Shown here: piece after piece, positions 1 to 51,928 of the stretch | How the letters are laid out: the number at the start of each line of letters is the position of its first letter | Numbering within the stretch: the first letter of the stretch is position 1 | IMG/VR virus record: IMGVR_UViG_3300031857_018470 | Coordinates: 1-51,928 of that record | Source: a virus | Reading direction: 5' to 3' (one strand) | Length of the DNA: 51,928 nucleotides | Position numbers and translations under genes: made by a program | The notes under the pieces: model-generated | Database searches by the model: none | What the model was told of the DNA's origin: nothing | The model's input: the letters and a program-made list of their open reading frames with translations, nothing else

Positions 1-284
1 CGTCTAAAGTTAGATATAACTTGATCCATTAATTCCATTGCTTTATCCTCACCACAGTATTTTGATAATACACCTCCAATTGCTGTGTGGTAAGTTAATT
101 TACCATCACTCCAGCCACCAGCGCCGAGCATACCTGTCATTACTTCCTCAGGTAAACGATTATGAGGATCATTACCTTTATCTATAATTGTAATTAATTC
201 TCCAGGATAACCATTATCCACTAATTTAGTAGCAGCATTAATACCTGCTACACCAGCACCTATGATTACTATTTTTTTATCCAT
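1..284 (-). CDS. FAD-dependent oxidoreductase, N-terminal part (cut by window edge)
   Basis: The gene starts at 284 and runs off the window, leaving 94 residues. The N-terminus is a Rossmann beta-alpha-beta unit with the dinucleotide-binding motif GAGVAG (residues 9-14), followed about 20 residues later by an acidic strand end (IIDKG), as in FAD/NAD(P)-binding flavoproteins. A GAGGWSDGKL segment follows. Phage members of this broad family exist, but the substrate cannot be told from this fragment. Its start overlaps the end of the preceding gene (269-742) by 16 bases, so the two are probably co-transcribed from the promoter at 762-790. Confidence 0.75.
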   Translation of the reverse strand, partial: MDKKIVIIGAGVAGINAATKLVDNGYPGELITIIDKGNDPHNRLPEEVMTGMLGAGGWSDGKLTYHTAIGGVLSKYCGEDKAMELMDQVISNFR

Positions 285-742
285 TCGGGTTTATTATTTA
301 ATTTTTTCCAATCTAATCCTTTTATACCTACTTTATCTAATATATAAAATTTTTTATAAGCTTCCAATGTATCATCCATCTTATATTCTTCAGGCATACA
401 CTGTGGAGGAACTTTAAATCCACTATCTGGGATGTTAGGTTCATTATTTTTGCACCACTCTAATACTTCTTGTGTTTTATGAGATTTACCATAACGTTTA
501 ACAAACTCATTACAAATTTCTAGACCATGTGCTACAAGCCATCTATAGTGTTGTATAGATTCTCTAGTCCATTTAGTTGATGGATGGTTTTTATGTGCTC
601 GTTTGTATGGAGCTTCTCCACCTGTTTCCCAATGTGCTGTACAACACATTTGAGCGCTTTCAATTTGCATTTTACGGATATGATCATCTGCTAGCTCCTG
701 TGCTGCTTTGATCGGATCTTCATTGATATAAAATATATTCAT
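269..742 (-). CDS. Conserved phage protein, pyrimidine dimer DNA glycosylase-like
   Basis: 157 residues. The pattern, an MNIFYINEDP start, then ESAQM, KNHPSTKWTRES, YRWL, YGKSHKT and QCMPEEYK, matches from memory a small family common in phages and bacteria. That family is often annotated as pyrimidine dimer DNA glycosylase. It does not resemble T4 DenV and lacks its Thr-2, so the enzymatic label is tentative. The start at 742 is chosen because two upstream in-frame ATGs lie in the promoter (762-790) or in the hairpin at 797-821; the leader reads AAAGGTTATG. A role in DNA repair is an inference from the family name only. Confidence 0.6.
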   Translation of the reverse strand: MNIFYINEDPIKAAQELADDHIRKMQIESAQMCCTAHWETGGEAPYKRAHKNHPSTKWTRESIQHYRWLVAHGLEICNEFVKRYGKSHKTQEVLEWCKNNEPNIPDSGFKVPPQCMPEEYKMDDTLEAYKKFYILDKVGIKGLDWKKLNNKPEWIKK

Positions 743-761
743 AACCTTTGTTTTATACTTA

Positions 762-790
762 AACATATTAAATTTTTCTATGGAGGCCAA
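762..790 (-). promoter_or_regulatory. Promoter, TTGGC-N18-TATGTT class
   Basis: The sense strand has TTGGC, 18 bases, then TATGTTTA, the same layout as the many accessory-region promoters. It lies just after the hairpin at 797-821 and 20 bases before the start at 742. Confidence 0.6.
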
Positions 791-796
791 AAGAAG

Positions 797-821
797 GTGG
801 CCCACTTTTTAGGTGGGCCAC
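797..821 (-). terminator. Intrinsic terminator-like hairpin
   Basis: A perfect 9-bp inverted repeat (GTGGCCCAC / GTGGGCCAC) with a 7-base loop. On the minus strand it is followed by CTTCTTTT. It closes the transcription unit that ends with the gene at 878-1735, and the promoter at 762-790 begins directly behind it. Confidence 0.65.
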
Positions 822-877
822 TACTCCAATTTTAATTCGACTCTCCGAACAGGTAATGAATCTGTTCTATATATTAT

Positions 878-1735
878 TTATTTAATTATGCCGGCTAATT
901 TTTGCATACGAATGAATGATTCATTCATTGATTCTTTAGTAGCTAATTTAGTAGCGGTAGCATACATTTTGGCTTTTTCTTCTTTAGACTTACCAAAGCT
1001 TTTAGATTTTTTCATAGATTTAACTATGTCTTCTTTCTTTTCTTTTTCAGCAGCTGTCATTTTTTTCTTTTTAATCTCAAATATAGCTTCTCCTTTTTTA
1101 AATCCAGGAATATATATTTTTAATACATCTTTCATTACTTCAGAAGTAAATTCTTCATCATTATTTTCTTCTTCAAAAGAAATAAAATTACTAGCTAACT
1201 CATCAGTACTAGCTTCACTATAATCCATACCGCTATTTGAAGTTTTAGCCATAAATTCTAAAAATTCTTTTTCTTGACCTGGGATAAGTTTACTGAGTGC
1301 TTTTAGCAGCATCTGCACTTTTGGATCAGAAGAAGCTTCTTCATATAGTGTACTTTCTTCTAACTCAGGCCCAGATGTTGGGTCAGCTGTGTATTCATCA
1401 ATTATTTCTTCATCTACATTATTATCTTTCATTTCTTCCATCTTAGGAGTATCTTTTTTATCCATTTTTTCAAGTAATTTTTTATACTTGGCCATGGATT
1501 TTTCAAGAAGTTTAATTTCAGATGTCATCTCTTTCATCTTACCTTTATCCATCATATCATGATAAGCTTCATCTAAACCTTCCATATTGAGTTTCTTCTT
1601 ACGAAGGTCAATAGCTTCTTGAGTTTTAGTCATTTTAGCTTCTAAAGCAGCTCTGTTGCCTGCTTCATCAATTTCACGGATATATTCTTGTATGGATTCT
1701 CTAATAAGTTGTCTAAGTTGGGTTATTTGATTCAT
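878..1735 (-). CDS. Charged coiled-coil protein with LIRE-type N-terminal tag (scaffold or internal protein?)
   Basis: 285 residues, very rich in Lys and Glu, with predicted helices and a coiled coil over about residues 30-110. The N-terminus QLRQLIRESIQEYIREID is an amphipathic helix of the type seen on many proteins in 4.8-13.9 kb. The C-terminus ends in MQKLAGIIK, echoing the MQKLAFGKI start of the protein at 8530-9045. Composition resembles phage scaffold or internal head proteins, but no family is recognised. A TATTTATAA motif lies about 20 bases upstream, and the terminator at 797-821 follows. Confidence 0.6.
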   Translation of the reverse strand: MNQITQLRQLIRESIQEYIREIDEAGNRAALEAKMTKTQEAIDLRKKKLNMEGLDEAYHDMMDKGKMKEMTSEIKLLEKSMAKYKKLLEKMDKKDTPKMEEMKDNNVDEEIIDEYTADPTSGPELEESTLYEEASSDPKVQMLLKALSKLIPGQEKEFLEFMAKTSNSGMDYSEASTDELASNFISFEEENNDEEFTSEVMKDVLKIYIPGFKKGEAIFEIKKKKMTAAEKEKKEDIVKSMKKSKSFGKSKEEKAKMYATATKLATKESMNESFIRMQKLAGIIK

Positions 1736-1755
1736 TATTTAAATGTTTTGTTTAA

Positions 1756-1764
1756 TTATAAATA
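1756..1764 (-). promoter_or_regulatory. Late-promoter-like motif TATTTATAA
   Basis: Sense TATTTATAA, 20 bases before the start at 1735. The opposite strand reads TTATAAATA, which contains the T4 late consensus TATAAATA, so the direction is ambiguous. It recurs before several other genes in the structural half. Confidence 0.35.
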
Positions 1765-1776
1765 TGGTTAAATCAA

Positions 1777-2037
1777 TTAAGATTTATGAATTTTTAATAG
1801 TAAATTACCTGTTCCCTTAATTACTCTATGATATAAATGTCTAGGTATATGAATTGGTTGATTCATTGAAGTAGGTAACTGATTGTCAAGTTGTAATTTC
1901 CAATTGGTTTCACCTAAAATTTCAACAGTTCTGTTTTCATTATCACGATGCCACATTAACTCAATTGGATCTATATTTTCATTAAATTCACGAATAATAT
2001 AGGTGTTTGTAACTTCTATATCTTTATACGGCTTCAT
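1777..2037 (-). CDS. Small cupin-like protein
   Basis: 86 residues with a short cupin-like pattern: WHRDNENRTVEI in the first motif region, then IHIPRHLYHRVIKGTGNLLL, where the PRHLYHRV segment looks like the second cupin motif. His at about 29, 69 and 73 could bind a metal. Small phage proteins of this pattern are known, without a firm function. It overlaps the upstream gene (2024-2302) by 14 bases, indicating translational coupling. Confidence 0.55.
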   Translation of the reverse strand: MKPYKDIEVTNTYIIREFNENIDPIELMWHRDNENRTVEILGETNWKLQLDNQLPTSMNQPIHIPRHLYHRVIKGTGNLLLKIHKS

Positions 2038-2302
2038 CTTCTTTAGGTAAAAACCAATTTGAACACCACTTGCTAGGATCTTTTATTTGATTACCTTCAT
2101 CATCTACTAATTCAGCAGTGCCTTTATAGTCTTGGTATTGTTTGTTAGAACACATATGTTTTTCATCTTCAACATAATAATACTTACAAACATGACATCC
2201 AAAACCTATTGGAGAAAACATGTAAGGAGGATATTCTTCTCCTTTATGTTCTTTTAATCTATTTTTAGATACCCAATCTGTTACATTAAAATCTTTTTTC
2301 AT
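2024..2302 (-). CDS. Small Cys-cluster protein (zinc or iron-sulfur)
   Basis: 92 residues from the MKKDF start. A longer reading would add MVI inside the previous gene, but the TAATG junction with the M15 peptidase gene favours this start. Four Cys are arranged as C-x2-C (GCHVCKYYY), then HMCSNKQY and KWCSNW. That spacing suits a metal- or cluster-binding fold such as a HiPIP-like or zinc domain. No family is confirmed. It sits between the lysis genes and the cupin gene. Confidence 0.55.
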   Translation of the reverse strand: MKKDFNVTDWVSKNRLKEHKGEEYPPYMFSPIGFGCHVCKYYYVEDEKHMCSNKQYQDYKGTAELVDDEGNQIKDPSKWCSNWFLPKEDEAV

Positions 2303-2775
2303 TATGACCAAGGTTTATAAGTTGTTTTACCATTTACTCTAACTGCTTTAAGAATTTGCTTTCTTTGACGTCCAGTAGATTCATAGGAAACATGAACCCA
2401 ATCAGGATTATTATCATCACCAAATTCCCAAATCAATTGATCAAAATTAAGATTATTCTTAATATAATCAAATACCATTTTATTTGTTATTCCAGTAGTC
2501 ATACTATCTTGATCCAAATCTAATGCTTCACCACTACAGTGTTGAGATGTGGCTGAAGAACCTGGGGTAGCATCATTTAAAGCTTTAGAGCGATATCCTG
2601 AAGATACGTTAATTGGCTTTTGAAAATGCTCTCGTATTGGTTGAAATATATTTTGTGCTACTAGTTTTAAGTTAGCAAGGTGTTCTGCTGTAGGTATGTT
2701 ATCTATACCAAGTCTTTTAGCAGTACTAGATTTAGTAACTTCTACTAATGTTAAGTTCGCTGATAATTGTGTCAT
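2302..2775 (-). CDS. Peptidase M15-family endolysin (peptidoglycan peptidase)
   Basis: 157 residues. The M15 zinc-peptidase pattern is clear: VSSGYRSKALN (58-68), the zinc pair H79-x6-D86 in SQHCSGEALDLD, and the downstream WVHVS with zinc ligand H128. Such enzymes cut the peptide stems or cross-bridges of peptidoglycan. There is no signal peptide, so release through a holin is expected; a holin-like gene lies directly upstream with a TAATG junction. This is the likely endolysin of the lysis cassette at 2302-4786. Confidence 0.85.
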   Translation of the reverse strand: MTQLSANLTLVEVTKSSTAKRLGIDNIPTAEHLANLKLVAQNIFQPIREHFQKPINVSSGYRSKALNDATPGSSATSQHCSGEALDLDQDSMTTGITNKMVFDYIKNNLNFDQLIWEFGDDNNPDWVHVSYESTGRQRKQILKAVRVNGKTTYKPWS

Positions 2776-3014
2776 TATTCTTCTGATTTTTTACTTCCAA
2801 ATGCAAATTTTTCTACTGTATTACCAAATAAAGCAGCAATAGTAATATACTTAACTGCTTCTACTAATTCAGGAGAGGGTGCTACATCTAATGTTGAAAA
2901 TGAATTTGCTGTCATAGTGCCTGCTAAGAATAAAAAACCTAAGAAACCAATTACTCTTTTAGTTGATACGCTACCAGTATCTCCAGATAGCATGTTAATA
3001 AAGAAATTTTTCAT
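2775..3014 (-). CDS. Holin-like membrane protein
   Basis: 79 residues. Two hydrophobic segments (about 21-38, GFLGFLFLAGTM, and about 52-68, AVKYITIAALFG) are separated by a short turn, and the C-terminus is charged (FAFGSKKSEE). Size, topology and position immediately before the M15 peptidase gene (TAATG overlap) fit a class II-type holin. No specific holin family is recognised, so the call rests on topology and context. Confidence 0.65.
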   Translation of the reverse strand: MKNFFINMLSGDTGSVSTKRVIGFLGFLFLAGTMTANSFSTLDVAPSPELVEAVKYITIAALFGNTVEKFAFGSKKSEE

Positions 3015-3026
3015 ATGTATTATGTT

Positions 3027-4103
3027 TTAGTTTAAGGATATAGCTTTTTTTTCAAAAATATCATCATATTTAACATTAAAAGGATTATACCAAGTTAATG
3101 ATTGTTTTGATTTTTTGCCTAATTGATAAACAAAACCTAAAGAAACTCTATAATAAGTATCATTATCTGAGTATAATTGAGAGTAACCGTCTAAATCATC
3201 TCCTAAATAATAATTATAATTAAATTCTAAATTAATAGAACTTCTATTTGATATTTTATATCTAGTTCCTACATAAAAAGGTATAACTAAATCTGTTTTT
3301 TCAATAGTATATTCTTTTTGTGGAGCAGTGACATTTGTTTTAAAGTTAATAACACCTAAACCTGTGCTAAAATAAAAAAGAGTATTTTTATAATTATCTA
3401 AAAGTCTAATATTACCTATTTGAAATTGAGGAGCAATATCTACATACCAATTAACCTTAGTATTATACAAAAGATTTTTACCAGTGCCAGTAAATTTAGT
3501 TTTATATAAATTTAAATTGGTTGAGATGAATGGTGATAATTGTTTATTTAATTTTAAACCTAAATCAAAATTAGATGATATAGATGTTTCAAATAAATCA
3601 TTATCTACTCTATCAAAAGTACCATAGGTAAATCCTATATTAGGTTGGATAGACCAAGTATTAAAGTCTCTTAATTTATATTTTTTAGCTTGATTTAAAT
3701 CATAATAATATATAGTATCATAATCAGATGAAATACCACAAATTAAAGATTTTTTACTGGATAATTCTTTTATAGCTATTTGTAGTTTATCTACTTTTAG
3801 ACTAGATTTTTCAACTACTACTTGTAACTCAGTATTCTGTATTAAAAGTGAGTCACTAGCTTTAGTTAGTTCTTCAACTTTAACATTATGAACTTTATTT
3901 AAACTATCAATATATAATTTAAGTTTAGCGAATTTATTATTAATGTCTCTAGCTTGAGACAATTTCATAATAACTAAAGTGTCGCCCTTATTAATCTTGG
4001 TTATCGGATACTTCCGTTGGGATAACGAATTGAAAGGCAATGCCATCATCAATAATATCGTTATCAACAGAGGTTTTAGGAGCTGATAGGATTGGTTTTT
4101 CAT
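3027..4103 (-). CDS. Secreted coiled-coil plus outer-membrane beta-barrel protein (candidate outer spanin partner)
   Basis: 358 residues. Residues 1-29 form a Sec signal peptide (Lys near the start, LLITILLMMALPF core, cut after SLSQ). About 45-125 is a helical coiled coil (KLKLYIDSLNK, ELQVVVEKSS). About 145-335 has repeated short amphipathic strands with aromatic ends (FSTGLGVINF, LEFNYNYYLG, YRVSLGFVYQL), as in outer-membrane beta-barrels. The first 113 bases lie in another frame inside the spanin-like gene at 3991-4326, the way Rz1 genes start inside Rz. The signal peptide supports the early start. Confidence 0.7.
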   Translation of the reverse strand: MKNQSYQLLKPLLITILLMMALPFNSLSQRKYPITKINKGDTLVIMKLSQARDINNKFAKLKLYIDSLNKVHNVKVEELTKASDSLLIQNTELQVVVEKSSLKVDKLQIAIKELSSKKSLICGISSDYDTIYYYDLNQAKKYKLRDFNTWSIQPNIGFTYGTFDRVDNDLFETSISSNFDLGLKLNKQLSPFISTNLNLYKTKFTGTGKNLLYNTKVNWYVDIAPQFQIGNIRLLDNYKNTLFYFSTGLGVINFKTNVTAPQKEYTIEKTDLVIPFYVGTRYKISNRSSINLEFNYNYYLGDDLDGYSQLYSDNDTYYRVSLGFVYQLGKKSKQSLTWYNPFNVKYDDIFEKKAISLN

Positions 4104-4326
4104 TTTTTACTTTAACTTGTTTTAAATTAAGATTTTCGCTTTTTAAACCAGCATTCTCTAATTTAAGAGATTTATTCTCAACAGTGAGTTTATCGTTAAC
4201 TTTAACTAAATGAACATTGTCTTCTACTACCTCAACATGACCTGTGCCTGTCCTAAAGATTGTAAAGACAATAAAAAGTAAAACACTAAATAAGACTCCA
4301 AAAGTTAATAATGTTTGTTTTCTCAT
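3991..4326 (-). CDS. Inner-membrane spanin-like protein (i-spanin / Rz-like)
   Basis: 111 residues with one N-terminal membrane anchor (about 7-25, LLTFGVLFSVLLFIVF). A periplasmic heptad-rich segment follows (about 38-78, LTVENKSLKLENAGLKS). This is the typical layout of an inner-membrane spanin. It overlaps the upstream gene by ATGA, and its 3' end is overlapped out of frame by the signal-peptide region of 3027-4103. Together they form an Rz/Rz1-like arrangement. Spanins are too divergent for a family match by eye. Confidence 0.65.
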   Translation of the reverse strand: MRKQTLLTFGVLFSVLLFIVFTIFRTGTGHVEVVEDNVHLVKVNDKLTVENKSLKLENAGLKSENLNLKQVKVKNEKPILSAPKTSVDNDIIDDGIAFQFVIPTEVSDNQD

Positions 4327-4619
4327 CGGTTATTATTATAAGTTGATCTCATTATAATATCTTTTAAGTCTTGTAACGCTTTTGTATTGTTATCAAGAAC
4401 AGCTTTCATATTAGCAGCATCATTACGAATATAATCATTAAGCTCTTTTTGTAACTCATCTACACGAGTCTTTAATTTATCTTCTGATGCTATTTGTCTC
4501 TTTAATAGAAACCAAAGTGCAGCGCCTAAACCAAGTGTAATAACACCCAAAGCACCATATTGTGTGAGTGTTTCAAATACACCAAACGATTCAACTTGTA
4601 AAAGAATAGTGTTCATCAT
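4323..4619 (-). CDS. Membrane protein with coiled coil, paralogue of the next gene upstream
   Basis: 98 residues. One membrane span (about 22-40, GALGVITLGLGAALWFLLK) is followed by a cytoplasmic or periplasmic coiled coil (KLKTRVDELQKELND). It matches the 56-residue protein at 4616-4786 around GVFETLTQYGALG and the membrane span, so the pair arose by tandem duplication. ATGA overlaps on both sides tie it to the lysis cassette. It may be a holin or holin regulator; function is inferred from context only. Confidence 0.7.
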   Translation of the reverse strand: MMNTILLQVESFGVFETLTQYGALGVITLGLGAALWFLLKRQIASEDKLKTRVDELQKELNDYIRNDAANMKAVLDNNTKALQDLKDIIMRSTYNNNR

Positions 4620-4786
4620 TTATCTTTTTCCTCCAATTTTTTTCTTAAACGGTCTTGTTCATCTAAATTACGTTTAACAAAAAACCAACAAACTGCTCCT
4701 AAAGCTAATACAATTAGACCTAAGGCACCGTAGTTTGATAATTGCTCGAAAACTCCAAAATTTGGTACTACTGCTGTTGTATCCAT
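4616..4786 (-). CDS. Small membrane protein, short paralogue in the lysis cassette
   Basis: 56 residues: MDTTAVVPNFGVFEQLSNYG, a membrane span (GALGLIVLALGAVCWFFVK), then a short charged tail (LDEQDRLRKKLEEKDK). Its first 45 residues align with the protein at 4323-4619, which has a longer coiled coil. Start at 4786; the stop overlaps the next start as ATGA. It is probably a holin-type or regulator protein, not proven. Confidence 0.7.
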   Translation of the reverse strand: MDTTAVVPNFGVFEQLSNYGALGLIVLALGAVCWFFVKRNLDEQDRLRKKLEEKDK

Positions 4787-4805
4787 GATTATATATATTT
4801 AATTT

Positions 4806-5177
4806 TTATTTGGTCTTACCCCATTTTTTACCTTTCCCTGGTTGCTTACATTGAGAAGGAGTTGGACGACATGACGGGTATTTAGAGCGTTTTTCACCCT
4901 CTTTTCTACCACATGCTTTGCATTTTCCGTCTCGACAAGTATTACAATCAACCCAACCACCTTCTTTACCAGGTGTACCTGAGCGTTTAAACCATTTATG
5001 AAGTGATTCGTCTTCTTTTATACCTTTCCAAATTTTACCTTGACGGCATCTAACTACAGCACCAGATTTATAAGCTGATGGTTTATCAAACTTACGGTCA
5101 GCTATACGTAAACATCTATCCCGTTTAGCTTTTTCTTCTAAAAGAAGTTGTTTAAGTATGTCTATAAGCTTAGTCAT
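4806..5177 (-). CDS. Basic Cys-rich phage protein with N-terminal tag
   Basis: 123 residues. The N-terminus LIDILKQLLLEEKAKRD resembles the shared amphipathic tag. The rest is basic with at least seven Cys: KSGAVVRCRQGKIWKG, then WVDCNTCRDGKCKACGRK and YPSCRPTPSQCKQ. I recall similar segments in other T4-like phages (DUF5872-like), unverified. A metal-binding, DNA- or capsid-associated role is possible. It is translationally coupled to the gene at 5177-5551 (shared base TAATG). Confidence 0.6.
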   Translation of the reverse strand: MTKLIDILKQLLLEEKAKRDRCLRIADRKFDKPSAYKSGAVVRCRQGKIWKGIKEDESLHKWFKRSGTPGKEGGWVDCNTCRDGKCKACGRKEGEKRSKYPSCRPTPSQCKQPGKGKKWGKTK

Positions 5178-5551
5178 TATATACCTATATTTAATAATTT
5201 AGGTTCAGCTTTAAATTTAATTACACCTCTAATTTTAGAAATATTATCAATAATTTGTTTAACAGTTTCTTCATCAAACTTACCCGCTTTTAAATAAGGA
5301 TAAGGATCAATTTTAACTGTTAAAATATTATAATCATGTCCTGGTGTAGGTAAATTTGGAGTATATTGTTTGGCGTCAATAGTGGTAACTCCAGTTATTG
5401 ATCTAATATCTGAGAGGATCTGTGTTTGTGTTTTGATGTATGTGTCTGTCACTAACAGACCATCAATTTTATAAAGCTTTGTAGCAGAATCCTCACGTAA
5501 TGTTTTACGTATTTCTTCCTTAATATATCTTTTAAATTCGTTTCGAGTCAT
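5177..5551 (-). CDS. Small tagged protein, ferredoxin-like fold predicted
   Basis: 124 residues. The N-terminal 20 (RNEFKRYIKEEIRKTLRED) are the charged amphipathic tag shared by several neighbours. The body alternates beta and alpha (ILSDIRSITGVTTIDAKQ, then YNILTVKIDPYPY, then IIDNISKIRGVIKFKAE) in a beta-alpha-beta-beta-alpha-beta order like ACT or ferredoxin-like domains. No function is recognised. It is coupled to both neighbours by one-base overlaps. Confidence 0.6.
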   Translation of the reverse strand: MTRNEFKRYIKEEIRKTLREDSATKLYKIDGLLVTDTYIKTQTQILSDIRSITGVTTIDAKQYTPNLPTPGHDYNILTVKIDPYPYLKAGKFDEETVKQIIDNISKIRGVIKFKAEPKLLNIGI

Positions 5552-5916
5552 TAGTTAAGACACTTTAATTTATATAAAGTTGAATTCACTAATGTTACCA
5601 TTTCATCTACTTGATTGTCAAGATAAGAATCAGTGATTCCTTGACGTAGATCACCTATAGTAGCACACAGTGCTTCAAAATATTGAATCACTTGTTGTTT
5701 ATTAGTATAGTTCATTAAAGCAAATCCAGTATATCCATTCATAATACCATATTTACCTTGATAGCTTTCTACAAAACCATCAATTAAATCTACAATACCA
5801 TCATAATAATCATTCAATGCTTTATGTTCAGCAAATGAATTAGTTTGCAAATGGAACACATGAGCCTGTGTTCTTGAATGCATTAAATAAGATACTAATT
5901 TTGAGCAATGTTCCAT
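5551..5916 (-). CDS. Ferritin/Dps-like four-helix phage protein (DUF5856-like)
   Basis: 121 residues, helical throughout. KLVSYLMHSRTQAHVFHLQT and FAEHKALNDYYDGIVDLIDGFVESYQGKYG match from memory a family in T4-like phages (DUF5856) with a ferritin/Dps-like helical pattern: a His pair and acidic residues in the first two helices. Iron binding is not demonstrated. It lacks the N-terminal tag of its neighbours. Confidence 0.55.
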   Translation of the reverse strand: MEHCSKLVSYLMHSRTQAHVFHLQTNSFAEHKALNDYYDGIVDLIDGFVESYQGKYGIMNGYTGFALMNYTNKQQVIQYFEALCATIGDLRQGITDSYLDNQVDEMVTLVNSTLYKLKCLN

Positions 5917-5917
5917 A

Positions 5918-6592
5918 TTACCAATATCCTGAGAATGTTGTTTTAAATCCTAATAATTTTGCATAACGAGGTAAGCGACAAGACCAATAACTAGGTTTTG
6001 TTCTATCTTTTTTATTAGCACAATCATGACGTTTAGCAAATGCTTGACGTGCTTTTGGATTGTTTAATTTAGCTCTTAAGCCTCCACCAGCCATACCAAA
6101 TGATACTTTTTTAACACCACCCCCAGGTTTACGAACATAAACATAGAATTTTTTAGATCCACCACGTTTTGGTTTACCTATAGCTGGTTGTTTTTTATCT
6201 TTAGCTTCATCAACCTCTTCCATTTCTAATAGTAAATCTAAAGGTACTACTTTATTTTCATACATTCCAAATTTACCTAAATCAGTTTCCGTAACTAATT
6301 CTTTATCTACATCATTTAAATGAATAGCTTTACTTTCATGTAATTTACGAGCTTCAGCCCATAAATTTAAAAATGCTTCTGAACCATAACGAAAAGTATT
6401 CTCAGTAACGGCTAATTTATTATCAATATGATATTGCATGTTTTCTGAGATGAGTGGTTTAGTTTCTAAACTTTCGTTTAAAACAGGACCAGGATTACCT
6501 ACATTTTCACATGAATGGCAGCCACAATTACATTTATCCTTTTTAGGAGGTGTAGCTAAAACTTCACGTATAAGTCGTTGTATTCTATTCAT
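5918..6592 (-). CDS. Tagged Cys-rich phage protein with basic C-terminal domain
   Basis: 224 residues. Residues 1-12 (MNRIQRLIREVL) are the shared tag. A cluster CNCGCHSC at 22-29 could bind metal. The middle is acidic and helical. The C-terminal 95 residues hold a conserved basic module (GKPKRGGSKKFYVYVRKPGG, then HDCANKKDRTKPSYWSCR) that I recall in T4-like marine phages. Such modules are found on head-associated proteins, but a role cannot be assigned. The start has TATTTATCA close upstream. Confidence 0.6.
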   Translation of the reverse strand: MNRIQRLIREVLATPPKKDKCNCGCHSCENVGNPGPVLNESLETKPLISENMQYHIDNKLAVTENTFRYGSEAFLNLWAEARKLHESKAIHLNDVDKELVTETDLGKFGMYENKVVPLDLLLEMEEVDEAKDKKQPAIGKPKRGGSKKFYVYVRKPGGGVKKVSFGMAGGGLRAKLNNPKARQAFAKRHDCANKKDRTKPSYWSCRLPRYAKLLGFKTTFSGYW

Positions 6593-6594
6593 GG

Positions 6595-6603
6595 TGATAA
6601 ATA
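6595..6603 (-). promoter_or_regulatory. Late-promoter-like motif TATTTATCA
   Basis: Sense TATTTATCA ends only 2 bases before the ATG at 6592. As a -10 box it would give a transcript starting inside the gene, so its role is doubtful. The opposite strand reads TGATAAATA. Confidence 0.25.
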
Positions 6604-7419
6604 TTATTTAGGTTCTATATAAATAACAAATCTACATCTAATTTTATTATCTTTACCTATAAAAAATGATTTACTATCTTCTGATGTTTTTCCTGTTAAG
6701 ATAGAAGACATTATAAATTTTTTAAGATCTAAAGTTTCTAAACCAGATTCAATTTGTTTAACCAGTACCTCTGATCCACCTGTTGATTCTATTTCATCTA
6801 CTATTTCATCACCTAGAGATAATTTACGCAACATTGCACTAGCAACTATCCTGACTTGAATATCATTAGATGAAGTATTAGTTACAAAAGCGTAGAATTT
6901 ATTAGGATCATCAGTGTAAAAGCTAGTTTGAAGTTGAGTATTAATTTTATTTCCTTGACTTGATTTTACCTCAACTATAGTTTTATCTCCAATAGTAATA
7001 TCCTCACCTTTACCTCCAATTTCTTTTGATTCTACGTTTTTAGAAATAGAATAATTTTTTAAAGCATTTTCTACTTCTCTTCCTTTATTAGATAAATCTT
7101 TATCTACATATTGTTTCCAATTTTGTATAGTATTAACAACATTAGGAAATACTTTTTTAATATCACCTAAATCATATTGTTCGTATGTTAATTTAGCTAA
7201 TTCAGTGTATGACTCTATTTTTGTAACTTTTTTATCTTTACTCACAGTGTCTTTTATAAGAGGATCTAATTCTGTTTCTTTATCAACTTCATTTAAATTA
7301 ACATTTAAATTTTCTAATAAATCAGCTAAAAGATTGATATCATGCTCATCATTTAAGTCAGGATATCCTTTAGGGAATTTATACGCGTATTTTTTAAAAA
7401 ATAAATCTAAACTATCCAT
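6604..7419 (-). CDS. Candidate PD-(D/E)XK nuclease-fold protein
   Basis: 271 residues. Residues 112-152 carry a restriction-endonuclease-like signature: GREVENAL (E116), KGED (D140), then IVEVKSS with the E150-x-K152 pair. This matches the E...D...ExK layout of the PD-(D/E)XK superfamily. A short beta-rich C-terminal half follows. A role in DNA cleavage or repair is inferred from the motif only. It overlaps the next gene by one base and sits among tagged proteins, although its own N-terminus does not show a clear LIRE tag. Confidence 0.55.
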   Translation of the reverse strand: MDSLDLFFKKYAYKFPKGYPDLNDEHDINLLADLLENLNVNLNEVDKETELDPLIKDTVSKDKKVTKIESYTELAKLTYEQYDLGDIKKVFPNVVNTIQNWKQYVDKDLSNKGREVENALKNYSISKNVESKEIGGKGEDITIGDKTIVEVKSSQGNKINTQLQTSFYTDDPNKFYAFVTNTSSNDIQVRIVASAMLRKLSLGDEIVDEIESTGGSEVLVKQIESGLETLDLKKFIMSSILTGKTSEDSKSFFIGKDNKIRCRFVIYIEPK

Positions 7420-7931
7420 TAGGCAGGAGTTTCTTCAGGAGTTTCTTCAGTTGGAGTTTCAGGGGATGGGGATTCTGGCGCTGGGCTTTCAGGAGCAGGT
7501 GCCTCAGCAGGTGCTTCTGATTTTTCTGGGGTTGGTCTTGCTCCATAAGATAAAATTCTAGCTATTGCTTCAATACAATTTTGTTCCTCATTTATATTCA
7601 ACAAATAATATTTTTTACCTTCTACTTTAGCAATCCAAGTTCTATCAGTATAAATTAAATAGAATACTTGATCATTAGCTAAAATAATACGAAATGTAGT
7701 AGGACGTGGAGCAACCCATTCAATGTCCTTTAAAAACAGTTCATATTGATCTGTTAGTAATTTTATTATAGTATCTTTAAGTGTAGGAAATTTAACTAGA
7801 ACAGGAAATCTTTCATTGTCTAATGAAATAGCGGAAGGACTGTCTATGTCAACCTCAGTTGATTTAGTTACATCTGAGTAAATAGATTTTACTAGATTTT
7901 TGATTTTATCTTTAAATTCGCTTTTAGTCAT
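7419..7931 (-). CDS. Tagged protein with proline/glutamate-rich C-terminal tail
   Basis: 170 residues. The N-terminus KSEFKDKIKNLVKSIYSD resembles the shared tag. The middle (about 40-130) is a small alpha/beta domain of unknown type. The last 35 residues are a low-complexity Pro/Glu/Ala tail made of repeats such as APESP and ETPTEETPEE, likely disordered or an exposed linker. It overlaps 7924-8322 by eight bases. Confidence 0.6.
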   Translation of the reverse strand: MTKSEFKDKIKNLVKSIYSDVTKSTEVDIDSPSAISLDNERFPVLVKFPTLKDTIIKLLTDQYELFLKDIEWVAPRPTTFRIILANDQVFYLIYTDRTWIAKVEGKKYYLLNINEEQNCIEAIARILSYGARPTPEKSEAPAEAPAPESPAPESPSPETPTEETPEETPA

Positions 7932-8322
7932 TGGATATAGATACTATATTTGAATAATCTTCCATAGTAAGAGTTTTACCTTGTTTAGATAACTCGATAA
8001 TATTTTCTGCTACTTTATGTAGATCCATATCAGTTTGAGCATCTTCCTTAGCAAATTCCATAATACGAATTAACAAAGGAATATCCAATGATGCGGTATC
8101 TATTGGATTTTCCTTTGCTGTGGGTTCCATTAAAGCTTTTTTAATGGCCTCTTTAATTCGGAGTTTGTTTTCTTTCATAGCTACAGATTCAGCTCTTTTA
8201 AAAGCTGCTCCGGTCATCACCTTTTCAGCATCGGCTCCATATTTTTCAACCCAAGAATCTTTATTTTTCTTGTATTGATCAAAAAATTGTTTTTGTAAGG
8301 CTAATACTCTTGGTGTTGGCAT
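7924..8322 (-). CDS. Hypothetical helical protein
   Basis: 132 residues, helical. A tag-like segment (LRIKEAIKKALMEP, about 54-67) lies inside the protein rather than at the end. It starts MPTPRVLALQKQFFDQYKKN and ends TMEDYSNIVSISND. No known family is recognised. The order next to 7419-7931 and the Hc1-like gene suggests a head-associated role. Confidence 0.5.
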   Translation of the reverse strand: MPTPRVLALQKQFFDQYKKNKDSWVEKYGADAEKVMTGAAFKRAESVAMKENKLRIKEAIKKALMEPTAKENPIDTASLDIPLLIRIMEFAKEDAQTDMDLHKVAENIIELSKQGKTLTMEDYSNIVSISND

Positions 8323-8496
8323 TTATTTTGCTTTTGCTTCGGCAACTGAGGCTTTGTTGTAAGCAGATATGAGTTTTTTCAACTCACTTAGTGCTTTACG
8401 TGCTCTTGCTTTTGCTGCTTTAGATTTGTCTTCGTGGTTTTCTTTCGCTGTTTCATACAACCCACTAATTTGTTCAAATAGTTCTTGAGTGTTCAT
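8323..8496 (-). CDS. Histone H1-like (Hc1-type) small basic protein
   Basis: 57 residues, lysine- and alanine-rich, all helix. The segment HEDKSKAAKARARKALSELK followed by KLISAYNKASVAEAK matches from memory the core of bacterial Hc1-type histone H1-like proteins. These are common in Bacteroidota and Chlamydia, with an N-KAA-x-RARKAL-x-x-L-K-K-L pattern. Such proteins bind DNA and help condense it. Start at 8496; stop one base from the ATG of the next gene. A role in genome packing or control of host DNA is inferred. Confidence 0.65.
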   Translation of the reverse strand: MNTQELFEQISGLYETAKENHEDKSKAAKARARKALSELKKLISAYNKASVAEAKAK

Positions 8497-8529
8497 AAAT
8501 ATTTAGTTTTTGATTAATTTTATTTTTGA

Positions 8530-9045
8530 TTAATATTCTTCACTAGCGGCATCAAATCCATCTCTATATCCTTCTTGATATCCAGTATCGTATCCACGAG
8601 TGAAATCTGCGCTTTCGTATTCCATTTCTTCTAAATTCTCAGCAACTGCTTGCTGCCCTACTACTTGTGTTCTAACAAGCATGGTAATAGTATTACCAAT
8701 TTGATTTACTAATTTTTCATCACCTAATGCTTTGGCATTAGCTAATGCTTTACTTAAAGAATCCTGGATTGCTTTAACTTTAGGATCAATATCAATTTCA
8801 TCGGTTGAAGTTGGTGCTAAAGTATCTTCAGCAGGAACCTCAGCGCTCATATCCACATCTACTACATCTTCTTGAGGAGCTACATCTGCTTCTTTTTTCT
8901 TTTTCTTGGCTTCACCTAATGTAGATTGTACTAATTCTTTAATTTTATTTCTAAGTTCAGACTCAGTTAAATTTTGAGAATTTAAACTTTCAGTAATAAT
9001 TTTACCAAAAGCCAATTTTTGCATGTGTTTAAATTGGTCGTTCAT
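8530..9045 (-). CDS. Acidic helical protein with two tag-like segments
   Basis: 171 residues. Two tag-like helices follow each other: QFKHMQKLAFGKIITESL and SELRNKIKELVQSTLGEA. Lysine-rich and then acidic linkers follow (about 44-85), then a helical domain, and a Tyr/Gly-rich C-terminus (RGYDTGYQEGYRDGFDAA). It may be an internal head or scaffold protein. TATTTATAA lies 14 bases upstream of the start. Confidence 0.55.
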   Translation of the reverse strand: MNDQFKHMQKLAFGKIITESLNSQNLTESELRNKIKELVQSTLGEAKKKKKEADVAPQEDVVDVDMSAEVPAEDTLAPTSTDEIDIDPKVKAIQDSLSKALANAKALGDEKLVNQIGNTITMLVRTQVVGQQAVAENLEEMEYESADFTRGYDTGYQEGYRDGFDAASEEY

Positions 9046-9059
9046 TTAAGTATATTTTG

Positions 9060-9068
9060 TTATAAATA
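9060..9068 (-). promoter_or_regulatory. Late-promoter-like motif TATTTATAA
   Basis: Sense CCATATTTATAAC, with the 9-base core ending 14 bases before the start at 9045. It lies in a 31-base gap after the gene at 9077-9649. The opposite strand reads TTATAAATA. Confidence 0.35.
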
Positions 9069-9076
9069 TGGAATAC

Positions 9077-9649
9077 TTATTGTTTCTTTAAACTTTGTAA
9101 ATATTTTATGGTTTCTTCTTTATTTTCTAATAATTTCTTTTTAGAAGAACCAACCCACTTTTCAATGTCACCTGCCTCTGTAATGAAAGACTCATTAGAG
9201 CCATTAATCATTTCATCTATCCATGTACTATAATCAACTATTAAACTATCTAGATCTGAGTTGATTATGTTTTTCTCATATTCTTCCCATAAACCTAGTT
9301 TACGAATATCTGTTTCAAAGTCAACCTGGCAATTAAAACAGCGCTTATATTGTATATAAAATAATTTGTCGTGCTTATTTTTCATTAAATTAGAGCAACA
9401 AGGGCAAAATAATGGTAAAGTTACCTCTTGTTTTGCTTTATCTAATTTAGTTATATTTTGTTTTATACCATTTTTAATAGTCCATTGTCTTCCATCTTCA
9501 TCCCATACATCTCCTTCCTCATGAAATTGTTGCTTTTTACTATAACCTACACCACCAACAGTTCTTTCACTTTGCTTACCTGTCATCAGGTTGCGAAGGC
9601 GTTGAACGTCAGCTGATTTGAAATCTTTTTTTAAAACGTTATCGGACAT
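9077..9649 (-). CDS. Zinc-ribbon phage protein, conserved hypothetical
   Basis: 190 residues. A zinc ribbon spans about 92-118: FCPCCSNLM and KRCFNCQVDF (C-x2-C ... C-x2-C). The N-terminal third includes ADVQRLRNLMTGK and a conserved VGGVGYSKK-type segment, which I recall in T4-like cyanophage hypothetical proteins. The role is unknown. It overlaps the next gene by 11 bases. Confidence 0.6.
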   Translation of the reverse strand: MSDNVLKKDFKSADVQRLRNLMTGKQSERTVGGVGYSKKQQFHEEGDVWDEDGRQWTIKNGIKQNITKLDKAKQEVTLPLFCPCCSNLMKNKHDKLFYIQYKRCFNCQVDFETDIRKLGLWEEYEKNIINSDLDSLIVDYSTWIDEMINGSNESFITEAGDIEKWVGSSKKKLLENKEETIKYLQSLKKQ

Positions 9650-10283
9650 TCTTTAATATTTTATTTAATTTTTCTCTTAATATACTATGCTCTTCTAATG
9701 ATTTTTGTCTTTCTAAATTATAATCTTTAGTTGGAGATAACTTAGCATTATTTAATATTTTAATAAGAATTGATTGATCTTTAGGTTCAAACTTTAAAGT
9801 TTTATCATCAACTTTAGTTGGATTTAAACTAGACTTAACTGCTTTTTCACCACTTGTTATAGCATAATATTTTTTAACTAAATCTAAATTATACCTAGAT
9901 CTTTCTGGGAAGAAAAATTCGATGGTGCCTGCGGCATCTTTTTTAGAGGCAGGTGTACCTTTAGCAAATCCACCAACTTCTTGAGCAATTTTTCTATATA
10001 ATTCTTTACCATTTTGTTTATATATTTCTCTGTTGGTTTGATAATTAGACCTACGATTTGGTTGATCTCCAAAAACACGTTTTTCAAGATCAGCTAACCC
10101 ACCAGATTTAGATACAAATGTACCACCTAAATTAGCAGGGTCATTTATAATATCTAATAATTGATCAGCGTTATATTTGTCTGATGTGAGGAGTAATTCA
10201 GTTTTGGCTTTTAATTTTTTTAAGCCACTTTCCTCTTCACCACCCTCTTCTTGTTCTCTTAATCTATATTTAAAGTTACTCAT
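9639..10283 (-). CDS. Tagged hypothetical protein
   Basis: 214 residues from ATG at 10283; the longer reading starts inside the HAD gene and is rejected because of the ATGA overlap here. The start MSNFKYRLREQEEGGEEE resembles the shared tag. The body is basic with no recognised motif, and the end is a Lys/Leu-rich helix (SILREKLNKILKNVR). The function is unknown. Confidence 0.6.
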   Translation of the reverse strand: MSNFKYRLREQEEGGEEESGLKKLKAKTELLLTSDKYNADQLLDIINDPANLGGTFVSKSGGLADLEKRVFGDQPNRRSNYQTNREIYKQNGKELYRKIAQEVGGFAKGTPASKKDAAGTIEFFFPERSRYNLDLVKKYYAITSGEKAVKSSLNPTKVDDKTLKFEPKDQSILIKILNNAKLSPTKDYNLERQKSLEEHSILREKLNKILKNVR

Positions 10284-10813
10284 AGTCCTAATGCTTTTAA
10301 GTCGTTTATAGTTTGTGATGTTGAAGTAAATAAAATACCTATACCTCCGGCGGCATTCCACTCATTAATAGTATCTTCACGGTCGTCAATAAGTATTTTA
10401 TTTTTACCGGAATAATCCTTTTTATTGCTCCTTTTTGCTAAAACTAATTTAGTTCCAGGTAAATTTTCCTGAGCCCATAATTTTTTACCATAACGAGATG
10501 AATAATCTTGTGAGGGTGCTGAAAGTAGTATTGGTTTATATTTTTGAATATAACTCCATAATGCTTTACCTTCTGGCATCCAAGGTATTTTTGCCCAAAA
10601 TTGAGCTCCTACTTGTGTAATAAGGTCCCAAAATTTATTAGTACCATATTTAGTCTCATAAGCTTTAGGGCTCATACCTCCAAATTCTTGAAATCGCTTA
10701 TCAAAGTCAGCTATTACACCATCCATATCACAATAAAGTGTATATTGTGAAGCGACAGCGGATTGCTCTTCCTCTTTTAATTGTTTATATATATCTGTTA
10801 ATTTATAACGCAT
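10280..10813 (-). CDS. HAD-superfamily phosphatase (5'-nucleotidase-like) with N-terminal tag
   Basis: 177 residues. After a tag-like start (KLTDIYKQLKEEE) comes HAD motif I YCDMDGV (D29, D31). Motif II is at LLSAP (S98), Lys is supplied by the AKRSNKKD segment, and motif IV is LIDDRED (D143, D144). This layout is closest to the small deoxyribonucleotidase (NT5C-like) group, which removes 5' phosphates from nucleotides. It may help redirect nucleotides for phage DNA. It overlaps 9639-10283 by four bases and 10803-12986 by 11. Confidence 0.75.
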   Translation of the reverse strand: MRYKLTDIYKQLKEEEQSAVASQYTLYCDMDGVIADFDKRFQEFGGMSPKAYETKYGTNKFWDLITQVGAQFWAKIPWMPEGKALWSYIQKYKPILLSAPSQDYSSRYGKKLWAQENLPGTKLVLAKRSNKKDYSGKNKILIDDREDTINEWNAAGGIGILFTSTSQTINDLKALGL

Positions 10814-12986
10814 TCTTAATTGAATCCTCCCAATTTCTAAAAATTATATTACCATTCAAATAAGCCTCTTTTTCCAACTCTAATAAATCACCATCCTCAT
10901 TAGTGTTAGTAGTATTAACATTTCCTAATCTACCCTCATTATCTTGAATACGATGAATCATTTCATGAGAGTAAGAACGTAATACATCTTTAGGGTGTCT
11001 ATTTAATGTATATAAGGTAATTGAACAATTAGTTGGATCATAATAAGCAGTTCTACCTAATATGTTTTCAGCGTTTTTAGAATCGTTATCTATAATTCTT
11101 AACTTAGGTAATGGTTTAATATTTAAACCCTGGTTAAGCATATACCTGGTTAATGAAACTAAAGCACTTTTAAAATCAGTAAGTTGTGAATGCATACACC
11201 CACAATCTTCATTAAGTTCAATTTTAGGGTCAGCAGTATAAAAATCCTTTTTACGCATTATAGTTTTAGCTATAATTTTATCAGTTAAATTAACTAATGG
11301 AATATTAATATTAGTTCTATTATCTGTTGCTACTACTTCTTTATATTTTGTAAGAAAATCTTCTAATTGATCTTTTTTACGAGCTAAACGCTTAAAAAAT
11401 CCAATAAGTTCAGCTGTTGATATAGGTTTAATATTTCTTGGGTCATTTAATCTGTCAAAAAAGTGATTAGAGAAATCAATATCTAATGGAGCTAATTCTC
11501 TATCAGCATAGTCTTCAACAGATTGTAATGATGATTGAGACATTTCATCAACAGTTGTTGAAAGAACTTGCTTATACTTTTCAGATGATATTCCGTCTGG
11601 GAGGAATGGAGTTATATCTTCATTATTTTTTAGTGCTTTTCTTAAATCAGTAGCGCTTAAATTTCCAGCAGCCTCATTATAGTTTTTAATAGTTACATTT
11701 TGAGGAACTCCCCCAAATCTTCCAAAATCTTCTTCTTTACCAAATACTGCTATATATTGTTGATTAGGATTATTTCTAAATAATTCATAAGCTGCGGCTA
11801 CAGGGCTTTGTGAAGGTACAGGTAAAGATGAATCATTTGATAATAATACCTTAACATTTGAGGGAAGTTTAACTAATTTAAAAATATTTAAACTATCTTC
11901 AGCACTTATAGGCATTTGATCTATAAGTTTTTCTCTATCTTTTTTAGTAGTACCACTAGGTTCAGTTTTTGGTGATACTAAAACAATTACTTCATCAGCA
12001 TCGGCTGCGGCTGCTTTAATCCTAGCTATGTGATCTTTATGAGGTGGTTTAAATTTACCTGGGAAGACAGCTATTGTTTTAGCAGACTCATCTTCTAAAA
12101 GAAATGGTTTTATTAATTCCATCACTAAAGAATTATGTTTTTCTTCTAAAGATGCTACTGTGTCTATAGCTTGTTGTTTTTTATCACCTTTTTCAGTACC
12201 TACTTCGGCATCTCCTATTCGTATGTTTTTCTTAAACATTCCTTTAAGACGATCTATTGATCTTCTATTTTTAAATTTCTTAACTTTAGATATGATAGTA
12301 TCGAATTTATCATTTTCAATATCAACACCTAAATATTTGATTATGGTTTTAATATCATCAAAACTATTTGATTTCCATATTTCTCTACCTTCATTTTTTC
12401 CTACAGGAACAATTCTTAAAGATAATGATGATGGATTTAAATTAAAATCATATTCTTCTCCTTCGCCCGGTTTTTCAATATTACTTATACTTAATTCTTT
12501 AAATAAATTTTCTATTTCTTTTTCGTTTAATTCTGTGAAAACAGCTTTAGTTAAACCTATAGCTAATACTTGTTCTTGAGCAGGTAAATCTAACATTTTA
12601 TATGTAAATTTACCTTCTTCTTTAGATACAGTTACAATATTATCTATTTGAACATATTCTCCTTCTTTACCTGCTATAGGATATAAAGTAGAAACTATAT
12701 TTCCATGTATAAAATATTTTTTATTCTTTTTAGGAATAACGGGTATTTGAGAAATTTGTTCTAAAGAACTGGCTAATTTTTGTTTAAGATCTTTTTTATC
12801 ACCTTCGGGAAATGAAACTACAATATCAATATCTCCAAAAATGTTTTTTTCGGGTCTAGAACGAACACCTGTAATACTATATGATGTATCTAATCCTAAT
12901 GGTTTTAGGACATTATCTCTATAGTCACGAATTGTGGCTTTTAAATTTTCTTTATTTATGCGTGATCCGCCGGCTGCTCCGCTCAT
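10803..12986 (-). CDS. Fusion: Pol-beta nucleotidyltransferase, NMN-adenylyltransferase-like domain, HEXXH zinc peptidase
   Basis: 727 residues in three units. First, about 30-130: a nucleotidyltransferase core with F-GDIDIVV (D52, D54). Second, about 303-470: a cytidylyltransferase/NMNAT-like Rossmann domain with FPGKFKPPHKDH (308-319) and LSATDLR (443-449), the H-x-x-H-like and ATP-binding motifs. Third, about 590-727: a zincin with HEMIH (674-678) and a likely third ligand in LELEKEAY (E706). Just before the second unit is MELIKPFLLEDE (289-300), which looks like the N-terminal tag of neighbouring proteins, now internal. Substrates are unknown. Confidence 0.7.
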   Translation of the reverse strand: MSGAAGGSRINKENLKATIRDYRDNVLKPLGLDTSYSITGVRSRPEKNIFGDIDIVVSFPEGDKKDLKQKLASSLEQISQIPVIPKKNKKYFIHGNIVSTLYPIAGKEGEYVQIDNIVTVSKEEGKFTYKMLDLPAQEQVLAIGLTKAVFTELNEKEIENLFKELSISNIEKPGEGEEYDFNLNPSSLSLRIVPVGKNEGREIWKSNSFDDIKTIIKYLGVDIENDKFDTIISKVKKFKNRRSIDRLKGMFKKNIRIGDAEVGTEKGDKKQQAIDTVASLEEKHNSLVMELIKPFLLEDESAKTIAVFPGKFKPPHKDHIARIKAAAADADEVIVLVSPKTEPSGTTKKDREKLIDQMPISAEDSLNIFKLVKLPSNVKVLLSNDSSLPVPSQSPVAAAYELFRNNPNQQYIAVFGKEEDFGRFGGVPQNVTIKNYNEAAGNLSATDLRKALKNNEDITPFLPDGISSEKYKQVLSTTVDEMSQSSLQSVEDYADRELAPLDIDFSNHFFDRLNDPRNIKPISTAELIGFFKRLARKKDQLEDFLTKYKEVVATDNRTNINIPLVNLTDKIIAKTIMRKKDFYTADPKIELNEDCGCMHSQLTDFKSALVSLTRYMLNQGLNIKPLPKLRIIDNDSKNAENILGRTAYYDPTNCSITLYTLNRHPKDVLRSYSHEMIHRIQDNEGRLGNVNTTNTNEDGDLLELEKEAYLNGNIIFRNWEDSIKNAL

Positions 12987-12987
12987 A

Positions 12988-13902
12988 TTAGATATTATCT
13001 GGTATGTATGCTCCTGCTCTCCTTAGAGCTTCTTTAAACATAGTTAATGTTTTTTCTTGGTCTTCAGGTTTAAGATTAGTTTTAATATAATTCACTAATT
13101 TATTATAGTTATTAATTATATCTAAAGTTAGTGGTTGTTTAGGTTTATATTCTTGATTTAATACTTCTAATGCTTCTTTAGGTTTATCAGCAATTGTTTC
13201 TCCAGTATTTTTACGTATAAATCCTCTACCGCTTTTAAAAGTATAACCTAAAGCAGCAAACATAGCTAACATTAATTGTCCTCTATGTAAACCTTTAATT
13301 TGGGGATTATCTTCAGGTAATTCAGAATTAAACCTAAATTTTAACCAATCCATATCACCAATATCTATATCTAATTGAGCTCTAGATTCTAATTTTTTAC
13401 CAGCGGTGTCATATTGAGGATACGAAAAATGAATTGATCCTGCGCCAGAAGCTTTGTCACTAGTGTGTAGATCTGTGGAACTTGAATTTATTTTATTAAC
13501 AATTAATTGAATTAATGATTTTAATTGAATTTGATCGTCTGCTGCTGAGCGCGCTGCTTTTTTATTTTTAGCATATAAAATATCATATTCATCTTGACTA
13601 ATACCCCAACCTTCAGTATCAGCTTGTCCGTTTTTAAAGAAATATTCAGCTGAGTAAGCTACATCTACATCACCGGATTGAGGTTTATTGCCTGTTGAGC
13701 CTAACCAATTACTTTTATCATTTAATGAATTAAATGTAGATTTTTTATTTGGAAAAATTTTACCTAAATCATCCACAAATTTTTTAATTGTTGGAGTTAT
13801 ATTAGCTAATAATATGTTTTCAGTATCGTATTCAGTGTTTTTAAATACATTACCTCCTTCATTAACAAATACTTCTCTTAAGAGTTTTACTAAAGAAATC
13901 AT
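12988..13902 (-). CDS. Pol-beta-superfamily nucleotidyltransferase with N-terminal tag
   Basis: 304 residues. The tag-like start is MISLVKLLREVFVNEGGN. The nucleotidyltransferase signature is GST (68-70) followed by GDVDVA (D78, D80), with a third acid in the RAQLDIDIGD segment (D178/D180). Such enzymes transfer NMPs to RNA, protein or small molecules; the target cannot be read from the sequence. It is the second nucleotidyltransferase in a row, one base from the three-domain fusion gene. TATTTATGA lies 12 bases upstream. Confidence 0.7.
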   Translation of the reverse strand: MISLVKLLREVFVNEGGNVFKNTEYDTENILLANITPTIKKFVDDLGKIFPNKKSTFNSLNDKSNWLGSTGNKPQSGDVDVAYSAEYFFKNGQADTEGWGISQDEYDILYAKNKKAARSAADDQIQLKSLIQLIVNKINSSSTDLHTSDKASGAGSIHFSYPQYDTAGKKLESRAQLDIDIGDMDWLKFRFNSELPEDNPQIKGLHRGQLMLAMFAALGYTFKSGRGFIRKNTGETIADKPKEALEVLNQEYKPKQPLTLDIINNYNKLVNYIKTNLKPEDQEKTLTMFKEALRRAGAYIPDNI

Positions 13903-13914
13903 TAAATATTTTTA

Positions 13915-13923
13915 TCATAAATA
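13915..13923 (-). promoter_or_regulatory. Late-promoter-like motif TATTTATGA
   Basis: Sense TATTTATGA, 12 bases before the start at 13902, in the 23-base gap after 13926-14720. The opposite strand reads TCATAAATA. Confidence 0.35.
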
Positions 13924-13925
13924 TG

Positions 13926-14720
13926 TTAAATATTTGAAGTAATTTGTATTTCTGTAGGGAAATGCTCTGCTGTTGGTTTAGGGTCTGGGTGTTCTAATTT
14001 ATATAATTCATGAATATATTGGAAAATTTTAAGATTTTCTTCAATTGATTTTGTTGGTTCGTGGATTTCCCAACCCTTACCTTGCATTTTTCCACCTTTT
14101 TTATCTTCTCCACGTTTTGATGATTTTAACCAAAGAATTCCTATACGATTTATTTTTTCTTCATATAATTCATTCCATGCTTGAGCATACGCTGATAATT
14201 GAAAATCTTGGCTAGCATGTAAAGAATTTGAAGTTTTTATATCTAATAACCATTTTTCATTATTTATTTCTAAAACTAAATCACAGGTACCAGCGTATGT
14301 ATATATATCTGAGAATAGATGGATTTCACTTTCTATTAATGTTGGTTTATGAGTAATCCAAAAATCATGAAATTTTAAAATCATTTTCCAAACATCTAAT
14401 GAGTATTTTGAATATCCTTCATCATTTATTAATTGAATTTTTTCTCCTTGAAGATATCTTTCAATAGCATCGTGAACTTGTGTACCCTCATCAGCTGCTT
14501 TTCTAGCTATAATATCCGCATTATGGCCTACATCTTTTAACCAATTTTCAAAAAATTTGCCTTTAGGCATATATTGTAAAATACTAGTTACAGATGGATA
14601 ATATTTTCCATTTCTATAATAATATCTGTTATCTAATATATTTACTCTTTTTGATTCAGTATCTATTTCAACTAAACGTTTAATACTTTTTTTATGAACA
14701 TTTACGTTTTTTTCTATCAT
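13926..14720 (-). CDS. RecB/Cas4-type PD-(D/E)XK exonuclease
   Basis: 264 residues. The PD-(D/E)XK layout of the RecB/Cas4 group is clear: H83 in QVHDAIE, E131 in LIESEIHLF, D147 in GTCDLVL, D160-I-K162 in LLDIKTS, and the QLSAYAQAW segment (174-182). Members degrade or trim DNA ends. The gene overlaps the upstream primase by ATGA, so the two are made together, which fits a DNA-replication or recombination role. It carries no LIRE-type tag. Confidence 0.75.
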   Translation of the reverse strand: MIEKNVNVHKKSIKRLVEIDTESKRVNILDNRYYYRNGKYYPSVTSILQYMPKGKFFENWLKDVGHNADIIARKAADEGTQVHDAIERYLQGEKIQLINDEGYSKYSLDVWKMILKFHDFWITHKPTLIESEIHLFSDIYTYAGTCDLVLEINNEKWLLDIKTSNSLHASQDFQLSAYAQAWNELYEEKINRIGILWLKSSKRGEDKKGGKMQGKGWEIHEPTKSIEENLKIFQYIHELYKLEHPDPKPTAEHFPTEIQITSNI

Positions 14721-15649
14721 ATTATTTGGAGTTTTTTCTCGAGTAGATTCGAGAATGTTAAAGGCAAGGTGTTTTGAACAAGACCCGTGAATTTTTCAAA
14801 TCCCATATCACTTGGATCTTTATCGTCAATGTCTACTAAATAAACCTCTTTACCTTCATTCATTAATGTTTCACAGAAATTCAATGCTTGTTTAATAGCA
14901 TCTTTATCTAATGCAATATATATTTTTTGGACAGTTGAATTAATAAGTTTTTTCATGAGACTTTTCTGGATGGTTTTACCTAATAATGGGATTGAATTAC
15001 GTTTAATAGCAATTGCATCAAACATACCTTCACATAAAATAATTGGCACATTCCAGTTAATAAAGTGCTCTAAACCAATGATATCTCTAGTTACGTCAGG
15101 ATTTTTATATTTAATAGGTGAGTTTTTATCAAAGTTTCTCGCCGTGAAATAATTTAAACTTCCATTCATATCATATGAAGGAATTATTATCATATTAGCA
15201 AACTTACCAAACTCACAATATCCTATATTATATTTAATTATATCTTCTTTAGTTATACCTCTATTTTTTAAATAATTTAAAGCATGTTTAGCAGTTAAAC
15301 TATTAATAGGTGGGTTAACAAGTGAAATAAACTCTTTAGGTAATATTGCTTTCTTGTTATCAACAATTTCAATATGCTTAGCATCTGTTTTTATAAGCAG
15401 TTTTAACTGGCTTATCTTGTCAGAATCAGCATCAATTTTCTTAAATAAAGAAGTTAATTTTTTACCCTTAAAACCACAAACCCAACATTGATATGACTGG
15501 AAATGAGGTGATGATTCCTCTAAATTAATTTCTAGTTTTAATTTATGATGTTTGCATTCTGGGCAATGATATGCTCTGTTACCTTTAGATGTGGATTTAC
15601 CTTTACCTAAGACAGAATCCATTAAGAATACTAAAGCATTATTAGTCAT
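14717..15649 (-). CDS. DNA primase (CHC2-type zinc finger plus TOPRIM)
   Basis: 310 residues. The N-terminal zinc finger has HCPEC (C29, C32) and YQCWVCGF (C55, C58), as in DnaG-type primases. A TOPRIM domain follows at about 200-270, with ILCEGMFDA (catalytic Glu) and IYIALDKDA (DxD). It makes RNA primers for DNA synthesis. T4-like phages carry such primases (gp61); the match here is to the general family. Its own promoter (15656-15684) sets it apart from the structural operon upstream. Confidence 0.8.
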   Translation of the reverse strand: MTNNALVFLMDSVLGKGKSTSKGNRAYHCPECKHHKLKLEINLEESSPHFQSYQCWVCGFKGKKLTSLFKKIDADSDKISQLKLLIKTDAKHIEIVDNKKAILPKEFISLVNPPINSLTAKHALNYLKNRGITKEDIIKYNIGYCEFGKFANMIIIPSYDMNGSLNYFTARNFDKNSPIKYKNPDVTRDIIGLEHFINWNVPIILCEGMFDAIAIKRNSIPLLGKTIQKSLMKKLINSTVQKIYIALDKDAIKQALNFCETLMNEGKEVYLVDIDDKDPSDMGFEKFTGLVQNTLPLTFSNLLEKKLQII

Positions 15650-15655
15650 AACTAA

Positions 15656-15684
15656 ATTATACGAAAAAATTTTGAGTAAGCCAA
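15656..15684 (-). promoter_or_regulatory. Promoter, TTGGC-N18-TATAAT
   Basis: Sense TTGGC, 18 bases, TATAATTTAG, beginning one base after the TAG stop of the GIY-YIG gene and followed by the primase start at 15649. Same architecture as the accessory-region promoters. Confidence 0.6.
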
Positions 15685-15685
15685 A

Positions 15686-16129
15686 CTAGCCTACAAAATC
15701 CTTAGTGAAGAATTTACCTAATATATTATCGTTAAAATAATTATCGGGTTTTTCTAATACATCAAATGTGAATAACATTTTACATTCGAGGTATGTTAAT
15801 TGTTTTTTATTGAAAGCTAATACTAGTATTTCACGTTCAAATTCGTCTTGTTTACCTGCTTTAATTAAATCAAGAATAGGTTTAGCGGAACCATAATATG
15901 TTTTCCAATCTGATTCTTTTTGGACTACTCTAGTAGATGATTTACGACCTGGTCCTGATTGCTCAGCTAACTCTTTTTTAGTAAGTTTTTTCTTTATATT
16001 GTGATATAAAGATTTTTTACCTATATATGATTTACCTGATGGTTTATGATTTACTATGTAAATAAAACCAAATGTATTTTTAGGAAAATCTTCTATACTG
16101 TTTATAACTTGATTTTGGTATAACCACAT
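15686..16129 (-). CDS. GIY-YIG nuclease-like protein
   Basis: 147 residues. GFIYIVN (21-27) and SYIGKK (34-39) form the GIY-x10-YIG signature. LTKKELAEQSGPGRKS and ESDWKTYYGSAKP follow, a set I recall in a phage GIY-YIG family. Catalytic Arg and Glu candidates are in the second half (EFEREILVLAFNK). It may be a homing-type or repair nuclease. It lies between the primase and the fibre genes, one base from 16130-17716. Confidence 0.65.
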   Translation of the reverse strand: MWLYQNQVINSIEDFPKNTFGFIYIVNHKPSGKSYIGKKSLYHNIKKKLTKKELAEQSGPGRKSSTRVVQKESDWKTYYGSAKPILDLIKAGKQDEFEREILVLAFNKKQLTYLECKMLFTFDVLEKPDNYFNDNILGKFFTKDFVG

Positions 16130-17716
16130 TTATCTATCTATATTAATTAATATTGTTGTATCTGTTGTAGGTGAACTAGGTAATGGTTGAGATAATTTAC
16201 CTATTGCTAATAAATTTTGTTGTTCATCATATAAACCAATAGTTGTTATATATGGTGAAAAATAGTCTTGGTTAACATAACCATATGGGATTCCAGGATT
16301 AATAGTGACTTCTGTGCTACTTGATATACTAATCTCACATGGAGAACCACCCGCGTTAGTATTTGTGAATGAGGAACTAGTACTTGTAAATGTACTTGGA
16401 TTTAAAGTATAATTATATTCATTTTCTCTAATAGTACATTTATATTGAGTTTCATAAATTGTATATGAGCTAGAGAATGAAGCTGTAAAATTAGAAGCCG
16501 ATGTGAAAGCAGTTAATAGTCCACTCCAATCAAGGTATGTTCCATAAATGTATGTTGGAGTAGGATTACCATAAATTGATACAGCGTAAGGAGAAAATAT
16601 GATTTGTCCATTATTAACTGCGTTCATATAATCATAAATGCTTCTATTTCCTGTTAAAGTAACTATACCATGAGGATAAACAACATTTCCTACTATAGCA
16701 GAACTTGTACCATAAAAAGTATTAAGCATTCTTAAATTACCTTCTCCATCATCATAAAATTCAAAAGTAGTTGAATTAAAAGGAAATTTTATACGAAGAG
16801 AATTTGGTTGAATATAATCTCCAAATAATGTGTTAGGTATAGTTAAAATTCCTATACGATCATTAGATGCTGTAGGAAAGAATCTAGGATATGATAAAGT
16901 AGTTTGTAAATAATTATAATAATGAGCTTGACTACTAACTGATCCTATATATCTATCTCCATCTGAGTCAGCTCCTGGAATTAAAATTTGAGGGTTATCT
17001 GGGTCTCCGTAATCACATTGAGTGTAGTTTGAATAGTAAAGTTCTTGAATAGAATTGTAAACTAATCTTTGGTATTGGTAATTTCCTGTAACTGTGTTGT
17101 TTCTACCCCCTTCAAAATAAAAAGTACTACTACCAGATATATAATAATAAAAATTATTTATATACTCTCTAGTTTTAGAAGAAAAAATAATATTATTTGT
17201 AGATGGGACAGCGGCTATATTATTTAAATTAAAATATAATGAGGAACTATTATTTATATGGTTAGATATATTTGTAACAGTAGTAGCAGTAGTACTACCT
17301 GTAGGAACATATATAATATTACCTTGATTAAGTCCTCCTAAACTTCCTGTTAATGTTATAGTTGTACCATTTAAAATAAATGAACTTGAACCTATAGTAG
17401 ATGCTTGGGTATAAAATGGAGTTATAGTTAAACTAGCTGTGGCGAATGCTCCTAAACCAGTAATAGCATAATCTCCAGTTATAGGATCTACATTTGGATT
17501 AAAATCAAAATAATCAATATTTCTACCTAAAAGTCTAGTTATCCCTACTCCTGGGTATGAACCACCGAAATAATTAGGCCCAGGAACTGTAGCTTTGCCT
17601 CCACCTGGTAATTCTATTGTACTAGAAGTAGCGGTGTAATTAAAAGTAAAATTTTTATGTACCTCTAAAGGAGCTACAATTATATCTGATGTTAAAAATT
17701 GCTTGTAAGCACCCAT
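16130..17716 (-). CDS. Large Ser/Thr/Gly-rich structural (fibre/adhesin-type) protein
   Basis: 528 residues, rich in Ser, Thr, Asn, Tyr and Gly, with predicted beta structure throughout and no catalytic motif. Segments such as LPGGGKATVPGPNYFGGSYP and SSSTEVTINPG are typical of fibre or baseplate-attached proteins. It shares its last segment pattern (TTIGLYDEQQNLLAIGKLSQ) with the protein at 17722-18726 (TTIGLYNDNNELLAVAKLSR), so the two are paralogous in the C-terminal domain. Confidence 0.55.
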   Translation of the reverse strand: MGAYKQFLTSDIIVAPLEVHKNFTFNYTATSSTIELPGGGKATVPGPNYFGGSYPGVGITRLLGRNIDYFDFNPNVDPITGDYAITGLGAFATASLTITPFYTQASTIGSSSFILNGTTITLTGSLGGLNQGNIIYVPTGSTTATTVTNISNHINNSSSLYFNLNNIAAVPSTNNIIFSSKTREYINNFYYYISGSSTFYFEGGRNNTVTGNYQYQRLVYNSIQELYYSNYTQCDYGDPDNPQILIPGADSDGDRYIGSVSSQAHYYNYLQTTLSYPRFFPTASNDRIGILTIPNTLFGDYIQPNSLRIKFPFNSTTFEFYDDGEGNLRMLNTFYGTSSAIVGNVVYPHGIVTLTGNRSIYDYMNAVNNGQIIFSPYAVSIYGNPTPTYIYGTYLDWSGLLTAFTSASNFTASFSSSYTIYETQYKCTIRENEYNYTLNPSTFTSTSSSFTNTNAGGSPCEISISSSTEVTINPGIPYGYVNQDYFSPYITTIGLYDEQQNLLAIGKLSQPLPSSPTTDTTILINIDR

Positions 17717-17721
17717 TCATT

Positions 17722-18726
17722 TTAGAAATCTAATTTAACCCTTACTAATGCTTCTTTTGTAAAATCTTTTAATAATGGTCTAGATAATTTAGCTACAGCT
17801 AATAATTCATTATTATCATTATATAGTCCTATTGTGGTAGGGAATGTTTGAGGATTATTAATAAAGTTATTAAATACTACTTCACCGGTACTTCCTGAGA
17901 TAAAACTTGGATTTTCTGAGTAGTTGAATTCAGCGTTTCTTGCTCTTACAAATATATAATCTGCTGAAATTGTTTCTTGGCTATTAGCAGTAAATGTGGC
18001 TCCTTTATTTAAAGCATTAAGTAAAGCTCTATTATTTAATCCATCTGAGCCGCTTGGTCTATTAGCTGCTAATCCAATTGATTCACTAGTGGCTAATGGA
18101 TTAATTAAAATAGTTCCAATATCAGGTAAAAACCAACCATAAGAACCTTGATTAGCACTATATCCATAAGAATTAACCCCAGTATAAACACTACCAGCAG
18201 AACCACTAACTAATTGATATACTCTTCCAGCGTCATTAAAAACAACGGTAGTAGATGCATTACTATCATCTGTTAATGATATAATTCCAGCTGAACTTGA
18301 TAATTTTAAGGTCATAGTTCCTGGTAGAAGAGATTGTTTGTATCGATTTCTATCAACAGATATAGCCCAAAAATAGGATGAGGTAATTCCACCAAAAGTA
18401 AAATTAGAATATTCATCTCCTAAAACTAAATTTCTATATTGACCATAAATAGTTCTTGAATATGATATATAAGGTACAGATTCATTATAATATTGACTTC
18501 CACTTCCTTGTAAATCTCCGTAAGTTATAGCGAATTGAATTTCAGCATTCGCGTCAGTAGAAGCAGTTTGATAAATATTTAAATAAAAATTACCAGATGA
18601 ACCTGCTTCTTGCACTGAAGAAGAGTAAAACACGGTCAATGTTGGATTATTATTTGACCATAAAGGAGCGGTTACTGAGTCTGAGCTTATTACAAAGTCT
18701 TCAGGGGCTAAGCGATTAAATGCCAT
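17722..18726 (-). CDS. Structural tail/baseplate protein, C-terminal paralogue of previous gene
   Basis: 334 residues, beta-rich, Ser/Tyr/Asn-rich. It ends TTIGLYNDNNELLAVAKLSR plus LLKDFTKEALVRVKLDF. The matching TIGLY...L(L)A.(G/A)KLS motif in 16130-17716 shows a shared C-terminal domain, possibly an attachment domain to a common baseplate partner. The N-terminus (APEDFVISSDSVTAP) resembles other Bacteroidota phage structural proteins. Confidence 0.55.
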   Translation of the reverse strand: MAFNRLAPEDFVISSDSVTAPLWSNNNPTLTVFYSSSVQEAGSSGNFYLNIYQTASTDANAEIQFAITYGDLQGSGSQYYNESVPYISYSRTIYGQYRNLVLGDEYSNFTFGGITSSYFWAISVDRNRYKQSLLPGTMTLKLSSSAGIISLTDDSNASTTVVFNDAGRVYQLVSGSAGSVYTGVNSYGYSANQGSYGWFLPDIGTILINPLATSESIGLAANRPSGSDGLNNRALLNALNKGATFTANSQETISADYIFVRARNAEFNYSENPSFISGSTGEVVFNNFINNPQTFPTTIGLYNDNNELLAVAKLSRPLLKDFTKEALVRVKLDF

Positions 18727-18746
18727 ATTTTATATATGTTTAAATT

Positions 18747-19400
18747 TTATGATATTTTAGTTACAGTTATAGGAATTGTTAGGCGAGCTCCGCTGTCTCT
18801 ACCTTCTACAGTTAGAGTTGCTTGTAATTGAGTATTAGAGCCAAATAATGTATTAACAGTAGTCGCTCTAATATTAATAGTGGTACCTACAACTGTTTTA
18901 GAAACATTAGTTCCTAAAGTAGTAGTTGTATTTAAAGCTTGGGCTGAAGGTGTATTTATACCTACTCCTTCAAATGTACTCATTAAACGAACATCTGAAA
19001 TTGTAGCTGTGTATCCTGAGGATTCGAATGTGTTTCCACCAAAATAATTTAATGTTTGGGGGGTGATGGCCAATGAAGCTCCTTGTTTAATTACAATAGA
19101 AGTATAACCTAAATCAAGAATTGGTAATTTAGCTGTACCTCTTGGAAGAGTAGTTAACTTATACTTCATAATCTGAGTTTCCTCAGGGAATGCTTCTAAC
19201 AAAGGCATATTTAAAATTGCTTCACCATAATAAGCTGAACCTGAAGGGTGGTCAGGATTATATAAAGTATAATCAATTTCATCATCTGCTAAAGCGAATT
19301 GAGTAATTCTAAAAGAGCCATCATTTTTAGCCAATAATTGTCTTCCTTTAGTAGTTAAAATCGCGTCAACTGTAACAACGCTATTATTTAAATATCCCAT
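18747..19400 (-). CDS. Conserved structural protein (MGYLNNS family)
   Basis: 217 residues. The N-terminal pattern VVTVDAILTTKGRQLLAK, then RITQFALADDEIDYTLYN, matches from memory a conserved structural protein in Bacteroidota and T4-like phages of this module. The C-terminal half is beta-rich with Thr repeats. Probably a tail or baseplate component. TATTTATAA lies 16 bases before the start. Confidence 0.6.
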   Translation of the reverse strand: MGYLNNSVVTVDAILTTKGRQLLAKNDGSFRITQFALADDEIDYTLYNPDHPSGSAYYGEAILNMPLLEAFPEETQIMKYKLTTLPRGTAKLPILDLGYTSIVIKQGASLAITPQTLNYFGGNTFESSGYTATISDVRLMSTFEGVGINTPSAQALNTTTTLGTNVSKTVVGTTINIRATTVNTLFGSNTQLQATLTVEGRDSGARLTIPITVTKIS

Positions 19401-19416
19401 TTGTTATATATTTTTA

Positions 19417-19425
19417 TTATAAATA
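19417..19425 (-). promoter_or_regulatory. Late-promoter-like motif TATTTATAA
   Basis: Sense TATTTATAA, 16 bases before the start at 19400, in a 28-base gap. The opposite strand reads TTATAAATA. Confidence 0.35.
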
Positions 19426-19428
19426 TTA

Positions 19429-22400
19429 TTAGATTACAGATTTATTAATTAAATCTTGAATTATATTAGATATATTATTTTTTATAGTTTCAGATGGATA
19501 TTCAGGTAGTATGAATCCATCTTCAACAGGTAAACCACTTAAATCAGCCCCAAGAGATATTCCAGTTATAGCATCTTTTATTTTTCTCCTAATAAGGAAA
19601 TGATTTATATCAAAACCACTACCTGATGGAGGGATTGGTTGATCTAATGTTAAATATGTTATTCTATTTACCCCAGAGCTAGTTGGATTTACATTTATAA
19701 TTTTATATGTATTTGCTTCATCATATTCAAATCTTATTTCATCTCCTACTTGAGGTAAACAAGGAACTTGTATAGGATTAAGTCCTGAGTCGGGTATATC
19801 AATTTGTTTATTATTTATAGTTAATGCTCTACCTAATTCGGTAGAACTTGTTAGTACACTAAGACTATTTGATCCAGTGAACCAAAAGGTAGCGCTAGCT
19901 GATGGGACTGATAAATTTTTAGTTGTTATTTGTAAATAAGGTCCAGGTCCATATGCTGGTCTTTTATACATAATAGTACCGCCAGTATTAGTTATTGTGA
20001 CCCATAATTTATCTCCAGTTTGAGGTAAAAAATTAGATATAAAACCAATCTGGTAAGGTGCAAATCCTCCAGTATCTCCTATACGTCTATCTAATCGTGT
20101 TATATTACCTCCTCTATTTAAATATAAATCTAAATACCAAGTTCTAGCACCACTAGGATCATCATAAAAACTTCCTCCAAATTCTATATCTACAAAATTT
20201 GTAGGTATTCCTGTGAATTCAAAATATACTTGTTGGAAATTAGCTGATGGACCGGTTGTTTCTATAGTTCCACCTTCTGAGTAGTTGATTCCTACTCTTG
20301 GTTGAGAAATCTGAGTACTATACCATACATTTCTAGTTGTGTAAGGGTATACATTACTATTTGGTGCACCATCATTATTTATTAAATATGAGCTATAATC
20401 AGGACCATTAAGGTTTGATCCTTGAAGATTAGTAAATTCTATTTCATTAGTCCATGCCACATCATTATTACCATATGTGTCAATAGTATATAATACAGGA
20501 ATATAAGATTCTCCAGATAAAACTATAGATTGAGTTGAATTAAATACAGGAGAAGTTTGATAAAGTAAATTACAATATACTTTAGAATCTCTTGGAAAAG
20601 AATTTATTATATTATAATAAGTAGCGTTATCAGCAGAAGGACTATAAGTAGTTCCATCTTCCCCAATCAAATATTTTATAACTGGAGCTGTGGTATTTTT
20701 AAATATAGGATTATTTGATTGTAAACTACTAAAATAGGCGAAATAAGTAGTTGTATTTTCTACATTAGGGATTCCATTATTAATTATAAGTGCTGATGAA
20801 TTTGGAATTTCTGATAATTCTTCATTACTAAGGCCATTTTGTGATGGTAAGTTAAAGCCAGGACTAGTTGTTCTTACACCATTATATCTAGGAAATACAT
20901 TAGCATGAGCATTATAAAGATAATCATTTACTTCTGCTCTTTGAGCTATCCCATCTATAATTTGTTCTAAATTTGAAGGAATAACACTTCCTGCGTCATA
21001 AAGTACCTCTTGAACAATGTTACTTATATCATTTTGACTAAAGTTATTAATTAAAACATCACAATCACTATAATAAAAATTACTATATAAATAAGGTTCT
21101 AAAATTATAGAACTAGTAGAGGTTTGTGGAGATTGAGATTGAGTAATATTAAATGATAATCCGTGGATACTGGAGGTATTTACTGTTAATAAACTTATAG
21201 AATTAATTTTTGGAAAATATCCATCTCCATAAAAAGTTCCATTCCAAGTTCCTGAGCCTGAGGGAGCTATTATATGGATAGTGAAGGCAGAGATGAAAGT
21301 CAAAGGAAAATAAAATGATCCAGGAGTATTAGCGGGGATATATCCTATAAATCCAGATGCATTTTCGATATCAGTTATAGGATTTATACTACATGTTAAA
21401 TCTAATAAAGGAGGGCCATATACAAGATTATTATTAGCAGAAGAGGAATAGGATGAAGGTATTTCTATTTTTAAAAGAAAAGGAATACTATTGCCCCAAG
21501 GTCGATTAACACCACTAAATTCTAAAGATAATATAGATCCAGAAGTAGTATAAATAATATCAGGGACTAAAACTACACCAGATGATGGGGTTGGAGATGT
21601 TTCAATATTATAATATGAATTCCAACCGACTCCACCAACATTATATGTTGCAGAAGGACTATAAATTCCATCTTGAATTATAGATACCCATCTTGTTGTA
21701 GCAGCTCCATAACTTGCTGTTGGTAGATTTTGGTTATATGGAGCTCCATTACTGTTATTATCTGGGGTTGTGTAGAATGTATTATTAATACTATTATTTA
21801 TACTCGCATCTCCAGTTCCTTCTATCCAAGCATTCACTTCATATTGATAAGTTTGAATTGGTGATAGAGAACTTCCTGAGATAGTAATACTATGAGTAAT
21901 ACTATTATCGGTTAGAATAAAGGTATTATTACTAGATATTAAGGGAGAAGGAATACTTCCTACAATATTAGAAACAGTATGAGGATATATAGGATCATAA
22001 GCATTTATAGCTATAGAAAAAGATGATGATGTTGTAATAGTGATATCTATAGAAGCAGTGAATTGTATATCACAATTGGGGGTAAGAGGAAATACATAAT
22101 GTCCACTACTAGTGTTAAATCCATCAGCTGTGTCTATTATGGTTGCCCAACTTGATGTTAAATAATTATATCCTACATTTAAAGAACCATTATAAGATGA
22201 AGTAGCTTCTAGAGAATAATCTAAAACATTATCATCATCTATAAATACATCTGATGTAGAAGAAAAAGTATCAGAAGTTACTTCATACAAATAATAATTT
22301 TGATATTCTGTTATATTAGTGACTGTTAAAACAATTTCTCCAGTATTAATATTAGAATCAGTCCATTTTAAACTAGTTAGTTCTTGTAATGAAAATGTAT

Positions 22401-23010
22401 TATCATTTCCAAGTTGATCTATCCTAGCTACTTTAGCATAAGTTATAGTTCTAGTATAATCTGTAGGTGGGGAACTAGTATCAGCAGTTTGATAAACATA
22501 AATTAAAATTTGTCCAGGTCCTGGGACTGTGTATCTATGAAAAAATTCAGGAAAAGAATCATATGTGATTGTTTGTGAATTTATATTAAATTCAGTCACA
22601 TAAGGAAAAATACTATATTCTACTGGTTGAGTACTTACTTCTAAAAACTGTTGGCAGTCTGGGTCTGTTAAATTTCCATCACTAACAAGGATACCTGATC
22701 CACTAAATTCTCCATTCACAAATTCTTCCATAGTATCATGGGTAAATGATACTAAACCTAAAGGAGTTATATTAGAATCAGGCCAAGATTGAGTTATATT
22801 TACTATTAAATCTACAGTTGTGTTAGAGGCTGATTGACTAGATAATAAATTCCTAAGTTTAAAATTAGGCCAAGTTCCGGCGTAACTTCCAGTTATTTCT
22901 TCTATTGGAAAAGATTGTTCATCAGTGGATGCTATATAAGTTTTTTGCCCATACAATTGAGTTGCTAAACTATTTATAGAAGATGTTATTATAATATTTT
23001 TTAACGACAT
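19429..23010 (-). CDS. Very large tail/baseplate-associated protein
   Basis: 1193 residues, Ser/Thr/Asn/Tyr-rich, with repeated beta-sandwich-like stretches and no catalytic motif. The only clear end feature is a helical C-terminus (ETIKNNISNIIQDLINKSVI). The N-terminal segment SINSLATQLYG and the later repeats of SSTSDVF-type sequence suggest a fibre or hub adhesin. A single-base gap separates it from 23012-26200. A specific T4 homologue is not recognised. Confidence 0.5.
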   Translation of the reverse strand: MSLKNIIITSSINSLATQLYGQKTYIASTDEQSFPIEEITGSYAGTWPNFKLRNLLSSQSASNTTVDLIVNITQSWPDSNITPLGLVSFTHDTMEEFVNGEFSGSGILVSDGNLTDPDCQQFLEVSTQPVEYSIFPYVTEFNINSQTITYDSFPEFFHRYTVPGPGQILIYVYQTADTSSPPTDYTRTITYAKVARIDQLGNDNTFSLQELTSLKWTDSNINTGEIVLTVTNITEYQNYYLYEVTSDTFSSTSDVFIDDDNVLDYSLEATSSYNGSLNVGYNYLTSSWATIIDTADGFNTSSGHYVFPLTPNCDIQFTASIDITITTSSSFSIAINAYDPIYPHTVSNIVGSIPSPLISSNNTFILTDNSITHSITISGSSLSPIQTYQYEVNAWIEGTGDASINNSINNTFYTTPDNNSNGAPYNQNLPTASYGAATTRWVSIIQDGIYSPSATYNVGGVGWNSYYNIETSPTPSSGVVLVPDIIYTTSGSILSLEFSGVNRPWGNSIPFLLKIEIPSSYSSSANNNLVYGPPLLDLTCSINPITDIENASGFIGYIPANTPGSFYFPLTFISAFTIHIIAPSGSGTWNGTFYGDGYFPKINSISLLTVNTSSIHGLSFNITQSQSPQTSTSSIILEPYLYSNFYYSDCDVLINNFSQNDISNIVQEVLYDAGSVIPSNLEQIIDGIAQRAEVNDYLYNAHANVFPRYNGVRTTSPGFNLPSQNGLSNEELSEIPNSSALIINNGIPNVENTTTYFAYFSSLQSNNPIFKNTTAPVIKYLIGEDGTTYSPSADNATYYNIINSFPRDSKVYCNLLYQTSPVFNSTQSIVLSGESYIPVLYTIDTYGNNDVAWTNEIEFTNLQGSNLNGPDYSSYLINNDGAPNSNVYPYTTRNVWYSTQISQPRVGINYSEGGTIETTGPSANFQQVYFEFTGIPTNFVDIEFGGSFYDDPSGARTWYLDLYLNRGGNITRLDRRIGDTGGFAPYQIGFISNFLPQTGDKLWVTITNTGGTIMYKRPAYGPGPYLQITTKNLSVPSASATFWFTGSNSLSVLTSSTELGRALTINNKQIDIPDSGLNPIQVPCLPQVGDEIRFEYDEANTYKIINVNPTSSGVNRITYLTLDQPIPPSGSGFDINHFLIRRKIKDAITGISLGADLSGLPVEDGFILPEYPSETIKNNISNIIQDLINKSVI

Positions 23011-23011
23011 T

Positions 23012-26000
23012 TTAGTAAAATATATTTAATGATCTAGATACAGGACTGCCTACAAATGTTATATCACTATCTGTGGATACTCGTGGTTGATGATATCTGT
23101 TTCTTTCTAATAATGTTTGTTTTATAACTATACCTGAGGCTAAACCTGCTCTTGCTGGTGTAAAATCCTTGATCATTTTAAATAATGAATTATCATAAAA
23201 TTTAATTAATCTAATATAATCATTTAAATCATAATTATGAGTATATTTAGAAAAATAATAGTCTCTTAACTTATTAAAATCAGGATAATAATTTAGTGAA
23301 CCTGATATTAAATAACGTGGATCACCAATATATGAACCTATATTGAAAGAACCAAGTTGAGCTATAATATCATCGTTAATTTCATCTTGAGGTGAAAAGG
23401 CTGCTTCAAAATAATTTACATCTTTAGTGAATGTTTCAGTAGAATATGGATCCTGTTGTATAGAAATATATTGAGATAAAGTATTACCTGGGGGTAAACT
23501 CATACTAACTATTCTAATTTTTTCAGATACTGAGTTTTTGATGCCAGATGTAAATTGATCTTGGTATAATGTTTCAATATTAGGTTCAAAAGTAAATGTA
23601 CCATTTAAAGTATATGTACTATTTCCTACTGAGACAAATGATTGAGTAACTGGGTATTGAGATATAGCTGGGTGGATGGATTGTCTAGAAGTTTGAGTTA
23701 TGTTATTATCTAATACTGTTCCTAAAGGGGCTCTAAAGCCTAAAGTCATAGGAGAGGAATAAGGTGTTTCTAAAGCTATTCCTTCAATAGAATATGGATT
23801 CATTATATAATCCTTAAAAGTATCAAGAGGAAAAGCTATATTATTAATAACCGCGTTTCTAGATCCATATAATCTAAGTTCTTGAAATGAACCTGAAAAT
23901 GGATAACAGGTTTTTCCGTCTAAAGTAGTTGAAGAAGCAGTTGATAAGAAGAAAGAACTTGTTGGTAAATTAAATAAAGAATCAATAGTTGTTGATGAGG
24001 CTGTGGCTATAAATCCTATGTTACTTCCATCATACCCATTATATAACTTATTGCCAGCATATAAATAAGTTTTAGTAGTATCAGAAGTTACCATAACTGA
24101 CCACCATCCTTCATCAAAGAATGGTAAGTAAACACTGCATGAAGTTCCATTATTTAAATCAATTAATTTTAAATCTCCATAAGTATTATATGAGCTTGTT
24201 ATGGCCCCAAGATAAGATCCACTATTAGATCCAGAGTAATTTAATATAACAGCGTATTTATTAGTTACATATGATAATATTTGAGAGTAAGGATTTGTAG
24301 TTGGAATACCAAAAGTTTTAAATCTAAATTCAAAAGCTATAGGATTACCAGTTTGACCAAGAACTTGAGCATATTTAGTTTGTATATATCCTGATCCAGA
24401 AGTTGTAAATGAATAATTAAATTGCTCTACAAAATTATCCCAAGATTGATTTTGATATGATTTACCTCCAAACTCATTTACTCTTAAAATAGTATCAGGA
24501 ATACCATAAATATCTAATAATATTTTTAAACCTTCTGTAGTGCCTTTTTTCTTTAAAAGGATAGGAAGATTATGATAAATTCTTTTATAAATTTCTTTAT
24601 TTATATCCTCTACAGGTTCAATTGAACTTGTTAAAGAAGCTGTTATTATAGTATTAACATATTCTAATCCTGTTGGGGTAGGTAAAGACCCAGTTATATT
24701 AGGGATATTAAATAAACTGCCTGAGGGGGTTATACCTAATAAAGCTGAGTATAAATTGTTTGTGGAAAAATTGTTTTGGTATATTTTTATTCCTAAATCT
24801 CGTATTGCTTGAGCTACTATATCTTTTGATATACCATAATTTAATCTATTATCCGCGTCAAATTTATTAGTTATATCTTTTAAATAAATCCAAATATTAT
24901 CAAAATGTTGACCAATCATTTGAGTGAATAGAAAATACTGTTGATTAGTATCATCTTCTCTTAAATAAGTAGGAATAGTATTGATTAAAGCATCATTATT
25001 TTCTGAGTCATAGTAAGATGCTGAGTATAATTGTCCTGTTAACCAGTTAATTCCTTGAAGCGAATTCACAGAAGTATTTACATAAGGATATTCTGAGTTA
25101 GTTTTAGGCCAAGCTGTGCTTCCAGATTCATAATACAAATAATATTCATAACCATCAAAATTGGTTATAATATCATTTATTTTATTTAGCCAAATTAATT
25201 GGCTAGCGGAAGTATAATAATTAATAGATCCATTAGTATAACTAGCACTGTAATTATATTCTTCAATTAAAGATAATTTATAATAAAAATTCTCTAATCT
25301 TGTTTGAGCTGATGAAAAATGAACAAATTGAGAATAGTCTGAGTAGTCTACATTTATCTCAATTCCTTTTTCCGCTAAAATACTATTTATTTGATATAGT
25401 AAACTTCCTGAGCCTAATAATGAAGAATTTTGGTTTAGGAGATTTTGATTATAATAAGGAGTTGAATTATTTATTTGATCTTGAATATCAAGATTAAAAT
25501 TAGGACCACTTATATAATTTAATTCTTCATCAAAATTAAAAATAGTTTGCAACTCAATTTGATAAGCTAATGATTCAGCTATTTGTTCAACAACCCAACA
25601 TTGAGAGTTTATATTAAATTCATTAGGTAAGGGTTCATATAATTTAATTAAAACTGTAGGATCATTAGGATTAGTGTTATCTAGAGCTATATTATTAGCA
25701 ATGATTAACTTATTGTTACCAAAATCTAAATAAAAATCAAGATAAGTACCTGTGGAAGCAGCTATTTGAGCTGAGAATTGATTAGTCAGATCAATAACAT
25801 CAACATTATTAATTTGTGTTGTATTTAATCTTAACTCAGTTCGATCTGTGCTTATATCTTGAATATAAAAGACACTACTTGGAGAGGAAGATAATTTTCT
25901 TTTTAAGAAATTATATATTGTATAATATTGACCCTCAGTGTATCCTTGACTTTCTAGATCTTTTTGGGGATCAATAGTGATTAAATTATCTAAAAGTTTA

Positions 26001-26200
26001 TAATTAGGCCATCCACTAGTATTACTAAAAAGAATATTTTGATTTAAATCAACAATAAAATATTCAATATAGTCTTGGGTAGGATCAAAAATTATATCTG
26101 TTTGGATAAAATTAGATATAAGTGTGTCATCTTCAATAGAATAATTTTGTAATTGAAGGGTATCAGGATTTACACTTTGTATATTAATTATTTTCTCCAT
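23012..26200 (-). CDS. Large baseplate/fibre protein with LamG-like (concanavalin A-like) region
   Basis: 1062 residues. About 610-760 shows the beta pattern of a laminin G/ConA-like domain (FEFRFKTFGIP, YAVILNYSGS, DEGWWSVMVTSD, KTYLYAGNKLY, then GSFQELRLYGS). Just before it, ILLKKKGTTEGLKILLDIYG is a conserved segment of phage baseplate proteins. The C-terminal region has YDLNDYIRLIKFYDNSLFKM and DFTPARAGLASGIVIKQTLL. Probably a baseplate wedge or fibre-connecting protein. Confidence 0.6.
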   Translation of the reverse strand: MEKIINIQSVNPDTLQLQNYSIEDDTLISNFIQTDIIFDPTQDYIEYFIVDLNQNILFSNTSGWPNYKLLDNLITIDPQKDLESQGYTEGQYYTIYNFLKRKLSSSPSSVFYIQDISTDRTELRLNTTQINNVDVIDLTNQFSAQIAASTGTYLDFYLDFGNNKLIIANNIALDNTNPNDPTVLIKLYEPLPNEFNINSQCWVVEQIAESLAYQIELQTIFNFDEELNYISGPNFNLDIQDQINNSTPYYNQNLLNQNSSLLGSGSLLYQINSILAEKGIEINVDYSDYSQFVHFSSAQTRLENFYYKLSLIEEYNYSASYTNGSINYYTSASQLIWLNKINDIITNFDGYEYYLYYESGSTAWPKTNSEYPYVNTSVNSLQGINWLTGQLYSASYYDSENNDALINTIPTYLREDDTNQQYFLFTQMIGQHFDNIWIYLKDITNKFDADNRLNYGISKDIVAQAIRDLGIKIYQNNFSTNNLYSALLGITPSGSLFNIPNITGSLPTPTGLEYVNTIITASLTSSIEPVEDINKEIYKRIYHNLPILLKKKGTTEGLKILLDIYGIPDTILRVNEFGGKSYQNQSWDNFVEQFNYSFTTSGSGYIQTKYAQVLGQTGNPIAFEFRFKTFGIPTTNPYSQILSYVTNKYAVILNYSGSNSGSYLGAITSSYNTYGDLKLIDLNNGTSCSVYLPFFDEGWWSVMVTSDTTKTYLYAGNKLYNGYDGSNIGFIATASSTTIDSLFNLPTSSFFLSTASSTTLDGKTCYPFSGSFQELRLYGSRNAVINNIAFPLDTFKDYIMNPYSIEGIALETPYSSPMTLGFRAPLGTVLDNNITQTSRQSIHPAISQYPVTQSFVSVGNSTYTLNGTFTFEPNIETLYQDQFTSGIKNSVSEKIRIVSMSLPPGNTLSQYISIQQDPYSTETFTKDVNYFEAAFSPQDEINDDIIAQLGSFNIGSYIGDPRYLISGSLNYYPDFNKLRDYYFSKYTHNYDLNDYIRLIKFYDNSLFKMIKDFTPARAGLASGIVIKQTLLERNRYHQPRVSTDSDITFVGSPVSRSLNIFY

Positions 26201-26565
26201 TATATTTGTTGTGAACCTGTTAAACTTATATCTATTAATTGTTGATTAAGTTCTAAATTAGTTTGTTGAAGTAAATTAATTTCATCTATTAAAGCTTGAA
26301 TTTCATCATTCAATGGATTAAAATTAATATACTCTGAGCTTCTTTTTATAAGAGTTTCATGTGAATTTTCTCCTTCTTTAGGTATTTGAAAAAATAATTC
26401 ATCATAATAAGCAAAAAATTGTTCAATAGTAATTGAAGGAGATGTGATTATTTTTCTTATTTCTTCTTGAGATAAAGTAGTAGCTAATTGAGAAAATTTA
26501 GTGTCAATAACTTTCTCATATTGATTTTTAGCATATACTCTTTTATTTAAATTAACTTTCTCCAT
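26200..26565 (-). CDS. Small helical baseplate-associated protein
   Basis: 121 residues. It begins MEKVNLNKRVYAKNQYEKVI and is helical with a C-terminal coiled coil (DEINLLQQTNLELNQQLIDIS). The stop codon is shared with the start of 23012-26200 by one base. It is probably a small structural or assembly protein of the baseplate; no homologue recognised. Confidence 0.5.
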   Translation of the reverse strand: MEKVNLNKRVYAKNQYEKVIDTKFSQLATTLSQEEIRKIITSPSITIEQFFAYYDELFFQIPKEGENSHETLIKRSSEYINFNPLNDEIQALIDEINLLQQTNLELNQQLIDISLTGSQQI

Positions 26566-27677
26566 TATCCATTTATTACTTTAAAATAATAATCATTATC
26601 TAATATTAAAGTATTTCCATTTAAAATAGTTTTAATTAGTATTTTATAATATCTTTCAGGTTCTAATCCATCCATATAAAGAGTAAAATAACTACTTTCA
26701 GTATCTTTACTTAATTTAGTATAAATGTCATCAAAATCTATTACATATTCATTAGTATATAAATCTTGGACAGCATAATAAGATTCATCAGGTAGATAAT
26801 AATTTTGGGTATAGTATGATGAAGTTTGAAATGTTCTAGCTGGGTATTCTGGGCGAGAATAAACTTTAAATTTATTTATACTATTAGGATAATATGTTCC
26901 TTGATTTTCACCTATTGTGACTACTAAAGGAAGTACATTTATATTAGTAATTCCAGATGATCCAGTATTAATAATACAATCATTCCATTTAAATTCTAAA
27001 CATGGTGGATAGATAGTGTGAGTATCAATTGAAAAATATTTTATTTTAGGTTGAACATCAATATTATTTATAAATTCATCTTTTTGTTTTATAATAAATC
27101 CATTATTTTCATATGATCCACTATACCAAACTTCAACTATATTAGTCACATTTATATTAAGATCTTTATTTGAATAAAATCCAAAAGTTTGAGATCCACT
27201 TAAAGATTGGGTTATATACCAAGTACCTCCTCCAATTGAAGTACTAGAAGAATAAGATCCTGTACTTCCTGGGGAGAAAGCTCCATTTGTCCATAAGCTT
27301 CCACTTAAATAATCTTTATAAATCCAACTAGCTCCATTTGTAACTTCAGGATTATAAATAAGTCTACCAGTTCCCATATTCCAAGATTGAGATACAGGAT
27401 AAACTTCAATTGTAGTATTTTGATTTAAAGAATTAACTTCGGCTGAGAAGCATTTTAAATTAGTTTGCCATTGAGAACCAGATATTTTATTATCAATAAT
27501 TTCATCTATTTCTGTAGATGAGAATTGAATTAAAAATCTACTGGTTTGAGGGGTAGGATCAATTAATCCGTTTACTTCTAAAGAAGTTTCTAATATAGAA
27601 TCTAATCCAGTATTTCTGTTAGGATATACTGAGTATAATGTAGTATCTTGAGTTGGAAATATTTTATATACAGCCAT
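26565..27677 (-). CDS. Structural protein with DNRLRE-like N-terminal domain
   Basis: 370 residues. The N-terminal segment (FPTQDTTLYSVYPNRNTGLD, then SRFLIQFSS) resembles a DNRLRE-type beta domain: an attachment or adhesion module with a conserved Asn/Arg and LxFxxS pattern. The rest is beta-rich with Gly/Ser-rich loops. Position between gp6-like and the small baseplate gene supports a tail role. Shares one base with 26200-26565. Confidence 0.5.
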   Translation of the reverse strand: MAVYKIFPTQDTTLYSVYPNRNTGLDSILETSLEVNGLIDPTPQTSRFLIQFSSTEIDEIIDNKISGSQWQTNLKCFSAEVNSLNQNTTIEVYPVSQSWNMGTGRLIYNPEVTNGASWIYKDYLSGSLWTNGAFSPGSTGSYSSSTSIGGGTWYITQSLSGSQTFGFYSNKDLNINVTNIVEVWYSGSYENNGFIIKQKDEFINNIDVQPKIKYFSIDTHTIYPPCLEFKWNDCIINTGSSGITNINVLPLVVTIGENQGTYYPNSINKFKVYSRPEYPARTFQTSSYYTQNYYLPDESYYAVQDLYTNEYVIDFDDIYTKLSKDTESSYFTLYMDGLEPERYYKILIKTILNGNTLILDNDYYFKVING

Positions 27678-27687
27678 TGTTTAATTT

Positions 27688-29544
27688 TTATAATGAGACT
27701 ACTCTTCCTTGAATATCAGCTGATGGGTATTTAACTTCAAAAATCATAGGGTCAATTGAAGGATAAATTACACTATTTTTAGTAGCTCCAGAAATATCAT
27801 AAGCATAATCTGAGTATCCTAAACTAGAACCAACTAAATTTAGTATTTCTATATTTTTGACAGTTTGAACTCCTTCTATTTTATCTAATAGAATATAAAG
27901 ATCTCTTAGCATTATAGGTTGGTTTATTTGCCAGTTGTTTATATTAAAATAATCTTTTAAAACTTTTAAACAATTATTTAATACTTCGTTGTTTAAATAA
28001 TTAGGTAAAGTAATAATATCAAAATTAATTCCTATATTAATTATAAAAGCATCTTTAATATTAATAGCATCATTTATCATTCTATATTGAGAAAGATAAG
28101 TAGTTAAATTTTGCTTTAAAGCGTATGAAGCATAATTTAACTGTTTATTAACATCATATGTTAAAACATATAAATCTAAAATACCTAAATTAATATTAGA
28201 TAAATTATTTTGAATTTTAGTTGGTTCAATATAAGCTTTAGCTATTTCTCCATATTTAGCAGGCATAGATAATGCTCTTACTAAATAATCATCTTGAGTA
28301 ACATTTCTTTGTTGACTAGCGAAATTAACTGAGGAGTTTTGTCTTATTTCTTCAATTGAGTCTCCGTCGCCTCCCCCACTAGCTGCTGATGGATTGGTAA
28401 TAGCTAGAGAACTAAAAATAGAATTAGCTAAAACAGTATTTGTTAAATTTGGATTTAAAAATTGGATGTTTCCGTTTAGTCTAGTTAAAGTATTAGCCCC
28501 AGTATTGGCTGTTACTCCTCCTCCGGTTAAATATCTAAATGTTAATGTGGTATTTGAAGGAGCTATACCGTAAGTTTTTGTATATAAAAAATTAGAAGGA
28601 GAGTAAGCAGTAGTTAATTTAGTTTGTTCAAAAGGTAATCCTATACCTACATTATCTGGGTTAGGGATTATGATTTCATCTAAATCTGATACTATTCCTG
28701 CTCCAAACTGAATTTGAAGTGTTGTTGAATTTTTAAGACGAGTGGTAAATCTATATTGGGTTTTTTTAAGTTTTAATAAGTAAGGAGTATCTCCATATTG
28801 TGAGAGATTTGGATCATTAGTATTAGTATTTTTAATAGAATCATAAATCATTTCTTGACCTAAGTAATCTACTTCATACCATTGATTTCCTTCAGAATCA
28901 ACACAATCTAAAATACCTACTAAATTTGAAGTGTTAATTTCAATTGTTGAAAATTTAATTGGAGAATTAAATGAAAAAGATATTGAATTAATATTAGCTG
29001 ATATAGCTTTTCTAGTCTTTTTTAACAAAAAAGAAACAGGTATATTAGTAGATGTTACTTGAAAAATAGTTACATCTGTTGGATCATTAGAACTAGACAC
29101 TGTAAAATCTACAGCGTCATTTATTAAAAAACTTATACCTTGATCAGTTACAGCATTAGAATTAGGAGCTATATATAAAGCATAATCAAAATCAGGAATG
29201 TATGAACCCGCTGATATTTTGGCGGGAACTTGTTGGTAAAAATCAATATCTGTTATAGCTACTCCAGTGACATTAGGTTTATAGCCAAACATATATGCTA
29301 GTTCAAATAAATTATTTGATTGACGAGCAAATTGTAAATAATTTTCTTGAACTTGATTATCTAAATAAAATGATAAAACATCACCAACATACGCTGCCAT
29401 TTCAATAAATAGCATTCCTGGAGAGGCAGGACTAAAGTCATTATATGTTGTTGGATAATAAGTTTTAGTATAGTCTATAAGACTAGCTCTATATTCACTA
29501 AAATCTTTATTTATATATTTTATATTTCTGGAAACTATAGCCAT
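27688..29544 (-). CDS. Baseplate wedge protein, gp6-like (baseplate J family)
   Basis: 618 residues, close to T4 gp6 (660). The N-terminus (NIKYINKDFSEYRASLIDYT, ASPGMLFIEMAAYVGDVLSF, LYLDNQVQENYL-like segment) is the conserved start of gp6/baseplate J proteins. A C-terminal helical/beta part follows (INIGINFDIITLPNYLN, DLYILLDKIEGVQTVKNIEI). It builds the baseplate wedge ring in contractile tails. It lies 2 bases from the gp25-like gene, the order found in T4-like phages. Confidence 0.85.
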   Translation of the reverse strand: MAIVSRNIKYINKDFSEYRASLIDYTKTYYPTTYNDFSPASPGMLFIEMAAYVGDVLSFYLDNQVQENYLQFARQSNNLFELAYMFGYKPNVTGVAITDIDFYQQVPAKISAGSYIPDFDYALYIAPNSNAVTDQGISFLINDAVDFTVSSSNDPTDVTIFQVTSTNIPVSFLLKKTRKAISANINSISFSFNSPIKFSTIEINTSNLVGILDCVDSEGNQWYEVDYLGQEMIYDSIKNTNTNDPNLSQYGDTPYLLKLKKTQYRFTTRLKNSTTLQIQFGAGIVSDLDEIIIPNPDNVGIGLPFEQTKLTTAYSPSNFLYTKTYGIAPSNTTLTFRYLTGGGVTANTGANTLTRLNGNIQFLNPNLTNTVLANSIFSSLAITNPSAASGGGDGDSIEEIRQNSSVNFASQQRNVTQDDYLVRALSMPAKYGEIAKAYIEPTKIQNNLSNINLGILDLYVLTYDVNKQLNYASYALKQNLTTYLSQYRMINDAINIKDAFIINIGINFDIITLPNYLNNEVLNNCLKVLKDYFNINNWQINQPIMLRDLYILLDKIEGVQTVKNIEILNLVGSSLGYSDYAYDISGATKNSVIYPSIDPMIFEVKYPSADIQGRVVSL

Positions 29545-29546
29545 TA

Positions 29547-29957
29547 TTATTGTATAAATGTTATTTCAACTTGATCTGTTAAATTAGTATTAATTATACT
29601 ATATGATAATGAAACATTAATTTCATTATTATCTGGGGAGGAAAGAATTTCTAGATTTTCAATTTTTATATTATTAAAATAAAGATTTAATAAATTTTGA
29701 ATATCATTTTTAAGAAAATCTAAATTTCCTTGTACTATTTGTTCAAAAATAAAAGCTCGTAAATTAGCTCCGAAATTATTATTTAAATACCTTTCTGATT
29801 TATTAGTTAAGAAAAAATTTAATAAATTATTTCTAATAGCATCTTTGGTAGTATATGTGGTGAAAAATACAGCAGGAGCATTAAAAGGAATAGCTATTCC
29901 TATCCCAGTTCCTGGTCTAGTATCTAAAGGAGGAATTTGTTTTGCTCCGAAAGCCAT
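29547..29957 (-). CDS. Baseplate wedge protein, gp25-like
   Basis: 136 residues, the size of T4 gp25 (132). Segments TTKDAIRNNLLNFFLTNKSE and RYLNNNFGANLRAFIFEQI, then LDFLKNDIQNLL and LEILSSPDNNEINVSLSYSI, match the gp25/GPW family (lysozyme-like fold in name only, a sheath-initiator wedge piece). It binds gp6 in the wedge. One-base overlap with 29957-30313. Confidence 0.8.
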   Translation of the reverse strand: MAFGAKQIPPLDTRPGTGIGIAIPFNAPAVFFTTYTTKDAIRNNLLNFFLTNKSERYLNNNFGANLRAFIFEQIVQGNLDFLKNDIQNLLNLYFNNIKIENLEILSSPDNNEINVSLSYSIINTNLTDQVEITFIQ

Positions 29958-30313
29958 TATTTTTTATTTATTAAATTCATAATTTGATCTAAACCTAATT
30001 GTCCTTGTGGTAAAGAACTACCCTCAGACATAGTATTTACAGGACCACTTACTTTAAAATCTCCAGTAAATCCATTTTCAGGACCTTGAGCCATATTATT
30101 TAATATATCCATATATGACTGTTTAGTATTTATTGGAGATTTAGGTAAAGAATTAGTATTAAATGATAATGTTCTATCATCACTTACTTGATAAGATTCT
30201 TTAATAGGTTGTTTATTAGATTTAACTGCTTCTAATAAAATATTCTTTAATTCATCTTGGATGGCTTCTTTTACAGCCTCTTTAATAAGTTTTTTTAACG
30301 CGTCAGTTTTCAT
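29957..30313 (-). CDS. Tagged small protein upstream of gp25
   Basis: 118 residues. The N-terminus is a strong example of the amphipathic tag: KKLIKEAVKEAIQDELKN, then ILLEAVKSN. The body is Gly/Asn/Ser-rich without motif and ends GLDQIMNLINKK. It is the only tag-bearing protein inside the baseplate block. TATTTATAA lies 5 bases before the start. Confidence 0.55.
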   Translation of the reverse strand: MKTDALKKLIKEAVKEAIQDELKNILLEAVKSNKQPIKESYQVSDDRTLSFNTNSLPKSPINTKQSYMDILNNMAQGPENGFTGDFKVSGPVNTMSEGSSLPQGQLGLDQIMNLINKK

Positions 30314-30318
30314 ATCTA

Positions 30319-30327
30319 TTATAAATA
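30319..30327 (-). promoter_or_regulatory. Late-promoter-like motif TATTTATAA
   Basis: Sense TATTTATAA ends 5 bases before the ATG at 30313, too near for a normal leader if it is a -10 box. The opposite strand reads TTATAAATA. Confidence 0.3.
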
Positions 30328-30333
30328 TTAAAA

Positions 30334-31146
30334 TTAGTAAGCTTTTAAATCACTTGAGTCAATAATTAATTTTATTTGGTTAATTAAAGTTTGATCATCT
30401 GTTGTAAATGATAATGGTGTTGATAATAAAATTATGTCTTGGTTATTTTTAGCTACGGCTTTTCTTCTATTTACTGTGGGAGAGTATGGTTCTTCTATTA
30501 TCTCTAATGTAAATCCTTGATAAATATTATCGGAAGTATTCTGGAGTTCGGTGTATTGTTGATTTATATTGTTGATATAATTATTAGTAGCTGTTAATGA
30601 TAAGGATGAAATACCACAGTTTGTTAGGTATTGGTCTATACTTTTTATTAAATTTAAAAGTTTAGATATAGTATTATTAGCATAATCAGTAGCTGTGGAG
30701 ATAGAGGTTATTTTATTTGTAGTTTGAGTGATTATAGGAGGTAAAGTATTATTAACTAAATTATCAGCTACATTTAAACCTACAATTAATTGTCCAGGAA
30801 TTGGAATAGTGGGAGGGACAGCAGTTATAGCGATTTTAGTTGTATTAACTGCTGTTTTAGCTATATTTAAACTAGTTTTAGTTGTATTTAAAATTGGAGT
30901 TAAAGTATCAGTAATTTTACTTAATGATTCAATTATTTTAGCAGTTGAATTTAATTTATTAACTAAATTATTTCTTAAATTTAAAATACTTTGAAGTTCA
31001 TCTTGAGGTAAACATGATGGAAACTCAGGAGGAAGAGTTGTTTTAATACCTGTTTTTTGAATTATTTCAGATACAGAAGGGATAGATTGTTGAATTAATT
31101 TTTCAACACTATTGATTATTAAACTAGGTATTTTAGTATCACTCAT
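30334..31146 (-). CDS. Structural hypothetical protein, helical Thr/Asn-rich
   Basis: 270 residues. It begins with SLIINSVEKLIQQSIPSVSE. The long central part is a Leu/Thr/Asn-rich helical region (VNKLNSTAKIIESLSKITDT). Pro-rich turns (TAVPPTIPIPGQLIVGL) follow. A C-terminal beta part ends STPLSFTTDDQTLINQIKLI. It is flanked by gp25-like and hub genes, so it is likely a baseplate or tail component; no family recognised. Confidence 0.5.
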   Translation of the reverse strand: MSDTKIPSLIINSVEKLIQQSIPSVSEIIQKTGIKTTLPPEFPSCLPQDELQSILNLRNNLVNKLNSTAKIIESLSKITDTLTPILNTTKTSLNIAKTAVNTTKIAITAVPPTIPIPGQLIVGLNVADNLVNNTLPPIITQTTNKITSISTATDYANNTISKLLNLIKSIDQYLTNCGISSLSLTATNNYINNINQQYTELQNTSDNIYQGFTLEIIEEPYSPTVNRRKAVAKNNQDIILLSTPLSFTTDDQTLINQIKLIIDSSDLKAY

Positions 31147-31977
31147 TTATTTTATTTGATTTAATAAATCTGTAGTTTTTTGAGCAACATCTTTTTTAAA
31201 TTGATCTTTTTTAGTTGCTAAATTAATTTCACTTGGGGATGGTGTAGGAGTAGGAGTATATGCTAATCCTAGTCTTCCCCATTGAGACCATGTTCTATTA
31301 GGATCTTTTTCTTTATAAAATAATACATCTTTATGTATTGATGGTTTATATATTTCTATAGCATCAATTGTGCTAGTAATTTTAGGGGATTGTAATGGAG
31401 AGATAATATTTTCATTTTTGATTGATTGATTAAAAGCTGAACTTTTTATAACAAATTTTTTATCACCCCATGATACTGGGAGATATCCATAATCTGGTGT
31501 TTGATTTCTTAAAGTTACATACTTTCCATCTCTAAATACATCTACTTTATTTTCCCAAATTATAGGAGTTGGGTATAGAAGTTTAAAAGTTTGAGTTCCT
31601 AATCTACCATCAATAACTACATTTGAATCTTTAATTTGGTGATATTCTTGTACTTGTTTTATAACATCTTTTGTTATATTACTACTTGATGGAACTTTGT
31701 TATTCCATTCATCAATAAGAGATTGTAATTCAGTATCAGAATCATTAGCGTTCCATTTTGGATCAAAAATATCTATTTTTGGTCTTATAAAATCTAAAAT
31801 AAAATTATTCCATCTGTCTGTATATAAAAAAGCATTTTTTATATTAAAAGGAGTTACTATATCTAAAGGATTAATATTAAGAGTAATACTAAATAAAAGA
31901 TCAGTACCATCTTCTCCATAACGATAGTTTCTAGTACCATCTTTATTATTTCTACAAGGTAAACACTTATCTGGCAT
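31147..31977 (-). CDS. Baseplate protein with peptidoglycan-binding-like segment
   Basis: 276 residues. The segment DVIKQVQEYHQIKDSNVVID, then GRLGTQTFKLLYP, has the D-G-x-h-G-x-x-T pattern of a peptidoglycan-binding type 1 domain, suggesting contact with the cell wall during infection. The N-terminus has a CLPCRNNKDGTRNYRYGEDG segment. The C-terminus is Thr/Pro-rich (YTPTPTPSPSE) then helical. It lies next to the hub gene, which fits a tail-tip role; exact T4 equivalent unknown. Confidence 0.55.
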   Translation of the reverse strand: MPDKCLPCRNNKDGTRNYRYGEDGTDLLFSITLNINPLDIVTPFNIKNAFLYTDRWNNFILDFIRPKIDIFDPKWNANDSDTELQSLIDEWNNKVPSSSNITKDVIKQVQEYHQIKDSNVVIDGRLGTQTFKLLYPTPIIWENKVDVFRDGKYVTLRNQTPDYGYLPVSWGDKKFVIKSSAFNQSIKNENIISPLQSPKITSTIDAIEIYKPSIHKDVLFYKEKDPNRTWSQWGRLGLAYTPTPTPSPSEINLATKKDQFKKDVAQKTTDLLNQIK

Positions 31978-31988
31978 CTTTGTAATAT

Positions 31989-33260
31989 TTATAAAGTAAA
32001 ATTACGTTTTGAAGTTATCGTACAATTTTCTTTAGAAGTTCCTAATTGTTTTTCTAAACTATTTAATATTGTAAGAATTTTTGTAGTAGGAACTAAAAGA
32101 GTAGGAAATGTAGCTGGGGTAAAAGGAGCTACAGGAGCAGAGGTTAATGTTTGTAAAGTATTAGTTAATTCTTTAACAGAAGAAGTTAAATCTCTTAATA
32201 GTTGAGCAGTTGTGTCTCCTAATAATAGTGGCTCAGTAGCTAAATCTTCTTTTCCTAAAAAGATTTTATCCGCTTGAGTGATAAATTTTTTAGTATCTAT
32301 ATTAACTGATTCTTGAGAATTTAAATTTATAGATTTAGCAGAACTTAATAATATATGATCAATATATGAATTAAAAACTAGTCTGCCTGAGTCTAGGATA
32401 ATTTGAGGACCTGAGAATTGATCTGGGGTGGTGGGAGGATTAGTGTAACTAGTATAATTTATGCTAGAGGCTTTTAAGGGTATATTTTGTGTACTAGTTA
32501 AATATACTGAGGATTCATTATTATTTATGTTTTCTATAATAGGGATCCATCCTTCTTCTGTTTGATTTCCTTGACCATTTCTAATAATTATAAGAGGATC
32601 TCCATCTTGGCCAGTTTTAGACCAATTATTAGAAGTATTTTTAACTGTACTTCCTAAACGGATTGAATTTCCCCATCTTCCCTCATTTATTACATCTCCT
32701 TCAAAAGGTAGTAAAGGATGAATATTAGCTTTTTCTTTAAAAGTTTTACCTAAATAAATTTTAGTTGATTCATTAGAGATTACACTAACATTACCTATTT
32801 GAGTTTGGTCATAGGTTTTATTTTGAGGGGGTGGAGGATTATATATCTTAAATGATGCTGCGTTATGGTGAGGATGATTCCAAACACCTATTTTAGAAGT
32901 ATAATATTTCTTAGTTACACCACTAATTATTTTTAATCCTTCTTCAAATAAATTAGCTCCAGAATCAAAAGCAGATTGAATTAAAACTATTTCATTAATT
33001 AATGGAAAAATTTTTATATTAGAATCTAAAGGATAAGCTACAGGATAATTATTACTATAACTAGGTTCATTAACTAAATCATACTCAATTGCTCCTAAAG
33101 CTTTCCATCCTCCTAAAATATTAAATTTAGGATGAGTTTCATCTAAAACAATACTTATAACTCGAGCTGAGTTAGTGGATGATAGATTATTATCTTTAGA
33201 TGTTTTAGAGGAGTTTAAATTTGAATTTAAAGATGAATATCCGAAATCACTCCTGCTCAT
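31989..33260 (-). CDS. Baseplate hub/spike protein, gp5-like
   Basis: 423 residues. LPFEGDVINEGRWGNSIRLG and DPLIIIRNGQ resemble the OB-fold and post-OB region of phage gp5/VgrG-like hub proteins. IILDSGRLVFNSYIDHILLS, SAKSINLNSQESVNIDTKKF form a beta-helix-like repeat. There is no lysozyme domain, unlike T4 gp5. It forms the puncturing spike in contractile tails. Its start overlaps the 3' end of 33247-33612 by 14 bases. Confidence 0.7.
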   Translation of the reverse strand: MSRSDFGYSSLNSNLNSSKTSKDNNLSSTNSARVISIVLDETHPKFNILGGWKALGAIEYDLVNEPSYSNNYPVAYPLDSNIKIFPLINEIVLIQSAFDSGANLFEEGLKIISGVTKKYYTSKIGVWNHPHHNAASFKIYNPPPPQNKTYDQTQIGNVSVISNESTKIYLGKTFKEKANIHPLLPFEGDVINEGRWGNSIRLGSTVKNTSNNWSKTGQDGDPLIIIRNGQGNQTEEGWIPIIENINNNESSVYLTSTQNIPLKASSINYTSYTNPPTTPDQFSGPQIILDSGRLVFNSYIDHILLSSAKSINLNSQESVNIDTKKFITQADKIFLGKEDLATEPLLLGDTTAQLLRDLTSSVKELTNTLQTLTSAPVAPFTPATFPTLLVPTTKILTILNSLEKQLGTSKENCTITSKRNFTL

Positions 33261-33612
33261 TTTTATTTAGATTTAGATTATCTTGGATTTTATTTATTTC
33301 ACCTAATAGTTGAGCTTTTTCTTCATCAGAAATTATAAACCCATCACCACCACTACTATTTTCATTAGCTAAACATCTTTGAATAATAGTAGCCATTTTA
33401 ATAAGTTGTTCATCATTTTTAACACCTATTTCAAGATATTCTTTGATTAAAGGAACAATTAAAGTAGCATCACCTATATCTCCAATTAAAGGTTTTAATT
33501 CTTCAATTAGAGAAGATATTTGTTTTTCTTTTTTCTTTTGATTAGTATATATTTCTTGGAATAAATCTTTTAATTTTTTACCACCAAATATATCTGATTC
33601 TAGATTACTCAT
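33247..33612 (-). CDS. Small coiled-coil protein between sigma factor and hub
   Basis: 121 residues, nearly all helix. SDIFGGKKLKDLFQEIYTNQ, then KKKEKQISSLIEELKPLI. It ends in a Glu-rich coil with Asn repeats (INKIQDNLNLNKNEQE). It may be an assembly chaperone or small baseplate protein. TATTTATAA lies 13 bases upstream. Confidence 0.5.
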   Translation of the reverse strand: MSNLESDIFGGKKLKDLFQEIYTNQKKKEKQISSLIEELKPLIGDIGDATLIVPLIKEYLEIGVKNDEQLIKMATIIQRCLANENSSGGDGFIISDEEKAQLLGEINKIQDNLNLNKNEQE

Positions 33613-33625
33613 GAGTATATATTTG

Positions 33626-33634
33626 TTATAAATA
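33626..33634 (-). promoter_or_regulatory. Late-promoter-like motif TATTTATAA
   Basis: Sense GTATTTATAAC, 13 bases before the start at 33612 and 6 bases after the sigma factor stop at 33641. The opposite strand reads TTATAAATA. It lies at the head of the structural block, where a late promoter would be expected. Confidence 0.4.
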
Positions 33635-33640
33635 CGGAAT

Positions 33641-34345
33641 CTATTGGAATTTTATATATCCGTTTTCTAGATAAAAGAGGTAACCTTGTTTATATATGAT
33701 ATATAATTTATCTGCTATTTTAGTTATTTTAGGTGTTTTAGCATCTATCATTTCTCTTATATAAATATATAATGCTTTTTTATTAAAAACTTCTAAACTA
33801 TCTCGTTTACGAAATAATTCAAGAATAGCATCAGCTATTTTAGCATCATTTTCTTTAGGAAAAAGAGTATAAATATTTGTAGTACAATGTTCTATATATA
33901 AATCTGTGAAAAAAGAAATTTTATCATTATGAGATAATCTATCACTAGGAGAATTATTTTCTTCTATTGTATAAGAATGATTATTATCTTCTTCTAAGGA
34001 CATAATTGGAACAGAATTAACTCTTTTTTTATAATTTTTTTCATTATATAGAATTAACCACCGTTTTACAATTGTACCAAAATAAGAATATGCTTTAGTC
34101 CCTTTAGAAGGATCAAACAAATGTATCTTACTAAGTAAGAAAGTTATAATCTCGTGTTGTAAATCTTCTATATTTTCAACCTCAGTATAATAAAATTTAA
34201 AAGTATGAATAATATTCTGAGTTAATTTGAAGAAAGCATAATGAATTCTATCATTGTAAATTTTACTTTTTTCAGCAGAATCAATACTTAAATTATATGT
34301 GACTATAGCGTCCTCAGTATCTTGGGTAAAATAATTTTTGCTCAT
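33641..34345 (-). CDS. Late-transcription sigma factor, gp55-like
   Basis: 234 residues. Residues about 55-100 look like sigma-70 region 2: EDLQHEIITFLLSKIHLFDP, then SKGTKAYSYFGTIVKRWLIL. That is the conserved FDP...YFxxxVKRWL pattern of T4 gp55-type factors. No region 4 is evident, as in gp55, which recognises only a -10 element together with a clamp-bound coactivator. It sits directly upstream (in transcription order) of the structural block it would turn on. Confidence 0.65.
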   Translation of the reverse strand: MSKNYFTQDTEDAIVTYNLSIDSAEKSKIYNDRIHYAFFKLTQNIIHTFKFYYTEVENIEDLQHEIITFLLSKIHLFDPSKGTKAYSYFGTIVKRWLILYNEKNYKKRVNSVPIMSLEEDNNHSYTIEENNSPSDRLSHNDKISFFTDLYIEHCTTNIYTLFPKENDAKIADAILELFRKRDSLEVFNKKALYIYIREMIDAKTPKITKIADKLYIIYKQGYLFYLENGYIKFQ

Positions 34346-34351
34346 AAAATG

Positions 34352-34624
34352 TTATTTAATTTTAAAATTATTTAACTGCTCTTGAAGATACTTTAATTGT
34401 TGAAAAAAGAATCCTATTTCATCATCACTATCAAATGTTCCTTTACGGTCAATTTCTTTAAGTTTATTATTAGAAAAATCAATAGTATTAGATAAATTAA
34501 CCATATAGTTCTCATATGATTTAATAATATCCTCACATTTTTCATTCTTTTTAAGTAAATTATAGTTAGTATAAACTAATAATACTATAATAACTGAAAG
34601 TACAGATATAATTGCTGCTATCAT
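34352..34624 (-). CDS. Small membrane-anchored coiled-coil protein
   Basis: 90 residues. N-terminal membrane anchor (1-22, IAAIISVLSVIIVLLVYTNY), then a charged helical tail with two short coils (KNEKCEDIIKSYENYMVN, FQQLKYLQEQLNNF). The terminator-like hairpin at 34635-34664 lies only 10 bases upstream of its start, so it may be read from a weak promoter or by read-through. Function unknown. Confidence 0.55.
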   Translation of the reverse strand: MIAAIISVLSVIIVLLVYTNYNLLKKNEKCEDIIKSYENYMVNLSNTIDFSNNKLKEIDRKGTFDSDDEIGFFFQQLKYLQEQLNNFKIK

Positions 34625-34634
34625 AATTTAAATG

Positions 34635-34664
34635 GAAAAAGGCTGTAATTCTTATTACAACCTT
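34635..34664 (-). terminator. Intrinsic terminator
   Basis: Sense AAGGTTGTAA, 6-base loop, TTACAGCCTT (10 bp with one G-T pair) followed by TTTCC; the T-run starts inside the stem end. It follows the stop of the HD-domain gene at 34683 by 18 bases and separates it from the sigma factor block. Confidence 0.7.
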
Positions 34665-34682
34665 TATTATTATTTTTATATA

Positions 34683-35483
34683 TTAATCTTTAAAAAAATC
34701 ATTCATTACATTTTTTAAACCTTCACTTTTTATATTATTTAATGCTTTAGTTTTAGTAGGAGTTTTTTTAGTAGTAGTTGTTGTTTTATTATTTACATTC
34801 AATGTAAAATCCTTCTTCTGAGATTCCAAATTACCTTTAAATTTTGGAAACCATTCCTGTTCAAACTCAATTCTAGCAGCCATTAAATCAGCTTGATGAA
34901 TAATAAAAATAAGTGAAGTACGTGGTTTTGTTTCTGGCATCCAAGACATTAAATATGGTTTATTAGCATCATCATACAACCCATCATGTAACTTAATAGC
35001 TAACATTTCATTTTTAGTATATGAAATACCATGTTTATTAAGTAAATATAAACCACGGTCTGGAACTGACATAAACTCTAATTTATCATTGAATTTATAA
35101 TCTTCTCCTAATTTTTCTTTACGCCATTGATCAGTTTGAGGGATATATGCTTCATTTTCTTCATCACCCATTTTACCTAAATCATGATTTAAAGCTGAGA
35201 ATACTAATTCTTCTTTAGTATAAGTAGAAGCGTCTACTCCCATCTCAACCCAAATATCATTTAATTTAAGAGCGCAATCAACTACACGCAATACATGATC
35301 TACATACCCTCCTGGAAATGCATTGTGATACTCTTTTTTATGAGCAGCTGGCATTAACATAATACGTTCTGAATATTTAGAATAAAAATCTAATAATTGA
35401 GAACGACGAGGTTCTGAGATATAAGATTTGATTGTTTCTTCAAAATCAATCCAATTCTGTTGAATTTGTTCTGCTGATAACAT
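34683..35483 (-). CDS. HD-domain phosphohydrolase-like protein
   Basis: 266 residues. HD-superfamily metal ligands are visible: YVDHVLRVV (H63), LNHDLGKMG (H100-D101), a later IKLHDGLYDD (His), and IIHQADLMAAR (Asp). These are the H...HD...H...D layout of phosphohydrolases acting on nucleotides or cyclic nucleotides. The C-terminal 35 residues are Lys/Thr-rich (TTTTTKKTPTKTKALN). Possibly a nucleotide phosphatase; the substrate is unknown. One-base gap to 35485-35682. Confidence 0.7.
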   Translation of the reverse strand: MLSAEQIQQNWIDFEETIKSYISEPRRSQLLDFYSKYSERIMLMPAAHKKEYHNAFPGGYVDHVLRVVDCALKLNDIWVEMGVDASTYTKEELVFSALNHDLGKMGDEENEAYIPQTDQWRKEKLGEDYKFNDKLEFMSVPDRGLYLLNKHGISYTKNEMLAIKLHDGLYDDANKPYLMSWMPETKPRTSLIFIIHQADLMAARIEFEQEWFPKFKGNLESQKKDFTLNVNNKTTTTTKKTPTKTKALNNIKSEGLKNVMNDFFKD

Positions 35484-35484
35484 A

Positions 35485-35682
35485 TTAGTTTAGATTATTA
35501 AGTTCACTACCTGAGATAGGTTCTGATTCAATATATGTTCTAAGTTGATCTAGTTGTTCACGAAGTGATTCCACTTGTTCATAACACGCTTGGCGATCTC
35601 CCTGATTTAAAAGTAGAATCATTTTATTTAAATTAGAATCGATACTATCGATTTTTCGAAGTGTTGCTTCTCTGTTTCTCAT
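35485..35682 (-). CDS. Small helical protein
   Basis: 65 residues: MRNREATLRKIDSIDSNLNK, then LLNQGDRQACYEQVESLREQ, ending SEPISGSELNNLN. Two helices with a hairpin shape. It shares a transcript with the HD gene, from the promoter at 35784-35812. Function unknown. The leader between promoter and start is unusually long (about 100 bases) and repetitive. Confidence 0.6.
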   Translation of the reverse strand: MRNREATLRKIDSIDSNLNKMILLLNQGDRQACYEQVESLREQLDQLRTYIESEPISGSELNNLN

Positions 35683-35689
35683 ATTATTT

Positions 35690-35783
35690 ATTTTAGTTTA
35701 TTCCTTATCCCCGTTTTACTCATTCGCGCGTTTACTCGTTTCCTTATCCTCACGTTTCTCATTTCCTCAAAACCCGTAGAGAC
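35690..35783 (-). other. Long purine-rich 5' leader with short repeats
   Basis: Sense-strand leader of about 95 bases between the promoter and the start at 35682. It has GATAAGGAA twice and GAGTAAACG/GAGTAAAACG twice, arranged almost symmetrically around CGCG. The purine bias is strong in an otherwise AT-rich region. No ORF is seen. It could hold a protein- or ribosome-binding site. Confidence 0.4.
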
Positions 35784-35812
35784 AATATACGTTAAAAAAA
35801 GCTAGAGGCCAA
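35784..35812 (-). promoter_or_regulatory. Promoter, TTGGC-N18-TATATT
   Basis: Sense TTGGC, 18 bases, TATATTG, starting just behind the stop at 35814; it drives 35485-35682 and the HD-domain gene. Confidence 0.65.
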
Positions 35813-35813
35813 G

Positions 35814-36242
35814 CTAGTCTAAAAACTCTTTAGTTTTACTTTCAATACTCTTCAAAAGAGCACATTTTTCATATTCTTCAAACGCTTCAAAAAATAAAAT
35901 AGCAGCTTGTAGATTATCAATTAATTCCTTACTAGCCTTTATTTTAAGGCAATCAATATGAAGTGGTTTAGATAAATCAAAAGGTTTAATATACTCCCAA
36001 GCCTTTCTAAACATTAATTCCTCTCCAGCTTTTTCTAATTCCTCAATATTCAAATCAGGAGAAATATTTTGAAAAGTTTTAACAGTAAATTTCTTAAAAA
36101 ATAATTGATTACTAATTAATTTACTAAATCCACCAATCCAGTAAAGCGGATGATCAGAAAAATCTATTAATAATGATGTATCATCATTAAACTGATTTTC
36201 ATCATTATCATTGAATAAGTTAAATATGTTATCCAAGTTCAT
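35814..36242 (-). CDS. Hypothetical protein with C-terminal UVR-like helix pair
   Basis: 142 residues from the ATG at 36242. An upstream GTG at 36263 would start inside the hairpin 36255-36282 and is rejected. The N-terminus is acidic (NIFNLFNDNDENQFNDD). The C-terminus, AAILFFEAFEEYEKCALLKS, has the E-(D/E)Y-E-x-(A/C)-A-x-x-(R/K) pattern of UVR-type helical hairpins, also seen in the protein at 42995-43231. Function unknown. Confidence 0.6.
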   Translation of the reverse strand: MNLDNIFNLFNDNDENQFNDDTSLLIDFSDHPLYWIGGFSKLISNQLFFKKFTVKTFQNISPDLNIEELEKAGEELMFRKAWEYIKPFDLSKPLHIDCLKIKASKELIDNLQAAILFFEAFEEYEKCALLKSIESKTKEFLD

Positions 36243-36254
36243 TGTATAGAGAAA

Positions 36255-36282
36255 TTGCCTCACATTAATAAATATGAGGCAA
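36255..36282 (-). terminator. Hairpin between two genes (terminator or leader structure)
   Basis: A perfect 8-bp inverted repeat TTGCCTCA / TGAGGCAA with a 12-base AT-only loop, 13 bases before the start at 36242. Only three T follow the stem on the sense strand, so it may terminate the lipoprotein gene upstream or regulate translation of 35814-36242. Confidence 0.45.
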
Positions 36283-36305
36283 TACTACTAAATTTTAATT
36301 TCTAA

Positions 36306-36491
36306 TTATTGAGATACAATAGTTGTATCAGTATTATTAGTTACACTAATAACAGAAGTTGTATCTGTTTTTGTTGTATCAACAGTAGTGACAGCAGTAG
36401 TGTCAGTGGTTGCTATCTCTTCAGTTGTAGTTGTTGATGTACATGAAGCGAACATTGCGACAGCGGCAAATAAAATAAATACTTTTTTCAT
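36306..36491 (-). CDS. Small Thr-rich lipoprotein
   Basis: 61 residues. MKKVFILFAAVAMFASC is a lipoprotein signal peptide with the lipid-bearing Cys at 17. The mature part is almost only Thr, Val, Asp and Ser (TTTTEEIATTDTTAVTT). Likely a surface lipoprotein made early, perhaps shielding or excluding other phages; that role is inference. The promoter 36528-36556 lies 37 bases upstream. Confidence 0.7.
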   Translation of the reverse strand: MKKVFILFAAVAMFASCTSTTTTEEIATTDTTAVTTVDTTKTDTTSVISVTNNTDTTIVSQ

Positions 36492-36527
36492 TTTTGGTTT
36501 ATTATTAGTTAATATTAATATACAATA

Positions 36528-36556
36528 AATATATAAAATAAAATTCTAAAAGCCAA
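36528..36556 (-). promoter_or_regulatory. Promoter, TTGGC-N18-TATATT
   Basis: Sense TTGGC, 18 bases, TATATTTATTG. It starts one base after the stop at 36558 and drives the lipoprotein gene 36306-36491. Confidence 0.65.
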
Positions 36557-36557
36557 A

Positions 36558-37019
36558 TTATTCATACTTTGGAGGTAAAACTACTTTATACATTAATGAA
36601 TGACCTATTTGTCTTGTGATATTATATATAATAGCATCTCTAACAATATGTTTAAATTTACCTGAGTTACCAGGATAAGTAACTATAGAGAAGGAAGTAA
36701 ATTGGTTAGAGAACATATTGAAAAAATGTGGCGCATCAGTAGTCCAAACAAGTACATTCTTAGAACCCCAATAAGCAGCAGACATATCATTAGGATAGTC
36801 CTTATATTTATTTTCCCAACTTTCTCTACCATTCCACCAATTATTAGCATTCCACATATGGAACATAGAAGCATCTCTTACACCATCAGAAGCACCAGCT
36901 AAAAAAATAAACGTTAAAGACGTTTTATGTTCTTTTAAAGAGAATTTTTGAGTATAAGCAAATAAAGGTGCAACAACTAATAAAGCAGTTGTTATAACAG
37001 TTTTAATTAATTTTCCCAT
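36558..37019 (-). CDS. Secreted protein with Sec signal peptide
   Basis: 153 residues from ATG at 37019 (the longer reading starts inside the upstream gene). Signal peptide MGKLIKTVITTALLVVAPLF, probably cut after AYTQ (about 24). The mature part has conserved-looking segments FLAGASDGVRDASMFH and YWGSKNVLVWTTDAPHFFN, with many Trp and aromatic residues, then ARQIGHSLMYKVVL-like end. It is periplasmic or surface located. No family recognised. It overlaps the upstream gene by 17 bases. Confidence 0.6.
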   Translation of the reverse strand: MGKLIKTVITTALLVVAPLFAYTQKFSLKEHKTSLTFIFLAGASDGVRDASMFHMWNANNWWNGRESWENKYKDYPNDMSAAYWGSKNVLVWTTDAPHFFNMFSNQFTSFSIVTYPGNSGKFKHIVRDAIIYNITRQIGHSLMYKVVLPPKYE

Positions 37020-37164
37020 TATTTTTAAAATCAATAAGATCGTTCACAAGATGTTCAAGTGCTTCAATACGCTCCTCTAGCACCTTAATTTTTTTCTCAG
37101 ATATAAAATAATCTAAAAGAAAACCTGCTATAAAGGCTAAAACAATATAAATTCCTATCTCCAT
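37003..37164 (-). CDS. Small membrane protein with coiled-coil tail
   Basis: 53 residues from ATG at 37164. One membrane span (3-19, IGIYIVLAFIAGFLLDYF) and a charged helical tail (EKKIKVLEERIEALEHLVND). Its 3' end overlaps the start of the secreted-protein gene. Such tiny anchor-plus-coil proteins occur in many phages; function unknown. Confidence 0.6.
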   Translation of the reverse strand: MEIGIYIVLAFIAGFLLDYFISEKKIKVLEERIEALEHLVNDLIDFKNNGKIN

Positions 37165-37174
37165 ACGTATATAC

Positions 37175-37324
37175 TTATTTACGTTTAAAATTCTTAACAT
37201 TAACTATTTCACTCATAGAATGCTCATATGTAGGATCCACAGGACGCTTCTTAGGTTTAAATTTCATAAACGCGAGCCATTCCTTAACGGCTTGAACTGT
37301 TTGACGTGCACTATTTTTTGACAT
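37175..37324 (-). CDS. Small basic protein
   Basis: 49 residues: MSKNSARQTVQAVKEWLAFM, then KFKPKKRPVDPTYEHSMSEI, ending VNVKNFKRK. Strongly basic, with a short helix at the front. Start codon lies inside the 3' end of the upstream gene (37311-37481, 14-base overlap), and the stop is 11 bases before 37164. Possibly nucleic-acid binding; nothing more can be said. Confidence 0.6.
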   Translation of the reverse strand: MSKNSARQTVQAVKEWLAFMKFKPKKRPVDPTYEHSMSEIVNVKNFKRK

Positions 37325-37481
37325 GATTGATAGATTTATTAAATTGATATAAAGTTACAAATACAAATAATAATCGTAATATCCATCCCCAATTCATTAT
37401 GTTTAAATCCCATTTAATAAATGAGAAAATTAAATAATAAATGAAGATAGTTAAAATTGATGTTATGATGTTTTCTTTCAT
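37311..37481 (-). CDS. Small two-span membrane protein
   Basis: 56 residues from ATG at 37481; an earlier in-frame start would pass through an AT-only leader. MKENIITSILTIFIYYLIFS is one membrane span, and WILRLLFVFVTLYQF the second. It is first in the group 37311, 37175, 37003, 36558 that is linked by overlaps or short gaps. A sense TATATTTGG lies about 35-42 bases upstream and could be its -7 element. Confidence 0.6.
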   Translation of the reverse strand: MKENIITSILTIFIYYLIFSFIKWDLNIMNWGWILRLLFVFVTLYQFNKSINHVKK

Positions 37482-37654
37482 ACGGGTATAATATAATAAT
37501 AAGGTTTCTGAAATCCAAATATAAATATATAGATTGTCGATGTAAAAAAATTTTAAGTTTTTTAAAGGTGGGAAAAGTAGGGATTTACCAAAAGGGGTTA
37601 ATCTGAAATTATATTTATGATTGTACATTTTCAATCCCACAAGTGAGAGAAGTT

Positions 37655-37677
37655 AGCTACCCAATGGGTGGCTTTTT
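37655..37677 (+). terminator. Plus-strand terminator-like hairpin
   Basis: AGCTACCC, loop AAT, GGGTGGCT (8 bp with one G-T pair), followed by TTTTCTC. This is the layout of an intrinsic terminator for plus-strand transcription, unusual in a window where essentially all genes read minus. Confidence 0.5.
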
Positions 37678-37856
37678 CTCTAGTGTTAGGTTTCATATAT
37701 AAATATATACAATCGCGCCCTAAAAGATTGTATAAGATCTGAAAGCGCGTCCATTCCCCTTGTTCCGGACACGTACCGTTATATGGATAATAACGCGCGT
37801 GGTATATATCACGTAGAATATATGTACGTACGTACACACACAGGGATACAGGAGTA

Positions 37857-37872
37857 GGACCCTTACGGGTCC
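37857..37872 (-). terminator. Hairpin downstream of the AT-hook gene
   Basis: Six-base-pair stem GGACCC/GGGTCC with loop of four, 27 bases past the stop of 37899-38222. No T-run follows on the sense strand, so termination is uncertain. Confidence 0.35.
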
Positions 37873-37898
37873 CACACCTTACTAATTCACAATTCTAA

Positions 37899-38222
37899 TT
37901 ACTTTGCAGTCTCAACCGCTTTGGCAGCCTTAGCGGCTAACTCAACTTGACGCTTACTATTCATATTAACCGGGCGTCCACGCTTCAATTCTCCTCCATT
38001 AGCTACTTTATCGGCTCTCTTGGCTAATGTTTCTTGGCGCTTCGAACCCGCAACAGTCGGCCTACCTCTCTTACATACTCCAGCTGCTCGTTTAGCCTCT
38101 AATTCAGCGATTCGTTGTTGGCGCTTACTTGATCCATTAACTGGTCGGCCCAATTTCTTTACTTCGTTGTTAATCACTTCTACAACTACTACTTCGGTGG
38201 TGGTGTTTTTCTTGTTTTTCAT
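37899..38222 (-). CDS. AT-hook-like DNA-binding protein with three repeats
   Basis: 107 residues with three copies of a 15-residue unit: KLGRPVNGSSKRQQR (23-37), KRGRPTVAGSKRQET (51-65) and KRGRPVNMNSKRQVE (78-92). Each has the AT-hook core (G)RP flanked by Lys/Arg, the motif that sits in the minor groove of AT-rich DNA. Spacers are Ala/Lys/Glu helices. The gene has visibly higher GC than its neighbours. It probably binds phage or host AT-rich DNA. Promoter at 38268-38296. Confidence 0.75.
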   Translation of the reverse strand: MKNKKNTTTEVVVVEVINNEVKKLGRPVNGSSKRQQRIAELEAKRAAGVCKRGRPTVAGSKRQETLAKRADKVANGGELKRGRPVNMNSKRQVELAAKAAKAVETAK

Positions 38223-38267
38223 GTTTTTGTTTTTTTTAGTTATTATTATTTATTTTTCTTATACTTA

Positions 38268-38296
38268 AATATACTATATTGTTTCTGGTGTGCCTA
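38268..38296 (-). promoter_or_regulatory. Promoter, TAGGC-N18-TATATT
   Basis: Sense TAGGC, 18 bases, TATATTTAAG, upstream of the AT-hook gene start at 38222. A second promoter of the same type (38355-38383) lies 87 bases further upstream. Confidence 0.7.
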
Positions 38297-38354
38297 ATTA
38301 ATCTTATTCTGCTTTTTTATTTACTTATTTTCACTTAATTAATTTAACATTCTA

Positions 38355-38383
38355 AATATACGGTGCTGTACCTTATGAGCCTA
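38355..38383 (-). promoter_or_regulatory. Promoter, TAGGC-N18-TATATT
   Basis: The TAG of TAGGC is the stop codon of the gene at 38381-38632. No gene lies between this promoter and the next (38268-38296), so it either adds to AT-hook gene expression or makes a short RNA. Confidence 0.7.
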
Positions 38384-38632
38384 ACTCATATTAGCCATTT
38401 GTTCTTTATATCGATTTAATATTTCTTCTAATTGTACAGCTATCTTATCCGCACTACCACTAACTCCAAAATACCATTTCACATCACTAATTTTAAAGTA
38501 GCGGTGCGGTTTGAGGCCTTTCGAATAAAGCTTACAGTCGCGAATAGAAATTATTAGATTCCAAATAGCTTTAGGCATAACGCCTCCACCTACATTGATG
38601 GTTTTTTCCAAATCGATTTCAAATTGTGTCAT
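38381..38632 (-). CDS. Hypothetical protein
   Basis: 83 residues from the MTQFEIDLE start at 38632; the longer reading begins inside the promoter. It contains KAIWNLIISIRDCKLYSKGL, then KPHRYFKISDVKWYFGVSGS and KIAVQLEEILNRYKEQM. A beta-alpha protein with no known family. The stop codon is part of the next promoter. Confidence 0.55.
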   Translation of the reverse strand: MTQFEIDLEKTINVGGGVMPKAIWNLIISIRDCKLYSKGLKPHRYFKISDVKWYFGVSGSADKIAVQLEEILNRYKEQMANMS

Positions 38633-38660
38633 GTGTTTATGTTTTAAATTTAACATTCTA

Positions 38661-38689
38661 AATATATGGTGTGTTATTTTGTTAGCCTA
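38661..38689 (-). promoter_or_regulatory. Promoter, TAGGC-N18-TATATT
   Basis: Follows the stop of 38690-38944 with no gap (TAATAGGC). Drives 38381-38632. Confidence 0.7.
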
Positions 38690-38944
38690 TTACTTAACCT
38701 CAATTACCAACGTACCTGTTACTTCTACTAATTTGCCGGTGGCTGTGTCTTCAAAATACCAACCATCTGATTTCTCCGAATTTGATACTGATCCTGTTGA
38801 TTCCCACTGTTTAATTATTTTTCCATCACAACCATACATTGTTATGATATGTGGTTTTCCTAATGAACTAAACTGTGCTGTTTCACTATCCTTACATGAT
38901 ATAAGCATCCCGATTGTCGCTAGTACTACAATTAGTTTTTTCAT
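38690..38944 (-). CDS. Small lipoprotein
   Basis: 84 residues. MKKLIVVLATIGMLISCKDS is a lipoprotein signal with Cys 17. The mature part forms a small beta domain (PHIITMYGCDGKIIKQWES, DGWYFEDTATGKLVEVTGTL). Pattern resembles short host-range or superinfection-related lipoproteins in Bacteroidota phages; role not proven. Leader AAAAACATG. Confidence 0.7.
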   Translation of the reverse strand: MKKLIVVLATIGMLISCKDSETAQFSSLGKPHIITMYGCDGKIIKQWESTGSVSNSEKSDGWYFEDTATGKLVEVTGTLVIEVK

Positions 38945-38984
38945 GTTTTTGTTTTTTTTAGTTTTAATTATTTATTACAAGTTA

Positions 38985-39013
38985 AATATATGATGTGGTG
39001 TTTTATAAGCCTA
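38985..39013 (-). promoter_or_regulatory. Promoter, TAGGC-N18-TATATT
   Basis: The TAG stop of 39011-39277 is the start of this promoter. Drives the lipoprotein gene 38690-38944. Confidence 0.7.
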
Positions 39014-39277
39014 ATCATTTTCCTTAAATTTATCTTGCATCGCTACAGCGTAATTATGAATCAATATTGAGTCAGCTTTGGTTTCATCACTCGCCCAATT
39101 CATAACATATATTTCGTGATACGAACGATGGTAATCAATTGAATCGTCTGCTTTGGAATCGGGTTTAGTAAATGTCACATACGAGCCATCGTTGTCGTCA
39201 GACATATCATAACCTAATGATTCGGCATACAAATACACTGCTTTGTTAATTGCGGATCTAATTTCTTTTTTTGTCAT
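39011..39277 (-). CDS. Hypothetical protein
   Basis: 88 residues: MTKKEIRSAINKAVYLYAES, then LGYDMSDDNDGSYVTFTKPD and SYHEIYVMNWASDETKADSI. It has a helical start and beta-like middle. No family recognised. Leader AACACATG. Confidence 0.55.
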   Translation of the reverse strand: MTKKEIRSAINKAVYLYAESLGYDMSDDNDGSYVTFTKPDSKADDSIDYHRSYHEIYVMNWASDETKADSILIHNYAVAMQDKFKEND

Positions 39278-39303
39278 GTGTTATTATTTTTAAGTGCAAG
39301 TTA

Positions 39304-39332
39304 AATATACGACCACGCGTTTTGTTTTCCTA
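39304..39332 (-). promoter_or_regulatory. Promoter variant, TAGGA-N18-TATATT
   Basis: Same spacing, with A instead of C in the upstream element; drives 39011-39277. It lies just past two hairpins that end the tRNA transcript. Confidence 0.6.
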
Positions 39333-39335
39333 TTA

Positions 39336-39355
39336 AAAACGCAGATAAGCGTTTT
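39336..39355 (-). terminator. Second hairpin after tRNA genes
   Basis: Perfect 7-bp stem AAAACGC/GCGTTTT with 6-base loop, followed on the sense strand by TTAATAGG. Together with 39363-39389 it forms a double barrier before the next promoter. Confidence 0.5.
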
Positions 39356-39362
39356 AGAAAAA

Positions 39363-39389
39363 TAGGAGGCGCCACCACAACGCCTCCTA
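39363..39389 (-). terminator. Intrinsic terminator after tRNA genes
   Basis: Perfect 9-bp stem TAGGAGGCG/CGCCTCCTA with 9-base loop, followed on the sense strand by TTTTTCT. It ends the transcript of the two tRNAs at 39426-39599. Confidence 0.7.
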
Positions 39390-39425
39390 AAACACACACA
39401 TGATAAACACTGCCTCGACAAGGAG

Positions 39426-39508
39426 TAGTCAGGACAGGATTCGAACCTGATTTAGGGCTTACGACCTATGATATTCTATTTACGACAACACCATGTCGCC
39501 ACCTGACT
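39426..39508 (-). tRNA. Atypical tRNA-like gene, anticodon uncertain
   Basis: 83 bases. The acceptor stem AGTCAGG/CCTGACT pairs fully, the T arm has CAGG-TTCGAAT-CCTG, and a D stem (CGAC/GTCG) is present. The middle does not fit a standard anticodon arm: about 14 extra bases precede a TAGG/CCTA stem with an 8-base loop (TCGTAAGC). GTCGTAA occurs twice. It may be a type II tRNA, one with an insertion, or a decayed copy. No CCA is encoded. Confidence 0.55.
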
Positions 39509-39513
39509 ATTTG

Positions 39514-39599
39514 TACTCGGGGCGGGAATCGAACCCGCACTCTCTTTTAGGGGAACAAGATTTTAAGTCTTGCGTGTCTACCTATTCCACCACCCGAGC
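39514..39599 (-). tRNA. tRNA-Leu (anticodon TAA)
   Basis: 86 bases. Acceptor GCTCGGG/CCCGAGT, anticodon arm CAAGA-CTTAAAA-TCTTG with anticodon TAA, long variable arm, T arm GCGGG-TTCGATT-CCCGC. Class II layout as expected for leucine. CCA is not encoded. It reads TTA codons, the most AT-rich Leu codon and common in this genome. Five bases separate it from the atypical tRNA. Confidence 0.9.
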
Positions 39600-39604
39600 A
39601 TACT

Positions 39605-39682
39605 CTAATTCATATACAATTCAAAATAACCTAACCTATAACTCCAAAACTGTTGTGTGGTGTGATGAATGATGTGTTTCAT
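39605..39682 (-). CDS. Possible 25-residue peptide upstream of the tRNAs
   Basis: A 25-codon ORF (MKHIIHHTTQQFWSYRLGYF plus five residues) starts at 39682 in the same AAAAAACATG leader as proven-looking accessory genes and ends with TAG 5 bases before tRNA-Leu. It is the only ORF between the promoter 39703-39731 and the tRNAs. It may be a leader peptide or chance. Confidence 0.35.
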   Translation of the reverse strand: MKHIIHHTTQQFWSYRLGYFELYMN

Positions 39683-39702
39683 GTTTTTTTTTATTTGAAA
39701 GA

Positions 39703-39731
39703 AATATATGTTAAAAACTTTTGTAAGCCAA
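39703..39731 (-). promoter_or_regulatory. Promoter, TTGGC-N18-TATATT
   Basis: Drives the short ORF and both tRNAs. Lies 3 bases after the stop of 39735-39944. Confidence 0.65.
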
Positions 39732-39734
39732 ATT

Positions 39735-39944
39735 TTACTTTGAAATTTCTTTTTTCATATTTTCCCATTTTTCAATCCAAGCTGAATTAGGATCTAGTTT
39801 TGTAAATTCATCAATCATTAGTTGAAGGAACCTTAACCTAGTTTTGGTATCAATTCTTTCATCAGTTGAAGTTGCTTCAAGGTGTCCTGCAATTCTTGCT
39901 AATGTACACCCTAATGTAAATGAGTCATTATTGGTAAATCCCAT
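39735..39944 (-). CDS. Hypothetical helical protein
   Basis: 69 residues: MGFTNNDSFTLGCTLARIAG, then HLEATSTDERIDTKTRLRFL and EFTKLDPNSAWIEKWENMKK. Two to three helices. No family recognised. Promoter 39973-40001. Confidence 0.55.
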   Translation of the reverse strand: MGFTNNDSFTLGCTLARIAGHLEATSTDERIDTKTRLRFLQLMIDEFTKLDPNSAWIEKWENMKKEISK

Positions 39945-39972
39945 GGTGTTTTTGTTTTAATTATTATACTTA

Positions 39973-40001
39973 AATATATGATTGAAATTTCAGTTAGCCA
40001 A
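39973..40001 (-). promoter_or_regulatory. Promoter, TTGGC-N18-TATATT
   Basis: Drives 39735-39944. Upstream of it is a gene-poor stretch to 40166. Confidence 0.65.
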
Positions 40002-40166
40002 ATTAATGTATATCCTTATATCTCTACTTTTGAGGTGAAAGGCTTGGGGGCGCAGGCGAAAGGGGTTACCATTCCACAACTCTCACCTACCACATTCACC
40101 CCCATCCTTGTCATATACACATAAACACACACAATAACTTATGACATAACCATTTTTACTTGTCAC
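40002..40166. other. 165-base gene-poor, GC-rich stretch
   Basis: A local GC island (CCTTTCGCCTGCGCCCCCAA on the sense strand) with C- and G-runs. A 32-codon minus ORF (40016-40114) is the only reading; its composition (Cys, Pro, Val-rich) is unlike its neighbours. It may be the 3' untranslated part of 40167-40313 or hold a small RNA. Confidence 0.35.
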
Positions 40167-40313
40167 CTATCTTCCTAATATCTCTTTAATTTCACTCGTT
40201 TTTCTTATCGCCTCTAACTTCTGTTCATACGTCATTCTATTTTGTATCTCATTTGGGTATGGTGCGTCTCCATAGTACCATTGTATCCACATTACCAAAT
40301 AATCTTGAACCAT
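40167..40313 (-). CDS. Small hypothetical protein
   Basis: 48 residues from ATG at 40313 (the longer reading starts inside the promoter at 40340-40368). MVQDYLVMWIQWYYGDAPYP, then NRMTYEQKLEAIRKTSEIKE. Aromatic-rich helical start. Unknown function. Confidence 0.55.
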   Translation of the reverse strand: MVQDYLVMWIQWYYGDAPYPNEIQNRMTYEQKLEAIRKTSEIKEILGR

Positions 40314-40339
40314 CGTGTTATCTTTTTTTATTTGAAGTA

Positions 40340-40368
40340 AATATATGATTGAAGGTTTTATTTGCCCC
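40340..40368 (-). promoter_or_regulatory. Promoter variant, GGGGC-N18-TATATT
   Basis: The upstream element lies in the last codons of 40358-40708 (W-G-K-stop). Drives 40167-40313. Confidence 0.55.
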
Positions 40369-40708
40369 ACATTTTTCTTCCCTGTTGTAATTTCCATTGT
40401 AAATCATTCCCGTCCTTAGCTTGTGATACTAACGTGATCATATTTGCTACAAAAATTGTATCACAATATCCTATCACATCATCATACTCCTCTAGTGGAA
40501 CAAGATTACCACTATCGTTCTCGTCCCACACTGCTATTTCTGCTGTGGTTGAGTTTATTATGTTTGTTTTTAGATCTTCATACGGGTCGGATAATGACCT
40601 GTTAAGATTTTTTCTGTCACAATAATTTCCTGTTCCCCATTGAACACTTATTGTTAGTCCGTTTGGGAATGTCATTTGGTATCCGTGGTTGGTGGTTGAT
40701 TTGAACAT
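40358..40708 (-). CDS. Conserved phage hypothetical protein
   Basis: 116 residues. YQMTFPNGLTISVQWGTGNYCDRK matches in part a family common in phages (an NG-(L/Y)-x-(V/I)-S-V-Q-W-G-x-G-N-Y-C core), function unknown. AEIAVWDENDSGNLVPLEEY and VANMITLVSQAKDG follow. The gene at 40794-41069 shares the FPNG/YPNG-type core, so the two may be distant relatives. Confidence 0.6.
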   Translation of the reverse strand: MFKSTTNHGYQMTFPNGLTISVQWGTGNYCDRKNLNRSLSDPYEDLKTNIINSTTAEIAVWDENDSGNLVPLEEYDDVIGYCDTIFVANMITLVSQAKDGNDLQWKLQQGRKMWGK

Positions 40709-40740
40709 GTGTGTTTATTATTTTTAATTATTATGAACTG

Positions 40741-40769
40741 AATATACTATCTGTTTCTCCGTATTCCTA
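40741..40769 (-). promoter_or_regulatory. Promoter variant, TAGGA-N18-TATATT
   Basis: Same 18-base spacing; drives 40358-40708. Confidence 0.6.
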
Positions 40770-40793
40770 TTTACTGGATTAAGCTTTTGCTTT

Positions 40794-41069
40794 TTAGAAT
40801 GGTGTGTAAGATAGTAATACTACTTTATCGGTTTGATACGTTATTCCATTCCACGATACTTCTATGTCATTTAAGCCGTCACTAGGTTCTGCTTTGCTTT
40901 TGAGAGCAAATACGTGTACAAATGATGGTTTGGTTCGTTTATTAAACTTTTTGAAATTCTTAGTTGCTTCTTGTAGTGATGAGCCTTTTCCCCATCCACC
41001 CATTCCACCTTGAACCACATATAACAGTTGTAATCCGTTTGGATAAAATTCTAATGTTGCTTTTTCCAT
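40794..41069 (-). CDS. Small beta-rich hypothetical protein
   Basis: 91 residues. LEFYPNGLQLLYVVQGGMGG, then GWGKGSSLQEATKNFKKF and IEVSWNGITYQTDKVVLL. The first part echoes the PNG-x-x-(V/L) core of 40358-40708. No function known. Promoter 41084-41112. Confidence 0.55.
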   Translation of the reverse strand: MEKATLEFYPNGLQLLYVVQGGMGGWGKGSSLQEATKNFKKFNKRTKPSFVHVFALKSKAEPSDGLNDIEVSWNGITYQTDKVVLLSYTPF

Positions 41070-41083
41070 TTCTTTTTTATTTG

Positions 41084-41112
41084 AATATACAATGTTAAAA
41101 TTTGGAAGCCTA
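41084..41112 (-). promoter_or_regulatory. Promoter, TAGGC-N18-TATATT
   Basis: Drives 40794-41069. Confidence 0.7.
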
Positions 41113-41120
41113 TTATTGAA

Positions 41121-41303
41121 TTACCCTCTTTCTAACTCTACTATATCACTTTCGGGCCATATCCCACCCACTGCTTTTTCAATCGCAACTAGATAATTCC
41201 ATGCTTCATCAGGTATTTTGTGTAATTGCCTTGTTTCGTCCAAATAATTTGAAAATGCACTGATATTTTCCCTAATGGTTTCTAAGCGTTTTTCGTGTGT
41301 CAT
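41121..41303 (-). CDS. Small hypothetical protein
   Basis: 60 residues: MTHEKRLETIRENISAFSNY, then LDETRQLHKIPDEAWNYLVA, ending IWPESDIVELERG. Helical. Function unknown. Confidence 0.55.
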   Translation of the reverse strand: MTHEKRLETIRENISAFSNYLDETRQLHKIPDEAWNYLVAIEKAVGGIWPESDIVELERG

Positions 41304-41316
41304 ATCTTTTTATTTG

Positions 41317-41345
41317 AATATATGGTGTTAAATTTTAGAGGCCAA
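41317..41345 (-). promoter_or_regulatory. Promoter, TTGGC-N18-TATATT
   Basis: The upstream element is inside the last codons of 41328-41561. Drives 41121-41303. Confidence 0.65.
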
Positions 41346-41561
41346 GTGATCTTTTCTCAATTGATTTTCAAGTTCACTTTTATCATCAAGTATACCATCA
41401 ATGTCTTGCCACTTCGCAGTCATAAGTAACTGTTTCAACATTTGATGTTCCATTCCGACTTGTTCAATGAACCATTGCATTGTTTCCCCGTCCACTTCCA
41501 TTTCTTTGAATTGTTCAATGATAGGATAAAGTACGATATGAGTTGTTGATTCGTGAGTCAT
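41328..41561 (-). CDS. Small helical hypothetical protein
   Basis: 77 residues: MTHESTTHIVLYPIIEQFKE, then QWFIEQVGMEHQMLKQLLMT and DKSELENQLRKDHLASKI. Helical and amphipathic. Five bases from 41567-41764, so possibly co-transcribed. Function unknown. Confidence 0.55.
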   Translation of the reverse strand: MTHESTTHIVLYPIIEQFKEMEVDGETMQWFIEQVGMEHQMLKQLLMTAKWQDIDGILDDKSELENQLRKDHLASKI

Positions 41562-41566
41562 GTGTT

Positions 41567-41764
41567 TTATGCTTTAAATTTGATATACAATGATTGTGCT
41601 TCGTTGAAGTTAGTATACACTAGGTTCTCGAAACAGAAGCTACCGGTTTTACTAAACACTGCTTTCACTTCATCGTTCCATGTTGTTTTTTGGAACTTCA
41701 ATTTGTTGTCAATACTATTCAAGTTTTGAATCAGTTTGGTGCGAATTTCTTTTTTGATTTTCAT
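41567..41764 (-). CDS. Small hypothetical protein
   Basis: 65 residues from ATG at 41764: MKIKKEIRTKLIQNLNSIDN, then FQKTTWNDEVKAVFSKTGSF and ENLVYTNFNEAQSLYIKFKA. The earlier in-frame start lies in the promoter leader. Function unknown. Confidence 0.55.
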   Translation of the reverse strand: MKIKKEIRTKLIQNLNSIDNKLKFQKTTWNDEVKAVFSKTGSFCFENLVYTNFNEAQSLYIKFKA

Positions 41765-41792
41765 GTGTGTGTTTTTTAAATTTAACAAAGTA

Positions 41793-41821
41793 AATATAAG
41801 TTACTAAATCTTGTAAGCCTA
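41793..41821 (-). promoter_or_regulatory. Promoter, TAGGC-N18-TATATT
   Basis: Drives 41567-41764 and probably 41328-41561. Confidence 0.7.
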
Positions 41822-41834
41822 TTCTTTAATTAAA

Positions 41835-42152
41835 TTATTCATTCACAAAACCAATTGAATCCATATTGGTATACTCACTCATACCCCCACCTTGTGGTAC
41901 ATTCACTAGCGCTAATGTTGTAACCATAAATCGATAAGCACTGATGTAGGCTGCTTTACTTGTTTTAGTCATTCGTGTAAATGAAGCGGTAGTCATAAAC
42001 GTTTCCATTTCCTCTATTTTCATACTAACTTCGAGGATATGTGCCATCCCTGTTCCGGGTATGATCATTGGCATTTCTTCTTCAACCTTTGGTTTACGAG
42101 TACGTTTTGGTTTATCTTGTTCCCAACTAAATTTAAATCCGATCTTGTTCAT
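41835..42152 (-). CDS. Hypothetical protein with basic linker
   Basis: 105 residues. The N-terminus is MNKIGFKFSWEQDKPKRTRK, then MIIPGTGMAHILEVSMKIEE. A helical segment (SFTRMTKTSKAAYISAYRFM) follows. The KPKRTRKPKVEEE stretch resembles a short basic linker. Function unknown. Confidence 0.55.
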   Translation of the reverse strand: MNKIGFKFSWEQDKPKRTRKPKVEEEMPMIIPGTGMAHILEVSMKIEEMETFMTTASFTRMTKTSKAAYISAYRFMVTTLALVNVPQGGGMSEYTNMDSIGFVNE

Positions 42153-42181
42153 GGTGTGTGTTTTTAAATTATTATGAGTTA

Positions 42182-42210
42182 AATATAAGTTAATGTACTT
42201 TGAAAGCCTA
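42182..42210 (-). promoter_or_regulatory. Promoter, TAGGC-N18-TATATT
   Basis: Starts directly after the TAA of 42211-42432. Drives 41835-42152. Confidence 0.7.
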
Positions 42211-42432
42211 TTAATATGCTCTCATTACTTCACTTAAAGGCACATTGTACCCGGTGTGATCAATTGTTGGTTCAAATTCACCTGTGTCCTTATCCATTAT
42301 GAATTCAATATCCAACCAATCCGTTTCACTATCTTCAATTACTAATTTAACCTGTTCGCCGCAATCGGAGAGTATCACTCCATAACCACAATTATTTGAC
42401 CATTGATAGTACCCGTGAATTTTCTTGTCCAT
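42211..42432 (-). CDS. Small beta-rich hypothetical protein
   Basis: 73 residues: MDKKIHGYYQWSNNCGYGVI, then LSDCGEQVKLVIEDSETDWL. Acidic, beta-like. Function unknown. Confidence 0.55.
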   Translation of the reverse strand: MDKKIHGYYQWSNNCGYGVILSDCGEQVKLVIEDSETDWLDIEFIMDKDTGEFEPTIDHTGYNVPLSEVMRAY

Positions 42433-42460
42433 AGTGTGTGTTTTTTAAATTAACAAGTTA

Positions 42461-42489
42461 AATATACTATACTAAACTTTAGATGCCTA
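42461..42489 (-). promoter_or_regulatory. Promoter, TAGGC-N18-TATATT
   Basis: The element lies in the last codons of 42479-42853. Drives 42211-42432. Confidence 0.65.
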
Positions 42490-42853
42490 AATGATCTTCA
42501 TCCTCTGCTCCTGTGTGAAAATAACCCATGAATATATCTGCTATGTCCTCTAGTACTCTACTTTTAAATGCACTACGTTCTCCAAATGCTTCTTCAAACC
42601 TTTCATCTAGTAACACGTCATAATTGATTCCCATATCTTTATGAAAGTCTCTAAATTTCTTCCAATTTTCATAACCATTAATAGGTACTCCATTAAATGT
42701 AATTTCAAGTGTGTCTACATATTCAATTTCTAAACCTGGATCTGGTTTGAGTAGTCCTACCACCCATACTTGTGCTACCAATGTTGCTTTCAGATCACCT
42801 ACATTTACTTCATGCTCATAATTGAGCATCATCATTTCATTAGTTCTTTTCAT
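42479..42853 (-). CDS. Hypothetical protein
   Basis: 124 residues. VNVGDLKATLVAQVWVVGLL, then LEIEYVDTLEITFNGVPING form strands; FRDFHKDMGINYDVLLDERF and LEDIADIFMGYFHTGAEDED are helical. Function unknown. It overlaps the membrane-protein gene 42840-42977 by 14 bases, so both share the promoter at 42986-43014. Confidence 0.6.
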   Translation of the reverse strand: MKRTNEMMMLNYEHEVNVGDLKATLVAQVWVVGLLKPDPGLEIEYVDTLEITFNGVPINGYENWKKFRDFHKDMGINYDVLLDERFEEAFGERSAFKSRVLEDIADIFMGYFHTGAEDEDHLGI

Positions 42854-42977
42854 GTGTTTTATGTTTTAGTTTATTAATTAGTGTTTCTATATAAAACTTA
42901 ATAAATACTGTTCCGGTCATTATTACTACAAATATCATAATTAACCCATCAATAATCCAATCTATTATCTTTTTCAT
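42840..42977 (-). CDS. Small membrane protein
   Basis: 45 residues from ATG at 42977; the earlier in-frame start lies in the previous gene and promoter. MKKIIDWIIDGLIMIFVVIM plus TGTVFIKFYIETLI spans the membrane, then a charged tail (NKLKHKTHEKN). First gene of a two-gene unit. Function unknown. Confidence 0.55.
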   Translation of the reverse strand: MKKIIDWIIDGLIMIFVVIMTGTVFIKFYIETLINKLKHKTHEKN

Positions 42978-42985
42978 TTGCAGTA

Positions 42986-43014
42986 AATATAAGTTTAAGA
43001 ATTTTGAAGACCTA
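42986..43014 (-). promoter_or_regulatory. Promoter variant, TAGGT-N18-TATATT
   Basis: The element lies in the last codons of 42995-43231. Drives 42840-42977 and 42479-42853. Confidence 0.6.
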
Positions 43015-43231
43015 ATTCTGTATTCAATTTTCTCCAATCTCTATAATCACGAATGATTGCTGCTGATTCATAATCTTCATCATCAACCATGTAACCTTCA
43101 ATCATGGATAGCAACTTATCAAAGTCACCATTGCAATGATCATCCATAATAATTTGTAGTGCGTACTTGTACTCATCAGAAAGTGGTGCGTTAGCAATTT
43201 CCGGGTGCCAAAAATAAGGTGTGTCTTCCAT
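42995..43231 (-). CDS. Hypothetical protein with UVR-like motif
   Basis: 78 residues. The C-terminal part DEDYESAAIIRDYRDWRKLN has the E-x-A-A-x-x-R-D-x-x pattern of UVR helical hairpins (a protein-protein contact motif in UvrB/UvrC and McsA). Function unknown; a link to the similar helix at the end of 35814-36242 is possible. Confidence 0.6.
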   Translation of the reverse strand: MEDTPYFWHPEIANAPLSDEYKYALQIIMDDHCNGDFDKLLSMIEGYMVDDEDYESAAIIRDYRDWRKLNTELGLQNS

Positions 43232-43259
43232 GTGTTTATATTTTTAAATTAACAAAGTA

Positions 43260-43288
43260 AATATAAGTTCAAAGATCTAGTAAGCCTA
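43260..43288 (-). promoter_or_regulatory. Promoter, TAGGC-N18-TATATT
   Basis: The TAG stop of 43286-43501 is its first three bases. Drives 42995-43231. Confidence 0.7.
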
Positions 43289-43501
43289 TAGTAAACTTAT
43301 TTCTATAACCTCTTGAATACGGCCAATAATAATTGGATCATCAACAACAAAACCATCCTTATCACCACACTGCCATTCAATTACTTCACCATTACTTGCA
43401 TTCATCCATTCAATGTAATAATAAGTTGTTCCATCATCTTCCCTTACTTCCCATTCTAGTTTCATTACAGCCGGGATTGTATTTGTTAGTGTTGCTTCCA
43501 T
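43286..43501 (-). CDS. Small beta-rich hypothetical protein
   Basis: 71 residues: PAVMKLEWEVREDDGTTYYY, then IEWMNASNGEVIEWQCGDKD and IIIGRIQEVIEISLL. Beta strands dominate. Function unknown. Confidence 0.55.
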   Translation of the reverse strand: MEATLTNTIPAVMKLEWEVREDDGTTYYYIEWMNASNGEVIEWQCGDKDGFVVDDPIIIGRIQEVIEISLL

Positions 43502-43534
43502 TATGTGAGTATTATTATTAATTTAAGTGTTAGA

Positions 43535-43564
43535 AATATAACAAATAGAATTTCGTAGGTCCAA
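43535..43564 (-). promoter_or_regulatory. Promoter variant, TTGGA-N19-TATATT
   Basis: The one promoter of the set with a 19-base spacer. Drives 43286-43501. Confidence 0.5.
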
Positions 43565-43567
43565 GTA

Positions 43568-43963
43568 TTAAAAAATGATTTCACGTCCATTGCTGCCCCA
43601 GCACCTCCATTTGCCATTATCATAAACATAATGATATTCTGTCCAATTACCTGATTGAGTCAATTCAGTAATGTCACTAACTATTCTTGCTTCAGTATCT
43701 GATTCATCTCTATCACGTTTATAGGAACAGACCCATTTATTTTCAACTCGTAAATCATGGTTATTAAAATCATGTTTCTCTCCTATTTCTTCATTCAGAG
43801 AACTAATGTCACCTAACTCAAGCAAAGCATCTATTTTTGCTTCATCAGTGTAGTGATTTTTGAGAATTTCTCCATTGTATTCCGGATATCCATCCCAGTG
43901 ACAATAAATGTACTTGATTGTTCCGTCTGATTGTTTTTTTCCGATGTGTGATCTAGTTGCCAT
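43568..43963 (-). CDS. Conserved phage protein, MATRSHIG family
   Basis: 131 residues. MATRSHIGKKQSDGTIKYIY, then CHWDGYPEYNGEILKNHYTD match from memory a small protein family very common in phages and some bacteria, function unknown. Thirteen bases separate it from 43977-44180, whose promoter (44205-44233) drives both. Leader ACACATG. Confidence 0.75.
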   Translation of the reverse strand: MATRSHIGKKQSDGTIKYIYCHWDGYPEYNGEILKNHYTDEAKIDALLELGDISSLNEEIGEKHDFNNHDLRVENKWVCSYKRDRDESDTEARIVSDITELTQSGNWTEYHYVYDNGKWRCWGSNGREIIF

Positions 43964-43976
43964 GTGTTTTTTTGTT

Positions 43977-44180
43977 TTATTTGTTTTCTGTTTGATATAC
44001 TTTTAAACATTCAGGACACCCAATATGTTCTACTCCTTCAATTCGGGCCCAATTACTTGCTAGCGCTGGTGTGCCACATAGGTTTCCTGTTCCTGATTTG
44101 TAAATGTGAGCTGTGTTGCTCCACACATTACCTTTGTTTCCATAAATGGAATAATCTGATTTTAGATCTTTTGTGTTCAT
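43977..44180 (-). CDS. Small zinc-binding-like protein
   Basis: 67 residues with His/Cys spacing AHIYKSGTGNLCGTPALA, then EHIGCPECLKVYQ (C-x2-C). I recall similar short C-x2-C proteins in phages and plasmids (H...LCG...CPxC). Function unknown. Confidence 0.6.
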   Translation of the reverse strand: MNTKDLKSDYSIYGNKGNVWSNTAHIYKSGTGNLCGTPALASNWARIEGVEHIGCPECLKVYQTENK

Positions 44181-44204
44181 GTGTTTATCTTTTTTAACAG
44201 TTTA

Positions 44205-44233
44205 AATATAAGTTAATAGATTTTGAAGACCTA
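44205..44233 (-). promoter_or_regulatory. Promoter variant, TAGGT-N18-TATATT
   Basis: Shares its TAG with the stop of 44231-44422. Drives 43977-44180 and 43568-43963. Confidence 0.65.
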
Positions 44234-44422
44234 TTCTTCTTCTTCTAATTCCTCATCTACAAACAACTCAGGATCATATTCATCAAGAATATCTTGACAT
44301 ACCTTAATCATAAGTTCTCGATAGCGATGTTCAGAATCACTTAGATCATTATTAATACTGCGATAACAATCTAATAAATCACGGTAGGTATTTTCAAACC
44401 TACAATAGCCCATGTTTGCCAT
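44231..44422 (-). CDS. Conserved small phage protein, MANMxYCRFEN family
   Basis: 63 residues. MANMGYCRFENTYRDLLDCY is the conserved start of a short phage family; the end is a poly-acidic tail (DEELEEEE). Helical. Function unknown. Confidence 0.65.
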   Translation of the reverse strand: MANMGYCRFENTYRDLLDCYRSINNDLSDSEHRYRELMIKVCQDILDEYDPELFVDEELEEEE

Positions 44423-44440
44423 AACTTTTATTTTTATTTG

Positions 44441-44469
44441 AATATAAGTTCAAAAATCTAGTAAGCCTA
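44441..44469 (-). promoter_or_regulatory. Promoter, TAGGC-N18-TATATT
   Basis: Shares its TAG with the stop of 44467-44715. Drives 44231-44422. Confidence 0.7.
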
Positions 44470-44715
44470 TTCTTTTCCTTCAGCCAAATAATTAGCTAAA
44501 TCATCATAGTACGATACTATCTCATCATGAGCACTATCACTCAACACATCTCCTTCTACCAAGTCTCTAACTATTTCACGAATATATAAAAGCGCGTTGT
44601 AGTTTTGATCTTCAAATGGTTCACCGTTAAACGAATCACTAAATTGATCTGCCACAGCCCAACCACGTTGAGAGTTGATATATGACCTAACTAAATCTTC
44701 TGTTGATATTCTCAT
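44467..44715 (-). CDS. Hypothetical helical protein
   Basis: 82 residues: MRISTEDLVRSYINSQRGWA, then YNALLYIREIVRDLVEGDVL and EIVSYYDDLANYLAEGKE. Helical with acidic faces. Function unknown. Leader AAGGTTATG. Confidence 0.55.
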   Translation of the reverse strand: MRISTEDLVRSYINSQRGWAVADQFSDSFNGEPFEDQNYNALLYIREIVRDLVEGDVLSDSAHDEIVSYYDDLANYLAEGKE

Positions 44716-44733
44716 AACCTTTATTTTTATTTA

Positions 44734-44762
44734 AATATAAATTAAAAAACTCTAAAAGCCTT
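44734..44762 (-). promoter_or_regulatory. Promoter variant, AAGGC-N18-TATATT
   Basis: TAAGGC overlaps the TAA stop of 44761-45045. Drives 44467-44715. Confidence 0.6.
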
Positions 44763-45045
44763 ACTTTACAAATAACTTTTTACTATCAACATTGTACACA
44801 CCACCTCTCACTGCGGCTGAGACTGCGTTTAGTAATGCTTCATTAGTTTTATACTCATATGTGTTGTCAGGTAATGATGGTCCTCTCCAACCACACTGCG
44901 TATTACTAATGGAAAACCCAATACCACTATTATTACTTGTTAATGAGTAATTAACAGTTCCTTCTTCTCTATCAGTGAATACTTTTAGTACTTTTTTGTT
45001 TCCGAATCCATCGGATACATCTAGTTTTGCAATCAATTGTTTCAT
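44761..45045 (-). CDS. Small beta-rich hypothetical protein
   Basis: 94 residues: MKQLIAKLDVSDGFGNKKVL, then TDREEGTVNYSLTSNNSGIG and NTQCGWRGPSLPDNTYEYKT. Beta strands and a conserved-looking CGWRGP patch. Function unknown. Confidence 0.55.
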   Translation of the reverse strand: MKQLIAKLDVSDGFGNKKVLKVFTDREEGTVNYSLTSNNSGIGFSISNTQCGWRGPSLPDNTYEYKTNEALLNAVSAAVRGGVYNVDSKKLFVK

Positions 45046-45071
45046 GTGTTTATCTTTTTAAGTGCAAATTA

Positions 45072-45100
45072 AATATAAATTTAAAGAAAAAGGAGGCCTA
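45072..45100 (-). promoter_or_regulatory. Promoter, TAGGC-N18-TATATT
   Basis: Shares its TAG with the stop of 45098-45481 and overlaps the terminator hairpin 45086-45115. Drives 44761-45045. Confidence 0.65.
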
Positions 45101-45115
45101 CTCTTTGACCTCCTT
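45086..45115 (-). terminator. Intrinsic terminator overlapping a promoter
   Basis: Sense AAGGAGG, 12-base loop, CCTCCTT, then TTTC. The stem covers the last codons of 45098-45481 and the upstream element of the next promoter. Confidence 0.6.
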
Positions 45116-45481
45116 ATAAATTGTATCAATCAAATCACTCAATTCATCTGCATCTGGCTCATCCATACCCATCACAATTTCACTAGCCAAAGCACTACTA
45201 TCAACAACCACAGAAATTGTATTTCCATCAAGACTCAATTCACAAACATCCTCATCAAAACTCATATCTGATATGTTGTCTTCAACCCTAGATATAAACT
45301 GCTGGTGCATATCAAGAACAAAATGAGTTAGTTCTGTTCTAGTAAATGTGAACTCACCATTTTCAATTTCATCATTCATGTCTGTTTCATCTTCCATTTT
45401 ATCCATTTCACTTTGCAATTCATCCATTTGTGCTTGCATTTCAGCCATTTTGGCTTTCATTTCTTCGAGTTTATTTTTCAT
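45098..45481 (-). CDS. Acidic coiled-coil protein
   Basis: 127 residues. A near-perfect heptad coil (EEMKAKMAEMQAQMDELQSE) fills the first third, then an acidic stretch, then helices (RTELTHFVLDMHQQFISRVE) and a C-terminal acidic part (DEPDADELSDLIDTIYKEVK). Very acidic overall. Possibly a DNA-mimic or assembly factor; inference only. Confidence 0.55.
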   Translation of the reverse strand: MKNKLEEMKAKMAEMQAQMDELQSEMDKMEDETDMNDEIENGEFTFTRTELTHFVLDMHQQFISRVEDNISDMSFDEDVCELSLDGNTISVVVDSSALASEIVMGMDEPDADELSDLIDTIYKEVKE

Positions 45482-45500
45482 GTTTTTTTATTTTTGTTTA

Positions 45501-45529
45501 AATATAAATTTAAGAATCTAGAAGGCCCA
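45501..45529 (-). promoter_or_regulatory. Promoter variant, TGGGC-N18-TATATT
   Basis: Directly follows the TGA of 45530-45895. Drives 45098-45481. Confidence 0.6.
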
Positions 45530-45895
45530 TCAATCAGAAAAATGAAATGAGTACATAAAATTCTCTTCATAATCATCCACATCAGCCATTTCCCTTAGCA
45601 TATCGGCTGTGACACTGTTGTAAAATTCCTCACCACGACCAACCACATCAGCAGTCAAATCACTCCAACCATCATCACTACAATCAAAACCACCACCACC
45701 ATCATTACCTAACCAAGCGGCTTCAAATTTATTAGCTAGTTCTGCTTGTTTCTGCCTAGCAAATTCCTCTAATTGATTGAAAATGTCTTCATCTAATTCA
45801 GACCATTCATTTCCAATTCGATCATAGTCGTGATCTACTTTCCAAGTAGCATCTTCAATTAATCTCCAAAGTTCTTTTTCTGTTAGTTTTGTCAT
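45530..45895 (-). CDS. Acidic hypothetical protein
   Basis: 121 residues. KELWRLIEDATWKVDHDYDR, then FNQLEEFARQKQAELANKFE, a Gly/Asp-rich loop (WLGNDGGGGFDCSDDGW), and a helical end. Acidic. Function unknown. Confidence 0.55.
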   Translation of the reverse strand: MTKLTEKELWRLIEDATWKVDHDYDRIGNEWSELDEDIFNQLEEFARQKQAELANKFEAAWLGNDGGGGFDCSDDGWSDLTADVVGRGEEFYNSVTADMLREMADVDDYEENFMYSFHFSD

Positions 45896-45916
45896 GTGCT
45901 TCTTTTTAACAAGTTA

Positions 45917-45945
45917 AATATAAGTTTAAAAACCTTAAAAGCCTA
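45917..45945 (-). promoter_or_regulatory. Promoter, TAGGC-N18-TATATT
   Basis: Drives 45530-45895. Confidence 0.7.
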
Positions 45946-45947
45946 AC

Positions 45948-46394
45948 TTAAGAACTTGCTGTACAAGTTGATTTAACTACTCCAGTGTGGTTCTTTAATG
46001 TGTAAGTCATTATTGTACCTTGTGGTCCACCACAAACATTTATCACACAGTTACTCATAATAAATGAATGTCCATTCAAGTTACCTGTGATGCGAATATC
46101 CTCACCCTGAAACGTTGCCCAAAAATACATCACAGTGAAATTATACTGCGGTGTTTGATAACGAAATGTCCTACCTATGGGTTCATCATTAAAACCCAAC
46201 AACGTTTGAACCCGATACGGGTGTAAATTAGTTACACTAATGTTGTTATACGTTGTTGAGAAATCAAGTGTCCAATCAAGTGAGTCCCGTTGTTGTAGAG
46301 GCATTTGCCTCAGTTCACTTTCATTTACAAGTGGTTCCTTTTCACACGACATCATTGCCAGTGCCATTGATACTAATACAAATGCTTTTTTCAT
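45948..46394 (-). CDS. Lipoprotein
   Basis: 148 residues from ATG at 46394 (the longer reading enters the promoter). MKKAFVLVSMALAMMSCEKE is a lipoprotein signal peptide with Cys 17. The mature part is beta-rich (NISVTNLHPYRVQTLLGFND, IRITGNLNGHSFIMSNCVIN) with a C-terminal VKSTCTASS. Surface exposed or periplasmic, perhaps a superinfection or receptor-masking lipoprotein; role inferred. Confidence 0.65.
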   Translation of the reverse strand: MKKAFVLVSMALAMMSCEKEPLVNESELRQMPLQQRDSLDWTLDFSTTYNNISVTNLHPYRVQTLLGFNDEPIGRTFRYQTPQYNFTVMYFWATFQGEDIRITGNLNGHSFIMSNCVINVCGGPQGTIMTYTLKNHTGVVKSTCTASS

Positions 46395-46418
46395 AACCTT
46401 TATTTTTAATTTTAAATG

Positions 46419-46447
46419 AATATACAATCGATTTTCTTGGGAGCCTA
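46419..46447 (-). promoter_or_regulatory. Promoter, TAGGC-N18-TATATT
   Basis: Drives the lipoprotein gene 45948-46394. Confidence 0.7.
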
Positions 46448-46471
46448 TATTCGTATATACAAATATAAGTA

Positions 46472-46488
46472 GGGTGGGGTTGGGGTGG
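46472..46488 (+). other. G-rich run, possible G-quadruplex
   Basis: GGGTGGGGTTGGGGTGG on the plus strand between the end of 46506-46919 and the next promoter. Four G-tracts close together are unusual in this AT-rich window. Confidence 0.4.
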
Positions 46489-46505
46489 TATGGAGCAAGC
46501 TTTTT

Positions 46506-46919
46506 TTAATGAAATGGCTCCATAACTATATCCCTTATTTCCTCAAGATCGTGTTTTGTTTTGATAGCTATTTTATTAACAGTAATATTAATGCGGCGTT
46601 TGAAACAAGTAAATGTACGCTTCATTTGCCTAACATCCTCGGGCACTTCCGATGTTGTTATGAACCTAATTACTTTTGGTTTGATTACTTTATGTTCTTT
46701 ACATAATGTGAACCACAAGCTAAAGTTATGTGAGTTGTAACCAATCCATTGTTTGTTTTTTAAATCAAAGAATGCTAATTTACGAGTTATACCAGACAGA
46801 TCCTCTTCTACCGATGCTAGAATTGTATTTTCATCTATTCGTTTTAAAATAACTCGTTCTGTGTCCGTTAAATGAATTTTGGTTTCTGTTTCTAAATGTA
46901 AATTTTCTTTCTTATTCAT
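46506..46919 (-). CDS. Hypothetical protein
   Basis: 137 residues from ATG at 46919 (overlap of 8 bases with 46912-47142). LHLETETKIHLTDTERVILK, then DLKNKQWIGYNSHNFSLWFT and RQMKRTFTCFKRRINITVNK. Mixed alpha/beta. Last gene of the group starting at 47704. Function unknown. Confidence 0.55.
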   Translation of the reverse strand: MNKKENLHLETETKIHLTDTERVILKRIDENTILASVEEDLSGITRKLAFFDLKNKQWIGYNSHNFSLWFTLCKEHKVIKPKVIRFITTSEVPEDVRQMKRTFTCFKRRINITVNKIAIKTKHDLEEIRDIVMEPFH

Positions 46920-47142
46920 AGGTTTCGTTGTAGTATTGTTCAAATGTCTGCCAATTTTCTTCTGCTATACCCTTACCTTCAAATCTTCCTACTTGATGTG
47001 CGGTGTACCAACACTCTTGTTTCTGCTCCTTCTCCATCTGCTTGGCTTGGTCTTCCAATTCTTGAATTGTTTTGTATGGATATTTTTCAAGATTTTTAAT
47101 GTAATCAACTATCCATTCAACTGCGGTTTGTTTCTTTTCCAT
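46912..47142 (-). CDS. MEKKQTAxEWL-family protein, copy 1
   Basis: 76 residues. MEKKQTAVEWIVDYIKNLEK, then QELEDQAKQMEKEQKQECWY and a final EQYYNETYE. Same pattern as the three adjacent proteins at 50234-50910: start MExxxTxxxWL, central helix with QA(K/I)xMEK, and a terminal YYNxxY. The family is common in Bacteroidota phages from memory; function unknown. Confidence 0.65.
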   Translation of the reverse strand: MEKKQTAVEWIVDYIKNLEKYPYKTIQELEDQAKQMEKEQKQECWYTAHQVGRFEGKGIAEENWQTFEQYYNETYE

Positions 47143-47160
47143 ATCTGTTTTGTTTTTAAA

Positions 47161-47439
47161 TTAACGCCAATGATCATAATCATCAAAATGAACATCATTA
47201 TCATAATCATCATAATCATCAAAGTCAAAACTCATTTCTTCAGGTCGAGCTGTTTCTTCGCAATTACTCAATATAACATCTAACAAGTGATCATAATCAT
47301 TACTCATTGCATCATCAAGTACTTCTTTGATTTCATTATCAGTCCATCCTGCTTTTTCAGCTGCTACTCGAAACGCTCCCATTATAGCAAATGCGTTTCC
47401 ACTTTTAATTACATTAGTTAGTTCTACTTTCTGTTTCAT
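47161..47439 (-). CDS. Conserved phage protein with acidic Asp/Tyr-rich tail
   Basis: 92 residues. NVIKSGNAFAIMGAFRVAAE, then AGWTDNEIKEVLDDAMSNDY match from memory a phage family with a GNAFAIMGA core. The last 20 residues are repetitive D/Y/H (DDYDDYDNDVHFDDYDHW), encoded by ATCATCATAATCATC-type repeats. Function unknown. Confidence 0.65.
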   Translation of the reverse strand: MKQKVELTNVIKSGNAFAIMGAFRVAAEKAGWTDNEIKEVLDDAMSNDYDHLLDVILSNCEETARPEEMSFDFDDYDDYDNDVHFDDYDHWR

Positions 47440-47443
47440 GTGT

Positions 47444-47704
47444 TTATAGTTTTTCGATTATGTTATCAATTAATACTTTCACTCCGTTTGAGCGATTTGG
47501 GAATAGTATTGATACTACTTCTCTTTTTTCTTTAGGTCCAAATCCTGATACTTGTTTGATTGTACCTATTATTGCTCCATTTTCAAATCCAACTTTGACT
47601 GTGTCACCAACATAAGCTACTTGACCTGATCTTAGTGTAACACACCATTGTGCTCTGTCATAGTCATAGTTGAATGCTTCATTTGAGTGTCTTGTGCTTA
47701 TCAT
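47444..47704 (-). CDS. Small beta-rich hypothetical protein
   Basis: 86 residues: SNEAFNYDYDRAQWCVTLRS, then GQVAYVGDTVKVGFENGAII and RSNGVKVLIDNIIEKL. The pattern VGDTVKVGFENGAIIGTIK resembles a small SH3-like barrel. Leader AAGGTTATG. Unknown function. Confidence 0.55.
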   Translation of the reverse strand: MISTRHSNEAFNYDYDRAQWCVTLRSGQVAYVGDTVKVGFENGAIIGTIKQVSGFGPKEKREVVSILFPNRSNGVKVLIDNIIEKL

Positions 47705-47723
47705 AACCTTTTTATTTGAAGTA

Positions 47724-47752
47724 AATATAAGTTTAAAGGTTTAGAGGGCCTA
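47724..47752 (-). promoter_or_regulatory. Promoter, TAGGC-N18-TATATT
   Basis: Drives 47444-47704 and the three genes that follow it (47161, 46912, 46506). Confidence 0.7.
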
Positions 47753-47767
47753 ATTAAAAGGCCCTCT
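47743..47767 (-). terminator. Hairpin over stop codon and promoter element
   Basis: Perfect 8-bp stem AGAGGGCC/GGCCCTCT with 9-base loop; no T-run after it. It covers the stop of 47754-47861 and the upstream part of the next promoter. Confidence 0.4.
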
Positions 47768-47861
47768 TAATAAAGTTAAATAACTCCATTGTTACAGCTA
47801 CTAATACTGCTCCAATTACCATACATGCTACTACTTTTGCAATAATCATTGATACAACCAT
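47754..47861 (-). CDS. 35-residue membrane protein
   Basis: MVVSMIIAKVVACMVIGAVL followed by VAVTMELFNFIKRAF: one membrane span with a basic end. Start at 47861, between tRNA-Met and the next promoter. Short, but it fits the local gene spacing and ends exactly before the promoter hairpin. Confidence 0.55.
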   Translation of the reverse strand: MVVSMIIAKVVACMVIGAVLVAVTMELFNFIKRAF

Positions 47862-47883
47862 TTTGTTTTTGTTTTAATTAGTT

Positions 47884-47960
47884 TGGTGGGCCATCCTGGA
47901 TTCGAACCAAGCACCTTCGCTTTATGAGAGCGTCGCTCTAACCTACTGAGCTAAAAGCCC
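47884..47960 (-). tRNA. tRNA-Met (anticodon CAT), CCA encoded
   Basis: 77 bases. Acceptor GGGCTTT/ATGGCCC (one mismatch), D arm AGCTCAGTAGGTTAGAGC, anticodon arm ACGCT-CTCATAA-AGCGA, T arm CTTGG-TTCGAAT-CCAGG, then discriminator A and CCA. CAT may be Met or a lysidine-modified Ile; sequence alone does not decide. Confidence 0.85.
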
Positions 47961-47981
47961 ATTTTACTTTTTAACAAATTG

Positions 47982-48010
47982 AATATACAATCAAAGATTT
48001 TGAAAGCCTA
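47982..48010 (-). promoter_or_regulatory. Promoter, TAGGC-N18-TATATT
   Basis: Shares its TAG with the stop of 48008-48220. Drives tRNA-Met and the 35-residue protein. Confidence 0.7.
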
Positions 48011-48220
48011 AACATTATCTTCATCAAATCCTCCAAAGATATCTTTCCATTCATCTTCGGTTATACCTGTCATTAAAAATTCTCGTTCTGAAGGTGTTAG
48101 GTTTGGGAACGCATTTTGTATCAAAACACCTTCTTCATATTTCATTATTTGCTCATCTGTAATATCCAGTTCTACTTCACGAGTAATACCTGTGGCTTGA
48201 GATGTTCTAGTTACTTTCAT
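48008..48220 (-). CDS. Conserved phage protein, MKVTRTS family
   Basis: 70 residues from ATG at 48220 (ATGA overlap with the previous gene). MKVTRTSQATGITREVELDI, then NLTPSEREFLMTGITEDEWK match from memory a short, widespread phage family of unknown function. Confidence 0.7.
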   Translation of the reverse strand: MKVTRTSQATGITREVELDITDEQIMKYEEGVLIQNAFPNLTPSEREFLMTGITEDEWKDIFGGFDEDNV

Positions 48221-48444
48221 TTTGAAACAGTTATATCGTTTAAACACATTGCATGACTCCACATACCCGAATCTTCATATAAACTCATAAGTAATTCTAT
48301 ATCATGTTTAGATGTAATCATGTCATGAACTACTTTGTTAAGCAATTCTTTACCATAAGTGTTAGCTATTGATTCAAAGTATTCACTTTCAGTTAGATAC
48401 TGTTCAATAGCGTGTTTTGTTTCTTCAGTCATCTGTTTTGCCAT
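48217..48444 (-). CDS. Small helical hypothetical protein
   Basis: 75 residues: MAKQMTEETKHAIEQYLTES, then YFESIANTYGKELLNKVVHD and EDSGMWSHAMCLNDITVSK. Helical. Overlaps 48425-48556 by 20 bases. Function unknown. Confidence 0.55.
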   Translation of the reverse strand: MAKQMTEETKHAIEQYLTESEYFESIANTYGKELLNKVVHDMITSKHDIELLMSLYEDSGMWSHAMCLNDITVSK

Positions 48445-48556
48445 TACGTTGTTTTCTTTTATATAGTTTCTTATTTGGAACCACTTTCTGAGTAGTTCTA
48501 ACTTGTTGGATTTGTAAATCCCAGCGTGTGTTGCCTGTTGTGTTTTGTGCTTTCAT
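48425..48556 (-). CDS. Small basic protein
   Basis: 43 residues: MKAQNTTGNTRWDLQIQQVR, then TTQKVVPNKKLYKRKQRNGK, ending TDD. Basic, first gene of a three-gene unit from the promoter at 48567-48595. May bind nucleic acid; no proof. Confidence 0.5.
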   Translation of the reverse strand: MKAQNTTGNTRWDLQIQQVRTTQKVVPNKKLYKRKQRNGKTDD

Positions 48557-48566
48557 AACAGTAATA

Positions 48567-48595
48567 AATATAAGATTGCTTATTTTGAGAGCCTA
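48567..48595 (-). promoter_or_regulatory. Promoter, TAGGC-N18-TATATT
   Basis: Drives 48425, 48217 and 48008. Confidence 0.7.
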
Positions 48596-48603
48596 AGCTA
48601 AGT

Positions 48604-48846
48604 TTAAAGTGGATGTTCATCATCATCTCCACTATCTAACTCAACATCATCTTCATGATCATAAAATGTATCATTTACTTCTTCATACACTTCATCAAAC
48701 AATTCCATTTCCATTAGCTGTAAAGCGTTTATGGCTTGTTCTCCTGAGAGATAATTATTCACAATCCAATTGAGAATAGTTTCATGTGATACTCCTTTAT
48801 CAAGTAGGAGTTCTAGCATTTGGTGAGCTTGTTTTCGGTTAGTCAT
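48604..48846 (-). CDS. Small acidic helical protein, paralogue of next gene upstream
   Basis: 80 residues. MTNRKQAHQMLELLLDKGVS, then NWIVNNYLSGEQAINALQLM and a long acidic tail (YEEVNDTFYDHEDDVELDSG). Its first 50 residues align with 48858-49070 (NRE/KxAxxxLExL ... NDYxxGxxAxxALxxxE). Function unknown. Confidence 0.6.
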   Translation of the reverse strand: MTNRKQAHQMLELLLDKGVSHETILNWIVNNYLSGEQAINALQLMEMELFDEVYEEVNDTFYDHEDDVELDSGDDDEHPL

Positions 48847-48857
48847 ATAATGTTTTT

Positions 48858-49070
48858 TTAGTTTTCGTCTTTAAACTTATATTTTGTTTCTTCCTCTTCA
48901 AATTCTTCTTCACCAAAGAACTCATCTTCAGCTGCTAGTAGTGCATCATACGCGTCACTACCTTCCATATAATCATTAATTAAGAATTCTAACAACATTT
49001 GACTTGACAATCCATCTTCAGTAGTGAGCTTTTCAAGTAACGCTACTGCACGTTCACGATTCGATTTCAT
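48858..49070 (-). CDS. Small acidic helical protein, paralogue of 48604-48846
   Basis: 70 residues. MKSNRERAVALLEKLTTEDG, then LLEFLINDYMEGSDAYDALL and an acidic tail (EFFGEEEFEEEETKYKFKDE). Starts inside the end of the RadA-like gene (ATGA). Acidic proteins next to a DNA ATPase could be DNA mimics or regulators; inference. Confidence 0.6.
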   Translation of the reverse strand: MKSNRERAVALLEKLTTEDGLSSQMLLEFLINDYMEGSDAYDALLAAEDEFFGEEEFEEEETKYKFKDEN

Positions 49071-49879
49071 TCTGCTTCTCTTGCTTTTAAGTTACTATAA
49101 ACAATTTGAGTACCTGTTAGTTGGAAATACAATTTATCACTAGTATTACCATTCCTATTCTTAGTAAATTCCATATATGAAGCACCTCCATCACGTTCAG
49201 ATTCTCTCCTCATTTCCATCATAGCATCAGTCATATGTTTCAATTTATTACTACCTACAAACACTCCTGCTTTAGTAACTTGTTGAATCAACATAAACGA
49301 AGTATACTTATTTGTTTTGTTATTGCCTTTATTGTTTTGGGTACAAACATCTACTAACCACGATTCAGCAGTTTTCCTATCCCAACCCATATCAGTTCTA
49401 ACATCATCAATAATCTCAGCAATACTATCAACCATAACTAGATCCCAACCCATACTAAGTACTTGTTCAACCATATCTTTAGCATTATGTTGAGCATAAT
49501 CACTCACAAACAAAGTATCAACATAACCAAACTGAGGATACCTTTGAGTATACTTGAACATTTGTTTCTTACCCATCTCACCTGAAATGAATAAGCACTT
49601 ACGATCAGGATTATTCAACTGAACTGATGCTAGAAAATCAAGCAACACAGTTGTTTTACCTACACCTGGATCACCTACACACATCATGTTTGAGGCGCAA
49701 GGCATTCCACCCTCATGACTGATAAGCAAGTCTAGAATTGTTCTACTTTCCATTTGCTCCATCATCCTGGAGTCAATGTTTAGATTCTTCAGCTTAGTGA
49801 TTTGGCTAAAGTCAATTTGAATGTGCTTTGGTTCTGCCATTTCTTTGTTTTTAGTTGATGGACGACCTCTTTTTTTCAT
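49067..49879 (-). CDS. RadA/RecA-like ATPase with N-terminal AT-hook motif
   Basis: 270 residues. Walker A GDPGVGKTT (69-77), Walker B LVMVD (147-151), a sensor Gln in MLIQQV (196-201), HMTDAMMEM (215-223) and TKNRNG (239-244), close to the KNRFG motif of RadA/Sms. It is a RecA-fold DNA ATPase for recombination or strand exchange. The extra N-terminus MKKRGRPSTKN carries KRGRPS, an AT-hook core, which would add minor-groove DNA binding. First gene of a three-gene unit from 49905-49933. Confidence 0.75.
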   Translation of the reverse strand: MKKRGRPSTKNKEMAEPKHIQIDFSQITKLKNLNIDSRMMEQMESRTILDLLISHEGGMPCASNMMCVGDPGVGKTTVLLDFLASVQLNNPDRKCLFISGEMGKKQMFKYTQRYPQFGYVDTLFVSDYAQHNAKDMVEQVLSMGWDLVMVDSIAEIIDDVRTDMGWDRKTAESWLVDVCTQNNKGNNKTNKYTSFMLIQQVTKAGVFVGSNKLKHMTDAMMEMRRESERDGGASYMEFTKNRNGNTSDKLYFQLTGTQIVYSNLKAREAE

Positions 49880-49904
49880 AACCTTTATTTTTTTTGTTTA
49901 TATA

Positions 49905-49933
49905 AATATATGATTATAAGTCTTGAAAGCCTA
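49905..49933 (-). promoter_or_regulatory. Promoter, TAGGC-N18-TATATT
   Basis: Shares its TAG with the stop of 49931-50179. Drives the RadA-like ATPase and the two acidic proteins. Confidence 0.7.
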
Positions 49934-50179
49934 TCTTGTTAATTCTTCTATATTAATATTATATTCATCAAACAACTCATTTAAAATATTCAATGTTAGT
50001 TCAATACCCGGATCATACTTATCTTGATCGTTAAGGTTATCGGCTTCAGCATATACTTTACCACGAAGATTGAATCTGATATGCCAAAGCATTTGTGCCA
50101 TATCAGATGCTTTAACAGCAGCCATATGTTCCATCCTATCATCGGGATCATTTAAATCAAATTCTAATATGCCTTTCAT
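49931..50179 (-). CDS. Conserved phage protein, MKGILEF family
   Basis: 82 residues. MKGILEFDLNDPDDRMEHMA, then KASDMAQMLWHIRFNLRGKV and LNILNELFDEYNINIEEL match from memory a short phage family found next to recombination genes. Helical. Function unknown. Promoter at 50201-50229. Confidence 0.65.
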   Translation of the reverse strand: MKGILEFDLNDPDDRMEHMAAVKASDMAQMLWHIRFNLRGKVYAEADNLNDQDKYDPGIELTLNILNELFDEYNINIEELTR

Positions 50180-50200
50180 ATCTTTTATTTTAACTTTCTT

Positions 50201-50229
50201 AATATAAGATATCCTCTTTTGTAAGCCTA
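50201..50229 (-). promoter_or_regulatory. Promoter, TAGGC-N18-TATATT
   Basis: Drives 49931-50179. Confidence 0.7.
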
Positions 50230-50233
50230 AATT

Positions 50234-50488
50234 TTAGGACTTATTTTCATAATTTTCATTCCAATATTGATAAAACAAATCATCAATTGATTTACCCATT
50301 TTGTCCTGGGTACGCATGAAGTGGATCAGCCTAACCATATGTTCTTGTTCCATTTGAATGGCTTGGTATTTTATCTTGATCATTTCCTTGGACATTTCAT
50401 TCAAGGTTATTTCATGTTGAAGATATGCTATTAGTTTATCGTCAAGGTTATCATATAACCATTTAACGGGTGTCTTATTTTGTTCCAT
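50234..50488 (-). CDS. MEKKQTAxEWL-family protein, copy 2 (divergent)
   Basis: 84 residues. MEQNKTPVKWLYDNLDDKLI, then IKIKYQAIQMEQEHMVRLIH, ending LFYQYWNENYENKS. Same layout as its neighbours, but the first residues differ (MEQNKTPVKWL). Overlaps 50475-50678 by 14 bases. Confidence 0.6.
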   Translation of the reverse strand: MEQNKTPVKWLYDNLDDKLIAYLQHEITLNEMSKEMIKIKYQAIQMEQEHMVRLIHFMRTQDKMGKSIDDLFYQYWNENYENKS

Positions 50489-50678
50489 ATACTTTATTAT
50501 AGTATTCCTCTACTGTTTTATAATGCAAACCAACTGCCCCATGTACCCATGAGTTAGCTATTTGGTCTTTTTCCATTTTCTTAGCTTGTTGTAATATAGC
50601 ATACCACTCAAATTTATCTTGTGGTGTGTCCATTAGGCGCTCAAATAACCATTCAGTTGCTGTTTGTTTCTTTTCCAT
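50475..50678 (-). CDS. MEKKQTAxEWL-family protein, copy 3
   Basis: 67 residues. MEKKQTATEWLFERLMDTPQ, then AILQQAKKMEKDQIANSWVH and a terminal YYNKVYGTK. Overlaps both neighbours (14 and 26 bases), so the three copies form one translational unit. Confidence 0.65.
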   Translation of the reverse strand: MEKKQTATEWLFERLMDTPQDKFEWYAILQQAKKMEKDQIANSWVHGAVGLHYKTVEEYYNKVYGTK

Positions 50679-50910
50679 CTATTTGTACCATTTCGTTAGT
50701 GTTAATAATATTGTTATCACTTACCTTACTTCCATAAGTTAATAATAGATATTCAGCAGTTAATCCTGTTGCTCTACTTTTCTCAACTATATCTATTATC
50801 TGTTGCTTCTCCCTTTCTATAGCTTGTTCTTGAATGTGAACAGGAATAAATTCCATATTCTTATGAATTTCTTCTATCAACCATTCTACTGCTGTTTGTT
50901 TCTTTTCCAT
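50653..50910 (-). CDS. MEKKQTAxEWL-family protein, copy 4
   Basis: 85 residues. MEKKQTAVEWLIEEIHKNME, then IQEQAIEREKQQIIDIVEKS. Its C-terminus is extended (NTNEMVQIDGKETNSN) and encoded in the overlap with copy 3, so the typical YYN end is lost. No promoter was found directly upstream; the terminator at 50931-50964 lies 21 bases before the start. Confidence 0.6.
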   Translation of the reverse strand: MEKKQTAVEWLIEEIHKNMEFIPVHIQEQAIEREKQQIIDIVEKSRATGLTAEYLLLTYGSKVSDNNIINTNEMVQIDGKETNSN

Positions 50911-50930
50911 AGGTTTTATTTTTAAATTTT

Positions 50931-50964
50931 AAAAAATAGGCCGGTGTCACACATCACCGGCCTA
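50931..50964 (-). terminator. Intrinsic terminator
   Basis: Perfect 10-bp stem TAGGCCGGTG/CACCGGCCTA with 8-base loop, followed on the sense strand by TTTTTT. Ends the DUF932-like gene transcript. Confidence 0.75.
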
Positions 50965-50981
50965 ATCACCAAACCAACTAA

Positions 50982-51785
50982 TTAACTCAAACAATATTCT
51001 GTTGCAAGTTCATACAACTTGCTATTCAATACGATGTCCTGATTGAAATTCTTAATCTTACGTGCTTTACGAGTTTTGGTTGAGTAACCATAGTTGAAAT
51101 CACCATTAATTACTTTTTCCTGAATTCGATTAAACACACTCCACAAGTCACTTCCAGCATCCTCATCACGAGTTGCTTTAGTGAAGTCATTATAGTCAAT
51201 TGTAATACGTTTAACTTCATCCTCACTAAACCTAGCTTCGAGGGCTCGTTTAGCAAACTCCTCAATTTGTTTCTCTGTGAGTTGAGTTTGTTTAAACTTA
51301 TTCATTGACTCAACTGTGAGTGGGAGTTTCTCTACCATCGATGTAATTGTCTTTTGTAGTTCTTCAAAATCATATCCAAAATGCCTAATCTTCAAATCAG
51401 CAAAATCCTGAGTTGAGATCACTAATCCATTCTCACAAACCAACCTAAACAAACCAGCTCGGAATGTAAACGCATTCTTACCATCTGAACTATTAGTTAA
51501 TAGAATTTGAGGAAACACTGTGTCACCATCTGATCCATCAATAACAATATCATTGTTACGGAATACAACTAGATGTTTTTGATAACCAGCATTTTTACGG
51601 GCGCGAACCTCTTTAGCATCAACAACACCCCAACCTAATTTAGACATATCCTCTATAATTTTGTGGGTTGGAATGTGTGAATACTTAGCACTAGTATCAC
51701 TTGATCCTTTTTCAGCAAAAACTGATTTTGCTTTTTCTTTTACTTGTTCCATTGTCAGGAACTCATTTGTTTGAAGATTTAACAT
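50982..51785 (-). CDS. DUF932/phage-plasmid-like protein (TIGR03299-like)
   Basis: 267 residues. HLVVFRNNDIVIDGSDGDTV, then LLTNSSDGKNAFTFRAGLFR, LVCENGLVISTQDF and IRHFGYDFEELQKTITSMVE are the hallmark order of the DUF932 family (phage and plasmid proteins often annotated TIGR03299, function unknown). The end has LWSVFNRIQEKVINGDFNYG, also typical. Own promoter (51829-51857) and own terminator (50931-50964) make it a single-gene unit. Confidence 0.75.
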   Translation of the reverse strand: MLNLQTNEFLTMEQVKEKAKSVFAEKGSSDTSAKYSHIPTHKIIEDMSKLGWGVVDAKEVRARKNAGYQKHLVVFRNNDIVIDGSDGDTVFPQILLTNSSDGKNAFTFRAGLFRLVCENGLVISTQDFADLKIRHFGYDFEELQKTITSMVEKLPLTVESMNKFKQTQLTEKQIEEFAKRALEARFSEDEVKRITIDYNDFTKATRDEDAGSDLWSVFNRIQEKVINGDFNYGYSTKTRKARKIKNFNQDIVLNSKLYELATEYCLS

Positions 51786-51828
51786 AACTTTTTATTTTTT
51801 TAGTTTGAATTACTTATTTAACATCTTA

Positions 51829-51857
51829 AATATAAGATACACTCTCCAGGAAGCCAA
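51829..51857 (-). promoter_or_regulatory. Promoter, TTGGC-N18-TATATT
   Basis: Drives the DUF932-like gene. Starts 2 bases after the stop of the partial gene at 51860-51928. Confidence 0.7.
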
Positions 51858-51859
51858 AC

Positions 51860-51928
51860 TCACAACTTCCCCTTTTTAGAATTTGCTTCTCTTAACATTA
51901 TTTCTTCCCGTTCAGTCCTGCTTTCAAT
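51860..51928 (-). CDS. Partial gene, C-terminal end only
   Basis: The last 22 codons of a gene that enters from outside the window: ESRTEREEIMLREANSKKGK-L then TGA. Too short to identify; the distance to the next promoter is as in other accessory genes. Confidence 0.5.
   Translation of the reverse strand: MESRTEREEIMLREANSKKGKL

Follow-up and report, generated by a model that had tools for sequence, protein, structure and literature searches.

The window, that is, the whole stretch of DNA analysed here, is a 51,928-base IMG/VR virus fragment (record IMGVR_UViG_3300031857_018470). The hosts of this uncultured phage are probably Bacteroidota bacteria; the nearest isolate match of its endolysin is found in Flavobacterium phage MaF61 (55% identity), and matches to baseplate wedge proteins point to a myovirus. 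Its lysis cassette contains six ORFs, each on the minus strand. The gene order given in the preliminary description (two paralogous membrane proteins, an inner-spanin-like protein, a gene starting out of frame inside it, a holin-like gene and an M15 peptidase) was recovered in full, with every ORF at its coordinates. The features of the cassette are listed below.

4616..4786, minus strand: 56-aa membrane protein, first paralogue, with an N-terminal helix and a charged tail (ORF).
4323..4619, minus strand: 98-aa membrane protein, second paralogue, with a helix and then a coiled-coil-like tail (ORF).
3991..4326, minus strand: A', 111 aa, inner-spanin-like, with a predicted N-terminal transmembrane helix and periplasmic coiled coil (ORF, heptad pattern, position kept).
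3991..4103, minus strand: out-of-frame overlap of the A' and barrel protein genes, 113 nt, +1 frame (frame shared with relatives).
3027..4103, minus strand: 358-aa exported protein with signal peptide, YP domain (named below), helical or coiled region and 8-strand barrel (sequence, profiles, model).
4020..4103, minus strand: signal peptide, residues 1-28, with Q-rule cleavage predicted before Gln29 and no lipobox (sequence, family, PMC5837995).
3888..4019, minus strand: YP domain, residues 29-72, YPITKINKGDTLVIMKLSQARDINNKF and the start of the coil (family alignments, HMM searches).
3126..3659, minus strand: predicted 8-strand beta-barrel, residues 149-326 (AlphaFold2 model, OmpA Z 15.7, PorG and OMP_b-brl profiles).
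2775..3014, minus strand: 79-aa holin-like protein with two hydrophobic stretches (ORF).
2302..2775, minus strand: M15 peptidase endolysin, 157 aa (Peptidase_M15_3, PHROG endolysin).

The two small membrane proteins are indeed paralogous: their homologues in the related records L008 and L179 each match both, and in L179 each of the two matches both homologues. The endolysin matches Peptidase_M15_3 with 53.3 bits (3.5e-14; Pfam cut-off 23.2) and the PHROG endolysin profile with 4.3e-32. No convincing family match of the 79-aa protein was found in profile searches, and it is called holin-like by size and hydrophobicity alone. A classical lipoprotein o-spanin was sought in the cassette and not found, nor does any lipoprotein lie beside it. 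Three small lipoprotein-like ORFs are located far from the cassette (36306-36491, 38690-38944 and 45948-46427, minus strand). The L180 record resembles the window in having its lipoproteins far from the cassette; all records are fragments.

The gene starting at an ATG inside 3991-4326 had been described as encoding not a small lipoprotein but a 358-residue protein with signal peptide, periplasmic coiled coil and beta-barrel. The signal peptide, the barrel and the absence of a small lipoprotein were confirmed, whereas the coil is weaker (heptad test p=0.29). The signal peptide ends in NSLS followed by Q, which matches the Bacteroidetes Q-rule of cleavage before glutamine (PMC5837995). The N-terminal half (signal peptide, YP motif and coil) belongs to an unnamed virus family, which is called 'YP' here, and glutamine occupies the cleavage place in 35/35 family members checked. 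The signal region lacks a cysteine and has an SPI/Q-rule site instead of the lipobox of an o-spanin. The signal peptide is followed by the motif YPxxxIxxxDTxVxMxxxQAxxIN, then by helices and then by about 180 residues which match barrels.

Concerning the C-terminal region, the PorG profile gives 1.9e-10 for the window protein and 6.8e-12 for its L179 homologue, both under the curated cut-off, and the OMP_b-brl profile gives 1.1e-7 for the L008 homologue, also below the curated cut-off. With 40.9 bits against the curated 130 bits of PorG (NF052316), the domain is a related barrel and no PorG. Structure prediction of the full-length protein (7 rows) reached a pLDDT of 35. The AlphaFold2 model of the barrel only (three homologues), at a pLDDT of 54 and a pTM of 0.50, has the expected fold: eight long antiparallel strands which, at this moderate confidence, appear to close a barrel of the OmpA/OmpX class. 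The model matches OmpA structures in Foldseek (E down to 2.3e-9), 1bxw (OmpA) with Z 15.7 over 160 residues and NspA with Z 15.3; many viral barrels match it as well. The barrel is thus well supported by profiles and model, though not in its details.

Judging from its sequence, hydrophobicity and heptads, A' has the layout of an i-spanin, with a predicted N-terminal inner-membrane helix and a putative periplasmic coiled coil. It contains four consecutive N..L...N..L heptads, a pattern that was chosen after the sequence had been seen and that none of the 20,000 shuffles equalled; a generic heptad test, however, does not place A' above shuffles (p=0.56). The coiled coil is supported by the former result and not by the latter. 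Asparagine at heptad position a suggests a dimer, and the coiled coil of A' is probably dimeric.

Homologous barrel proteins are found in L008 (47% identity) and in L179/L180 (60% identity). In both cases the barrel gene starts within an N-anchored coiled-coil gene but in another frame, with an overlap of 113 nt in L008 and 116 nt in L179/L180 (measured from a TTG start), and homologues of the small membrane proteins are located upstream; the 98-aa protein is 82% identical to that of L008 and 62% to that of L179. L008 also has the holin-like gene (91% protein identity to the window) and the M15 gene, as in the window. In L179 no recognised endolysin is present within 3 kb downstream of the pair. 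The place of holin and endolysin, right behind the barrel gene, is taken there by an exported 348-aa protein (5223-6269), perhaps a surface protein.

Compared between the window and L008, A' is 34% and the barrel protein 47% identical, as opposed to 82-96% for the remaining cassette genes. Since both diverged while their neighbours changed little, A' and the barrel protein changed together, and recombination or fast evolution may account for the excess. A different pair is found in L009, which is collinear with the window gene for gene on both flanks (47-83% identity): beside M15 it encodes a 93-aa coiled-coil protein with an N-terminal transmembrane helix and a 120-aa lipoprotein, which look like an ordinary spanin-like pair at the same locus. 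No barrel protein is present in the 155-kb L009 record, and the L009-type family with the N-terminal helix is absent from the window, L008, L179 and L180 records. A further arrangement is seen in L047 (5005-6477), where a homologue of the 98-aa protein is followed by a 155-aa coiled-coil protein with an N-terminal transmembrane helix, a holin-like gene and M15; no exported overlapping partner of at least 30 aa is found in that cassette. Just upstream of the lysis cassettes, L024 (4241-4801) and L047 (4376-4999) encode proteins with an N-terminal membrane helix and a beta-strand-like C-terminus, which could reach from the inner to the outer membrane as a single chain.

With the YP half alone as query, many more virus loci were recovered. 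A partner gene is present in 53 distinct YP loci of virus contigs (those >85% identical were removed). Among overlaps longer than 20 nt, 52/52 are in the same +1 frame, as are 27/27 clusters at 50% identity; the partner search demanded only that the gene be out of frame, and one other frame was possible. The overlap is not due to chance, because it recurs in about 50 distinct relatives and always in the same frame. An endolysin homologue lies within 3 kb in 39 of the 52 distinct loci that were found without an endolysin in the query, which marks the YP pair as a module of lysis cassettes; four endolysin types are represented (M15_3, M15_4/VanY, GH19 and phage lysozyme).

The anchors of the YP pairs vary. 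The upstream partner usually ends in a motif like F-x-L-x-P-I; it is a lipoprotein in nine clusters, and in the remaining ones it bears an anchoring helix or a standard signal peptide. At the C-terminus of the YP protein itself, one of three things is seen: a hydrophobic helix, a domain without recognisable anchor, or a barrel. Most members belong to the first two kinds, the barrel being a module at the C-terminus. Wherever the partner is a lipoprotein, the YP protein is helix-ended (9/9 vs 8/19 for other partners, Fisher p=0.004, with kinship handled by clustering only and anchor types assigned from simple rules on hydrophobicity and sequence pattern), and all barrels are paired with partners which are not lipoproteins. 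A second set, L127 and L170-L174, has a different barrel on the YP domain, whereas in L175 and L176, relatives whose neighbours are of the same kinds, the protein has a helix at the C-terminus and no barrel; the C-terminal module looks as if it had been exchanged between barrel and helix. Separate acquisition of the two barrel types is possible, since comparison of their profiles gives a probability of 11%.

In some relatives, e.g. L175, L176, L163 and L128, the pair has no outer-membrane anchor. Lipoproteins with a C-terminal helix, which resemble u-spanins, are encoded directly behind the YP gene in L212 and L224 and near YP pairs in L229, L141, L151 and L130 (5623-6111). The YP pairs adjoining these genes have no outer-membrane anchor of their own; where such a gene is present, the YP pair may have another task or work jointly with its product. 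A scan of a genome collection for the YP domain returned one contig only, L169, binned as Candidatus Taylorbacteria and probably a misbinned phage contig. It contains a pair of a lipoprotein and a helix-ended YP protein (1196-1591). Tblastn of the barrel protein, A' and YP proteins against annotated phages returned no relatives.

Compared with known systems, the window pair resembles the overlapped two-component spanins of the Rz/Rz1 type (PMC6139136) in having an N-anchored coiled-coil protein whose partner starts out of frame inside the 3' end of its gene, and in adjoining holin-like and endolysin genes. The arrangement is an overlapped one (113 nt, +1 frame) and is conserved, and the neighbourhood is that of holin and endolysin, the latter by family and the former by its features. 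Unlike Rz1, the exported partner is 358 aa long, lacks a lipobox and has an 8-strand barrel as its C-terminal part. Moreover, two-component spanins have cysteines for intermolecular disulfides in both partners (PMC6139136), whereas A' has none and the 358-aa protein has one (position 122). Because the lipoprotein and the cysteines are lacking, we do not file the pair as a two-component spanin, although it probably works like one.

A unimolecular spanin (T1 gp11 type) would have the same proposed function; the window has two proteins and no lipobox instead, and the 358-aa protein has neither the N-terminal lipobox nor the C-terminal helix of that class. No unimolecular spanin was found among the lipoprotein ORFs of the window. 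The barrel resembles the Bacteroidota outer-membrane barrels T9SS PorG and OMP_b-brl (PF13505) and the OmpA/OmpX/NspA folds in profile and modelled fold, but differs from PorG and OMP_b-brl barrels in that it follows an exported YP/coiled-coil half within a phage lysis cassette. Kongari et al. 2018 treated o-spanins as lipoproteins and named an outer-membrane protein as a possible o-spanin, with no example (PMC6139136); no later report was found in the open-access papers searched. As far as the searched literature shows, an outer-membrane-protein o-spanin is therefore an undescribed design. The preliminary description had proposed a new spanin design: the anatomy, the barrel, the analogy to Rz/Rz1 and the link to lysis cassettes agree with it, but the possibility had already been named.

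We propose, with a probability of about 0.46, that the products of 3991-4326 and 3027-4103 together form a spanin-like complex of the envelope whose outer subunit is anchored by a barrel. What computation shows is that the genes exist and overlap in a conserved way, that the second protein has an export signal and a barrel, that both genes lie in a lysis context and that an ordinary pair takes their place at the same locus in L009; the membrane topology, the contact between A' and the barrel protein and the disruption of the outer membrane are what we infer. The N-terminal helix would fix A' in the inner membrane, and the coiled coil of A' would reach into the periplasm. The 358-aa protein would be exported and cleaved before Gln29, its barrel inserted in the outer membrane and its YP domain and helical part kept in the periplasm, where it would meet A' and so bridge the two membranes. 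Once holin and M15 endolysin had removed the wall, the pair would draw the two membranes towards each other or rupture the outer one, with the barrel standing in for the lipid anchor of Rz1. The joint divergence of both proteins from L008, the pairing rule of lipoprotein and barrel variants and the lack of a lipoprotein beside the cassette also speak for this model. As some relatives carry a separate u-spanin-like lipoprotein, opening of the outer membrane by this pair is an inference. Our confidence stays under one half on account of these genes, the anchorless relatives, the distant lipoproteins and the fragmentary records. The missing lipobox, the lack of cysteine in A', the absence of an endolysin close downstream in L179 and the moderate model confidence count against the proposal too. 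The idea of a barrel-anchored spanin is upheld in part, the barrel being a C-terminal module which most YP relatives do not have. A wider and more tentative reading is that Bacteroidota phages share an overlapping two-gene lysis module, in which the periplasmic parts are kept and the anchors (lipid, helix or barrel) are swapped, and of which the window contains the first outer-membrane-protein o-spanin.

The variation of anchors also bears on a different role, which we consider rather unlikely: the pair might be a lysis-linked envelope complex without being the membrane disruptor, tethering or regulating the holin or endolysin by placing or sensing it. The periplasmic YP domain would then do the work, the anchor would be interchangeable, and the outer membrane would be disrupted by another gene, possibly outside the fragment. 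In favour of this role, many YP pairs have no recognisable anchor in the outer membrane, some of these have a separate u-spanin-like gene nearby, and in near relatives of one barrel type a helix replaces the barrel among the same neighbours. However, the lipoprotein and barrel variants keep one partner per membrane, as a spanin needs, and in L009 this very locus is taken by an ordinary-looking spanin pair.

The remaining explanations concern the barrel protein itself. Phages carry Lom/Ail-like barrel genes for superinfection exclusion or receptor masking, the model has matches among many viral barrels and the 8-strand barrel is a fold of small surface proteins, so the gene could be a surface moron that lies in the lysis region by chance. 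This is improbable, as its N-terminal half comes from a lysis-cassette family mostly without barrels, it shares a conserved out-of-frame overlap with the gene of a coiled-coil partner, and it keeps a late position between spanin-like and holin-like genes in both the window and L008; a free-standing moron would have neither the YP/coiled half nor the conserved overlapping partner. Even less probable is that the barrel protein disrupts the outer membrane on its own, for instance by forming a pore or overburdening the insertion of barrels, and that A' helps it. The barrel is indeed the part that differs from most relatives, and it sits in a lysis cassette, but those relatives occupy the same position without it, and a wide pore is absent from 8-strand barrels such as OmpA and OmpX.

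Returning to the barrel-anchored spanin, the Bacteroidota phages B124-14, P2559S and P2559Y are listed as spanin-less, and it is an open question by what means such phages get through the outer membrane (PMC6139136). The pair could explain how some phages thought to be spanin-less leave their hosts. The presence of the overlapping pair in many cassettes, together with a similar candidate in an isolate phage (gp187/gp186 of immuto, below), makes this question testable. If the barrel does replace the lipid anchor, an outer anchor crossing the entire membrane has to be accommodated in models of spanin-driven membrane fusion; searches based on the lipobox, which are the usual way to find spanins, would miss such pairs.

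A second family, KDLV, has a signal peptide, the motif VAKLVIKDLVxGD and a coiled coil. Its genes (L018 6693-7160; L266-L305 near 2501-2971; L318, L319, L326 and L328; L329 4944-5345) repeat the design of a +1-frame overlap with a coiled-coil gene encoding an N-terminal transmembrane helix, and the proteins end in a hydrophobic helix or in about four beta strands with a final Phe. The isolate Flavobacterium phage immuto (NC_055915) contains a KDLV pair, gp187/gp186, near its annotated holin and endolysin. Gp186 is annotated as hypothetical, and its annotated start cuts off the signal peptide; the overlap is 89 nt if the start is moved to the signal peptide. The immuto pair resembles that of the window in combining a coiled-coil protein with an N-terminal transmembrane helix and an exported coiled-coil protein in the same frame relation, but gp186 is of a different sequence family and has a hydrophobic helix at its end instead of a barrel.

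Follow-up and report, generated by a model that had tools for sequence, protein, structure and literature searches.

Recurrent N-terminal tags on unrelated proteins of T4-like phages, probably capsid-targeting propeptides of the T4 type

In phage T4, the internal proteins IPI, IPII and IPIII and the protein Alt carry a capsid-targeting sequence (CTS), a short N-terminal peptide on otherwise unrelated bodies that ends in L/I-x-E and is cut by the prohead protease gp21. Section 2.5 of PMC9026906 places the gp21 cut after the glutamate of L/I-x-E, and the portions of the T4 literature drawn on here also describe a short N-terminal propeptide of gp24 that is removed by gp21. According to PMC9026906, a Glu-to-Asp change in T4 IPIII stops processing and leaves targeting intact. 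In phages of the phiKZ/SPN3US type, the prohead protease likewise cuts head and ejection propeptides after Glu; the excerpts of the literature used give S/A-x-E as the phiKZ protease motif, and those of PMC5694885 describe identical N-termini on the diverged proteins gp53 and gp54. Most of these propeptides exceed 100 residues, unlike the tags described below. In P22 particles, loading has been engineered by means of scaffold fusions, in which the cargo enters carrying the binding end of the scaffold. The comparisons made here draw on parts of PMC9026906, PMC5694885, PMC10052503, PMC3012670 and PMC7077304. The open-access literature searched contains CTS work for T4, P1 and the giant phages, and none was found there for the phages considered here. 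A search for a virion proteome of a relative found none; the words 'immuto' and 'mass spectrometry' are absent from the excerpted text of the flavobacterial phage paper PMC7077304.

The DNA under study (the window) is the IMG/VR virus record IMGVR_UViG_3300031857_018470, 52 kb long (51,928 nucleotides); it ends before the head genes and is probably a fragment. Its baseplate proteins point to a T4-like phage, with the wedge protein encoded at 27688-29544 sharing 45% identity with its counterparts in Flavobacterium phage immuto and Microcystis phage Mel-JY01. The closest long relative is the record G003. Two tRNA genes, Leu(taa) at 39513-39599 and Met(cat) at 47884-47960, lie on the minus strand. 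The gene order of the window is that of immuto (primase, exonuclease, the homolog of 12988-13902, the homolog of 10803-12986, deoxyribonucleotidase, and so on), and in immuto this run is followed by the genes for terminase and portal, the core genes, and the genes for protease, scaffold-type protein and capsid protein. With the sole exception of 29957-30313, all tagged window genes belong to the run that leads to the head genes in immuto.

A first-pass annotation of the window proposed that proteins of unrelated type share one amphipathic N-terminal tag, and read this tag as a capsid-targeting sequence. The N-termini that it quoted are present on nine minus-strand proteins (ten stretches, two of them in 8530-9045), given below together with two further features of these proteins.

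1673..1735, minus strand: tag A of 878-1735, MNQITQLRQLIRESIQEYIRE
881..919, minus strand: tag-B-like C-terminus of 878-1735, SFIRMQKLAGIIK; the same motif ends the scaffold-type protein of relatives
5136..5177, minus strand: tag A of the DUF5872-like protein 4806-5177, MTKLIDILKQLLLE
5492..5551, minus strand: tag A of 5177-5551, MTRNEFKRYIKEEIRKTLRE; in homologs the tag ends in LSE before GS and in LNE before GY
6563..6592, minus strand: tag A of 5918-6592, MNRIQRLIRE
7881..7931, minus strand: amphipathic N-terminus of 7419-7931, a doubtful member
8989..9045, minus strand: tag B of 8530-9045, residues 1-19, MNDQFKHMQKLAFGKIITE
8911..8961, minus strand: second, tag-A-like helix of 8530-9045, residues 29-45, SELRNKIKELVQSTLGE, before an AKKKK linker and kept across the family
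10772..10813, minus strand: short tag-A-like N-terminus of the HAD 5'(3')-deoxyribonucleotidase (dNT) 10280-10813, MRYKLTDIYKQLKE
13858..13902, minus strand: tag A of 12988-13902, residues 1-15, MISLVKLLREVFVNE, with a predicted cut after Glu15, before GGNVF
12988..13857, minus strand: body of 12988-13902, putative polymerase-beta-like nucleotidyltransferase fold with a GS...GDxD motif
30230..30313, minus strand: residues 1-28 of 29957-30313, an ambiguous tag-A-like N-terminus; the gene lies in the baseplate block

The proposal of a shared tag holds for most of these proteins, and two of the nine are doubtful. In 7419-7931 the helix is present, and L/I-x-E is missing from it in 9 of 11 listed close family members, the exceptions being L038 and L058 with LKE at position 8. 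The N-terminus of 29957-30313 is conserved in immuto gp114 and in G001, and its neighbour 29547-29957 is a baseplate wedge homolog. The idea of a single tag proved too narrow, as the tag is recurrent but two more types had been missed, together with the correspondence of one of them to the C-terminus of a scaffold-type protein. With a probability of about 0.8, the tags are read here as N-terminal capsid-targeting propeptides of the T4 type, serving both targeting and cleavage.

The three types are defined by distinct sequences. Tag A is MKKSELKQIIKEEI..LNE with looser forms, tag B is (MKKQILSE)EF.RMQKLAGIITES, in which ITES follows the scaffold-type motif, and tag C is M.(N)FDLKKFLVENKLT.NSRLLxE. 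All three end in L/I-x-E, and the canonical forms comprise 20-25 residues with two possible cleavage sites. Further tags were sought in 80 additional head loci and 52 cargo loci, and more were found. Over 2309 distinct proteins, tag A is present on 103 proteins whose bodies form at most 40 families, an upper bound because the terminase, a protease and proteins also counted under tag C are included; tag C is present on 29 proteins in 20 families and tag B on 18 in 12. By strict patterns, 11 proteins are tagged in immuto and 9 in G001, where a near-identical tag A precedes six unrelated proteins. The likeness to the T4 CTS thus lies in a short N-terminal peptide on unrelated bodies that ends in L/I-x-E, and the differences are three tag types on about ten proteins per genome (strict patterns) compared with about four proteins in T4, tags that are not MKTYQEFIAEA, and packaging that is predicted here from sequence.

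The recurrence of the tags exceeds expectation in several counts. The pattern hxxhhxE, which was shaped after inspection of immuto N-termini, occurs within the first 24 residues of 6 of the 22 proteins at 1-14.8 kb of the window, against a mean of 0.8 in 300 shuffles (maximum 4). Over the whole window it is found in 11 of 85 proteins with 3.2 expected, and in the early region beyond 35.7 kb in 3 of 43 with 1.9 expected. Of the immuto proteins, 14 of 30 match at 101-129 kb, a region picked by eye in a genome already inspected, against 12 of 186 elsewhere (Fisher P 1.5e-7); the rate in internal segments is 3.6%. A cleaner test is provided by a profile trained on immuto alone and applied to two records not inspected before. 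In G001 it retrieves 14 of 219 proteins where 2.2 are expected (P 6.5e-8), and in G002 it retrieves 7 of 53 where 0.5 are expected. Its matches are not significant in G003 (2 of 53) and Mel-JY01 (3 of 230). In the window the profile retrieves 6 of 85 proteins with 0.8 expected, of which at least one (9077) is noise. Absolute scores of the profile are rough because the mixing weight saturated at 0.95 and the tag types were blended. Stricter anchored patterns find five instances of tag A in the window (0.11 expected) and one of tag B (0.00 expected).

A blind test that is free of any choice of region sets the N-terminal 22 residues of every protein in a genome against those of every other, drops pairs with related bodies and takes internal segments as the null. 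Look-alike pairs number 24 in G001 (null mean 1.4, maximum 4), 15 in immuto (1.5, maximum 4), 4 in the window (null 0.0), 3 in G002 (0.1) and 1 in G003 (0.1). Some of the pairs in immuto, G001, G002 and the window are signal peptides, small paralogs or chance, and the remainder are the three tags. Mel-JY01, which is among the nearest named relatives by its baseplate gene, has almost no tag signal; none of its four pairs (null 0.8) are tags. As a positive control, T4 yields four pairs (null 0.8) that consist of IPII/IPIII, the textbook CTS, and diverged GIY-YIG endonucleases.

These counts bear on the explanation that genomes of low GC content, with abundant K, E, I and L residues, simply yield many amphipathic N-terminal helices by chance. 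Tag A alone is degenerate, a plain amphipathic helix whose likeness can be incidental, as in the terminase large subunit of relatives, which begins with a similar helix. A helix match alone is no proof of a tag, since both the terminase and the baseplate-block protein match tag A as well. Matches are, however, far fewer in shuffles and internal segments, and tags B and C are specific sequences of which approximately zero copies are expected, so that chance is a highly improbable source of the pattern.

The ends of the tags carry a further regularity. The motif [ILV]xE lies in residues 13-28 of 0.70 of 139 tagged proteins against 0.32 of 1918 untagged ones, and the position of the tag-end glutamate is nearly constant: in the canonical tag A it is mostly Glu20, in tag B it is Glu22 or Glu17, and in tag C it is Glu24 or Glu25. 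Immuto examples of the tag end are IITE in gp083, LLKE in gp077 and LLLE in the dNT gp087. The gene 12988-13902 provides the clearest single case. Its homologs were counted in 49 of 52 loci (L015, L059 and L060 left out), and 48 of the 48 that show the site have Glu before GG(N/G)(V/I)F, with I, L or V two residues earlier; the number is 48 rather than 49 because L057 ends at a contig edge before the site. In the alignment of homologs Glu precedes GG in 27 of 27, and across homologs the length and sequence of the tag vary while the glutamate stays. The immuto homolog is untagged and starts exactly at M-GGNVF, with an in-frame stop upstream. In an AlphaFold (AF2) model of 12988-13902, residues 1-16 are the only segment with pLDDT below 50, and the body has a pLDDT of 86.4. 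The alignment of the body contains the invariant residues G68 S69 ... G77 D78 x D80; Foldseek places DNA polymerase beta among the top matches (best E 9.5e-4, low TM of about 0.3) and VIA-align gives Z 8.4 to TdT and AsfvPolX (rmsd 3.7-4.9 over 163-200 residues). These comparisons lend weak to moderate structural support to a polymerase-beta-like nucleotidyltransferase.

Comparable boundaries are seen in other families of the window. Homologs of 4806-5177, which scores 26.6 bits to Pfam PF19197 with a cut-off of 27.5, vary ahead of a constant DRC body, with LLE before DRC in G003 and LSE before KKADRC in immuto. The homologs of 5918-6592 in immuto and L056 begin closer to the body, with a different sequence. 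The tag of 10280-10813 is short and degenerate and pairs with the 4806-5177 tag in the blind test; the body belongs to PHROG 2643 (E 3.8e-28), and in its tagged homologs the body is still preceded by L/I-K-E or L-L-E. Loading of this HAD enzyme into the head had been part of the original proposal, which is tempered by two relatives (L020:4672-7182 and L022:10913-13762) in which the dNT domain lacks its tag and is joined to the C-terminus of a homolog of 10803-12986; the dNT is accordingly not necessarily always cargo. The likely cargo of the window includes the deoxyribonucleotidase, the polymerase-beta-like nucleotidyltransferase, the DUF5872-like protein and several proteins without assigned function. 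Pfam searches with ten tagged proteins of relatives pointed to no clear function apart from NT5C and DUF5872, each scoring under its cut-off.

Other proteins were noted in passing. The protein 10803-12986 is multi-domain, with a nucleotidyltransferase-like start and a cytidylyltransferase/NMNAT-like middle, and its C-terminal part resembles immuto gp080, a separate tag-A protein (PHROGs 23027 and 14518 in both). The protein 6604-7419 is conserved and has no tag and no Pfam or PHROG match; its stretch GEDITIGDKTIVEVKSS recalls PD-(D/E)XK nucleases by eye. A small protein of immuto with a tag-A-like start, gp093 (L003:3366-3806), has motifs that look kinase-like by eye (GEGDYGAVF, IIDV) and no Pfam match.

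The tags are exchanged within one family and, in the case of tag A, appear to be maintained as peptides. In the family of 8530-9045, the same C-terminal domain follows tag B in the window, G003, L018, L023, L038 and L058, follows tag C in L041, L048 and L051, and is preceded by neither in G001, G002 and L021. Most members have a conserved tag-A-like helix between the tag position and the C-terminal domain. A tag may also be retained between the domains of fused proteins, for example in G001 17154 and L022 19563. The six tag A copies of G001 use different codons at 78 of 185 shared residues, with 78.3 expected if the copies were independent (15 pairs, mutually non-independent). Codon choice as random as this indicates selection on the peptide, and the G001 copies look like old copies held together by such selection. 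This result bears on the explanation that the shared leaders arose by recent duplication of DNA, or form a nucleic-acid element close to the start codon, and are not selected peptides. Some copies of tags B and C within one genome do look recent because of their high DNA identity (90% for tag B in G001, 85% for tag C in L056); the codons of tag A in G001 speak against this explanation, and as a general account it is scarcely credible.

A gp21-type protease encoded elsewhere in the genome had been named as a check on the capsid-targeting proposal. The window stops before the head genes, and the protease was found in relatives that reach them. In immuto, gp070 matches the head maturation proteases of PHROG 207 (E 6e-53), a protease of its type occurs in three of eight relative records, including G003, where it lies beyond the head genes, and IMG/VR contains homologs in at least 589 relatives. 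The blocks GELDHP, SSRG and WDFVS are kept in five of the proteases. A scan for Pfam PF03420 gave zero matches in the window record and likewise in 14 control genomes, and is thus uninformative. Sites that match the tag ends are present in the head proteins themselves; in 59 of 69 distinct protease N-termini the body is directly preceded by [LIVM]xE[SGAT], and KQ[LIVM]xE ends the capsid propeptide in 21 of the 21 capsid proteins found through the N.AKQ anchor. In the relatives, the protease and the head gene order (portal, core genes, protease, scaffold-type gene, capsid protein) are further points of likeness to T4. A rule that the core gene adjacent to the protease ends in tag A, as hinted by G002 and G003, was rejected, with 1 of 54 distinct neighbours above the 99% threshold.

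The gene between the protease and the capsid protein is called scaffold-type for its place and acidic make-up, and lacks a clear match among the PHROGs. At its C-terminus stands [RH][MW].xLAG[IL]. Among 1060 distinct proteins from 80 head loci, this motif is C-terminal in 45, elsewhere in 1 and N-terminal in 0, with 1.7 expected from shuffles, and 39 of the 40 C-terminal cases printed are the scaffold-type gene. The same 80 head loci contain no N-terminal tag B. In sequence, tag B is the scaffold-type C-terminal motif placed at the front of the cargo.

The position and the ends of the tags also weigh on a reading in which they direct proteins uncut to another structure, such as baseplate, tail or membrane. 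The placement of 29957-30313 and its homologs in the baseplate block would suit such a destination. Most tagged genes are situated instead upstream of the terminase, portal and protease genes, the tag finishes with a gp21 site whose position hardly varies, and tag B equals the scaffold-type C-terminus, which together make this reading very unlikely. A closer competitor is that the tagged proteins are building blocks of the prohead core that are consumed during maturation, with targeting and cleavage but no injected cargo. The protein 878-1735, with tag A at one end and a scaffold-like end at the other, and tagged genes of the core region, such as immuto gp072, are compatible with core blocks, and the text of PMC9026906 drawn on here describes T4 gp22 and gp67 as cut to fragments. 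Several tagged bodies are, in contrast, enzyme-like or compactly folded, for example the dNT and the polymerase-beta-like protein, and core blocks are considered an unlikely general explanation.

Capsid targeting with cleavage therefore remains the preferred reading, as the original proposal had suggested, on account of recurrent tags on unrelated bodies, L/I-x-E ends and a gp21-type protease in the relatives that reach the head genes. The tagged proteins are probably packaged in the head and lose their tags there, as happens in T4, with a larger number of proteins involved. During head assembly, the tags would attach to the prohead core or to the inner shell and so carry unrelated proteins into the prohead, with at least three tag types (A, B and C) serving the same job and tag B working by imitation of a scaffold-type C-terminal end. 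Cleavage by the gp21-type prohead protease, directly behind the glutamate of the L/I-x-E at the tag end, would next release the cargo within the head, and the cargo could then reach the host together with the DNA. Binding partner, packaging, cleavage in the virion and injection are what we infer from these patterns, with injection of cargo into the host placed below targeting and cleavage in confidence. The arrangement resembles a variant of the T4 CTS system with three interchangeable tags, one of which is apparently common with the scaffold-type protein, on many more proteins.

A more specific version of this reading, held tentatively and at somewhat less than even odds, is scaffold mimicry. 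A large exchangeable set of host-directed proteins would be loaded by means of the shell- or core-binding end of the scaffold (tag B) or of the equivalent tags A and C, so that scaffold, protease and cargo obey one assembly code; the protease would dismantle the scaffold and release the cargo, also from fusions that contain a tag. The P22 system is engineered, and tag B would be a natural case of the same principle, at the N-terminus. If the capsid-targeting reading is right, the head contents of a widespread phage group could be read from sequence, with any gene that carries tag A, B or C a candidate for a delivered protein. Dozens of genes without known role would become candidate early host-takeover or counter-defence factors, and the tags would add three new labels with which foreign proteins could be directed into phage heads. 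The cultured isolate immuto offers a platform in which the choice of head contents by the phage could be tested.

The anchored pattern of tag A, which was built without T4, also matches 2 of 279 called T4 proteins, gp24 and the product of gene 61.1, and has no match to IPI-III or Alt. The matching propeptide of the vertex protein gp24 is MAKINELLRE. While gp24 is a shell protein, the tagged proteins described here have no capsid-protein likeness in the family searches made. The product of T4 gene 61.1 (L078:18966-19130) starts with MKTFKEFIKE, of which the first seven residues are those of IPI; this common MKTFKEF start raises the possibility that it is an overlooked CTS protein.

Another set of like N-termini lies in the early region of the window. 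Four small genes (46912-47142, 50234-50488, 50475-50678 and 50653-50910) begin with MEKKQTAVEWL or close forms, and similar small genes occur in G001 at 131387 and 131608. These genes are probably paralogs and not bearers of head tags.

Follow-up and report, generated by a model that had tools for sequence, protein, structure and literature searches.

The gene at positions 10803 to 12986 of the window, a 51,928-base virus record, encodes a fusion protein that is probably a modular cargo polyprotein of the phage head interior, with its internal tag serving as a prohead-protease site. The source is a T4-like myovirus of Bacteroidota. The nearest annotated relatives of the record are the Flavobacterium phage immuto group, and the immuto homologue of the fusion protein is 33% identical over the full length; immuto grows on Flavobacterium sp. 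LMO8. A genome-collection scan gave only eight loci; the MAGs that contain them bear labels such as Flavobacteriales and Winogradskyella, which are a host hint only.

The open frame starts with ATG and runs without interruption for 727 amino acids on the minus strand (12986 to 10803). The initial annotation had listed it without a strand; a plus-strand reading of the same interval contains 74 stops and was discarded. The motifs quoted there all lie at exactly the residues given for them: GDIDIVV at 51-57, MELIKPFLLEDE at 289-300, FPGKFKPPHKDH at 308-319, LSATDLR at 443-449 and HEMIH at 674-678. They go beyond chance, as the key residues are kept in relatives and the AlphaFold folds match. The protein had been described as having three domains, a reading that is ruled out by a fourth, RelE/RegB-like domain at about residues 482-592 that had been overlooked. 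The frame contains the following features.

10803..12986, minus strand: 727-aa fusion frame composed of nucleotidyltransferase, internal leader, HIGH/NMNAT-like, RelE/RegB-like and zincin parts (open frame, AlphaFold model, immuto homologue)
12141..12986, minus strand: Pol-beta superfamily nucleotidyltransferase domain, residues 1-282, with D52, D54 and D115 (Foldseek, weak Pfam matches in relatives, conserved acids)
12093..12137, minus strand: internal leader HNSLVMELIKPFLLE, residues 284-298, capsid-targeting-like, with a predicted prohead-protease cut after E298 (stand-alone gene starts in relatives, conservation)
11553..12083, minus strand: HIGH-superfamily nucleotidyltransferase domain (NMNAT/NadD/PPAT-like), residues 302-478, with HKDH and LSATDLR (PHROG profiles, fold, profile-profile match)
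11211..11543, minus strand: RelE/ParE/RegB-like (BECR-type) domain, residues 482-592 (phrog_23027, phrog_14518, weak REGB_T4, RegB alignment, VIA)
10806..11177, minus strand: zincin, residues 604-727, with HEXXH at 674-678 and downstream Glu 705/707 (fold, conserved residues)

The AlphaFold model, built with an input of 30 sequences, had a mean pLDDT of 81 and a pTM of 0.36; the individual domains are well folded and their mutual placement is uncertain. A second model covered residues 481-727 alone. Residues 1-282 of the first model match DNA polymerases lambda and beta (Foldseek, prob 1.0) and thus have the Pol X fold, and the DxD acids D52 and D54, together with the third acid D115, are kept in 12/12 aligned relatives; two relatives, L051 and L078, give weak Pfam Polbeta/NTP_transf_2 matches for this domain. 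In the second model, residues 482-592 gave RelE/ParE-type structural matches with a VIA Z of up to 6.2, which falls under the Z of 8 that the tool takes as the level for a trustworthy common arrangement. Profile matches of the same segment are phrog_23027, phrog_14518 and, at a weak level, T4 RegB; an alignment to RegB has one catalytic-type His and one Arg in common, and the second RegB His is not kept. The C-terminal part resembles Wss1 (Z 8.1) and IrrE (Z 7.9). The zincin fold is accompanied by HEXXH and a downstream Glu ligand, and H674, E675, H678, E705 and E707 are kept in 29/30 aligned rows.

The tag starts five residues before MELIKPFLLEDE, so that the full leader is residues 284-298. 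It recurs at gene starts. Among 80 related viral loci, compared in a search whose seeds included the zincin, stand-alone genes in L032, L033, L035 and L039 start precisely with the tag, which as MNSLVKELIQPLLE opens genes with an NMNAT-like domain in L032, L035, L039 and L043. The tag also heads other cargoes: MLSLVKELIQPLLQE lies immediately upstream of a zincin in L046, L047, L049 and L050, MNQLVQELIKDLLEQ precedes a nucleotidase-like HAD domain in L059, and the tag lies before HAD in L079 too; related leaders precede still other modules. Because the leader heads unrelated cargoes in stand-alone genes, the tag is a feature of gene starts and is not tied to a single fold. Its start Met is replaced in the window (EKHNSLVMELIKPFLLE). 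The proposal that two genes had fused, leaving an N-terminal tag inside the product, is therefore borne out by the stand-alone gene starts and by the other cargoes in L046, L059 and L079.

Conservation of the leader is concentrated at a few positions. L287 and L291 are invariant (18/18) and E298 is present in 17/18 divergent sequences, with variable positions adjacent to E298 and the hydrophobic residues. The leader ends in LLE/DE (a slash marks the cut or presumed cut throughout), a prohead-protease-type L/I-x-E site. An L/I/F-x-E sequence is kept in 15/16 fused linkers, compared with 16% of 12-residue windows in the same proteins, a figure that overstates independence since the fused sequences are mutually related. 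In the immuto fusion the leader is eroded and the clear L/I-x-E site is lost, whereas closer relatives of the L005 and L008 type keep it. AlphaFold models the leader segment as a helix of low confidence, probably flexible, and residues 297-300, where confidence is low, look like an exposed linker in the model. The idea that the tag is an internal cleavage site is thus plausible, with the site itself observed and the cutting predicted from sequence.

The relatives show how variable the locus is. Its products range from 149 to 1762 aa, and it forms a modular hot spot in which several effector-type domains share one phage chain with a changing architecture, as in polyvalent proteins. The domains of the fusion also exist as separate genes in related phages, as the initial annotation had suggested looking for: in L051 the nucleotidyltransferase and the leader-NMNAT are two genes, separated by a further leader-bearing gene. 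Beyond the point where the NMNAT-like domain ends, the DNA of a fused locus (L012) and that of an unfused one (L039) are 97.7% identical, yet the two differ upstream. Fused and unfused alleles recombine, and the fused state is not fixed. The zincin stands alone behind a leader in L046, L047, L049, L050, L053 and L054, so it is, at least sometimes, itself a cargo.

Several other versions of the locus were seen. The largest is the 1762-aa chain of L014 (4840-10125), which consists of nucleotidyltransferase, leader, NMNAT-like domain, DUF5661, RelE/RegB-like domain, a second nucleotidyltransferase-like domain (phrog_36119) and zincin. An 1127-aa product of L078 (5470-8853) has a weak HYD1-type ADP-ribosyltransferase match (PF15633, E 6.5e-4) and a second HEXXH; T4 Alt is a packaged ADP-ribosyltransferase with a similar leader. 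In some phages a leader-bearing zeta-toxin-like kinase (L039 5201-6001, PF06414 E 9.5e-16; L032 5207-6007) replaces the 304-aa nucleotidyltransferase-like neighbour described below. In Melnitz-3 (L002 3901-15354) the NMNAT-like, deoxyribonucleotidase and RelE/RegB-like genes are separate and close together, and the NMNAT-like gene and several neighbours have T4-type MKxF leaders; the same cargoes here bear a different class of leader.

The surroundings of the gene contain further leaders and lead into head genes.

12988..13902, minus strand: 304-aa nucleotidyltransferase-like upstream neighbour with its own leader, MISLVKLLREVFVNE/GGNVF (homologue comparison)
13858..13902, minus strand: leader of the 304-aa neighbour, residues 1-15 (homologue comparison)
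10280..10813, minus strand: 5'(3')-deoxyribonucleotidase downstream neighbour, extended at its N-terminus by about 21 aa past the family start (phrog_2643, E 3.8e-28, match from residue 22)
4806..5177, minus strand: head-cluster ORF with a leader-like N-terminus, MTKLIDILKQLLLE/EKAK (N-terminal pattern)
878..1735, minus strand: ORF with a leader-like N-terminus (LRQLIRE/S) and a scaffold-type C-terminus, FIRMQKLAGIIK (N-terminal pattern, C-terminal motif)

All of about 20 distinct homologues of the 304-aa neighbour have E directly before GGNVF; the immuto homologue has no leader and starts MGGNVF. The neighbour gene is an independent case of an E-ending leader. The window and immuto have the same gene order, namely GIY-YIG, primase, exonuclease, 302-304-aa nucleotidyltransferase-like gene, fusion and deoxyribonucleotidase, and in immuto the block continues into terminase, portal, prohead protease, scaffold and MCP. 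A prohead protease was found in immuto and in 6/9 related records; the window, a fragment, stops short of the head genes. The signature of the leaders recurs in these phages at the protease N-terminus (LIE, which T4 gp21 also has) and at the MCP maturation site, where I/L-V-x-E lines up with FLTE/A of T4.

The leader pattern, which was fixed only after some leaders had been viewed, occurs at the N-termini of 41/142 head-cluster ORFs vs 46/395 elsewhere (p 4e-6); the enrichment is non-significant for the window alone (p 0.16) and for the record G001 alone (p 0.12). In one record the pattern gave a false positive, a terminase, which is a non-packaged protein. A matrix trained on the window's leader class and applied to immuto N-termini gave 1/30 in the head cluster vs 4/162 elsewhere, and this failed transfer means that the leader classes are linked by the loose pattern only.

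The motif FxRMQKLAGI (window 878-1735; L001 38496-39737; L116 5276-6283) forms the extreme C-terminus of scaffold-type proteins. It is also N-terminal in several unrelated proteins (MNKEFLKMQKLAGIITES and following residues) and almost never internal; leaders of this class perhaps copy the capsid-binding tail of the scaffold. A peptidase M15-type gene (window 2302-2775, PF08291 E 3.5e-14), possibly an endolysin, lies inside the leader-rich cluster. The label "NAD synthetase" given in immuto and in phrog_447 is misleading (window 15686-16129; L001 13706-14143): the window copy is a GIY-YIG SegE-type endonuclease (PF19835, E 1.5e-27), and it was rejected as a pathway partner of the NMNAT-like domain.

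The leaders were compared with those of T4. In T4, L/I-x-E is the sequence after which the prohead protease gp21 cleaves; in the ten-residue targeting sequence of IPIII residues 4 and 7 serve targeting and residues 8 and 10 processing (PMC9026906). A general form, phi-x-x-phi-phi-x-E, fits IPII and IPIII (YQEFIAE/A), gp24 (INELLRE/S), the gp23 site (FGSFLTE/A), gp67 and gp68, and the leaders of the window's family fit it as well. Furthermore, the start of T4 Alt, MELITELFDEDT, resembles MELIKPFLLEDE of the window. The internal leader has both the L/I-x-E site and the hydrophobic positions (IPIII residues 4, 7 and 8) of T4-type capsid targeting; its place at residues 284-298 is not N-terminal, as that of the stand-alone relatives is. 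We know of no precedent for an internal targeting sequence. From its sequence, the leader is derived from a T4-type capsid-targeting sequence and may function likewise, as a non-canonical member.

The HIGH domain is related to a cyanophage cytidyltransferase/NMNAT-like family (profile-profile E 2.2e-8), members of which have been found in virions: T4-GC190 in S-SM1 (PMC3037559), the NMNAT-like protein of S-SCSM1 by mass spectrometry (PMC9602691) and further cases cited in PMC10665884. T4-like targeting N-termini are present in 6/8 aligned members of the family, for example MKSFLQFLKE/A in S-SCSM1 and MKKFSAFLTE/A in Syn33; the exceptions are Melnitz, which starts MKKFSEIIEA, and P-HM1, which has no targeting sequence. 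Among the S-SCSM1 virion proteins examined, the NMNAT-like protein is the sole fit to the leader pattern. These data support packaging of the family, not of the window protein. Our literature search, which covered mainly openly available papers, turned up no virion proteome for phages of the immuto type and, among the papers listed, none that combined cyanophage with capsid targeting.

We infer from these observations how the window protein would be packaged, cleaved and injected and how its domains would act. A T4 CTS-type leader would originally have been N-terminal on an NMNAT-like/zincin gene and would have become internal through fusion of that gene with the nucleotidyltransferase gene upstream. 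The leader would bring the whole chain into the prohead core, where a gp21-type prohead protease would cut after E298 (FLLE/DES), giving products of about 33.6 kDa (nucleotidyltransferase and leader) and 48.4 kDa (NMNAT-like, RelE/RegB-like and zincin). These products would stay with the DNA and pass into the next host cell, where the injected enzymes could work on nucleotides, RNA or proteins of the host ahead of phage gene expression. The most economical reading is that the T4 targeting system has been joined to the polyvalent-protein architecture (PMC5512222), yielding head-delivered enzymes processed by the prohead protease.

It is also conceivable, but in our judgement unlikely, that the internal leader is a mere vestige or a structural linker helix and that the fusion, whether packaged or not, works as one multidomain enzyme that stays uncleaved. 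The targeting sequences of T4 function N-terminally (PMC9026906), immuto retains the fusion in spite of its eroded site, and the segment is modelled as a helix; the retention of E298 and the hydrophobic positions amid variable neighbours, and the exposed linker suggested at 297-300, argue against this explanation. Cleavage might instead be the work of the zincin, acting as an autopeptidase that releases the other domains. Such autoprocessing has been proposed for the metallopeptidases of polyvalent proteins (PMC5512222), and the zincin is the C-terminal or a near-terminal module in nearly all architectures found, a ubiquity that is biased by the use of the zincin as a search seed. Where it stands alone behind a leader, in the six loci named above, it has nothing to release; we regard this role as quite unlikely and think it more probable that the prohead protease makes the cut at the tag. 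A second product could also arise from the same mRNA by an internal translation start at M289, for which the window and most of its clade have an ATG. The codon is not conserved, being ATA in L011 and L012 and AGA or AAA in the other fused clade, and no obvious ribosome-binding site precedes it, which makes this start very improbable, and we rejected it.

The initial annotation had seen in the middle domain an NMNAT that restores NAD+ in cells whose defences drain it. An NMNAT-like identity holds at the level of profiles and fold. The PHROG matches tie (phrog_3462, an NMNAT family, E 1.1e-7; phrog_395, E 1.5e-7), and the modelled fold of residues 302-478 is that of NaMN/NMN and phosphopantetheine adenylyltransferases (VIA Z 13.7, rmsd 2.8, 146 aligned). 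Enzymatic identity as NMNAT does not follow, as NadD and PPAT structures tie as best matches and Pfam CTP_transf_like matched the fusion protein below the family cut-off. A sequence search of the PDB gave weak PPAT matches only. H319 and R449 are kept in 25/25 aligned sequences, and the second HIGH-superfamily motif, of SxTxxR type, is present as LSATDLR. The first, (H/T)xGH, reads HKDH in the window with both His kept; its Gly is Asp in the window's clade, and in 8/25 aligned sequences overall, whereas the stand-alone homologue of L039 has HKGH. The cyanophage homologues are annotated as NMNAT and have been proposed to influence NAD levels (PMC9602691). However, every NadM phage surveyed in PMC9503650 also carried NadV, whereas no NAMPT/NadV match (PF04095) was found in nine related records, including the complete immuto genome, the window being a fragment; NadV was thus set aside as a partner. 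Because of the missing NadV-type gene in these records, the undecided substrate and the altered HxGH, NAD+ restoration is not favoured, and we give it little chance.

If the head-cargo reading is correct, the leader is a readable address label from which head-delivered proteins could be predicted in uncultured T4-like phages, and the repeated finding of NMNAT-like enzymes in cyanophage virions would be explained. Prohead proteases would then process cargo polyproteins, and the nucleotidyltransferases and the NMNAT-like, RelE/RegB-like, zincin, ADP-ribosyltransferase-like and zeta-toxin-like kinase proteins would be candidate enzymes of first-minute takeover or counter-defence. More broadly, it is quite possible, although we hold this only tentatively, that prohead proteases of Bacteroidota T4-like phages process cargo polyproteins, that a head-targeting leader which unrelated enzymes can exchange and which is able to work internally assembles, at a single fixed locus, an injected multi-enzyme payload that changes fast, and that the cyanophage virion NMNAT-like proteins are its separate-gene counterpart. 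T4 targeting sequences and polyvalent proteins are both already known, and the window gene is a variant that combines them.

Among the closest known systems, immuto gene 182 (annotated as NMN adenylyltransferase) is a full-length homologue in the same neighbourhood. Unlike the window gene, it has an extra C-terminal part, an eroded leader and no RelE/RegB-like domain, which in immuto is a separate leader-bearing gene, 190. The cyanophage NMNAT-like/cytidyltransferase proteins (T4-GC190, phrog_395) have a homologous HIGH domain and mostly a T4-type targeting N-terminus; those compared belong to a different leader class and are not fused to nucleotidyltransferase, RelE/RegB-like or zincin domains. 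The T4 capsid-targeting sequences of IPI-III, Alt and gp24, processed by gp21, are likewise short amphipathic leaders with an L/I-x-E end on unrelated cargoes, whereas in the window a nucleotidyltransferase of some 280 residues precedes the leader and makes it internal, the leader classes differ in sequence and packaging of the window protein is a prediction. Polyvalent proteins, which occur in phages and conjugative elements (PMC5512222), also mix Pol-beta nucleotidyltransferase, zincin, BECR RNase-type and ADP-ribosyltransferase domains in variable architectures. The window protein differs from them in its HIGH/NMNAT-like domain, which a term search of the text of PMC5512222 did not find, and in what would be a T4-like head route with a targeting-type leader.

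Follow-up and report, generated by a model that had tools for sequence, protein, structure and literature searches.

Candidate early promoters with a family-specific consensus precede the accessory genes of a T4-like Bacteroidota phage

Hypervariable zones of T4-type phages contain many near-identical early promoters, one for each small accessory gene. Stem-loop terminators are joined with these promoters, and the cassettes have been associated with the shuffling of genes. Such promoter-early stem-loop (PeSL) cassettes were reportedly described by Arbiol in 2010 and Comeau in 2014 (as cited in PMC4503421).

In T4-like phages, early promoters are found before novel ORFs, late promoters are of the gp55/TATAAATA type, and middle promoters have a MotA box, (a/t)(a/t)(a/t)TGCTTtA-N11-13-TataAT (PMC1524935). 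The primary sigma factor of Bacteroidota (sigma-ABfr) reads -33 TTTG / -7 TANNTTTG promoters (PMC6847099, PMC9723704), which in Flavobacterium carry a near-invariant G at -5 (PMC6847099). The window analysed here, the whole stretch of 51,928 nucleotides, is part of a T4-like myophage genome and shares synteny with Flavobacterium phage immuto. Genes were called by a simple ORF caller. Candidate promoters of the TWGGC-N18-TATATT type were designated class 1, and those of the -10-only ATATTTATAAYAAA type class 2. The class-1 candidates, together with one hairpin, were as follows.

38268..38296, minus, class-1 site TAGGC-N18-TATATT, by motif match
38355..38383, minus, class-1 candidate, its TAG the stop of ORF 38381-38656
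38661..38689, minus, class-1 candidate of ORF 38381-38656
38985..39013, minus, class-1 candidate, its TAG the stop of ORF 39011-39277
39304..39332, minus, class-1 candidate (TAGGA) of ORF 39011-39277
39703..39731, minus, class-1 candidate (TTGGC) upstream of tRNA-Leu (39513-39599)
39973..40001, minus, class-1 candidate (TTGGC) of ORF 39735-39944
40340..40368, minus, class-1 candidate, GGGGC variant
40741..40769, minus, class-1 candidate (TAGGA) of ORF 40358-40708
41084..41112, minus, class-1 candidate of ORF 40794-41069
41317..41345, minus, class-1 candidate of ORF 41121-41303
41793..41821, minus, class-1 candidate; promoter plus leader shares 87% identity across 63 bases with the copy at 43260
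42182..42210, minus, class-1 candidate of ORF 41835-42152
42461..42489, minus, class-1 candidate of ORF 42211-42432
42986..43014, minus, class-1 candidate (TAGGT)
43260..43288, minus, class-1 candidate, its TAG the stop of ORF 43286-43501
44205..44233, minus, class-1 candidate (TAGGT), its TAG the stop of ORF 44231-44422
44441..44469, minus, class-1 candidate, its TAG the stop of ORF 44467-44715
44734..44762, minus, class-1 candidate, AAGGC variant
45072..45100, minus, class-1 candidate, its TAG the stop of ORF 45098-45481
45090..45115, minus, intrinsic-terminator-like hairpin, 9 bp stem
45501..45529, minus, class-1 candidate, TGGGC variant
45917..45945, minus, class-1 candidate of ORF 45530-45895
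46419..46447, minus, class-1 candidate of ORF 45948-46394
47724..47752, minus, class-1 candidate of ORF 47444-47704
47982..48010, minus, class-1 candidate, its TAG the stop of ORF 48008-48262; about 20 bases upstream of tRNA-Met (47884-47960)
48567..48595, minus, class-1 candidate
49905..49933, minus, class-1 candidate, its TAG the stop of ORF 49931-50179
50201..50229, minus, class-1 candidate of ORF 49931-50179
51829..51857, minus, class-1 candidate (TTGGC) of the conserved DUF932 gene 50982-51785
36528..36556, minus, class-1 candidate (TTGGC)
35784..35812, minus, class-1 candidate (TTGGC) before a four-gene operon whose last gene is sigma-like
15656..15684, minus, class-1 variant (TATAAT) immediately upstream of the DNA primase gene 14717-15649
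762..790, minus, class-1 variant (TATGTT), by weight matrix

The array, which an earlier note on this DNA had reported, is real. TWGGC-N18-TATATT occurred 24 times on the minus (sense) strand of the window and never on the plus strand, with 0.01 copies expected in the accessory part under a first-order Markov model, and no other spacer from 8 to 30 bases gave more than one copy per strand. The relaxed form [TAG][ATG]GG[CTA] had 32 N18 sites above position 35,700, 29 of them inside 38268-51857. A weight matrix built from the window sites, a scan that the earlier note had proposed, returned 34 sense versus 0 antisense matches at scores of at least 10; the four outlying sites at 762, 15656, 35784, and 36528 scored well and were upheld. 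The Rfam search returned the two tRNAs and nothing else. The full class-1 consensus was TWGGCTTNCARAA-N6-A-W-C-N-TATATTTA. The conserved upstream element TAGGC was borne out, but it is longer than had been claimed, comprising TWGGCTTNCARAA, with A-W-C conserved in addition before TATATT.

The -7 part had been thought to fit the Bacteroidota form TANNTTTG, and this did not hold: the near-invariant host G at -5, which ends that box, was A in 29 of the 32 window sites. The phage box was TATATTTA or TATATTCA rather than TAnnTTTG, and it ended in TG at 2 of about 360 sites. TATATTTA is unlike all six sigma motifs that the text of PMC9723704 describes. The upstream element is phage-specific, as had been proposed, but to call it unrelated to the host -33 box was too strong. 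Immuto and the phage G012 carry TTG[GC]C / TTTGGC at this place, and TTG-type phage sites read TTG-N20-TATATT, within the host TTG spacing (peak at N19 and N20); the element therefore looks like an in-register variant of the host -33 box with extra conserved bases. In TAG-type sites, A replaces the second T of the TTG box. Class 1 thus shares with sigma-ABfr promoters the register of the TTG/TAG box and TA..TTT in the -7 element, but differs from them in A for G at -5, strict spacing, the long conserved TWGGCTTNCARAA block, and lack of enrichment in host genomes. The replacement of G by A at -5 is a bigger break with the host rule than the upstream element.

Class 1 showed no enrichment in 148 Flavobacteriales genomes. 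In the positive control of four Flavobacteriales genomes, the host form TAHHTTTG was found (145 vs 48) and class 1 was absent. TAHHTTTG was not enriched in these phages (63 vs 82), its intergenic count in the complete immuto genome was 0 sense versus 9 antisense, and enrichment was likewise absent in G019, G020, G001, and G002. A scan for E. coli-type sigma-70 promoters gave matches below the shuffle expectation and was uninformative for this genome.

In 12 relatives, T[AT]GG-N19-TATATT was found upstream of genes at 276 sense versus 3 antisense sites. TWGGC-N18-TATATT[TC]A occurred at 188 sense versus 2 antisense sites across relatives, with one N17 and no N19 copy, and of 87 sites picked by the upstream element alone, 79 had TATATT at the fixed distance. 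The strict pattern was found in 39 stretches among the 2.9 million viral contigs of IMG/VR, all from this T4-like phage family; with the spacer one base longer there were no viral contigs and 2 genome matches. Confinement to this family and the lack of a host-genome signal agree with the proposal of a phage-specific promoter at nearly one copy per accessory gene. Sites were nearly all intergenic, at a median distance to ATG of 23-40 bases in all but one fragment, and together with the site about 20 bases before a tRNA this argues that the element works at the level of transcription and not of translation. The arrays of the relatives share a common genome position and high gene turnover. Neither class was enriched in the Flavobacteriia phages FCL-2 and phi38:1, and neither gave a signal in 35 kb of Mel-JY01, a Microcystis phage with a related sigma and tail-region protein. 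The T4-like Bacteroidota phage family comprises hundreds of viral contigs, with immuto as one cultured representative; a search of open papers found no promoter class described for this abundant family.

Annotated genes preceded by class 1 encode primase, SSB, nucleotide metabolism, GroES, and DUF932 proteins, and no structural gene was among them. Class 1 also precedes small genes, a tRNA, and the operon that ends in the gp55-like sigma gene. Class 2 lies mostly before head and tail genes. The sigma-like gene and the class-2 motifs of the window were as follows.

33641..34345, minus, predicted gp55-like sigma factor of the phage, with region 2 and no detected region 4, conserved in 85 distinct relatives
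33626..33634, minus, class-2 late-type candidate TATTTATAA-CAAA directly after the sigma gene
30319..30327, minus, class-2 late-type motif before gene 29957-30313
19417..19425, minus, class-2 late-type motif before gene 18747-19400
9060..9068, minus, class-2 late-type motif before gene 8530-9045
1756..1764, minus, class-2 late-type motif before gene 878-1735

The gene at 33641-34345, a core gene of the phage family, appears to encode a gp55-like sigma factor, an assignment based on weakly scoring profiles and a structure model of moderate confidence. Pfam Sigma70_r2 matched at E 7e-4, which is under the curated cut-off and weak, and the concordant match to PHROG 234 (late sigma) was also weak (E 8e-4). 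The protein model was of moderate quality (pLDDT 76, pTM 0.42), and its fold neighbours were largely sigma factors. Searching PDB sequences with the sigma profile gave no match, sigma region 4 had no match in the phage genomes (six records), and no PHROG match to a phage RNA polymerase was found among ten large unknown immuto proteins. A class-1 site stood upstream of the sigma gene in 46 of 65 loci (antisense, 0), and a TATTTATW motif downstream in 74 of 85. Like the T4 late system, these phages have a putative sigma with region 2 and no detected region 4, and AT-rich, -10-only candidate promoters ahead of structural genes that this sigma may read; the class-2 core, however, is ATATTTATAAYAAA instead of T4 TATAAATA, and the sigma factors are only remotely related.

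At eight window sites the TAG of the promoter is the stop codon of the preceding gene; an automated count gave exactly the eight overlaps reported earlier. Terminator-like hairpins, a minority, were found at 31 of 379 sites versus about 1.5 expected by shuffling, one of them in the window (45090..45115), where the 3' arm takes in part of the promoter's TAGGCCTCCTT and the T-run lies within the promoter spacer. No terminator was detected for many of the array genes in the window. AAGGCTTGGGAAACCAAGCCTTCTTTCTTATATT is an example of a hairpin-promoter composite. Among ortholog pairs with a class-1 promoter, the upstream neighbour had changed in 147 of 181, and among those without class 1 in 329 of 785. 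The claim that genes move as gene-plus-promoter cassettes fared well, in that promoters of orthologs with changed neighbours were alike at non-consensus positions (similarity 0.444 vs 0.368, p 7e-7). This comparison shows gene and promoter apparently staying together through shuffling; it revealed no recombination junctions at the promoters. Strains L135 and L169 were too alike to reveal exchange events.

Taken as a whole, these patterns are probably best explained by sigma-type early promoters of T4-like Bacteroidota phages, a sigma cascade, and turnover of gene-plus-promoter units. Each small accessory gene, several replication genes, and a tRNA would have their own gene-oriented class-1 copy for early, possibly also delayed-early, transcription, with transcripts expected to start 5-8 bases after TATATT and leaders some 20-25 bases long. 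A class-1 promoter would drive the operon whose last gene is the gp55-like sigma factor, which would then most likely read class 2 (ATATTTATAAYAAA) before structural genes; the order class 1, sigma, class 2 would reproduce the T4 cascade using different sequences. The array is probably a turnover zone in which gene-plus-promoter units are gained and lost, the promoter copies serving as short homology and supplying the preceding gene's TAG stop (at many sites) or a terminator hairpin across the -33 box (at a minority). The best reading of the array is a Bacteroidota-phage counterpart of T4 early promoters and PeSL cassettes with a phage-family-specific consensus. A sigma-type promoter is repeated before small accessory genes of a hyperplastic region in both, but the host here belongs to Bacteroidota, the consensus is unrelated to that of T4 early promoters and departs from the host -7 rule, and the -33 box can share bases with a stop codon or terminator, whereas PeSL cassettes place these beside the promoter.

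The reader of class 1 is most likely host core RNA polymerase with a sigma whose region 4 contacts -33, since region 4 is apparently missing from the phage sigma and the phages show no enrichment of host-consensus promoters. We infer that this would be the host primary sigma, either tolerating TATATTTA or modified to accept it. The systematic avoidance of G at -5 is odd for an unmodified host holoenzyme. Class 1 might instead be a middle class, read only after a phage-made or injected specificity factor, which we consider rather unlikely. The strict 18-base spacing, the conserved bases within the spacer, the systematic loss of the host G at -5, and the lack of enrichment in host genomes would all suit such a factor, which could be a -33 activator, a sigma appropriator (cf. 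T4 MotA/AsiA), or an extra sigma. But a separate host-consensus class would then be needed for the first genes, and TAHHTTTG was enriched neither in immuto nor in the four other genomes; a virion-injected factor would evade this argument. No candidate activator was found, and the MotA family was absent among the top 25 families listed for 92 immuto proteins. In T4 middle promoters, too, -35 is replaced by a box at a near-constant distance upstream, but neither the sequence of the box nor its distance is that of class 1, and with no MotA relative found among those listed families, class 1 was rejected as a MotA middle promoter.

That the conserved phage sigma reads both classes alike is improbable. 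Both consensuses contain the core ATATTTA, both are unlike host promoters, and the sigma gene is a family core gene; yet the strict -33 element of class 1 has no detected region 4 in the phages to match it, and in most loci class 1 precedes the sigma gene itself, leaving no start unless the protein is injected. Less probable still is that the repeats are not promoters but sites of recombination or packaging, or translation leaders. Promoter-plus-leader copies are alike enough to recombine (63 bases, 87%), and gene order is reshuffled around the repeats, but the two-box -33/-7 anatomy in host register, sites 20-40 bases before start codons and also before a tRNA gene, the sense-only orientation, and the functional split against the second promoter class favour promoters; translation leaders were rejected on strand, spacer, and tRNA placement. 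A chance product of AT-rich DNA has a negligible probability. A+T makes up 70% of the genome, and TATATT is frequent on both strands (102 and 92 copies), but strand bias (24 vs 0 against 0.01 expected) and spacer specificity (39 stretches falling to 0 with one more base) refute it.

If class 1 marks early transcription, the motif would be an immediate marker for early genes, among them those for dozens of unknown small proteins that probably act on the host, and would yield a predicted transcription map for immuto. Class-1 promoters are a likely handle on host takeover by large viruses of Flavobacterium-like bacteria, and they raise the question of how a virus transcribes from promoters without the most conserved base of host promoters. 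It is possible, though doubtful, that the phage family swapped the host rule TANNTTTG for TATATTTA plus a fixed upstream block, reprogramming host RNA polymerase via an unrecognised injected or early factor, and that the promoter can merge with the preceding stop and terminator into a portable stop-terminate-start module of 30-45 bases. The merging of stop, terminator, and promoter illustrates a way of packing and exchanging genes.

Degenerate sites were also seen at 43535 (TGGAC) and 43994 (TATATC), and a site at 37490 matches the class-1 pattern inside an ORF, probably by chance.

The pattern TWGGC-N18-TATATT (class 1) occurred 24 times on the minus strand of the window and never on the plus strand, against a chance expectation of 0.01, and no other spacing was present in more than one copy. 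Sense here means the minus strand, where almost every gene lies. The array proposed in the earlier note, with its fixed 18-base spacer, was real. The motif as described there held as far as it went and was too short, since the aligned sites conserve TTNCARAA downstream of TWGGC, A-W-C abutting TATATT, and then T/C-A. A weight matrix derived from the window sites gave 34 sense and 0 antisense matches at a score of 10. The TAG of the promoter had also been read as the stop codon of the preceding gene, and all eight overlaps named were correct.

The window is a 51,928-base fragment of a virus in IMG/VR, and its structural half was syntenic with Flavobacterium phage vB_FspM_immuto_2-6A (immuto; 160,410 bases, host Flavobacterium sp. 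LMO8), with baseplate wedge, tail proteins, primase, and NadR in the same order. Using one protein as the sole query, 80 related IMG/VR loci were recovered. Longer relatives, among them records of 155 kb and 160 kb, were analysed over their entire length, with gene calls from a simple ATG-based ORF caller. Since several relatives are closely related to each other, counts across them are not independent and p-values are optimistic. The same spacing was found in sense versus antisense orientation 48 vs 1, 49 vs 2, 31 vs 4, 19 vs 0, 41 vs 3, and 45 vs 4 times in the relatives' sets G001, G002, G005, G011, G019, and G020, respectively. Of the 1,437 genes in 12 sets, 276 had T[AT]GG-N19-TATATT in sense orientation no more than 80 bases upstream, whereas the antisense count was 3. 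TWGGC with TATATT[TC]A was counted 188 vs 2 times at N18 in relatives (N17, one; N19, none), and when the upstream element alone served as query, TATATT lay at the fixed distance in 79 of 87 sites. In immuto, 22 of 23 class-1 sites fell in a single array at 60-76 kb, adjoining tail genes like that of the window. The strict pattern matched 39 stretches in IMG/VR, all with proteins common to the immuto-like family; a pattern one base longer had no matches there. The class-1 motif is a trait of the phage family, and its dialect differs by lineage:

Window: TAGGCTTNCAAAA...CTTATATTTA
G002: TTAGGATTACA...TATATTTAA
G012 (a further relatives' set): TTTGGCTTCC...GTTCGTATATTCACGG
immuto: AGTTG[CG]C...TTCNTATATTTAGGTAT

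TWGGC-N18-TATATTTA was no more frequent than its reversed control in 148 Flavobacteriales genomes. As a positive control, the upstream-region test used on the phages was applied to four of these genomes, and the host signal was recovered (TAHHTTTG 145 vs 48; TTG-N19 18 vs 2; TTG-N20 9 vs 2), with class 1 absent and TATATTTA not in excess. The phages showed the reverse (TAHHTTTG 63 vs 82; TATATTTA 309 vs 26). The G at -5 is near-invariant in F. johnsoniae promoters (PMC6847099), and the text of PMC9723704 gives TAnnTTTG variants, TAnnTTGY, sigma-54, and an ECF motif for F. psychrophilum. Judged from the motif counts and the published G at -5, class 1 is not a host promoter, and the phage retains the -33/-7 layout without the host's hallmark base. 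In intergenic DNA of the complete immuto genome, the host -7 consensus TAHHTTTG occurred 0 times in sense vs 9 times in antisense orientation, a hint that promoters of the host type are actively avoided.

Class 1 was located upstream of small genes of unknown function and of DUF932, primase, SSB, Tmk, FolE, DpdA, NrdF, polymerase, and GroES genes, and before none of the annotated structural genes. A second motif, class 2 (ATATTTATAAYAAA, without a -33 partner), preceded tail spike, head completion, sheath, and tape-measure genes; TATTTATAAYAA was found upstream of genes 69 vs 2 times. The features concerned were:

50982-51785, minus: DUF932 protein gene, conserved in the family; among the relatives examined, most have class 1 ahead of it
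33626-33634, 30319-30327, 19417-19425, 9060-9068, and 1756-1764, minus: class-2 late-type motif ATATTTATAAYAAA, also in relatives
33641-34345, minus: gp55-like sigma factor gene, with sigma region 2 in the protein

The product of 33641-34345 matched sigma region 2 (Pfam, E 7e-4) and late sigma PHROG 234 (E 8e-4), and many sigma factors were among the nearest neighbours of its predicted fold, with weak scores; a profile search gave no match to sigma region 4. These weak but concordant scores suggested a gp55-like sigma factor. The gene was found in 85 distinct relatives. It is the last of an operon; class 1 stood ahead of this operon in 46 of 65 loci, never in antisense, and a class-2 motif directly followed the gene in 74 of 85. 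The immuto counterpart is annotated "hypothetical protein" only. Three relatives, G002 (L095:7453-8130 region), L026, and L125, have a version of the gene with roughly 60 additional residues. Those of G002 form a single internal block close to region 2, perhaps an insertion of an element or a domain. Microcystis phage Mel-JY01 (PP395634.1), assigned to a cyanobacterium, encodes at 145-180 kb relatives of two proteins of this Bacteroidota phage family, the sigma factor (38% identity to its relative) and a large protein of the tail region (30%), but has neither promoter class in that region; its host assignment, or how broad the family is, may merit attention.

In T4, early promoters are followed by gp55 and then by late promoters (PMC1524935), a logic the immuto-like family appears to share. 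Class 1 would be early, the sigma-like gene would be expressed from a class-1 operon, and class 2 would be late. As to the enzyme that reads class 1, we infer from the motifs: the lack of host-consensus promoters in the phages favours class 1 as the entry class, and the missing G at -5 argues that some factor may assist the host enzyme. Class 1 as entry class seemed to carry more weight than an assisted host enzyme. A class-1 site about 20 bases before the tRNA-Met gene speaks for transcription, not translation. Two tRNA genes lie in the small-gene array downstream of class-1 promoters:

39513-39599, minus: tRNA-Leu (taa)
47884-47960, minus: tRNA-Met (cat)

The predicted early-type promoter system is real and family-specific by its sequence. 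Unusual are its consensus and the extent to which stop, terminator, and promoter are merged; otherwise class 1 resembles a variant of the T4-like early promoter and promoter-early stem-loop (PeSL) kind familiar from T4-type phages. The TAG of the -33 box was the upstream gene's stop in 8 of the 18 TAG-type window sites that had an upstream gene ending nearby and in 83 of 186 across sets. Because about one third is expected if the upstream frame ran on at random, this may reflect economy rather than selection. The TAG:TTG ratio was 145:33 before genes of up to 150 residues vs 33:23 before longer ones (p 0.001, optimistic with kin included). Terminator-like hairpins were present at 31 of 379 sites vs about 1.5 in mononucleotide shuffles, most enclosing the -33 box with the T-run in the spacer (for example AAGGCTTGGGAAACCAAGCCTTCTTTCTTATATT in G019). 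Neighbours had changed in 147 of 181 ortholog pairs with a class-1 promoter vs 329 of 785 without. At non-consensus positions, class-1 promoters of orthologs were still more similar to each other (0.444) than random promoters of the same phages (0.368; p 7e-7, optimistic), and two promoter-leader copies in the window matched at 87% over 63 bases.
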